Assembly: GCA_029561735.1 (NCBI GenBank)
Contig: JAKQWZ010000022.1
Coordinates: 1-38,351 of the forward strand
Direction of reading: 5' to 3'
Length of the DNA stretch: 38,351 bases
Origin: Candidatus Omnitrophota bacterium
GTDB taxonomy: Bacteria; Omnitrophota; Gorgyraeia; Gygaellales; Profunditerraquicolaceae
The notes under the pieces are model-generated. The model searched no databases. It worked only from the letters and a program-made list of their open reading frames with translations, and was not told the origin of the DNA. The position numbers and the translations under genes are program-made. This document shows positions 1 through 38,351 of this stretch, piece after piece (the stretch's first letter is position 1; each line of letters starts with the position of its first letter).

Positions 1-1850
1 ATAGTTTTTATAAAAGCCTCTGTTGCGTATACCGCATCCCTGCGCCATTCCAGCCAGCTGCTAAGCATGCCTTCTAAACAACTTCTCCAGCTTTTTCCTT
101 TTTTGCTCTTCTTCTTAGCCATAGCAATGATTTTATCAAGGATGCCGTAATGTTTTGAAAATTCGGCAAACATGTCAACTAAACTGTTATGGCGCATATA
201 CAGCATAAAGATATCAAATAAGAAATACCCCTCTTTGCGCAGATAATCCTTAATTTCCGGCCAACAGGCAGTGCCATCTGCTATTTTCTCGTTTAAATAC
301 TTTTCAATTTCCACTTGCTCCTCTTGGCTAACCTTACCAAACTTACGGACTGATGCTTTGTTTCGGCTGACAAATAAACTAATGGTTTTACCTTCTTCGC
401 TTTTTAGATCATCATCAAGCCAAGCATAAATACTGGGGGAGGAAAAAACAGCATCTGCGCACTCAAGCCTGCGAAGCGCTCTCCTTACTACAGTTGTTTT
501 ATTTGCAGATATCTTTTTTTCTCCGTCTTCCCTGCCTATATCACTATAAATTGACTCTCTATTTTTAAGGTAATCGTTAAACTCCTCCTGAGTAAACCCA
601 AAAGAATACTCAAATTGATACCTGAAACCGGAATTTAAGGATATCGCAACTTTGTCCATATGGAATCGCGCAGCAATTTCTTCGGCTAATTCACGCATCT
701 GGGCTTGAAAGCGCGGAGTCTCTAAACCAAAAACACCGCTAAAATTTTTGATCTGCCAGGCAACAGCATTGGCTTTTTCAAATGCTTCTGTTATTCTGCC
801 AGCTGCCTGAGCCTCAAAAGCATCAAGCCCCTGCTCATCTAAAATAATCTTGCCCTCTTCGCAAAGAACGAGAAATTCTTCGACTAATTTGACCAAAATC
901 CGCAGTTTGCGGACAAGCAATTTCTTAGCCCGCCCCATTCCATACCTTCTTATTCTTGTAGAAACGGGGGCGAATTTATCTTTTCCGGCAAAACTGCAGA
1001 ATGTAATTATCAAACCGATTGCAACTAGTACAACGATAACAACTAATTCAACTATATCCTGAGGCGGGCTATTAGTAGTATGGAATCCCGACTCAAAAAT
1101 CTGTCCCAGAGCACCCATTGCGCCGATGGCAGGGAGCTTTTGGATAATTGATCCGCCTTGCGGTTCTGCTTTGTTGATCGATCTTATTAATCCGCCGTTA
1201 ATTATTAAGCCTCCTTGCCTATCTATACTAACAACAGCATCTCTGGCAGCAGCTTCAATGGCCTTACGCATTTTATTTAAACGTTCATCAAAAGCCTGAC
1301 GGCATTGGCTAAAATGATCCGTCCATCCCTGAGCGGATAATGATACCCCTTCTATCATATCGCCCAGAATACAAAGCATCATACCACCATCATTTCCGGA
1401 AAAATGTAAAATGTTATACATAACGTGCTTTGATAATACCTGCCAATCTGTTTGCTCAATTCCTGCTACCTGAGCTGATTTAAAATGGCAGATTCCAACC
1501 AATTGGTTCCTGTATTCGCGGGCTTCATCAATTAACTCCGTCTTTCTTGCTTCCTGTCCCTCGGCAGTAAGCTGCTCCAATTCATCCAAACACTGCTCCA
1601 TCGCCTCAATCAACGGTAATGCCTGCCCGGCAATATAATCCAAAACCTCTCTAATTTTTTCAGCTCTAGCTGCTCCGGAATCCGAAGGGTTGGCCCAAAG
1701 TAAAACTGCCAATGCCGGGATTAGAATAAACGCCGGATTTAACCAGCCCAAAGAATGCAGCAGCAAACCAACGCCTAAAATAACTAACAGGGCTGTAGCA
1801 CCGTTACCGTTAAATAACAGCATAAAATCTGCCATGCATTTTTTGGAGAA
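1..1850 (-). other. Region: membrane segments and C-ward helical tail, gene continues past left edge
   Basis: A membrane hairpin follows the helix-turn-helix (ATALLVILGVGLLLHSLGWL and AFILIPALAVLLW, 1.81-1.69 kb), then soluble helices (1.65-1.25 kb), a glycine-rich linker (RQGGLIINGGLIRSINKAEP, near 1.19 kb) and a further membrane helix preceded by NSPPQDIVEL (VVIVVLVAIGLIITF, 1.05-1.00 kb). The SPPQ-plus-helix layout loosely echoes linker repeat R. The rest (0.95-0 kb) is charged and helical (KKLLVRKLRILVKLVEEFLV), ending open at the window edge with no stop codon. Confidence 0.5.
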
Positions 1851-4800
1851 GCCTTTTTCACCAAGCAGGCGGTTAACCAGCCGCGCCATTATAGGGCATT
1901 CTTCATTAAACTCCTGCACACTAATACCTAATTCATCAGCTATCTCCTGCTTGTTCAGACCTTTGAGCTTAAGCATAATTATTCTCTGCTGCAAAGGAGT
2001 AAACCATGCCGGAAGATCTTCACTATCCAAAAGCTGTACGGCGTCAGCCAAAGTCAATTCGCGGCCTAATTCTTCCTCCATATGGGTTATCTGTCTGGCT
2101 TTTTTATTTTCCTGCTGCAAGAAAGCATAATCAATCCTGCCCCGGAGGCCGTCGCTCCATTGCGCAATTGATGCGTCAAATATTAAATGGCTGTTTTCAT
2201 CAAGGCTGACTCCGCTATTAGATACCACTTCAATCCCATCCATAATTGAACGCATTTCTGCAATCTGCCTTAATACCGCTTTCCTATCCATTCCAGAGAT
2301 GCGCATAACCGTAAATTTATTCATTGCATTCTGGCGCATGCATTCTCTTAAAAACAATTTTATTATCTCTGCGTTAATTTCATCAAAATCAGCCAATAAC
2401 CTGTCATAGTAATGCGTTTTTTCATCACCGTGCCCGTAGAGCACTCCCAGCTTATTCACCAGCAGCTTTATATTATCAACGATATCCTGATTCTCCAATT
2501 CTCCATTTTGCTCATTGCCTAACTTGATAGCCTCCTGCTCAACTTCATCCAAACGCAGTCGTATCTGGCTGACAATCCAGCTAATTGTCTGGCGCGCCTG
2601 GGTGATTATGGGATTTTCCGACTGAGTACCCAACCCGCAGACAACCGCGCCGACAGGCGCGCCCACCCCGCCCCGGGCCTGGGGAGGGATGGTATTCTCC
2701 CAAACCAGATAAGCCTGCGGCTTTCCGGCGGAATCCAGATAATACTTTTGGCCAAACAGGTAACCGCCAAACTTCTCCTGGCCAAAGCTGGTTAATTTAT
2801 CGGAGTAGCGGGTTTCCACAAATCCACCGTGCCCGAAGAACTTGCCATGGCCGGGCATACCGATCAATAATCTCCGGGCATTGACATACCATGAGAATTC
2901 CGCCGCATAGTCGATCAATTTCTCGGCGCACAAGTCCATTAACTCCTTCTCCCGCTGATAATCGGAAGAAATTTCCAGGTTTTGGATTGCCAGGTCACCC
3001 TGTTCGGAAATATAAACCCAAGCCAAGGCAGCGGTAACTCCGGTCAGGCCATCAACCACTTCAATAATATTCATTGCCTCATCCACCAACCGTTCAATTA
3101 TCGCCCGGTTATAACCTCCGGAACTCATTGCCAGGCAGCAATCGGTAAAATCACCCAAGAACAGGTCGCGGCCGGGATTACGCTCGATCATCCGGACAAT
3201 AAACGGCCGGCCGCTAAAACGGCTGGCCTCGCCGGATTCCGCCAAACGACTTTTAAGGATACTCACCCGGTCTCTGAAGTTCAAAGCGGCATCAGTCAGG
3301 TGAATATCAACCTGAATATTTTCCGCGCTTAAAAGATCCTGGCTGAATTTAAGCATTTGGTTTAATACTTTTAATAAAGAGCTTGTTTGATAACGGATAA
3401 AGTTCTTGGCCTGCTTAGATTGCTCTGATTCAAGCTGCATTTGCGCCAAGCCGCGCAATTGGCTCAAAACCGCTTCGCAGTCTTCAGTTGGATCGTATTG
3501 AGTTATATTGCCGTCTTCATAAATGAATTCGGCCGGCGCAAACCTCTCTTCAGCGTCCTTGCCTAAATAACGCTGGGTAGAGATTCCAATCCTGCCCAGG
3601 CCTTCTCGGATATTCCGGTTATGGCCGGCAATCTCCCTGCCAGTGCGATCCTCTTGCTCGTGATCTTCGATATAAGACCAGAAATTATTGAAAAATATTG
3701 AGCGCAAGATTCCGGCAAAACAATCGGCGATCCAGCCTGTGAAAGCGTGGCGGGCCGGGGAAAGCCGGCTGATAAAAGGGAGGTAAATTTTCTTCAGGAT
3801 TGACGGATCAGCCTCAACACCTTCAACCCCTAAAGACCTGGCCAATAAAACTACTGTCCTTTCACTTAAGCTTTTGGCAATCAAAGCCAGTTCTTCACTG
3901 CCGTTAAATTTGTCCAGTTCTCCGGAAACCGCCAGAAAACCACAGGCCTCCTGGAGCCCGGAAATTTCATCCACGATTTTATAAAAAGCCGAAATATCCG
4001 GCCTGAACTGTTTGCGCGAAATGCCGGCCCGGTAAGACCGGATCCTCTCCAGAAGGCGCGACAAAGCGTTAACCACATCTTCATTAAGCAGGGCTTGGCG
4101 TTTTTGGGCAAGGAAACGGATGGTCAAGTCAGGATCGCCGGAATGACGAAGCAGCCCGATCAAATGCTTCAGCGAACCGGGAAGAATGATTTCGATCACC
4201 AGGCCAAGCAGCTGATGCTGGCTAAAGATTATTTCTCTTCCTCGGCGGCCTTTTTCCTGTAATTGGTTAATTTCTAAGAATACGGTTTTCAGCTCCTCCA
4301 GTTTTTTGATCAACTCGGTGGATTGTTCAGGAGTCTGTTCCATAGCCTTAACTAAGATCAGGGGATTTTCCGCCAGATAACTGAAAGACCCGCCAAAAAG
4401 TCCGCTCAACGACGCCAGCAAGCTGAAATATTCGGCGGTATTAAACCTTTGGCCGTAAAAATGACAAAGCGAAAGCGCCATTTCCCCGGCGTAGATCGGG
4501 TATTCTTCAAGACTGCCCTCAATAGCCTGGCGGGCATTCTCAAAACCGGCAGTTGCCAGGCCTCTTTCCATTATCGCGGCCACAATCAACCGGTTATTTC
4601 CGGAAAGATTCAACCATCGGGCGATAACCGGCTCCGGGATCTTTTCCCCGGCTTCCCGGATTGCCAAGGCCGCCGAGTCGGCAAAAGACCAATGCCGTTG
4701 TTTAACTGAAATCTCAAAAATTTCCGTCAATAGATCCAAAACTACACCATTTACTCCGTCCCGGAATGCCGGAACCACTATTTCAGCCACCAAGCAGAGA

Positions 4801-7800
4801 GAATCTTTAGCCAGCCGAAGGATGCACTCCCTCATCTCCTCTACACTAAAACCTTTGATCCCGTATTGAACCGCAAGAATCGCCAGTTCCGCCTTAAAAT
4901 GATCCCAATCATCGCCTAGCTGGCGAATGCACCTGATTGCCTCTTCATGAGAAATTCCTTCATATCCGAAGCCGTTTGAAAGAATCGCGATTTTTCCGGC
5001 AAGGAAATAATAAAGAGGAGAACTTTCGTCTTTAAGAAAATCGCGGAACAATTGAACCATTAATTGATCACTGAAATCAATGCCCTTTTCCAAAGCCAAT
5101 TCAAAAATCTGGCCTGCTTCATCACAGCCTCCGGAATCCATACAGTCATCCATCCACCTGACTACCTGCCAGGAGTCAATCTTTTCCGGATAGTTGGTAA
5201 TCGCCTCAAGAGCGTAATTGCCAATCACGTTTTCATCGCCCAAACCGCCAGAACACCATTGCTCCCAATCACTGATTAATTCCATCAGGTGTTCGTAAGA
5301 ATGAGTATTCTCTGCTTCTTCCGGCTCCCGGAATTGCTGGGCAAAACCAGGGACTCCCCGATTAATCGCTCTTTGCTCGAAATCTTCGGTTATGTTTCTC
5401 ATTGTTTCATATTCATCGTCTTCATCTTCCGCTTCCCGGTAACCGCGTTCCACTGCCCGCTTAAGCATGCAGATAGCATAAATATAATGCGCCAAATCAA
5501 CCCTTCCCTGTTGATCCAATCCCTTACTGGCTATCTGTAACGCCGAGCTTAAGGCTGCGGATAAAGGCGATAGATCCTGCGGCCATTCCACCGATAAATC
5601 CAGAGCTGAAGCCACTTGACGTAAATCAGATTCCAAGTCCGGGTCTTCAACTGCAGCCTTAGCCAGGACTTGAGCGAATACGCCGGAGCCCATGCGCTGA
5701 TTTTGAATATTAGTCCGAGCCAGGGAAATTGCCTGCTCTAGCTGGCCTTGACGAATCAAACCCAGCAGCGTATCCACCGCCACCCCGCCCCAGGCTTGGG
5801 CAGGGATCTCTCCTGAAATCGGCACAGCGCCGTCTTTTACCAGAATGCCTCGGAAACCATTGGCAATAAATCTTACTTTTTCTAGAGAAACATTGATCTT
5901 GATTTTAGATTCTGATTCGCCATAAGCAATTTCCATTTCAAGCCAGCTAAATTTGTCCTGCCATCCCCAATCGCGGAGAAAACCAGGGATTCCTCCCAAC
6001 GGCAGGCCGCGTTCGCGAATGTAAATACCGTGATGATAGATCCGGGAAGCGCTCTCGCAATCAATCGCTGCCGCGGGCGTAAAGAACCAGGGCTTGGCGA
6101 AATCTTCCGGCTCGCCCTTCAAGCTACAGAGGATCATCTGGGATAGGTCGATATCCGGCTGGCGGCCATTGCGGCGGCAATCAAGAATATAACTGATAAA
6201 TTCACTTTCGTTATCATAGGAACCTAAGCGTGCCAGATGACCGCAAACCCCTTCAGTCGGTGTAAAATTGATGGCAATCGGCGCCTTGGCGATAATATCT
6301 TCTTCGGCAAAAACCGGCAGCGGTAAAGGTTGAGGAGAATTTTCGCCGGTGATCGGACGAACCTGAACGATATACAATTGACCGCCGACAAAGGCAAATT
6401 CAATGTCAACCGGAAAACCAAGCTCATCTTCAAGAGCCAAAAGAACCGATCGGACCTGGCGAAGCTCATCCTCGGACAAGGGGGATTTATAGAACTTGCC
6501 GGACTTGGTAACTAAACTGACTGTCTTCTCTTTCCAAATTCTTTGGGCAGTTTCTTGAGCCTTCCTATCCCAGACTCCATCCACCCCACGGTAGCTTAAC
6601 TTGATCCCATCCCAGACCATGCTTGGCGGCGGCATTGGGCTGCCATAATTAACCTCTTCAATTCCACCCTCCTGGTCAAAATCAATGATCGTATTGGCAA
6701 AACCATCCACTGCCTTGGAGCCATCACCAACCACGCATTCAACCGTGGTGTAACCGCATAAATGAGAGAAACCAATACCGGCTTTTTCCGCTGGCACATA
6801 CTCCTGAAGGAAAGCGGTAAAAACAGCTTCTTTCAGATACTCGTCGCTGATAGAATCATGGGGAGCATCCATGATCAGAGAAAGAGCTGAGCCAGCCCTT
6901 AGCCGATCCGTCCTATTAGACATATAACAAGCAGCCATTGAAGTCTCGAAAGAATCTTCGCCAAATCCTGAAGAGCGGGCGATCAGCCTATAACCCAGTT
7001 TTGATACCGCGCAATCAAGTTCAGTCCTAATTTTGGGAGGAAGATTTTGCCGGAAAAGAAAATCCCAAAGAGAATCCTTAAAAGACTCATTTACATATTC
7101 GTTGATTATTATATGCGATAAGCCTGACCCCTCCTCACCCGCTCTTAATAGCCGCACGGCCGGAGAAGCGGATAATTCAGTGAGAAAACGCGCCCAATCT
7201 TGCCGATCGGCATATTGCATTAAGGTAGATAACTCGTTATCAAGAAGTGACTCTAAGAGCTGAGCAAATTCAGAATCAGTTTCTGCGGAATAAAGCTTAT
7301 CCAGGTAAAAATAAAGCGAACAACAGTAAGTTTCAGGTTTTAAATCTTTTTGTTTATATTTTAATTGTTCCCGCACGTAATAATTCCAGGTATTCACGTA
7401 TCTTCCCGGATTCTTAGCGACCGCTGAAATCATTTCATCTACCTTGCGGTTAATCTCTGGCCTGAGCTGTTTATAGAGCCGATTAAGCTTAAGCAGCCAT
7501 TTACGGTCAAGAGTAACAAAAGGCGGGAGAATAAAACCTGATTTTTCCGGCAGGCCTAACTCTTTAAGTATCAGCAGCCAGGCAACTTTACCGCCATGAA
7601 GAGCGCGTAATTCTTCAAACCTCGCTTTAACCTGTTCCGGCGGCATTCGCGGCTGGGCAGGCATTGAACGGTCTCTTCTTTTACCTTTCTTTTTTCCGGC
7701 TTCTTTTAACTCGCAAATCGTATCACCGCGGCAGACTACGGCTATTTGATTAGCCTTAAGCAGCCTTCTGGCAAAACCGGCTTCGGAATTAAATTCATCC

Positions 7801-10800
7801 TTTGATAATCCTATTAAAATCTTACGGGCCAAAGACGGGATTTCAATGCTGTTTACCGGTCGAGAAGCATCTTGATGGGTGGTTTTGTAAACAGCGTCCC
7901 TGAATATTAGCGTAGTCAGTATCTGATTAAAATCCAACTTGCCCAATTCCGGATAATCAATTTTACGCTTTTCCAATTCCTCGATGGCCTTCTGCAATCC
8001 GGAAATATCCTGATCATCCAAATCGCCTATCTTTGCTTTATGTAACCCGGAAATAAATTGCAATATTATCCTGATCGCATCAGGATCTTCGTCAGCGATG
8101 TTCACTAACGTTCGAGGGATCTTCTCTAAATCATCTTCTCCGATTGACGGAAAAAGTATACGCAACAAAACCTTGTAAAGAAAAGGCCTATTATCGGTAA
8201 ACTGCTGAGTATCTTCATGGAGAAAACCGCGCGTAATCCTCTGCCAAAACGCTCTAAAACTATCACAGATCTCGCGGATTTTCTGAGCTTCCGATTCGTT
8301 AAACGGCCTTTTTTCTCTCATTGCTCTATTTATGATAAAAAGTATTACTTTAAATTTGCGTTTATACATAAGCAATATGCCGGAACTTTCTGTCTCAAAC
8401 AGCTTCCTCATCGGCATGCTCTTTACATCCATCTCCACCAGCGCCAGGTGGTCCGGATGAGACATATCTCTAGCCAATTCATCAAGGCTATCAATAATCT
8501 TAATAATATCGCTCTTGGTTTCCTCAAAAATATTAAGCAGCTCTGCCAACTCAAAATATTCCAGCGATTCTAAATACGAATCAATGGTCAGACGGTTAAG
8601 CCAGTCGTGAATTTGCAGATACGTGAAAAAACTCCCCCCCTCAATATCAAACACTCTGCTACGATGTATAGCTGGCTCGTGGCCGCTATGGGGAAGAAAA
8701 TAAAACTGGAAATTCCACCACATCGCACGGAATACTTCATCGTCAATTCCCGAAAGTCCGGCCTCTTTCATAGTCTGTTCAGCATAATCATTTACATAAT
8801 CGCCTTCCTCAGAATAAAATTCTTTGCGCAGCCTTTCTCTCTCGGATATATACTGTTCAATAACCTGCATTTGGGCTTCGTTAAGCTTATCGGTTTCCAT
8901 TGCCTGAAGCGCTGCAATATCATTGTTAACCCAAAAACTAAACAAAGCAGCTATCTGCTCTCCAAAATCATGGCCTTTCCTATCCCACCATTGCCTTTCT
9001 CCGAACCAGGCAAAAAATTCATGCACCAGGACTTCAGCGATAGACGGGCCGTATAAAATATTTATTCCATACTTAAGACTGGAATGCCCCTCAAAAACAT
9101 AAGGCACTCCGCTTGTTCTTTTTATCAAACAAACTTTACCTATCGGAAATTCATCGGTTGTGGTCACGGCCAATTCCCTGAGAATTATGCCAAAATCAGC
9201 CTCTGTGCCGGAATGCTCACCCCTATTTGAGAACTCACTTAAGAAATCGCAGGCTTTATCTAATGCGGGCATAAAATTATCGCAAATCGAAACAGCCTGC
9301 CCCTTTTCATGGGCCTTTTTAATAAAGTAATCTATTACCGGCTGATGCACTTCTTCTATCACCGTATCTTCAACTTCCTCATCGTGCATAAACAACCCGG
9401 AATCGACATTTACGTCTATATTGTGCTCTTCTATTAATTGATTGAGCTGTTGCAATGCTTCAGCTGCATCGGCATCTTCACCAGCCTGTTCTTCTAAATA
9501 CTGAATAACCTCAGCAAAAGTTACTCCCTGCTTAGGCATGGCCAGATCGCGCTCTTCGCCGCCGCGCATGAACAGGCGGTTACGGATATCCCTTGCCTTC
9601 TGTCCGTTAGCAGCAATTATCAGGGTCTTTTCATTAATTTCTATCTTTGTTTGCAACAGGCGCACAGCGTTACAGAAATCGTCAGTGCTCACATCCCCTC
9701 GTGAAGGGTCAAGATTAACAAAAATACCCGTAAGTTTTCCTTCGCTGTCTTCTTTCACTACACAGTCAGGCCGGCGGCGGTGGAAATGCCCGAAAACAAA
9801 AGGCAGCTTAACCCCCTCATCATAAGGAATAGCCAGCTGTTTAAATGCCGCCTTATGCCCCCAATCCTGCTCGCGTTCTTCCCTAGCAACAGCAAATGCC
9901 TGCTGGCTGTCATCATAAACGCGTTTGCAAAGCACCATAGTGCGTGAATCAGGGTTAAGTGCAAAAGATATTGAATCTTCGGCATTAATAATTTTAGCAA
10001 CTTCCAACAAGGCGATTTCAAAATTATCAGGCAATGCAACTTCAGCGGGAGTGTATTGCGTAATGGGGATACGGCTCTTGTTGCGGTCTTTGCGCCAAAG
10101 CATAAATCCTGCAACAATAAGAAGGATTGCTACAGTCAGCCACAACGGCGGCGCATGGGCAAACGGCAGGCCGATTAATATTGCCGGCGCCAGCGACAGC
10201 GGTTTGGACACAGGCATTGAATCCAGAATAATCAAAAATCTTTGGATAAATTCATCCTCCTCTATAATTTTAGCTATCGGCTCTGTCAAAGCCATAAACT
10301 CCGCCTCATACGGAAGGGGCGCATCGCGTTTCCCGGAAGAAGCATGGCTATACTCCTGCCAAATAGCTATTAATTCACCTAAAATTCTTTGGTGGTTAAG
10401 CTCCTGTTTTTTATCGTCAACAGAATACCCGGACACCTGTAACAGCACTGCCGCAGCTTCATCAAACCCGGGATTAAAATCCGGGCTGCTGTTACCCAGC
10501 ATATATTTGTAAAGCCCTGTGATAAGCGCTTCGTAATACTGCCTTGGCATATCCTGAGCAAACTGCTCAATCAGGCAGTTGAGGGTCTGGCTAAAAGCAG
10601 AATCTTGGCCTTCTGATTCTGACCTTCTTAGATACGTCTCCCAAGAAGCAAGGCCGGCAGAATAAACTTTTTCGGCTAGATGGAGCGGGCTGAATTGAAC
10701 CGCCTGCTCTTCTGTTTCACGTCCGGCAATAATATTCTGAAGCTGCTGGTAATCATCGCTGTCTTTGGAAGTGCATTGCCCGGCTATAAGTTCCAGCAGG

Positions 10801-13800
10801 CAGCTGCTTCCGATACAACTGATAAATAATGTTCCCGGGCATAGCATTGAAAGTATCTGTGTCGCGATTATGTCTTCCCGCGCCAGTATCAGCCTGATAT
10901 CAAGGCTATACTTGGCCGAGATATATTCCTTCATTGATTCCAAGGCCTCTTCCAGAGGCGAATAATTCGCTTCTCCGCTATAGGCTACATAAAAGTTAAT
11001 AGTATCATTCTGCGTAAGGTCTTCGGCAACGGTATCGTATATCCCGGCAAAGCTAATTTGCCTGACCCCGAGTATACGCAGGCTCTCTGCCTCGTCATTG
11101 AGCATGCGGCAAAATTCATTTATTCCGTCAATAACCGGCTGGCTTATCTCATAATCTTTTATCCGCGACAAATCGCCTAAAGCAGCTACCTGTCTAAGGT
11201 AAGATGAGAGTTGCCGTTTCCGGAGGAATAATTTTGACAGCGCTTCATTGATAAAATGCGCGGCATTTAACGGGGCATAGATTGCCACAGCCAGAAAAGT
11301 GAAAAAGGCAAATGCCACTGTACCGGGCCTGAACTCATAAAGATAAGCATCCAGGGCATTCATAGTATAAGGGGTAAAATTGCGGCGGGACAAAGCCTTT
11401 AATTGCCAGAGGTAACGCGCCTCATGTAAAATAAGAAGCTTCATAAAATACCTGCACTGCGACGCCCATGCCGCTATCCTGATTACGCCGCAGTAAGGAT
11501 TGGAACTTGCCGGGCGCAGGCGGCGGTAAATTAATTTTTCAAACAGGTTCATTCCGGCTTCATAGCGCGGCTGAAGCACTATATCGTTAACGCATGCCAT
11601 GCCATCTATTTCTTCCCTGTCCCCGGAATTAAACGCATCCTTGATAATTTCTTCTGTCAATTCCGCGACCTTATCATCAAAACTTTTGGATGCCCAGCCG
11701 GATTTATCCCTGCGGGCAAATTTTGACAGAATACCGGTATAGCCGATTATCAACGCTGAGCCGATGATATATACTGCCATAACTATTATTGCCGCTGCAG
11801 AAGGCGCCCCTTTTTCTATCCACGTATAAGCTGCAAATCCGGCTGCACCCCAGAAAATAACGGTAGAAAAAATTATCATAATAATACGCGCTACCCTGCT
11901 AAGAAAAACAACATTGCGCTTTTGGCGCGGGCTGTATTCAGGCTGATGCATATTCACAACCGTCTGTTTCACCTTATCTTTTAAAGCCTCAAACCTAGCC
12001 GGCTGGATTATGGGCAGGCGCACGGTTATTTCAGTACCCAGCTGCATTTCCAGCCTTCTTTCTTCAGAAATTATATCCATAAGCATATCGCATTTTTCCT
12101 GCGAAATACGGCCAAGCGCTAAAACCAGAGCTTTTAATTTTTGATTATCCAGTATCTGCCCTAACTCAATTATCTGGCTGTCAGTTAATCTTCCGGCAAT
12201 GCCTTCAAGCAGTTTATAATTGAGCCCGGCAAGGAATTCCGGGCTTATCCCATGCGTAGGCAGAGGCGATGGTAAGGCAAGCGCTGCGTATTCCGGAAAT
12301 TTACTTTTTGACTGCTCCGGCAGCTGGGTAATTGCCGCCTGCAAACCCTCATAATCTACAGACTCAAGCAATGCCTCCAGAAGAACGTTATTCTGGGTAA
12401 TACCGGGCGAAGAAGCAAGGTATTCAACCTGATGATACGCCAAAAATTTAGCAGTCCTTCTTAAAAAATCAATATCCTCCAGCGCTGCGTTTAATATGTC
12501 CGGATCGTTCATATGCACTACGTCCTCGTCAGCAACAAGAGAATACGGCAGCTGGCGGATAGCCTCTGCCACCTGATAGGTGTTTAAGTACAACCGGTAT
12601 TTCTTCAGGAATTCCGGAGCTATTCCGGCAATCTCAAATACTTTGTGCGCATCCAGCTGGCGCGCTACAAGTTTAAACAGGCTTTCCGGAATACCCAAAA
12701 TCGTGTTTACGCTGAAAGTATTTAATATCTTTTTGATTTTCTTCTCCAGAAACGCCAGCCTTGCGGTATAGCTCAAAGACGAAAATTTATCCAACCCTAC
12801 AAACTGCTCTATGTCCCGGATATCTTCAGGGATCGGCTGGACCAAATTATGAAGTTCGCTTTTGGCCATGGCGTCATTGCGCATCTGCCAGTAATCACGC
12901 AGCTGTATAAGCGCATTTTTCTGCGCTTCTTCAAAACTGACAGACTGCTGATAATCATCTATTTTAGGCATAGGGTTTAAAACCGGGGTAGAAATCCGGA
13001 AACTGCCGCCTAAACTTTCAATAACGCGCTTGTTGTCGCGGGTTCCGGTGCCTGTGCCGGTTTTTTTGGTGGTCCTGCTTCTCCTGCCGCCGCTGATTGA
13101 ATCGCGTATCACCCTGGGTATGCCCGGGCCATTGTCAATTATTTTAACTACTATCATATTATTCTGCTGGTCAAATTCAGTGATTATTGCTATCAGCCCG
13201 TCTTTGACGCTCTTATCTTCAGCCACATAACCCATTGCCTCAATAGAATTACGGATAAAGTTCAGCCATACGTGGCGCAGCTGCCGGTCATCAGCCAAAA
13301 CCCTGCCGGCCATCGGAGCAATAGCCACAAAGCAATCTCCTTTGCTGCTTCTCTGCGCCTGCCCGATGATATACCCTTGCGCAGAGACTTTGGTTTTCTG
13401 CTCATGCGACCAGAGTATGCGCGGCTGAAATACGGTTATAATCCTGATTAGAGTATCGGCGACATCTATAACGCTGATGCGCGAAGGCAGCCCGGTGACA
13501 AAATCCTGTATCTCTTTAAGTATGTCATTTAAGCGATGCTTGTTGATAATGATCAATTCGGTTAATTCTGCCACCATTAAACTGTCATCTTTTTCGGCTT
13601 CCCCGTTATCAAGGGGATTTTTCTGGGTTTGAGCCTTTTTTATTATTGGCAATACAGAAACGCTTTCCGCAAGCGGCGCAACAGAACAATTTTGCTCATC
13701 CACCTTAAACCCTATTGCCTCAATAAAAGCAAGTGTCAGGCGGGCATAATCTATGACTGAACCGGCAATCCCTGATAATTCATTGATACTCTGGCTGGTT

Positions 13801-16800
13801 TCGTTGCTGATAAAATTAACCATCCGGAAATTAAGGTGTTCGCTATAGCGGTCAAGCACGGTAAGAAAATTTCCCTCTTCAATCAGGAAATTAGCCAGCC
13901 ACTCCGGGTTGTTGATCAGTTCCTGCGGATTTTGGCCCAAGGCAAAACCCAGCTCTTCATCGCTAAGCCTGCTGATCACATCAAAATGCGACACTGCGTC
14001 ATGGAACAGTTCGGTTATTTGTCCGGCATGTTCTTCTCTAAACTTATCATTATTTAAAATGCGGCTGACAAAACCAAAAGCAATATTGTTAACAAACATC
14101 TCCCTGAATTTTTCGTCCTGAGAAAAAAGGCTGATTATCCCCAGCAATATCACCCGATATCCGTATTCCCGGGCAAATCCTACATCATTGACAGTCTCCG
14201 TAATCAGGCGCCGCGCCAATTCCCGTTTTGGATGCTCAAGATTTTCCTGCCAACCGTCATCCAAAAGCCGGGCAACTATCTGCTGCTGCCGGGCCTGGCG
14301 TTCTAATTTTTCATTGATAACAATCCCGCCGATTATTTCCAGCTGAGCGTCTGTAAGTATGAGGTTATTTAAGAGCGTTTCCCTGATACAGCTTTGCGCC
14401 TGCGGCTCATCAAGTTTTGTCTGCAATAATAATGTTATAAACAGGCGGGCAACGTTAATAGCATGCATTGGCAGGCGGGAAATTACCGGCCAGAGCCGCG
14501 GGCAAACTGCAATTATCCTTTCCGGAGGTATTTTTTCCAGAAGCATCTTCAATATTGTGGCGCGAAAACACTTGATAAAATCCTTATCGCGGAATAACTC
14601 TGCTGACGGCTTACCCCAGATTGCCTTAAGCAATTTGTCTTCATAAATATAAAACGGGTCAATTACTTTAACGCTGTCAATAATATTGACTATAGTATTG
14701 AAAGAGCTGGTGACTCCCGCAAAGACTGCTTTCATTGAATGCAGGAGCCCCGCGCCTTCCATCAATTCAGTAGAAACCTTTACCTGCTGCATCCTTTTTT
14801 CACGGGCGCGGCCCTGTAAATAATCAAACGCTTTCCTGATTAACGGGCTAAACGGATTAATCACTAAATTGATAACGCGTAAAATCAACGAAGTTCTTTC
14901 CCTGTGCCCGGAGCGATAGAGAAAATAGCGCAGCACCCTTAAAGCGATATTAATTAGCAGGAGAGTGGCAACAATGTTGATAATCAAAGCTGCCAAAGGC
15001 GTAAATTCAAAATATTGCGCAAGCCAGCTATGCAGCCAAGGGATATTTAACACGCCCCAATCGCCCTTGGGCAGCATGGCAGTAAACGGCAACGCCAGCA
15101 GCAGGTTGGGTTTATGTGTTGCCGGGGCTTTCCTGCCCATTACCAAGTCAAGCACTTCCTGTTCCGGGCTCACGCCTATCTCCAAAGCCCCCCTGTCTTT
15201 AAACTCTTCGCCTTGCTCAGCTAATTTATTTAAGGTCAGCGGATAATAGTATTTACCTCTTGGCCCATAAGCCACCCCGTATGTTTTTTCAAAATCTTCA
15301 AAAAGCTGAATAGCTAATTTAGCCCGGGTTTTCATATCAGCCACAGGCAAAAGCAGCCGCTCGGCTAAATCCAGAAAATATACACTCATAAACTCATAAA
15401 ATTCTTCTCCGTTTAAAAATAAGCGTATGGCTTTGCGCGTTTCTTCGGATTTGCGGGCGCGCAAATATATATGATTGCTGCTGCTAACTGTGCCGGCTAT
15501 GCCGAAATCAGCCGGCAAAAACGCTTTGCCTTGACTGTTAAGAGAAACATTTTCCAGATGCAGGTCGTTTCCCATCCTGCCTGAACTATCTTTATGGTCA
15601 ATAGTATAACCCAGCATATGGCAGCGGATAATAGCCGGTAATATATGTAAAAGGATTGATTTCCCAAGCCATGCGGGGCTACCGCAGCTGCCGGCAATCC
15701 GAGCATTAAACTCAGTCAGTTGTTGAGAAGTATGATTTTGATAACGTTTCCCGTCTTCATGGATAAATCCGGCTATACCTAAAGGCGCCCATTCTGGGAA
15801 ATTATATTTTTTGCCGTAAAGCCGGAACCTGCCGGTAAGGGTAAGGAAAAACAGCGGTTTTAATATCCCGGGATCTTCAGGAGCCATATCCCAAAGTTTT
15901 TTGGCCAAGCCATAATGCTGCGGGCTGATATACTGCCTACCGTCGTCTTCGCCGGGCATTTTTATTTCAACGGCGAAAATTTCTCCGTCCTGGCCTTCGG
16001 TATAGAAAATATGCCGGCGGAACGATTCAGATAAAGGCACAATGAATACTTCGCCCAGCTTAAACTGAATACCTGATTTCTTAGCATAGGCGATAGGCGC
16101 CAGAGGCTGGCGGTTTGAATCTTCATAATAAAACATTTCGCGCCTGCTTAATAAAGCTAAAACCTGCAACAAACGGTAAATTCTAGTAGCCCGGTCTCTA
16201 TGGGTGAATATACCTTTGAACAAAGTGGGCATCTGGCGGGATAATTCCGCGCACTCACCCGGATACCATTTCGCTTGCAAGAATTTAATCCTGTTTGGCC
16301 TTGTTTCTATTCCGCCAAAAATGTATTGGCTGATAAAACGCTCAAATTCTTCTTTTGCTTCGACAGATGAAATAAGCAGCTCTTTAAGCTTGCGCCTTAA
16401 ATATAAGCTATCAAAGCTGCATTCATCAGCTATAAGCAAATAGGTAATAACCCGGACTGATTTTGCTTTTGCGCCTAAACCGGGCTGATTACAGACAGCC
16501 GGAGGAAATGCATGTATCCTGGCTATGGCATCAATTGCCACCCGATTGCCTTCTATTGCCCAATTATGGAGTACGCCCAAAGCGTATTTCCGATAGCGAA
16601 CATCTTGCAGTTGATTTATTTTTATCAACCTTACCAGCTGCTCAAGTACCGGTATCAGACACTTCTTCTCCGGACAGCGTTTTTTACTATAAAGCCTCGC
16701 CAAAATTTCCTGTAAATCGGTCATATGATCAGATTTAAAAATCTTCCGCCCTGCTTCGGTAATTTCAGCTTGCAGTTGCTTAAACTCTAATAAAAATTTA

Positions 16801-19800
16801 ACTTTTTTATAATCTGTAACTCTTGCCTGCTCTTGCATTGCCTGAACATGGGTCTTGCCTTGTAATTCGGCATTTTCATGCTCTGCTATTGCTGTTAAAG
16901 TAGTATTTAACGGCTGAATTACGGATAATAAATTCGCAGCCTGCCAGGAAAGGTATATTTGATGCGGATTGTCGGCAAAACACCAATTTTGTGGCAGGCC
17001 GGGCGGCCCCCTGGCTCCCGTCTGCATGCCGTAGAACTGCACAGGCTTACCTTCAAGCATGATATTTAATTCGTTGAACTTCGGGATAGGCTGGATTTCG
17101 ATTTGCTTTTTTCTTACTTCTCCTTTGAGGTATTTTAAATTTTCCGGGCTCAGGTTGCCGAAGAACCCGCTGAAATGATTTTTGCCGTCCAGCCTGACAT
17201 AAGAATCAAAGAAAGAAGTGGCGATTTTACCGCCTCTGCCCACCCGCACTAGCACATTCCCCTGGCACTGGTAGATCACATAGCTTAAACCGCGAAAATC
17301 CGGCTGGTTGGTATAAAGCCCGACCATCAATATGCCGCCGTCTAAAAGCGCGTTACCTAATGACTGCAAGCCACGGATCCTGTCTGCCTGACTAAAACTT
17401 TCAATCATTGCCAGTGAATCAAAGTTAGTAATAATGGCATATTTTTTCTGCTGTTTGCCGGCTTCAAAGATATCCAGTACTTCAAGGTTTAGCGGAAATT
17501 TACGCCGGCTGCTTTCCTGCGCCAGGTAATCCTGCACCTGTAATGCCGCTAATCTCATCCCGATAATTGCCAGTCCGTCAGGATCACGGTAAATGTTGCT
17601 CTTTGCCTGATTCAGACCGGATTTTAACCCGGGGAATGCAGCGATTATTTTGTCCCTGTTCTGCAGGCTTTGCGGGTCTTCAATCATCTCAAAATAATTG
17701 GCGCCAAAAATAGCAAGATCAAATTTTACCATAAGGCATTCGCCTAATTCGTTGAATACCGCCTTCGTATCAGTATCTTCATCGTGGACAATATAGGCAT
17801 CTAAGGCAATATCCGAGCCGATTAACTCTAAGCCCCTGCCCAAAGCTTCGTTTTCCAGTTCCTCGCCCAGGCAATGGATAAATTCCTGCGGCCCGGAAGC
17901 AGTATCAAGGATTGATTTTTTCTCCGGGCTTGAGCGCAAACGATCCCAAGCAACCCAGTCAAAATGCTTATCCATCCAGTGCTGGCTGATCGCGCCCATC
18001 TCCGGTATTAAATCCAGTATGAATTTGACAACCGGCAAAAATGTTTGGGCAGTCATTCCCAGAGTACGCCTGATGGTGTTATCTCCGGTAGGCGAATATA
18101 CCCTATATCCTCTCCAGATCATTTCCAAATACAACTGGCTGAATTTATCTTTTAAATTTTTTGGGGCCAGGACATATAGATCTTTGATCAACGGCAGGCA
18201 AGTCAGGTCACGATAATCATTATCCACACAATTTTCTATCAGCGAACCGATTACCTGATTAGCATGTATGTCAAGTCTGCCGCGCAGGAATAAAATTTTA
18301 ATCATCAGCCAGGCTAGGCAGGCCTGCCTGTTATAACTGTGTGCTATTATATGCAATAGATTTAGCCTGCGCATTGCCGCTAAAGCTGCGAAAGTAAAAG
18401 CCCCTTTTGCGCCGTAATACGGTTGACCTACCCGGGCCCTGAATTTATCATACGCCTGGTCTGCCGCATAAAGAATAAACCGGATAGATAACTCTTCCTC
18501 ACTTTTTGCCTTGACCATAGCAAATGCCCCTGCTGCTGCCGGTAAAAATGCGGCCAGCTCAGCAGTCAGTTCTTCACTCAAGCATTGCTCTGCCAAAGGA
18601 GCTAATTGTTCCCAGAAGGTTTCAACTTCGTTCAACTGCGGATTTTGAGCGTGGATTTCTTCGTGGCTGATAATAAATTGAAAAAGCCCTTTTATTTCCT
18701 GCTTACTGAAATCTTTACCCAACACTGCCTGAATTTTAGCTAAATCAAGATTGCCGTTGGTCGAAAGGCAGGGGGCGTAATGTACGCGTTTGTGGTGTTG
18801 GTTGTAAAAAGCTACTGAAAATTGCCCGGGCGGGCCGGTAGTGTCTTGCTGAATAAATTCTTCCAACTGCCTTAATCCTTCTGAATAACGATGGAGCCTA
18901 GTGCTAACCTTAGGCAAATAATGCTTAATCAATTCGGCGAAAAGACCCACATCCTGAGCAAGGATATTTTTTTGCTCAGCGCTGTTCTCCCGGGCTTCTT
19001 TAGCGCCTAGAGCTAGGTTGGCTGCGGTAAACGGAGCCAGAAAAAGCAGGAAAATACCGAATATTCCTGCTAAGGGGCCAAATAAAGAACCTAATATAGG
19101 TAAATGCAGGGTTGAAGCTACAAGGCTGATTGCGTAAATAGCCAGGCAGAACCCTCCTAAAATACCACAATCCATATTCCATTCACATTTAACCTTATAT
19201 TTATTTATGTACCGGTTTTGGATAAAATAAATGAAAGCCGCAAATAAAAACCCGGCCATTAGGTTGCCTAACATTCTTATAATAAGCGGCTTAAAATTCG
19301 GCAGGCCATCTCCGCAGGCGTCAAGCATAACAACTACTTTCCAGCTGAATGCGGCAAAAGCCCAAATAACTGAATCTTTGAATGCCTTGCGCAGAATCTG
19401 CGGGCCTTTCATTAATAAGAATGCGATAGCCGCTGCGCCACAAGTTAATAAAGACAATTTTATTGTGCCTATGCCCAAAAGTGCCGCCGGAATAAATGCC
19501 AGCGGCTCAACGGCATTGCGTTGCTGCTCTATGGCCCATGGGCAGCCTTCTTGTCCGGGAGCCAAGCTAAAACCACAGGCGCTTTCTTCTATAGCATAAA
19601 GCAATTTGCGCAGGCGTTCCTGAGATTCAGCAGCATTTTGGACGTAAAGCAATATCACATCCAGAACCTCTCCGGCTTGTGCATTTAATCCCAGAGTTCT
19701 TTCCATGATTATCATCTCGGCATTCCCGGAAATAACTCCTAATGCGCCATTAAAATCATGGCGCTCCTCCTGCGTACGGGTTGCCGGTCTGGCGCCTAAT

Positions 19801-22800
19801 TTAACTACGCCATCAGCGCCAAAAAGCCCATCTTTAACTTGCTGCCAATGTAATTCTGCCCGCTCAAAAGCTGCTAACATCTCTTCAACCCGTTTAGCAC
19901 TCAGGATAAACTCTTCGTTTTCTGAAATCACCCTTAATTCAATGCCTATATCACTAAGCAATTTGTCAGTTGTATTAATTTCTTCTTTGACGCCGGTTAC
20001 AGGGCTGGATGAGCCGCCGTATTCCGTGCCGCCATCAAACTCTCCCGGCTTCATCGCCCCGAAGCCGTGAGGCGGCTTATCGCCGGTAAGAGCCTCTGTA
20101 TGCTCTGAGTTATCTCTAGAGTAGGGAGCAATTCCTGCCCTACGGCTGTGGATAACTTGCTTAAATCGTAAACCGTCAGATTTAGCGTCATCAGAAAAAA
20201 TAGTTTGGGCTAAAACAAACAGGTAAAGCTGAAATCCTAAAATAAAGTAAACAGATAAATACTTAACTGCCAAAAGGCATAACAATGCCAGCAAGGCATC
20301 TACAGCCGGGCCTGTTAACAGGCATATCGCGTAATTTTTAGATAAAGAAATATTTTCCTGATTTTCAGGATTATCGTCAAATTCAAGCTTCAACCCGAGG
20401 TGGATATCGTCTTTTACCACGGTAATCCTATAGTTTTTACCGATTCCGGATAAGCGGGCTGCCAGATAATGGCCAAATTCATGCGGTAAAAATAATGCAA
20501 TACCCAAAAAGTCAAGCCAGCCAAAACTTTTCAATGCCCGGGCAAGAGGAACACTTTCTGCATTATTCAAATCTATAGATTCTTCCTCTGCTTCAAGAGC
20601 AGAACCTTTGCAAGGTAAAGATAGATAGGCTACAGACAGTAAAAGAGTAAGCCCGAAAGTCACTGCGCCTGCGGAAAAAATTATTTCCGGGCCTATCTGC
20701 AATTTTCCCGGCATAAGCAGCCCGGCAAAACCGTAACCGAGAGCAACAATAAAACCTGACCAAATAAAACAAAAAGCCGCTATAAAATACACCTGTAGCT
20801 TAACAAACATGCTGCGCCCCTGCGCCTGCAAGGAACCGCTTCCTTCTTCTGCCGGTAAGGATGTAATTTTTAAGATTTGAACTTCTCCCGGGCACAAACC
20901 CACAGGCAATCCATGCTCGCCTACCACAGACCTATGGATTGCAGGAAACACTTCTGCCGTAAGAATATTTTTCGCCTGAAAATACTGCGCGCCGCTGTCT
21001 GCTATCCCGCCCAAATCAAGATTAACCCATGTTTTTTCCTGTCCGGAGCGAATATTGTTAAGGTTTGCAACAACTATTACCTGTTCTGAGTTATGCTCCC
21101 TTAAAAATGCAACTATACCGGAATTTGGCTGCATTTTTATTTCCAGCATCTTAAATGAACCCATCCTAAATACCGGTTCCTGAGCCAATTTCATGGCTTT
21201 AGCATAGAATTCTCTCATTTCATTGTCATAATCATCCCAGCAAATCAGGTTTGCATGACAAGAATCATACGCATAGCCCAAAATTGCTTCTAATTCGCCG
21301 TTATAAAACATGGGCACGCCGGGGGCTGTTACCATCAACATCGCCGCGATCCTTGCCTCTTCGGGAGTAAGGTGGCGCAGAATCTCCATACCGCTGCCTT
21401 GGAAAAATATATCTCTTATGTCATGGCCGTCTTTATAGTGTACTTTAGAATAAAAATATTCACCTTCTGAATTGGCTTTTAAATAATCAATAAATTCCTG
21501 CACTGCTCTTTCGCCTTTAAGCACTTTGAATAAAATATAACTGAAGCCTGAATCAAGTGTAAGGTCTATACCGCACTCTTCCAGTTCTTTTCTACCCTCA
21601 TCAAAAGCTTCTGCAAAAAATCCCGCATCAGGCTTTATCTTACGGCAATATTCTGTAAATTCAGCCCAAAATTCCCGTTTAAATGCAAGGTCAACTTTTC
21701 TTTTATTCTTCCTGAACCAGTTTTCTTTCATGCGGCTCTTTAAAAGCGCAACCGGCGCATCCAGGCGAAAACCATCAAATCCAAAATCCAGCCAGTACCC
21801 GGCAACTCTATAAAGATATTTGATTACTTCAGGATCAGAGAAATTGAACTGAGCTAGATTGTGCCAGATCCAGCCACCCTTCACGCTGTCAGTGGCGCTT
21901 TGAATCTGGCCTTTCTTGTTCTTTAAGAACCAATGAGGATGTTCTATGCACAGCGGGCTTAGTTTAGATACATGATTGGCAACAAGATCAGTAATAACCC
22001 TTAGGCCGTGCTCATGGGCAACCCGGAGCAACTCTTTTAATTCCTCCGGGGTGCCGTAATGTTTATCCACTGCCATTGGGTTAAGAATGGCAAAAGGAGT
22101 CTGGCCGTTTTCATTTTCAGCAACTCCGGTCAGCCAAATTGTCCCGATCCCCGATTGCGCTAACCTGGGGATATCCGCGGCAATGCAGAAAAATACACTC
22201 TGCTCTGCACCCAAAGGCGCGTAATCTTTTACCATTATCTGCAAGATCGGCCTTTGCTTAATCCAGTGCATTGTTTCCTGTGGGGGCGCTCCTCTAAGAT
22301 TCACCCTTTGATCCGCCTGCCGGACTTCCTGCGGAAATCCGCCGGTTTTATTCAAACCATGGCTCTCAAACAATCCCTGCCTGCCTATACAGCCCGCAGC
22401 AGAGCCCTTGCAGTCTATTTTACAGAACAGGCAGGCTATAGGCTTTGAGCTTATCGCAGATAATCCGGCAATTTGTTTATACGACCTTATTCTTTCTTCT
22501 GTCTTTTGCGCTCGTACAGCTGACCCATCAGCCAGAAGATAAATATGATTTAATCCTAAATTAATAAAAGTAACATATGCATCTATTACCGAGTTTTCCG
22601 ACATAGAGTCGAAACTGACTCCGCAACACAATAATTGATCATATCTGCCCTCAGCAGCAATTATTTTACTGCTTATCATGCACTTATTCCGGAACTCCTG
22701 TTCAATATCCATTGCCATGCTATCTGCATTAAGCCACTGCGGGTCATTACTGCGGCGAAAATCATAAGTTGCCAGCTGAACCCGGGGATTTTGATGCCCA

Positions 22801-25800
22801 GTAGCTATTTCAACAATGTTTTTCATGCCTGCCATATATTTTTCATAACCTACACTCCTCATCCAGGCGCTGGGAGCTATGCTTATATTTACATAAAATT
22901 CATCATCTAATCTATAAGCCTGCAGCATCTTTTTTAATGCGCGTTCTCCGATTGAGCCAGAAAGAAATCCAGAGGTAATAATTATCCTGGTATCAAATAA
23001 TATCTGGACATCAGCGCCGTCCTTATCATAAATAAAATCGTAATAATCCTTGATGGTATCGGACATAAACAGTTCAATATGCACCGGCTCTCCTTCATCA
23101 GCTAACTCCCCAAGCCATGGCCAAGGCGCGCAGGATATTGATATCACGGTTGACTCACAGCAATGGTCACACTGAGTAGAACAGCCCCAGACAGGAATCA
23201 CCCTGGCGCCTTCGCAGCTGCTTATTGCCCGGTCAAAAACCGCGCGCCGGTCTTTGGTAAAATATGACACGAACCAATTTTGCGGCGGCTCCATCAACTC
23301 GCTTAAAACTGCGACAATATCAAAAATTTCTTTATTCCCTGCTAAAGCCTTAAGCGAATCTATTTTTTTTCTTCCCAGCGCTGACAAAGGCGCGCTGTAA
23401 TGCTCAATCATATCTATCCTCATATTTATTGCGCGATAAAAATCATCCAACCTGTATGCATCCGAATCTTGAAGCATGAGCTTTATTCCGGAATTGATCT
23501 GAGCCAGCCGCCTGATAAACTCCTGATAATCCCATTTCCTTAATTCCCAATCTATATAACCATCGTATTCGCTTCCATCGTCAAACTCACCCGGTTTCAT
23601 TGCCCCGCAACCGTGCGCAGGCTGGTCACCCTGGCCTTGCTGTTTTTCCTGAACAGCGCTGATAGCGTTGATGATTGCCGCGGTTATCTGCTGGTGGTTA
23701 ACCCCGGAATCAAGCTGGCCTTGCACTACCTTCAGGATTCTATCAATAGTTGCCTCAATAATCTGATCGGGTTTTTGCCCGGCATAACTATCAACTACTT
23801 TAATGATATCCTCTACGCGCCTGAGGGCAAAACGGTGTTCTTCAACTAAAGTTTTGATTAATCTTATCCAACGCGCAAAACCATGCTTTAAGGCCTTGTA
23901 TTCTTTATGCCATTTTTCAGTCTTAGGCAATTCAGGAGAAACCCGCTGCTGGTTTTCCTGCACAGGCGCATGCAATGACTCAGCGGCTTGCCGGTTACCA
24001 GAAAGCCCGGTAATTTCAAACTTAATTTTACATTCGCTGTAATTAACCTCTATTACTACTGCTTGATAAAAACGATTATTGCCATCACGATCATAGATGG
24101 CCCGGGAATGGTCCTGATCAGAGGTAAACTGCGCAGGTATACAGGACATCGGAACGAATCCGGAAACCGTCCTATCTTCTACAGTCTTGGCAGTTACAAT
24201 CATGCCGTAGCGCTGAACTCTGGAGCCGTGTTTATATTCAAAACGGTCAGCCCGGACAATTAATTGCTGCCCCTTGTAGAATGAGCGGCGGAATTCATCT
24301 TTACTTACTGCCCGGCTACCTTGTTTCTCATAACCGAAGTGGCTGGCCAGAGCAAGGATTGAAAAAGCAGACAAAGCAATCACTCCGATACCTAAGCCCA
24401 ATTTAGCAAGGATGACTGCGCCAAGCAAAACCAAAACTGGCATTAATAAAACTTCTGCTAAATCATCAACGCCTGATATGCGGCTCCTTAAATCCTGCTC
24501 ATTTTTTAATTCCTGTGCGATAATATCGTTGATCATTCTCTTAAGTATCGGGCTTGTTAGAATATCTTCCAGCAGCACATCGGCTATATTATGCCCCTCC
24601 CTATCTTTGGCTCCCCCCCAAACTGCGATAAATCTGTCATCAAGCTGGCTAAAATAACTGCTGAAAAACAAATGGTATGCCGCCCTAGAACTTCCAGCCA
24701 TATAAAACTCAAGTGCCTCTGCAGTCTTTAAAGAATCTATTATAAACATCAGGCTATAAAACTTCATTTTCAAAGAATATAGCCCCAGCTGATGTTCATC
24801 CAAAAAGTAAGTATTTTCTTTACAATTTATCAGCAGGCCTTCTGCTACCCAAGCCCTATAATCTTCATATCCCGATAGCTCCTCAATATCAGCTTCGCTA
24901 CCATCTAAGAGCGTGTCTTGCGGGCCGACTGTTTCTTTAAACAGTAAGGCATTCTGCTTTTTTGCCTCTTGAATCCCCATAGCGGTAATAATCATATTCA
25001 GAAAATCCCGGCACTTTAAAACTTTGCCCGCTTCAAGCCTGCCCTGACCAACTAACACCTGAGAAATTGCCCTGCGCAGCTTAAGCAACTTTTTATCCGT
25101 ACAAAGCAGCTGGGGCAACTTAACTAATCTGTGCGGTGTAGCTACTAAACTAAATATCAAAACCGGATTAACTGCCTGGCTATACCTATCCTTTAGCCCT
25201 GCAGTCCCGGCTAAATTACCACTCCCGTCAGTTACAAATTTAATCCTGCAAAAAGCTATTGTCCGGACAAATAACGACGGATTCGCTATGACAAAATCCG
25301 CATTCTTTAGGGAATTTGCAGCCTCTTTCAAAGTAGCCAGTCCCCAATAGCGGGACATACTTGATTCTCTCCAATAATATGGTGGTAAATTCATATCGCC
25401 AAACTGGCCGCAGCCTTTTACTCCCAGCCATCTTCCATCAGCCAGAGGAAAATACGCCTGCCTGCCGTTGGCTACTTGAATTTTATCAATCATCGTCTGG
25501 TTGCTGCGCTGATCAATGACTCCGATAACAATCTGCCTGCCCAAAGCAGCCACTTTATCAGCCAAAGCTGCTGAACCTATAGAAAAAACACTATGCGCGC
25601 GCAAGAATTGTTCGCCTCCGATTTCAGCAAGAGCTTGCGCGTTAACTATTTCTAATTCATCTAGAGCAAAATCAGGTAAAAGCTCTAAAAATACCGGGTC
25701 AAGATCCCGATCATCCAAAAGCGCTTGCTTGACTTCATCGCTAAAGCAATTTCTTAAAGCTTTATAGTTATATAAACCTTTTAATCTTAGATATTTATCA

Positions 25801-28800
25801 AAACGAGTATTTAGTTCATATTCTTCGCTAACAGGGACTGGCTGAATGCGCAACCCTCCGCCAAAGCCGGCCATAAATACGGCGAACTGATAGCCTACTA
25901 AAATAATCGCCAGAAATGCGATAATCATCGCCGCTAAAGTAATATAATTTTTGGTTTCCTGAACCCGGGCGAAATTATTATATCTGGCATTACGCCTTTC
26001 CATAATATTCTGCCAGACTTTATGGCGTAATTCAGCTTCTCTGCGCTCTGCTTCGGTCATATTCATACCCAAGCCTGAATACGCTTGTCGCCTGAATAAG
26101 GTCCTGAACTCCATCAAATTACTGCGGTAGGCATACGGGTCATCATAGAATAAGCCGCAGATAAAATGTATCAACGGTAGAAATTTTATATACCCGGAGA
26201 ATTTTGACGATTTATTAAAGGCGCAGGAAATCCAGAAAATTGCCCGCGGCCAGTCAGCTTTTAAATATTGGAATGCGGTCTGTTGTTCGCTAAGGAGTGC
26301 CTGCCCGCGCGGCTCGCTGATTGCCATTGGCGACGCTAATAACAGAAACATACTGGAATTGCCGCCGCGGCTGTAAGATTTACCGATTACATCCAAAACC
26401 GTAAACGCCAGATATAACAGTTTACATCCGGCAAAAGCAAAATATGCCAAAGCCAAATAAGCCAAAAATATATGCGCGCCAAGCAAGGCTAATTTGAACA
26501 AGCCAACGCCTATGGCGATAAAAGTAAATCCAACTAAAATTAGTTCCAGCGGGGTAATTTCTTGAGAAGAGATTTTTCTGGCGCCGGCGCGGCGGATATT
26601 TCTGCCGGCCATTGAAAGGGCCAGGATGGCAGCGAGAGAAATAAATACAGCGGTCACTAAGTCAGCGAAACTCAAATTCGCCAGCCACTGCGGCGGGGCG
26701 AGGTTGCCAATGCCGTGGAATTTATCCAGCATTAAGCTATGCGGAATTAAGGCTAGGCCTAACAGGGATGAGCTGCTATTAGCGGCGTTGATTAACTTAT
26801 CCCTTTCTTGGGTAACTAGATCAATAAATGCCTGCGGGAACCTTGAATTGCGCAATGTCCTCATAAATGATTGCGATTTTTCTTCAGGAGTAAATATGCC
26901 TTTGGTTAACGTGCTGGGGCTGACGGTTTTATTAACAATAAGCGGCAAAGTAGTATCTTCTTCGGCTAACCGGTCGGCAACACAGCTGTCCTGGGTAGTA
27001 ATTACTGTCAGGCAATTGGGTTTAGAGCTCAATGTCAGGGCGCAGCCGATCTGGGCGCTGTCAGTATCAGCCCAAAACGCGCCTCTAAACGGCTCATCAA
27101 GCAAATAAATCTTCGGGGCTTGCGTTTCCTGTTCAACTACTGCCAATAAATTAGAATAAGTTTCGCCGGTATTGCGCAATAAACTCATGCTTGAGTAAGG
27201 ATCGTCTTCTTCAGCGATTTCTAAGAATACTTCTGCCGGAGTCCACTCCATTTCCTGCGCCGGTACCGGCCCGCCTAGGCTGGGGGCCAAATTAAAATAA
27301 CCAATGGCTCTAAGCGTGCTGGATTTTCCGTCTTCATAGGCACCGGTAAGCGGTACGGTATTTTTTCCGCTGTCTCCTCCTAACTCAATGCTAAAAGGCA
27401 TAGGTATAAATTCGTCTTTCTTCCCCTCCCATTCATCCCATTTGCTTGTTTCCGGGCGCAGATTTAACGGCCTACCCCCAATTATTTTCAGGCAAGGCTT
27501 GCCATCTTTTCTTAATTTCGGCATTACCCAGCCTTCATCCATAGTCATTTCCGCCAAGGACAGATAAATATCCAGCATCACCATTGCCTGCAACATTAAT
27601 TTTAGCGGCTGTTGATTTTGCTGATACGCCTCAAGCGCAGTAACCAGATCTTTTCCTTCGGCAATTTTTAAGCCGCCGTTAATTATATTACCCAATTCTC
27701 TTAAACGCGAAGATTTCATCCCCTGCAGTAGCGGCGCGATATTAGCGGCAACATCCAGAGTTACTTCCCAGCTGGCGCGGATAAACTCTTCCCAGCCCTG
27801 CGGGTAAACTTCTCTTACCCCTCGCCAATCTTGATAAAAAAGCGCTAAAGCCTCATCAAAAGCCGAAAGCTCATTGGCTTCTTCCGTGAGTTCTTTTCTC
27901 TTTTCTTCTGTAAGTTGTTCATTGAAGAATTGCGCGCTCAAGGAACGCCGGTATATATCCATTTGATAGGGATTAGCGTCCATATCCCGGTCAAATTGAA
28001 GGGCCATTAAATGCGGCAAATGCAAGGCTGACACAGGGCCGGATGCGCGATAATCCTCCATCATTTTATGCTCCATGGCTCTGAGCTGGTGCATCTTTGG
28101 ATCAAGAACTAAACGCATCAACTGGCTATACAATAGGAAATAAGTATTGCCGGAAAAATTACCTGCTGTAACCGCCGCATTAATTTCTGTAAAGGCTTTC
28201 TGCATTGCGTTAAAAGGATTGTATTTTCCTGATTTCGGGCAGATTTCGCTTCCTTTATCCGAACAGTCCCTGCAGATATTATGCCGGCGGCTGTTAATCT
28301 CGTTACGCGCCTCTCTTAAGCAAACTAAGAACAAATCTTTCAGCGGATTTAACCGACGCGCCGATTTTGCCAGTTCCGTTACCGCATCAAGCCTTGACTT
28401 AACTTCAGGAACGCTTGATACCGGATAAGCTAATTCTAAGCCTATTATTTTTTCGGCTTCTCTGGTTATCGGCCAGAAAGGAAACGCGTAACCCCAGTCA
28501 GTAACAAATTTTGTTTTTTCGCCGTCCGGCGCCTGCCAACGCCTTAAAACTGACTGTTTTATTTCTTCTCTGCGCATAGACATAAACATTCCCATAAATG
28601 AGCCTAAACGGTAAACATCGCCTAAAGCGCGGATTAATCTCTGCCGTGCAGAAAGCCGCGGTGAAGGCAGATCACTGCGAACGCCGTCAGATACTTTTCT
28701 TTTCTTTAATAAATTAATTGTTATCGGCAGGGCTAATAATAATAGTGCGGCTAAGCCTAGAATAATTAAAGGGTTAAGCGAATCCGGCGGGGCGATGTTG

Positions 28801-31800
28801 CCAATGCCGTGGGATTTATCCAACATCATACCCAGGCCAATAAATGCTCCCAGATTAATTGTATGACTTGCCCCGTTCTTCTTGGGAGAAAAATAGCCTC
28901 TCCCTAAAATATTCACATCCCGGCCGGTTAAATGCGCGGCTATGCAACATAAATCATCCGAGGGGATCACGCCCGTGCCTTCGGGTTCTAAAAATCCGGT
29001 GGATTCAGTGTTAAGCACGGTGCGCAACTGAGGAGTGCCGATATATTTATCCAACTTAGCAGGATCTATAGGATGATGTCCGTAATTTTTCTTTCTCTCT
29101 CTTCTTTCTCTGGAGGCACAAATCAAGAGGTCGATCCAGCGATAGCGTAAAAGGGCTAATTGCCGGGCCAGAGAATAAACTTCATCTACTGAAACAGGAT
29201 TGCCATTAGTCGGAGTTAATAAAAACAACCTTGCGTATTTTTCGCCTTTATCCGGGCCAAAAGTAGTTAATAAATATTTCTTAAAATTACCGGGAAATGC
29301 AGCGCGGTCAAAACTGGAGGCCTGAGCACTTGGTTGTTGTTCTTTTTCTGGCTTCCTGCCGGTTCGCTTTCTCCTATCCTTCTCCTTACGGACTTCCAAT
29401 ATCATAGCTTTAGGCTCAAATGCTGCCTGTGGCTTTTGGGTTTTTTCTCGGGCCAAATTCACTAGATTCCTTTCTGCAGCTTCAATAGCTCCCTTGACTT
29501 TCCCTGTGAAAGGATCCTGTAAAAATAAAGTTTTTTGTCTTTCCTGTAAATATTGTATTGTTGCTTGCAGCTCTGCCGCATTTCTGGATGCATACGCTGT
29601 GGCAATCTGCAACATCTCATCTACGGCCTCGGCTATTTGAAGCGGGCATCCTTGTTCAGCGGCAACGGAAAATCTCTGCACCTGCTCCAAAACCCCTTTC
29701 CAATTGTTGTTATCAAAACGCCTCTTTACCTCTATTTGCGCCAAAAGGATTGCCTTGGCCTGCTCAAAAGAATATGTTTGGCCTTGCTGCAAACTCTCTA
29801 ACAACCCAGCGCAATATTGCTGCGTCAGGCTGGTTAGCTGGCTCTGTTGAGTACTCACCGGTATTCCGATATAAGACGAAACCTGGTTTAACTTCTCGGC
29901 TAATTCAATCTGGCCCAAGTCAAAAAGCATTTCAGTTAGTTTTACAAATATTGCATGTGGGAATAAATGCGGGTTATTCGGAGAAGCCACCAGCCTAAAA
30001 GGCAATTCTACAAATTCTATCATTTTATTAATAATTTCTAATACTGCTTCAGGATGGCGGAAAATATTACCATAATAGTAGCCATTTATTAACTGCAAAA
30101 ATATACAGTTTGAGACAAATCTAACGGCGACTGATTGGTCACCCTTATTATCTACCCGCTGGTTCTGCCGAATTACCTGGTGCACTTCATCCAGCAGCGT
30201 TTGAGGCCCCTGATCTTTAGCCCAAAAATAACCGTAAGTATCGTAATTTAAATCAACTAACTTGGCCAAACAATAAGCATAGATATTTAATAATGCCGAG
30301 CGTAAATCTTCCGGATAATCTTGTACCCTGGACCCACGCAAAAATTCCAGCGCATCTTCAATTGCTCCGAATTTGGCTAAATCTCTAATCCTAAATAACT
30401 CCATACTTTTTAGGCTTACAGGCATAAGTAAAAAATCGCAACTATACGGCTCAATATTGCTTCTAATAGCCGCTAAACGCTCAAAACAAGCATCATACTC
30501 TTCGTCAGTTATTCGGCTAGGATCATCGCTAATTATCTGGGTCAGGTCTTTATTTACGCAGGTCAATAAGATAAAACCGCTGGTAAAGAAAAGCTTGGGA
30601 TATTTTTCCGGATCGAAACTGGCAAAGGCATGCTCGGCAAGAGGAATAGCTTCTCTGTATTGTTTATCTCCGGCTAATTTAGCACATTCAGCAAAGACCA
30701 GTATCGCATCCCTAATCTCAGGATACTTGAAACCAGCTAAGGCTTCTTTGGTGATAGCTTTACCGGCTGCAGCAAAACAATATGTGGCCAACTCAGCTAC
30801 TAAATTCGCGTCAAAGTTGTGTTCAGCTATAACTTTACCTAATTTTTCACCCAGTGACCTGGATCCAGATTCAACCTTAGTCTTACCTCGGCCGGCAATC
30901 AACGGCATATTACTCTGCCGGCTAGCGGTATCCATCATCATCTGTCCTTTTCTTACTTCAGCAGCTTTTTCTCTTAATTCTTCGGTAACACAGGCCTTAA
31001 TTATAGCTGCAGCTTGAGGGCTGTACAAATCCCGCACCTGATCTAAACTCTTTGCCACAGAGCTACCTACATGCGCCCGGTTATAAGTTATCTCCATCTT
31101 AGGGGGTTTAGCCAAGAAAAGCAGAATAACCAATATACCAAGGATAATAGAATTAAATAAATTGGATAGCCAATCCGGCGGGGCGAGATTCCCTAGGCCA
31201 CAGAATTTATCAATCATCAAGCCAAAACCAATAAAACCACCTAAGCTCCATCTGGGCCATCCTTGTTTAATCATCTCAATCGAAGTAGGCATAAATCCGT
31301 CAGGGCTGTCAAAGAGGAACGCCAGTTGCGGAATGCCTAATTTTCCGTTGGCAAAATATTTTTCCATCACAATAGCATCTTCAGGATAGCCGTTCGGCCC
31401 TAATTGAGCGAAGAAATCAGCGATATTTTTCTGCAGATCAAAAATCTCACTTTCCCATGCCCGGCGGACAGTGTATAAAAATGCTTCTGTATCTTTATGC
31501 ATCAACTGCCTCATTTTGCTGAAATCGCGCGATTCGATTGATTTAAAGATTACCTGCGACCTATCCCAAATAGAAATGGCCTTTAAATTATTATCCCAAG
31601 CCGCGCGAGATTCTTCACCCAGCTGGGCCAGCAGAGTTTCAACATAAGGAGCGACATACTCTTCAATAAATTTAGGCGTGCATAGGCGGCAATCAGCGCC
31701 TACTTCTCTGCTTAAACCGTCAACTCGTGTCTGCACATCCACGCCAGGAGTAATATAGGTAGCTGAGACATCAGCAATCCAAAGCAGGCGGCTGGCAACA

Positions 31801-34800
31801 GCTAAGTCATTCAGCCACTCAGGCAAAGCCATTTGCGCTGAAGCTTGGATTATTTCCTCCTGGCTTAGAGCTATCGGGTCAGGCCGCGGCGAGCCTAATT
31901 TGAATACCAAAATCTTTACCCAGAGATACATTAATTCCTTCATCAGCTCTTTTTCTATACCTAAAACTTGAGCTAAATCAATAAGCTCGTTTTCAAAAGT
32001 TTTCCAGGTTTGCTCAAAATCCGCGCCAACAGCCAAAGCAGCTGAGCCGGCAACTCTTACCGGATAATCGTGCAAAAGCGCACCTGCTGTAACTAATGCG
32101 CATAGACGGGCGTCTAAGCCCTGCTTCTTGGTAGCTTCTGCCACTATGGCTGCTACTTCCTGAGAATGCTCAAGGCAGTGATAGCAATCTTTTAATTCAT
32201 TCCAGATTTCCTGAGCGCTAACCGCCCTATAAAGCGAATCAAGGGCAGTTACGATACCCGCGGCTTCTGCTTTTGCCGGCATCCTTAATAAAACGCCCTG
32301 CTGCTCTAACTTGGCAAATACCTCATCGGCAAGAGTAAGGCAATATTCGTCAGTACTCCACTCGCAAAACACATCACGCCAATTGTCGCCGAATTTATAA
32401 TAAAGCCCTCTGACTACTCCGGATAATATGGCTATAACCTGATCCAAAGCCGAAGGGCTTTCAAAATCCGGATACTTCTGGGCTAAAAATAAAAGCTGCG
32501 CCTGCTCAGGGTCAAGGCTATTGACAATAAAGCAGCCGCCGTTCTGGTCAAAAGCAAGCGGATAGAATTTCATTTCTACCGGCTCCTCAATATCCATCCG
32601 CGGGCAGGGGAGAACATTGGCCGCAGCACAAATAGAATTTAACAGGCCTAGATCAAGATCCACTCCCTGAGGGATAGAATCAACTGATTTGGTTAAGAAT
32701 TCACGCACCTGGGCTTCAAGAGTTTCGTGTAACCCGGGCTCAGAATAAATCCTTGTAGAAAACTCATACTGGTCAAAAAGATGCTCAAAAAAGGCCTGCG
32801 GGCTGACTCCATAAGCGCGCATCTTCTCTGAAATAACCACACAGGGAAACGGGCTTTGCGCGTCTTTGCGCATATTTATATCGCCGGCGCTAGAGACAAA
32901 TACAGGCATACTTTTTTCTTCCTCATCATAACTTATCACCTTTATAGCAGTGGTATGCTCCAGCCAACGCAGTAGCTCTTTTTCGGTAAAATTCATTCCG
33001 TCTGCTCTTCCGTTCCAAGCAAGCCTCATGCCTTCACCCGTATCGTAAAGATTGATTTCGCAGATACCTTCTACAAATTCATAAGCAGTCATCATGATCG
33101 GAAACCCATTACTATCCCTGAAGCCAACGCCGCCGAGCGGCTTGCTGAAACAATTAGGGTTTTTCTCATAATCCGTCTGCATATATTCAAATTCTGCTTC
33201 CATAAATCTTGCCATTCTTTCATGCGCAAATCGCAATAAATCCAGCGCAAAGCTCTTTATCTCTTTGTTTTTGAGCATTACGTCCGTGCGGAAGATTATC
33301 GCAACAGAGCCTTCCTGAATATAATCAACCCGGATACTATCTATTTCGCTAAAATCTATTTCTCTGCCAAATAGGTTTCTTAAAACAACCGGTAGAAAAC
33401 AATATTCTGCGCGGTTAAATATACCTTTAATAATGGCTGCGGCGGTTTTAGGGCCGATTTGGACCATCTTTTCTCTAAGCGGCACATGCTCATCCCAGCC
33501 ATCTTTATTCTCAAATGGGCAAATAATATTAAGCTCTTCTTTGCTGGGAAGGGGTTTACCGTTATCAGGCAAAAGCTGCATTTTAATGTTAGTAAATAGA
33601 TTGTTATAGAGAATATGCACAGCCAGCGAAGAAGCAAAACAAAGCGCTAATATATGCGGGGTATGAGGAATGAATATTATTGGGATAAAGAATGCAATAG
33701 TAATTACAGCTGCTGCGATTACGCGCCTGAGGAAATCCTTACTTCCGTGCAATGCTGCATACAAAGGAACGCTGATAAATAATGCGGTAATACAGGAAAT
33801 ATACGCTGCCGGAGGCCCATGAATACCGCAGGAATCCAGCGACTTTAATAATAACGGGGTGAATTGAGAGAACAAGAATAGCCTGAATACCGCCTCTTCC
33901 CAGAGGGGAGCAATAAAATTATTATAAACACTACGTAATTTAGGATTTCTAATACTTGCGGAGAATAAAGCCATCGGCGCTGACGATTCTGTTTTAGCCG
34001 GAGCTGGATAATTTACAGATTTAAATAATATCACTCTTATATCCAGGCCATCCCGATTCCTATTCTTGATCTGTCGCTCTAAATCTCTTTTAACCATACC
34101 ATCGGATAATTCCGGAAAACCCTTTAAGAGAACAACTAAAGGCAGATGCTTTTCATCTGCAGCTGCCTGAGCAATCAAGCGGTCAGCCAAAGCCCCTACG
34201 CCGATAGTCAGAGCGTTCATAGCTTCGTGATGGCGGGCTTTCCAATCCATCATTTTCCAAGGCATATCCACCAGCGCCTCTTTAGCCGACTTTAATATAG
34301 AAGCGTCTGTATCTGTTTCGCGGGCATGATAATAATTCTTTGCTAACCCTAAATCTTGCAAAGTAACAGAAGTATATTTGACTCTGGCAGCCAAAGCGCC
34401 GCTATTTGAATGAAACCAAATATAATAATTATACAAATAATGCAGCAATAAGTTTAAGGGCAAGAGCGGCGAAAGGATGCTGTTAAGCAAGCCCGGCAAA
34501 AGCAACAATTTACAGCGCTGGCCAAACTCTATTTTAAATATGGATTTTATAGCGATATTCGGATGCCTGCTGGAGTGATTAAAATTAATTATGTAAACAT
34601 CTTTATGAATTCCAAAGAAATATATAAACGCGGCAAGGCTCGCGACAAATGCAGACAGCCAAGCCGGCTGTGCCAGCGCAAAAAAGGCAACAGCAAAAAC
34701 AACAGCATAGGTTACGAATCTTAATGACTCTTCTATCCAGATTCCCGTCCCAAGAGAATATTTTCTTAAGTTTGACACGCTGTGCTGACTATTCCTACTG

Positions 34801-37800
34801 AATATTTTTCTTAAAGCCGGGGACATCGCTGGAATGCCTGAAACCTGCTGGCTGCGCGGGATAAGGTAGGTGCGCGGGGCAGTGCTTTCAAAAGAAATAT
34901 TAGCATCCGCGGCTTCCGGGCCAAATACGATATTGCCTTCACTCCATAACCTATAGAAAATCGCTTCGCCTATTCCGGCAACATCTGCTAAATTCTTCCA
35001 GTCGGCTATAGGATTACCCATCTGACGCCAGCGGTATTCAACTATTTTCCTGGCTGCATCATGACGGCCCCGGCGCAAAGCATCTTCTTCACTCTTAGTT
35101 TTAAATATTATCGCGCGAAGAACAGCTTCAGGCGCAGCATTCAAATCTATTTTATAGCTTTTTTCTTTGACTAATCTAATAAACCCTTGAATATTACCCT
35201 TATATTTCAATATTTCCGCCTTCCATTCATGTTCCATAGGAGATAAAAGCGGATCAGCGCTGGTAATTTCTTCTCTTGCGCCGTAAATGTCTATCTGGGT
35301 TTGCCCGGGATTTTCGTGCTTGATGCGCGACTTTCTTCTATGATAAGCGCGTTTTGGTTTTGAAGGCTCAACAACCTGCTGCTGCAACTGGAAATCCTCT
35401 CCCGGCACAGGCCAGGGGAAAATCACTTCATTAAGAATTCTTGCAATAATCGGCCTGATTTTTTGCAGAATAGTCTTATATTTTACGCGGAGCGTTTTAT
35501 TATCTTCTGCTTTTTTAATAATTTCTTGGGCGCTTAAAGGCTTGCCATGGACATTTTTAACGCCAATAAGCTGTTCTGCTATCAGGCGCCTGACAGTATC
35601 CTCTTTGCCAAAACGATAACCCAATGCCAATAACCGGCTGATCAGATGAAACGGATTGGGTTCTTCCATCAGCGTTGCGCTATAGCCTCTGCGTTCTCCT
35701 AAAATATGCCCGGGAATTTCAAACAAACAAAGCGCCGCCAATACTATTATTACTGCCGGCAAACAAAATTCTTTAGCTAACAAAAGTGTTCCAAGAATAA
35801 TAATCGCGCCTTTAATATTATCGTCTTGGGGTATCCCTCTAAAAATCCAATCTTCCATACGCTTGCCGAATAGCTTAAAAATAACAGTCAAAATGATAAG
35901 TGCAACAAAAACAGATAGAACATACGGGGCTATTTCAGAGCAAAGGAATTGACTGGTTAATCGTTCAATCTGCCTTAGAAAGTTTTCAGCGAATATTAAA
36001 CATAAAGAAAGGAAGGAAAGCGTTTTCGTTTCCGGCCAAATAAAAACCCTTTGTAAGGACTTAAGAAAAGTATTTATTAATTGGCCCAGAAAACCATCTT
36101 TGTTTCTACTAATCGGAGGCCCCTGACTGAATTGTGGGGCCTCAGGAATATATAGTGGTGCTCTTCTGGCTGATGGCAGCTCTGATTTTTTGCTGGATGG
36201 AATTACTAAATTCGTAACTAAGTTTAAGCCACAAGCCGCTGGTTGTCCTGCCCTTGACTGTTCCGTCTTTTTCCACGAAAAACGCATATTCATAACACCA
36301 ATCCGGATACGACGCGCAAGCAAAAATACCTTTATCGCCAAACTGAATACTATGGATCTGAATATTTTGTAAGTTAGGCATGGCAGCACCTCCCTTTTAA
36401 TCATAGCAATAACAGCTCTGAAATCTTTGGCTATATTCTTCCAATTTATCGTCACCCCGTCTTTTTCTGTCCAGCCGGGGATAAACCTTAATGGATTAAA
36501 ACCACAGCCTAAATGAATAATATTTTCCTGCTTTTTTGAAGTTATAAGTTGTTGGATCAATCTTGTAGATATATCCACGCGCTCATCAAAGCTATCCACC
36601 TCGGCAAATTCATCCTTTGAATGCGCGTTCTGGCCGGTTAAACCCATCCCACAGAATACCGGAATGCTTTGGCCGTTCTTATTCGGCGTTGCCGCAATAA
36701 TATTTGAATCTGCTGCAGAAGCATGGAATATGCCCTCATTAAGAATACCGGCCTGCTCAAGCATTTGGCGGGCTAAAACATGTTCTTCCATTACCGGGCG
36801 GTGCGGCATATTAGGCTCTGCGCCTATTATAGCCGCAATAGAATTCCTTAGGGCCTCTTGCCTGTCGGCAAACCGGAAACGGTATTCACCGGATACCTGA
36901 AGAAGAACCGCATCATCTAATTCCTGCTCAATGCTTAATTTTTCATCGCATATTATTCCGGTAGCTGTTTCTTCAACAAAAGAAACAGTTAAGGCAGATA
37001 AAATGTCTTCCCTGATTGCCTCTTTTTCATCTATGCACAATGGATCCGCATAAACATCAATGACTGCCTGCGCATGTCCGGAAACACGGTTTACTTTTCC
37101 TCCGGCATTGATACTGCGTATATAGAATAACAGCTTGCCCTGATAATAGCCGGTAAAAAACTTAAGCCATCCGAGCTTACGCGCTAATTCAAGATTACAG
37201 TCCCCTATAGAAGAAAGTGTTTTGCTGCCGGCATGCCCTGAAGCGCTGAAAATATTCAGCGTGTATCTGCCGATAAAATCATAGCACTCAGGAGCTTTAC
37301 GGCGGTCAAAACCCGAGATTAAACCGGCATTTACCCTGTCGCCGGTATGGCTAGCCAAATCATCGCCTATATTATGATTATCAGAAAGTAACGACAAATT
37401 GCACACTATTCTTTCCAAATCATCCATAGAGCTAAATTCAGCATTAAAATGCCCGATGCCCTGACGGGAAAGGATTATCTCACCGTGATTATTAAATTCA
37501 AATACCAGCGCCATTTCTATCGGGTACTGCCTGCACAGCTGCTCAATAAGCACGCGGGAGTCTTTGGAGCCGGTTTCTTCGTCGCTATTTAATACGCCCA
37601 CAATATTGATATTCTTAATCAAGCCAGATTCATTTAGCCTTTTAATAACTTCCAGCATCACTGCCAGCCCGCCTTTCATATCCATAGCACCGGGGCCTAT
37701 GGCTCTACCTGCTTCAATAACCAAGGCGCGGTTGTCCTGCGCGCGGTCAAACACGGTGTCCATATGTCCGGATAATAAAATATACGGCTTATCCGGATTA

Positions 37801-38351
37801 ATTATGTGCTTAAAAACTATATGCCCGCCGGTATTGCCCCTGATTGACCCTAATCTTTCTATCTGTAATCCTAAGCCCTCTAATTGCTCATGCATATAAT
37901 CAGCCATATTATTGACGCCTTTAATATCATGCGTGCCGCTGTGGATTCCGACCATTTCAGCCAAAATATCCTGCCAGTTAGAAGCAATTAAACCGATTAA
38001 AAGAACTGCGGCAAATACATTTAATCCGATATGCTGGCCTAACCAGCCCAAAAGCACTGTCCCGCCGATAATCGCCACCACCGCACCCAGTGAAGCCGGT
38101 GAAATAACCGGCGATCTGCTGTATACAATCCCATCAGCCGGTTTCCGGGCAAAGGCGATCAGGTTATGCTCCCCTCTCTCATCAACATCTTCTATTATCT
38201 CTGAGCATAGAACCAAGCCGTTACGTTGGATAAGCGCAGACAATAATTCTTTAGTATACAGCTGATAAAATCTCCTGCCTAAATTTTCCGAGGCTGCCAA
38301 AGTTGAATTGGAAGATTTTTTTGTATCTATTGCCATAAAACCTTGGCGGTC
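1..38351 (-). CDS. Giant multidomain membrane protein, internal or near-N-terminal part, at least 12,783 codons
   Basis: A single minus-strand frame (codon low positions divisible by 3) has no TAA, TAG or TGA from 38351 down to 3. All recognisable domain motifs, from the M20 peptidase at 37.7 kb to the helix-turn-helix at 1.95 kb, are in this frame, so it is truly coding and not an accident of composition. The chain holds roughly 25-35 predicted membrane segments in clusters separated by soluble enzyme domains and helical stretches. Proteins this long are known mainly from Omnitrophota. The left end is open, so the C-terminus lies outside. At the right, an ATG at 38334-38336 (MAIDTKK...) has AAGG four bases upstream and could be the true start, but the frame is also open through the five codons before it. 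Overall function is unknown; the domains suggest a surface or envelope-associated polyprotein with protease, signalling and carbohydrate-active parts. Standard code suffices; no recoding is needed. Confidence 0.93.
1850..2130 (-). other. Domain: sigma-region-4 / LuxR-like helix-turn-helix
   Basis: FTPLQQRIIMLKLKGLNKQE continuing IADELGISVQEF (about 2.02-1.90 kb) fits the four-helix pattern of sigma-70 region 4 and LuxR-type DNA-binding domains (LxxRxxxIlxLxxxGxsxxEIAxxLgIS). The recognition helix is followed by NEECPIMARLVNRLLGEKGF. A DNA-binding domain inside a giant membrane-threaded chain is unusual; it lies just before a membrane hairpin, so if it works it must be on the cytoplasmic side or be released by cleavage. 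The helices before it (2.6-2.2 kb) are soluble and acidic. Confidence 0.65.
2663..2690 (-). repeat. Short coding repeat, copy 2 (IPPQARGGV)
   Basis: 28 bases encoding IPPQARGGV, differing from copy 1 (5780-5807) at three positions. Both copies are unusually GC-rich relative to their surroundings and both read into a small-residue stretch (here GAPVGAVVCG). Confidence 0.65.
2700..3550 (-). other. Domain: unrecognised module with GDFTDCC motif
   Basis: RNPGRDLFLGDFTDCCLAMS (near 3.16 kb) is followed by a helix, then GVTAALAWVYISEQGDLAIQ and NLEIS (near 3.02 kb), a strand pattern that recalls acetyltransferase (GNAT-like) folds. LIGMPGHGKFFGHGGF (near 2.83 kb) is glycine- and histidine-rich. 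No family can be named with confidence. The module ends in repeat IPPQARGGV. Confidence 0.35.
3560..6300 (-). other. Region: helical solenoid (HEAT/TPR-like)
   Basis: After a mixed segment (6.2-5.8 kb, CESASRIYHHGIYIRERGLP), about 730 residues of regular amphipathic helices follow, for example ALEAITNYPEKIDSWQVVRW, EEAIRCIRQLGDDWDHFKAE, LLTEIFEISVKQRHWSFADS and GLVIEIILPGSLKHLIGLLR. Helix-turn-helix units of about 35-40 residues with recurring Leu/Ala positions suggest a HEAT- or TPR-like superhelix. Base composition is clearly richer in G+C than the 29-31 kb part, hinting at a different origin. No catalytic motif. Confidence 0.5.
5780..5807 (-). repeat. Short coding repeat, copy 1 (IPAQAWGGV)
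   Basis: A GC-rich 28-base stretch encoding IPAQAWGGV matches 2663-2690 at 25 of 28 bases in the same codon phase. It sits about 170 residues after the QxRP end of the ATP-grasp domain, in the sequence VPISGEIPAQAWGGVAVD. Confidence 0.65.
6310..7630 (-). other. Domain: PPDK/PEP-synthase N-terminal ATP-grasp domain
   Basis: LHGGKVAWLLILKELGLP and GFILPPFVTL (7.61-7.52 kb) match the N-terminal start of pyruvate,phosphate dikinase, PEP synthase and glucan dikinase (LGGKxxxLxxLxxxGlpVPxGFxxt). LIARSSGFGEDSFETSMA (near 6.97 kb) is the ATP-binding RSSxxxED loop, VPAEKAGIGFS (near 6.79 kb) the AGV-like segment, and DIEFAF with LYIVQVRPIT (about 6.40-6.34 kb) the closing QxRP motif. An inserted stretch (about 7.4-7.1 kb) makes the domain long. 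The swivelling phospho-His domain and PEP-binding barrel that normally follow are not seen, so only the ATP-using half is present. Glucan-phosphorylating enzymes share this fold, which would suit the amylase elsewhere in the chain, but that link is only inference. Confidence 0.85.
7640..8600 (-). other. Region: acidic helical segment
   Basis: About 320 residues of charged helices (YFELAELLNIFEETKSDIIK, IINRAMREKRPFNESEAQKI, GLHKAKIGDLDDQDISGLQK) ending in a basic patch (GKKKGKRRDRSMPAQPR, near 7.68 kb) just before the ATP-grasp domain. No motif recognised. Confidence 0.35.
8600..10060 (-). other. Region: unrecognised soluble domains with HEFFA metallopeptidase-like remnant
   Basis: The segment 9.9-9.6 kb (LPFVFGHFHRRRPDCVVKED, GIFVNLDPSRGDVS) and an acidic helical stretch (9.5-9.3 kb) match nothing I know. 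VLVHEFFAWFGERQWW (His 9021-9023, Glu 9018-9020) followed by GHDFGEQIAALF has the look of a zinc-peptidase helix where the second His of HExxH is Ala and a later His-Asp pair follows. It is either a divergent metal site or a dead peptidase. The block ends with charged helices. Confidence 0.35.
10060..12960 (-). other. Region: helical solenoid with three membrane clusters
   Basis: 12.96-12.0 kb is a helical region (RLAFLEKKIKKILNTFSVNT, LKALVLALGRISQEKCDML). Membrane helices follow at 11.91-11.73 kb (ARIIMIIFSTVIFWGAAGFA; AAAIIVMAVYIIGSALIIGY), 11.33-11.26 kb (GTVAFAFFTFLAVAIYA) and 10.22-10.08 kb. The last cluster reads LPFAHAPPLWLTVAILLIVA and is a possible distant relative of linker repeat R (APPxWL before a helix). 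Between them are soluble helical and mixed segments (11.2-10.3 kb) with no motif I know. Confidence 0.45.
12970..13830 (-). other. Domain: sensor histidine kinase core with intact ATPase, H-box His replaced
   Basis: The GHKL ATPase is clear: N-box WLNFIRNSIEAMGY (13240-13266), G1 box DNGPGIP (13117-13137), and G2 box KKTGTGTGTRDNKRVIESLG near 13.05 kb, ending in GGSFRIS. A dimerisation-like helix pair precedes it, but the segment aligning with the HExxNPL box reads SNETSQSINELSG near 13.80 kb, with Asn (13803-13805) where the phospho-accepting His should be. A second helix has NKHRLNDILKEIQDF. So ATP binding should work, but autophosphorylation at the usual place should not. A partner His exists in the H-box at about 19.7 kb of the same chain. 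Confidence 0.85.
13830..15160 (-). other. Region: membrane hinge then helical domain
   Basis: Two hydrophobic segments (NLLLALPFTAMLP at 15.12-15.08 kb; PLAALIINIVATLLLINIAL at 15.0-14.94 kb) are followed by about 370 residues of helices such as LIRKAFDYLQGRAREKRMQQ, MLLEKIPPERIIAVCPRLWP and LGIISLFSQDEKFREMFVNN. This is the arrangement expected of a sensor kinase input: kinase-like domain, membrane, signalling helices, then the ATPase module. No ligand-binding family recognised. Confidence 0.45.
15290..16110 (-). other. Domain: protein-kinase-like fold (Hanks-type or ABC1-like)
   Basis: Kinase landmarks appear in order: IFAVEIK with the ATP-binding Lys at 15960-15962, a long N-to-C lobe linker, GNDLHLENVSLN giving the catalytic loop (Asp at 15564-15566, Asn at 15549-15551) and PADFGIAGTV giving the metal-binding DFG (15501-15509). 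The DLHxxN form resembles ABC1/AarF and aminoglycoside-kinase-like proteins more than classical HRDxKxxN kinases. All three key residues are kept, so phosphotransfer activity is plausible. It lies C-ward of the methyltransferase-like domain and just N-ward of a membrane hinge, so it is probably cytoplasmic. Its substrate may be another part of the chain. Confidence 0.72.
16110..17220 (-). other. Region: helical linker between methyltransferase- and kinase-like domains
   Basis: About 370 residues, mainly amphipathic helices: LNTTLTAIAEHENAELQGKT, YKKVKFLLEFKQLQAEITEA, LIPVLEQLVRLIKINQLQDV and LRRKLKELLISSVEAKEEFE. The segment YALGVLHNWAIEGNRVAIDA resembles an ARM/HEAT-like turn. No enzyme motif. 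KKRCPEKKC (near 16.68 kb) is a short Cys pair. Confidence 0.4.
17230..18000 (-). other. Domain: class I SAM-dependent methyltransferase-like
   Basis: KKSILDTASGPQEFIHCLG (17.91-17.86 kb) fits motif I of Rossmann-fold methyltransferases (hhDxGxGxG, here DTASGP). LELIGSDIALDA follows as motif II with an acidic residue at the strand end, then KFDLAIFGANYFEMI (near 17.70 kb) as motif IV, and SLGNALLDGGILMVGLYTN (near 17.34 kb) as the usual LxxGGxLxx segment. About 190-200 residues separate the first and last, longer than the minimal fold, with an inserted stretch holding KYAIITNFDSLAMI. Substrate unknown. The normal glycine-rich loop is degenerate (TASG), so catalytic activity is uncertain. Confidence 0.6.
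18040..18980 (-). other. Domain: HExxH zincin-like segment within a helical region
   Basis: A soluble segment after the membrane block contains FQFIISHEEIHAQNP, with HEEIH at 18651-18665 on a hydrophobic helix, the standard zinc-binding and catalytic pattern of gluzincin and metzincin peptidases. NEVETFWEQL follows and could give a Glu ligand, though the spacing (about 10 residues) is short for typical gluzincins. The strand before it (QFSVAFYNQHHKRVHYAPCL) would suit an edge strand. The remainder (18.55-18.05 kb) is helical. I cannot name the peptidase family; activity is possible but unproven. Confidence 0.55.
18990..19570 (-). other. Region: polytopic membrane block (about six helices)
   Basis: Consecutive hydrophobic helices: PLAFIPAALLGIGTIKLSLL, CGAAAIAFLLM, VIWAFAAFSWKVVVML, MLGNLMAGFLFAAFIYFIQ, GGFCLAIYAISLVAS and GPLAGIFGIFLLFLAPF. 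Loops are short apart from a Cys-containing one (KVKCEWNMDCG, near 19.17 kb). No transporter or enzyme signature. It links the H-box domain to the HEEIH domain. Confidence 0.65.
19580..19990 (-). other. Domain: histidine-kinase H-box (HisKA-like) without adjacent ATPase
   Basis: ERHDFNGALGVISGNAEMII (19.70-19.77 kb) closely matches the HDFNNxLxxIxGNxEL phospho-accepting helix of hybrid histidine kinases, with the His intact. A second helix (GEVLDVILLYVQNAAESQER) follows and would complete the four-helix dimer. Normally an ATPase domain comes next, but here membrane helices begin at once. The only GHKL-type ATPase in the window lies about 6.5 kb further along (13.3-13.0 kb). A preceding helical region (VEEMLAAFERAELHWQQV) could be a coiled-coil signal helix. 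So either this His is phosphorylated by a distant domain of the same chain, or it is a relic. Confidence 0.72.
20032..20081 (-). repeat. Linker repeat K, copy 2 (HGFGAMKPGEFDGG)
   Basis: Encodes DKPPHGFGAMKPGEFDGG, followed by TEYGGSSSP. It is 38/50 identical to copy 1 at DNA level. It separates the site-2 protease from the H-box module, as copy 1 separates the membrane region from the radical SAM module, and so behaves like a module boundary mark. Confidence 0.8.
20160..20830 (-). other. Domain: M50 / site-2-protease-type intramembrane metalloprotease
   Basis: Hydrophobic helices (20.80-20.63 kb) precede LFLPHEFGHYLAARL, holding the HExxH zinc motif at 20469-20483 within a membrane helix. 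LLTGPAVDALLALL (near 20.31 kb) matches the conserved GP-x3-D/N segment, and FSDDAKSDGLRF (near 20.19 kb) can supply the third zinc ligand, the Asp of the NPDG-like motif. Site-2 proteases cut membrane helices after a first cleavage, often in signalling. The core looks complete. A soluble insertion of about 40 residues (ITVVKDDIHLGLKLEFDD) lies between the two motifs. It follows the amylase and precedes repeat K copy 2. Confidence 0.85.
20880..22280 (-). other. Domain: GH13 alpha-amylase-type glycoside hydrolase
   Basis: All four conserved GH13 regions are present in order: DLVANH (21972-21989), FDGFRLDA with nucleophile Asp at 21759-21761, FFAEAF with acid/base Glu at 21609-21611, and GHD with the transition-state Asp at 21420-21422. 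VTAPGVPMFYNGEL follows, the usual PGxPxxYxGxE segment. GTIWLTGVAENENGQ at the start (near 22.1 kb) is the first barrel strand. A beta-sandwich C-domain follows (AFLREHNSEQVIVVANLNN, near 21.08 kb). The domain of about 460 residues is therefore complete and probably hydrolyses or rearranges alpha-1,4-glucans. No signal peptide stands before it; localisation depends on membrane topology of the giant chain. Confidence 0.92.
22370..23550 (-). other. Domain: radical SAM enzyme
   Basis: Radical SAM enzymes use a [4Fe-4S] cluster and S-adenosylmethionine to make a radical that modifies peptides, RNA or small molecules. The cluster motif CxxxCxxC is seen as WGCSTQCDHCC (Cys codons 23181-23183, 23169-23171, 23160-23162), after a beta strand ARVIPV. 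ITSGFLSGS (near 22.98 kb) and VNISIAPSAW (near 22.88 kb) suit later strands of the partial barrel. A C-terminal Cys cluster, CLFCKIDCKGSAAGC (22.38-22.44 kb), resembles the auxiliary-cluster (SPASM/twitch-like) tails of peptide-modifying members. The domain follows repeat K and runs straight into the amylase with only a short linker. Substrate unknown; a peptide in the same chain is one idea. Confidence 0.78.
23578..23627 (-). repeat. Linker repeat K, copy 1 (HGCGAMKPGEFDDG)
   Basis: Encodes DQPAHGCGAMKPGEFDDG, followed by SEYDGY. Ungapped alignment with copy 2 (20032-20081) matches 38 of 50 bases, in the same codon phase. It stands directly before the radical SAM block. The Met in the motif lacks a ribosome-binding site upstream (GGTTGCGGGGCA), so it is more likely a linker than a start today, though it could be a fossil N-terminus. 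Confidence 0.8.
23630..24490 (-). other. Region: membrane hairpin, small beta domain and helical linker
   Basis: A hydrophobic stretch (LLMPVLVLLGAVILAKLGLG and onward, 24.46-24.35 kb) is followed by a beta-rich segment with alternating hydrophobics (QLIVRADRFEYKHGSRVQRY, VVVIEVNYSECKIKFEITG; 24.3-24.0 kb). A helical linker (23.9-23.65 kb, QIIEATIDRILKVVQGQL) then runs into repeat K copy 1. No family recognised. Confidence 0.4.
24500..25870 (-). other. Domain: unrecognised soluble module with GRWLGVKG motif
   Basis: About 450 residues. The most conserved-looking core is AYFPLADGRWLGVKGCGQ followed by PPYYWRE and RYWGLATLKEA (25.46-25.33 kb), which has the feel of a nucleotide- or cofactor-binding beta hairpin; a later TDGSGNLAG and PQLLCTDKKLLKLRRAI follow. 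I cannot assign it to a family; a kinase- or AMPylase-like fold is possible because of the GxxLGxKGxG pattern, but no catalytic triad is visible. The C-ward half (24.9-24.5 kb) is helical and acidic and leads into the next membrane hairpin. Confidence 0.35.
25870..26690 (-). other. Region: polytopic membrane segment
   Basis: Hydrophobic helices occur at about 26.67-26.60 kb, 26.56-26.38 kb (several, e.g. LELILVGFTFIAIGVGLF and AYLALAYFAFAGCKLLYLAF) and 25.96-25.88 kb (LAAMIIAFLAIILVGYQFAV). The loops between them are charged (MTEAERREAELRHKVWQNIM, near 26.04 kb). No enzyme motif. It anchors the chain after the MutS-like domain. Confidence 0.6.
26690..26732 (-). repeat. Linker repeat R, copy 3 (GIGNLAPP + membrane helix)
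   Basis: Encodes SLMLDKFHGIGNLAPPQWLA, then NLSF and a membrane helix (LVTAVFISLAAILALSMAG). The 43-base core is 39/43 identical to copy 2. It closes the MutS-like block, so copies 2 and 3 bracket that ATPase exactly. Confidence 0.88.
26780..28700 (-). other. Domain: MutS-family ATPase (core helical domain plus ATPase)
   Basis: MutS-family proteins are ABC-type ATPases acting in DNA mismatch repair or recombination; several clades have unknown roles. The helical core contains VKSRLDAVTELA (near 28.39 kb), matching the MutS domain III pattern, and KIIGGRPLNL (near 27.47 kb), like the stretch before the ATPase. The ATPase has Walker A TGAYEDGKSST (27318-27347) running into LGGPVPAQ, a hallmark of MutS (GxxVPA), then Walker B IYLLDEPFRGAF (Asp 27096-27098, Glu 27093-27095). 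CLTVITTQDSCVADRL (near 26.99 kb) takes the place of the usual TH switch. A Cys-rich loop (CRDCSDKGSEIC, near 28.26 kb) may bind metal. No N-terminal mismatch-reading domain or SMR nuclease is seen, and membrane helices flank it on both sides, so a classical repair role is doubtful. Confidence 0.82.
28784..28826 (-). repeat. Linker repeat R, copy 2 (GIGNIAPP + membrane helix)
   Basis: Encodes MLDKSHGIGNIAPPDSLNPL and then a membrane helix (LIILGLAALLLLALPI). The 43-base core differs from copy 3 at only four positions, which is much closer than the surrounding coding sequence, so recent copying or strong selection is likely. It marks the entry to the MutS-like block. Confidence 0.88.
28860..29360 (-). 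other. Region: unrecognised short soluble module before repeat R copy 2
   Basis: About 165 residues containing YLLTTFGPDKGEKYARLF, a basic helix (ASRERRERKKNYGHHP, near 29.10 kb) and a segment STGFLEPEGTGVIPSDDLCC leading to AAHLTGRDVNILGRGYFSPK. I recognise no family. It sits between the helical region and repeat R copy 2. Confidence 0.35.
29450..31060 (-). other. Region: TPR-like helical repeats
   Basis: About 530 residues of alternating amphipathic helices with Ala, Leu and Tyr periodicity. Examples are FAECAKLAGDKQYREAIPLA near 30.69 kb, LLNIYAYCLAKLVDLNYD near 30.26 kb, and EMLFDLGQIELAEKLNQV near 29.90 kb. The GDKQYREAIPLAEHA unit closely resembles a TPR helix pair (GxxxxAxxxxxxA). No enzyme motif. 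Such solenoids usually bind proteins. A lysine/arginine-rich stretch (KEKDRRKRTGRKPEKEQQ, near 29.37 kb) closes the block and is probably a disordered linker. Confidence 0.55.
31175..31217 (-). repeat. Linker repeat R, copy 1 (GLGNLAPP + membrane helix)
   Basis: Encodes MIDKFCGLGNLAPP followed by DWLSNL and a strongly hydrophobic helix (SIILGILVILLFLAK). A 43-base core aligns without gaps to copies 2 and 3; against copy 2, 32 of 43 bases match. It is preceded by a glycine-rich FIGFGL hydrophobic stretch also found in copy 2. It sits between the HD-domain region and the TPR-like region and looks like a reused module boundary. Confidence 0.8.
31600..32200 (-). other. Domain: HD / cyclic-nucleotide-phosphodiesterase-like metal hydrolase
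   Basis: YHCLEHSQEV (His at 32178-32180 and 32166-32168) fits the YHxxxHxxxV pattern that opens 3',5'-cyclic-nucleotide phosphodiesterase-type HD domains. ALLHDYP follows about 33 residues later with the HD dyad at 32067-32072, and RLLWIADVSATY near 31.76 kb could hold the final metal-binding Asp. Such domains bind one or two metals and cut phosphoester bonds, often of nucleotide second messengers or phosphorylated proteins. Spacing is compatible with an intact all-helical domain of about 200 residues. Substrate is not predictable. A Cys pair (DCRLC, near 31.69 kb) follows. Confidence 0.7.
32200..33590 (-). other. Region: unrecognised soluble domain, possibly a degenerate kinase fold
   Basis: About 460 residues between the CPBP protease and the HD domain. 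A beta-rich segment (VDYIQEGSVAIIFRTDV near 33.33 kb), a Glu-rich helix (FMEAEFEYMQTD), a segment MMTAYEFVEGICEINLY (near 33.09 kb) that resembles a kinase hinge, and SSAGDINMRKDA (near 32.88 kb) come in the order seen in aminoglycoside-phosphotransferase-like kinases (HGDxxxxN region). However, the ATP-binding Lys and the HGD His are not evident. I treat the kinase idea as a guess. The rest (32.8-32.2 kb) is mostly helical and acidic with no motif I know. Confidence 0.3.
33590..33990 (-). other. Domain: CPBP (CAAX/Abi-type) intramembrane protease
   Basis: The three diagnostic motifs of the CPBP family occur in order within hydrophobic helices. They are EEAVFR (EExxxR; Glu pair at 33894-33899, Arg at 33882-33884), YAALH (FxxxH-like; His at 33747-33749) and HILYN (HxxxN; His at 33615-33617, Asn at 33603-33605). 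In this family the Glu pair and His residues form the active site, which cleaves substrates inside the membrane; relatives process prenylated proteins or bacteriocins. The domain has about 130 residues and four to five helices, normal for the family core. All active-site residues are present. Its place inside a giant membrane-threaded chain makes self-processing conceivable, but nothing here proves it. Confidence 0.85.
34340..36141 (-). other. Region: membrane helices with polar hinge, partly DUF2934-like
   Basis: Hydrophobic helices lie at about 35.93-35.87 kb (YVLSVFVALIILTVIFKLF) and 35.82-35.71 kb. A charged stretch (35.7-34.8 kb) then includes a basic patch (PKRAYHRRKSRIKH near 35.33 kb) and two short segments of the form A-x3-VEYRWRQMGNPIADW and AIFYRLWSEGN (35.05-34.93 kb). 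These recall the small DUF2934 helix pattern (AYxxWxxxGxPxxxxxxWxxA), but the match is weak. More membrane helices follow at 34.72-34.61 kb and near 34.50-34.40 kb. No catalytic motif seen. The block lies between the M20 peptidase and the CPBP protease and may serve as a membrane scaffold. Confidence 0.45.
36142..36381 (-). CDS. Possible small protein overlapping the giant gene in another frame (79 aa)
   Basis: An ATG at 36381-36379 sits five bases after a strong Shine-Dalgarno sequence and opens a 79-codon frame ending in TGA at 36142. The product begins MPNLQNIQIHSIQFGDKG and reads as a plausible small soluble domain with balanced charges and many aromatic residues. The giant frame is also open through this stretch, but there its translation (for example LLARRIRIGVMNMRFSWK, then EQSRAGQPAACG) looks more like an out-of-frame reading than the protein on either side. 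A TAA in the small frame at 36397-36399 isolates it from upstream. Three readings are possible: a true overlapping gene, a relic of a once separate gene now read through in the wrong frame, or chance. No family recognised. Confidence 0.4.
   Translation of the reverse strand: MPNLQNIQIHSIQFGDKGIFACASYPDWCYEYAFFVEKDGTVKGRTTSGLWLKLSYEFSNSIQQKIRAAISQKSTTIYS
36387..36396 (-). promoter_or_regulatory. Strong Shine-Dalgarno inside the giant gene
   Basis: On the minus strand the bases read AAGGGAGGTG, then a five-base spacer CTGCC, then ATG. It is close to the ideal anti-16S complement and is the best ribosome-binding site I noticed in the window. In the giant frame the same bases encode KREVL. It decides the start of the 79-codon overlapping frame and is the main reason to take that frame seriously. 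Confidence 0.5.
36556..38130 (-). other. Domain: two membrane helices plus M20-family zinc metallopeptidase
   Basis: Two hydrophobic helices (about 38.11-37.98 kb) are followed by a complete M20 (ArgE/DapE/CPG2) peptidase, which normally removes residues from peptides or N-acyl amino acids using two zinc ions. Visible signatures in order: GHMDTV (first zinc His at 37764-37766), GAMDMKGG (bridging Asp at 37680-37682), SDEETGS (catalytic Glu and ligand Glu at 37575-37580), ASGHAGS of the dimerisation subdomain near 37.23 kb, and QNAHSKDE with the last zinc His at 36621-36623. The distance from first to last His is about 380 residues, the normal family length, so the domain looks whole and active. 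The helices would tether it to the membrane. Substrate cannot be told. It is the first recognisable module in the window, and the reading frame runs on after it with no stop. Confidence 0.9.
38334..38348 (-). promoter_or_regulatory. Possible translation start of the giant gene (weak)
   Basis: ATG at 38336-38334 is preceded by AAGG with a four-base spacer. The following residues, MAIDTKKSSNSTLAASENLG, read like a natural polar N-terminus ahead of the first membrane helix. Only 15 bases are visible upstream and they are open in the same frame (DRQGF), so an internal methionine is equally possible. Confidence 0.3.

Follow-up and report, generated by a model that had tools for sequence, protein, structure and literature searches.

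A giant protein of 39,678 aa has been published for V. archaeovorus (Ca. Velamenicoccus), a member of the Omnitrophota (Seymour et al. 2023, PMC10066038), and a passage in PMC12057145 cites proteins of up to 85,800 aa. Proteins of 10,000 to 80,000 residues have to be made, folded, and placed, and the giants of Omnitrophota are the extreme case of this task. Ribosome arrest peptides are a second described system that bears on the present locus. Arrest at RAPP and RGPP occurs in varied contexts and resists EF-P, HAPP and RAGP are also arrest cores, and, of all tetrapeptides, RGPP is the most strongly depleted in 10 major bacterial groups (PMC12992588, PMC10987492, PMC10951233). The known RAPP peptides are linked to Sec/YidC (PMC10951233, PMC10987492). 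Most natural RAPP-like sequences of E. coli and B. subtilis stall inefficiently, so the sequence upstream of the motif matters for arrest (PMC10987492).

The DNA analysed here, termed the window, is contig C94 in its entirety (38,351 nt). The contig comes from a 1.23 Mb, 95-contig, 82% complete MAG, the DnaG of which is 59-64% identical to those of Candidatus Omnitrophota MAGs. The window belongs to the known class of Omnitrophota giant ORFs: it is a single ORF of more than 20 kb, with few Pfam matches and 39 hydrophobic segments (Kyte-Doolittle; helices were called from hydropathy alone), and both the start and the stop of the gene lie outside it. The overall explanation preferred, with a probability of roughly 0.45, is a giant gene whose product would be made by paused, module-by-module synthesis; stalling in the host and its role as a checkpoint are proposed. 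It competes mainly with three other explanations: the giant may be a processed polyprotein, R[AG]PP may have a structural role, or the published role in a coat or in predation may apply. Several of these explanations can hold together, and the confidences placed in them overlap.

One Reading Frame across the Window and Probably Beyond

From base 38351, the minus strand is open for 12,783 codons (3..38351, both ends open; residue i corresponds to base 38351-3(i-1)) with 0 stops, while the other five frames carry 434-1,108 stops each. All protein features given below lie on this strand. By base composition alone, the chance of an open frame this long is ~10^-316. When codon usage trained on ordinary genes of contig C93 was applied to 254 windows of 300 nt, the giant frame scored best in 252, the coding pattern of GC by codon position was kept along the whole frame, and the Pfam domains searched for in it were found. 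A tRNA and Rfam RNA scan of the window returned none. The two 300-nt exceptions start at aa 651 and 701 and make up the sole region (36099-36401, aa ~651-750) where another frame scored slightly higher; it is basic and proline-rich, with no module recognised.

It is practically certain that the frame is real and codes for a giant of the Omnitrophota type. The sequence-only reading had described one uninterrupted minus-strand frame carrying the recognisable domains, had pointed to Omnitrophota as the source of such giants, and had regarded their content and function as poorly understood, all of which agrees with the present results. Its ranking of the protein among the largest of bacteria was fair, yet the published examples cited above are bigger. 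Absent from it were the continuation into C93, the signal-peptide/C39 N-terminus, the kept active-site motifs, the arrest-motif excess, and the other junction tags.

That the frame arose by faulty assembly or binning is scarcely credible, even though the source is a MAG and the contig is short. Sequencing indels add stops rather than remove them, which makes the frame hard to explain as an artefact. The same type of frame occurs in near-finished relatives, with 30,185 codons in a 7-contig genome and 42,913 in a 2-contig genome (both recovered in the C39 start search described below), and the present genome also carries ordinary genes and encodes both EF-P and tmRNA.

Extension of the contig, which the sequence-only reading had proposed as a check, gave a join at the left end, where the frame likely continues in C93 to a true stop; the right end is without an overlapping partner. 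The last 13 bases of C93 (100,185 bases) are the first 13 of the window (1..13, ATAGTTTTTATAA), and a minus-strand frame of 11,104 codons runs off the right end of C93. The join keeps phase, gives a joined frame of 71.6 kb in which 23,884 codons or more precede a real stop, and on the C93 side runs straight into a histidine-kinase ATPase domain. The overlap and phase make it likely that the C94 frame continues into C93, and the gene probably has at least 23,884 codons. Past its stop are ABC importer genes, for a solute-binding protein (SBP_bac) and a permease (BPD_transp_1), and then ordinary genes. A 2023 preprint on giant genes is said to report carbohydrate importers nearby as well as helicase domains resembling SecA, and this would fit C93. 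At the right end, no contig was found to begin with the 13 bases that close the window. The last 2,000 aa encoded by the window, used in a scan of genome contigs, retrieved no relative.

A Signal-Peptide/C39 Domain Opens the Giants of Relatives

A search of 147 related genomes with modules of the window showed that these recur inside very long frames, of 15,000-57,756 codons. Frame lengths were 57,756 codons in G010, 48,300 in G069, 38,661 and 37,731 in G080, 39,957 in G050, and 23,032 in G132; a G032 frame of 70,450 codons owes much of its length to 72,000 N bases, which were left out of the counts. These giants are the ones that surfaced in searches with the window, not a random sample. They align only in modules of 100-400 aa, in differing order, and are otherwise unalignable. 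In G052 (contig C17), two giant frames of 20,993 and 10,977 codons adjoin, with one stop codon between them.

Giant frames of relatives are opened by a domain of ~280 aa that combines a signal peptide with a C39-peptidase Pfam match and is conserved in 68 of the 147 genomes, at up to 64% identity. Across five aligned copies, the active-site residues Cys175 and His265 are invariant, while the third residue lies in FSD in relatives and in FIE in the copy of the present genome, that is, Glu instead of Asp. This single copy is on contig C52, outside the window, and a GQSP..GTVP stretch sits even within it. One C39-type start in a relative (G132:C1:373954-374766) leads into a frame of 12,652 codons containing a single TAA, which points to a giant that has been interrupted or to a fault of assembly. 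C52, C94, and C93 are probably parts of one gene, with a putative link between C52 and C94, and if so the gene would exceed 24,800 codons.

Enzyme Modules with Kept Active-Site Motifs

The N-terminal part of the window holds an M20 metallopeptidase resembling carboxypeptidase G2 (aa 192-600, 36552..37778; Pfam E 8e-21; PDB 1cg2, E 6e-15), in which the metal-ligand motifs HMD, DMKGG, DEETG, and NAHS are kept by eye. A candidate CPBP/Rce1-like intramembrane protease (aa 1474-1554, EEAVFR ... HILYNN, 33690..33932; Pfam E 2.5e-4, below the curated cut-off) and a MutS domain V-like ATPase with GKS and LLDE kept (aa 3668-3787, 26991..27350; Pfam E 5e-4, below the curated cut-off; NCBIfam MutS E 9e-6) follow. 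The next module (aa 4182-4587, 24591..25808) had no Pfam match, is 31-37% identical to long frames of relatives, and has about 47 invariant columns over five genomes. Its best Foldseek match indicates a SelO/YdiU fold (the top 8 are mostly YdiU/SelO by name, with a best E of 5e-4 and a probability of 0.95), and the confidence of the underlying model is moderate to low (pLDDT 59).

Further along lie a module with a radical-SAM-type CX3CX2C motif, CSTQCDHC by eye (aa 4933-5345, 22317..23555; 32-37% identity), of which G010 has three copies and G105 two, and a GH13 alpha-amylase domain (aa 5397-5692, 21276..22163; Pfam E 1e-25; PDB 4gkl, E 1e-19; 47% to the G132 giant) with RLDAP, AEAFDE, and GHD kept by eye. 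An M50 site-2-protease-like module has HEFGH (aa 5952-6135, 19947..20498; Pfam E 6e-4, below the curated cut-off). A recurrent giant-protein module (aa 7050-7190, GFFGN ... HExxE ... TH, 16782..17204) is zincin-like by motif; several other genomes have copies of it in their long frames, with HExxE and the following His invariant; Foldseek gave no significant hit to a zincin fold for it (zincins at best E 0.14), though the model had a pLDDT of 86. A kinase-like module with HLEN and DFG by eye (aa 7404-7619, 15495..16142) has a paralogue in the C93 part (self-match 26-27%, E 5e-14). The remaining Pfam matches are a histidine-kinase ATPase domain (aa 8354-8454, 12990..13292; E 4.5e-10) and the C-terminal part of a PPDK/PEP-synthase ATP-grasp domain (aa 10598-10672, 6336..6560; E 1e-12). 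A histidine-kinase-like H-box (RHDFNGALGVISGNAEM) stands at ~19710-19770 (aa 6195-6215) and precedes the ATPase domain by about 2,150 aa, and the two kinase halves seem to be split. The C93 part adds a response regulator, an SNF2 helicase, sigma-70 regions 2, 3, and 4, NAGPA, B12-binding/radical SAM, and methyltransferases.

By inspection, the active-site motifs of the M20, GH13, M50, CPBP, MutS-like, and SelO-like modules appear to be kept, which is new here. Fusion of genes through stop-codon loss, followed by decay, would explain a mosaic of unrelated modules, the apparent splitting of the kinase, and the REP-like inserts of the C93 part. A DNA repeat (GGGACGGTTCTGAAATC...GGGACAGTCCC) has several in-frame insertions toward the C-terminus of the giant and also lies beyond it, near C93:48486; a DNA-level explanation is accepted for GTVLKSLTEVS/KGQSP in C93, a repeat that is present outside the gene as well. 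Such neutral accretion is improbable: motifs are kept and modules conserved, as in the invariant columns of the SelO-like module, the frame is open over all 12,783 codons, and linkers are conserved with many silent changes.

The published view, that such giants are an extracellular coat, an adhesin, or a cell-wall-degrading protein used in predation, may apply here, although the odds are somewhat against it. Signal peptides in relatives and on C52, the hydrophobic segments of the window, the M20 and GH13 modules, and the importer genes just past the stop all agree with it, and peptides of giant ORFs were raised in attached V. archaeovorus cells (PMC10066038). However, in Pfam scans neither the window nor the C93 part had any of the adhesin domains LamG, discoidin, and dockerin (reported for some giants and not required of all), and enzymes of cytosolic type are abundant, those of the C93 part fitting uneasily with a purely extracellular coat. 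Given how many enzyme modules with kept active-site motifs these genes contain, calling them giant adhesins may be an oversimplification. A coat or predation role would be compatible with pausing.

Membrane-Hairpin Cassettes and Linkers

The modules of the window are interspersed with cassettes in which a helix comes after a hydrophobic stretch and a turn, for example HGIGNLAPPxWL. Six were delimited by a cassette model, by self-match, or by both. The first three, also found by self-match (61-68% for the first), comprise DKFCGLGNLAPPDWL with its membrane helix (aa 2368-2416, 31104..31250), DKSHGIGNIAPPDSL with its helix (aa 3165-3213, 28713..28859), and DKFHGIGNLAPPQWL with its helix (aa 3862-3918, 26598..26768). 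A fourth (LALPFTAMLPKGDWG ... helix) is at aa 7746-7806 (14934..15116), the fifth carries HAPP at 10146-10157 within FAHAPPLWL and a helix (aa 9385-9420, 10092..10199), and the sixth (LGQIFESGFHTTNSPP and helix, aa 12405-12453, 993..1139) has a near copy in C93 with 78% DNA and 85% aa identity. Many of the DNA differences between cassette copies are silent. A linker is also present twice, as AHGCGAMKPGEFDDGSEYDG (aa 4908-4931, 23559..23630) and, 75% identical to it, PPHGFGAMKPGEFDGGTEYGG (aa 6090-6113, 20013..20084), with 10 silent and 6 aa-changing codons between the copies. A profile of the hairpin cassettes of the window gave no clear match in other giants. QPHAPP/MPHAPP cassettes of the present genome and of G010 fall in one cluster.

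An Excess of Ribosome Arrest Motifs

A search of all tetrapeptides placed RAPP and RGPP at the top of those over-represented in most giants. In 12 giant frames from 10 genomes (376,481 aa), RAPP occurred 40 times (2.8 expected from composition), RGPP 31 times (2.3), and HAPP 10 times (0.8), together 81 against 5.9. The R/H[AG]PP core has 85 sites in these frames, with up to 19 motifs in one frame. RAGP (16 vs 4.8), RSPP (9 vs 2.1), and HGPP were moderately enriched, and RAPG, AAPP, AGPP, KGPP, and RDPP were not. Ordinary ORFs of the same genomes (501 stop-to-stop ORFs of at least 150 codons, a set of modest size in which some may be spurious) had 0 RAPP, 0 RGPP, and 1 HAPP in 202,310 aa. A dipeptide null lowered the expectations to 1.7, 1.15, and 0.45 for RAPP, RGPP, and HAPP, and the remaining 11 permutations of R,A,P,P totalled 23, those of R,G,P,P 15. 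Enrichment mostly tracks published arrest strength, being high for RAPP, RGPP, and HAPP, moderate for HGPP, RSPP, and SecM-type RAGP, and absent for RAPG, AAPP, and KGPP.

Three R/H[AG]PP sites are in the window (P 0.0017): the HAPP of the fifth cassette, an RGPP (aa 7114-7117, 17001..17012), and an arrest-like HGPP just before a membrane helix, within the CPBP-like domain (aa 1511-1514, 33810..33821). The joined C94 and C93 gene has 7 against 0.45 expected (P 5e-7), including a RAPP at joined aa 20770. Across giants, the motifs lie near helices and zincin-like modules: a helix begins within 25 aa downstream of 12 of 74 sites (3.8 expected), and an HExx motif within 110 aa downstream of 24 of 74 (5.7 expected).

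This last figure would also be expected if R[AG]PP were no more than a structural mark, carried by helix-capping linkers and by a zincin-like domain that has been copied widely, with the ribosome uninvolved. With RAGP included, 54 of 101 sites fall in homologous clusters, in several of which R[AG]PP or RAGP stands at the same domain position, and some of the excess is thus copying of zincin-like domains. As the whole explanation, such a structural role is doubtful. When homologous contexts were collapsed, 43 R[AG]PP sites (52 for [RH][AG]PP) remained in unrelated contexts, including positions right before helices and, by eye, the beginnings of GalE-, glycogen-synthase-, and LysM-like modules; Lys forms are little enriched.

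Possible Module-by-Module Synthesis

Under the preferred explanation, paused synthesis, the gene would run from a signal peptide and C39-type peptidase (C52) through the window to the stop on C93, its enzyme modules (peptidases, a glycosidase, nucleotide-binding proteins, and kinases) strung together by linkers and repeated membrane-hairpin cassettes. Membrane and Sec involvement is likely; synthesis would most likely take place at the membrane, with Sec presumably passing the chain into or across the envelope. Many junctions would carry arrest motifs (R[AG]PP, H[AG]PP) in place of stop codons, at which the ribosome would pause until the preceding module or helix had been folded, translocated, or cut, and then resume, a form of checkpointed synthesis. 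It is possible that the motifs pace synthesis module by module. The broader idea, put forward tentatively, is that the tetrapeptides most avoided by bacteria may have been recruited at dozens of independent places as internal punctuation. By halting translation between modules, they would allow a chain tens of thousands of residues long to be folded, inserted, or released stepwise without stop codons.

Several points stand against pacing, among them the inefficient stalling of most natural RAPP-like sequences noted above. Known arrest peptides are short and stall near the C-terminus, usually with the membrane signal upstream, whereas the helices of the giants are enriched downstream of the motifs, not upstream. 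RDPP, which is partly permissive, shows no enrichment. Two of the three sites of the window are inside modules, and the G132 giant has no R/H[AG]PP motif. Against export, cytosol-type modules such as sigma-70 and the SNF2 of the C93 part fit poorly.

In place of R/H[AG]PP, the G132 giant (G132:C6) has 63 SSP[AS] tags, none of which is inside a Pfam domain (10 expected). They often bracket single complete modules, such as a receiver domain (133 aa), GNAT, HAD, a Gfo/Idh oxidoreductase, and PEP synthase. The G069 giant (G069:C26) has [KR]DGG 47 times (about 1.7 expected), often right before a module start, and also 12 RGPP. An origin of the SSPA, DGG, and R[AG]PP tags at the DNA level was ruled out, as synonymous codons vary, and this variation places the selection at the protein level. 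The punctuation of giants by short peptides is, like the kept motifs, new here.

Tags of this kind could mark a processed polyprotein, with the giant cut into separate enzymes by its own C39, zincin, M48/M50, or CPBP modules at SSPA in G132, [KR]DGG in G069, and R[AG]PP and GG-containing linkers elsewhere. This is considered rather unlikely, although the SSP[AS] and [KR]DGG tags speak for it, as do the conserved N-terminal C39 peptidase, many HExxH modules, the proteases embedded in the window (M20, M50-like, and CPBP-like, besides the C39 on C52), and soluble enzymes such as sigma-70, TrmB-like, and PPDK. However, the tags vary by lineage, the cleavage sites and their pairing with proteases are putative, neutral linkers would also avoid domains, and few linker families recur within the window. 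GG, as a C39 site, was not enriched overall. Pausing could belong to the same process.

The excess of stalling motifs opens the question to standard ribosome assays. If paused synthesis proves true, translation arrest would gain a new role, in internal pacing rather than upstream regulation.

Comparison with Known Systems

The gene shares with the published Omnitrophota giants (PMC10066038) its phylum, an ORF of more than 20 kb, many helices, few recognisable domains, and poor conservation. The giants of the present clade differ from them in a common signal-peptide and C39 N-terminus, in enzyme modules with apparently kept active-site motifs, and in the arrest-motif excess, three features not found described in the freely readable giant-ORF literature.

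The C39 domain resembles the Peptidase C39 domains of bacteriocin exporters in its Pfam match and its invariant Cys and His, but it comes after a signal peptide, not with an ABC transporter, and the C52 copy has Glu where relatives have Asp. Processed polyproteins likewise combine one frame, many enzymes, embedded peptidases, and short repeated junction peptides; here, however, the gene is bacterial and chromosomal, the tags are lineage-variable, and cleavage is putative.

With the RAPP-type arrest peptides ApdA, ApdP, and SecM (PMC10951233, PMC10987492, PMC12992588), the giants have in common identical cores (RAPP, RGPP, HAPP, and RAGP) and a membrane or secretion context. An N-terminal localisation signal is present in relatives and on C52, whose link to C94 is putative. 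ApdA, ApdP, and SecM are small, regulatory, and encoded upstream of a regulated gene, each with a single motif close to the C-terminus, whereas in the giants the motifs are spread within frames of 11,000-58,000 aa.
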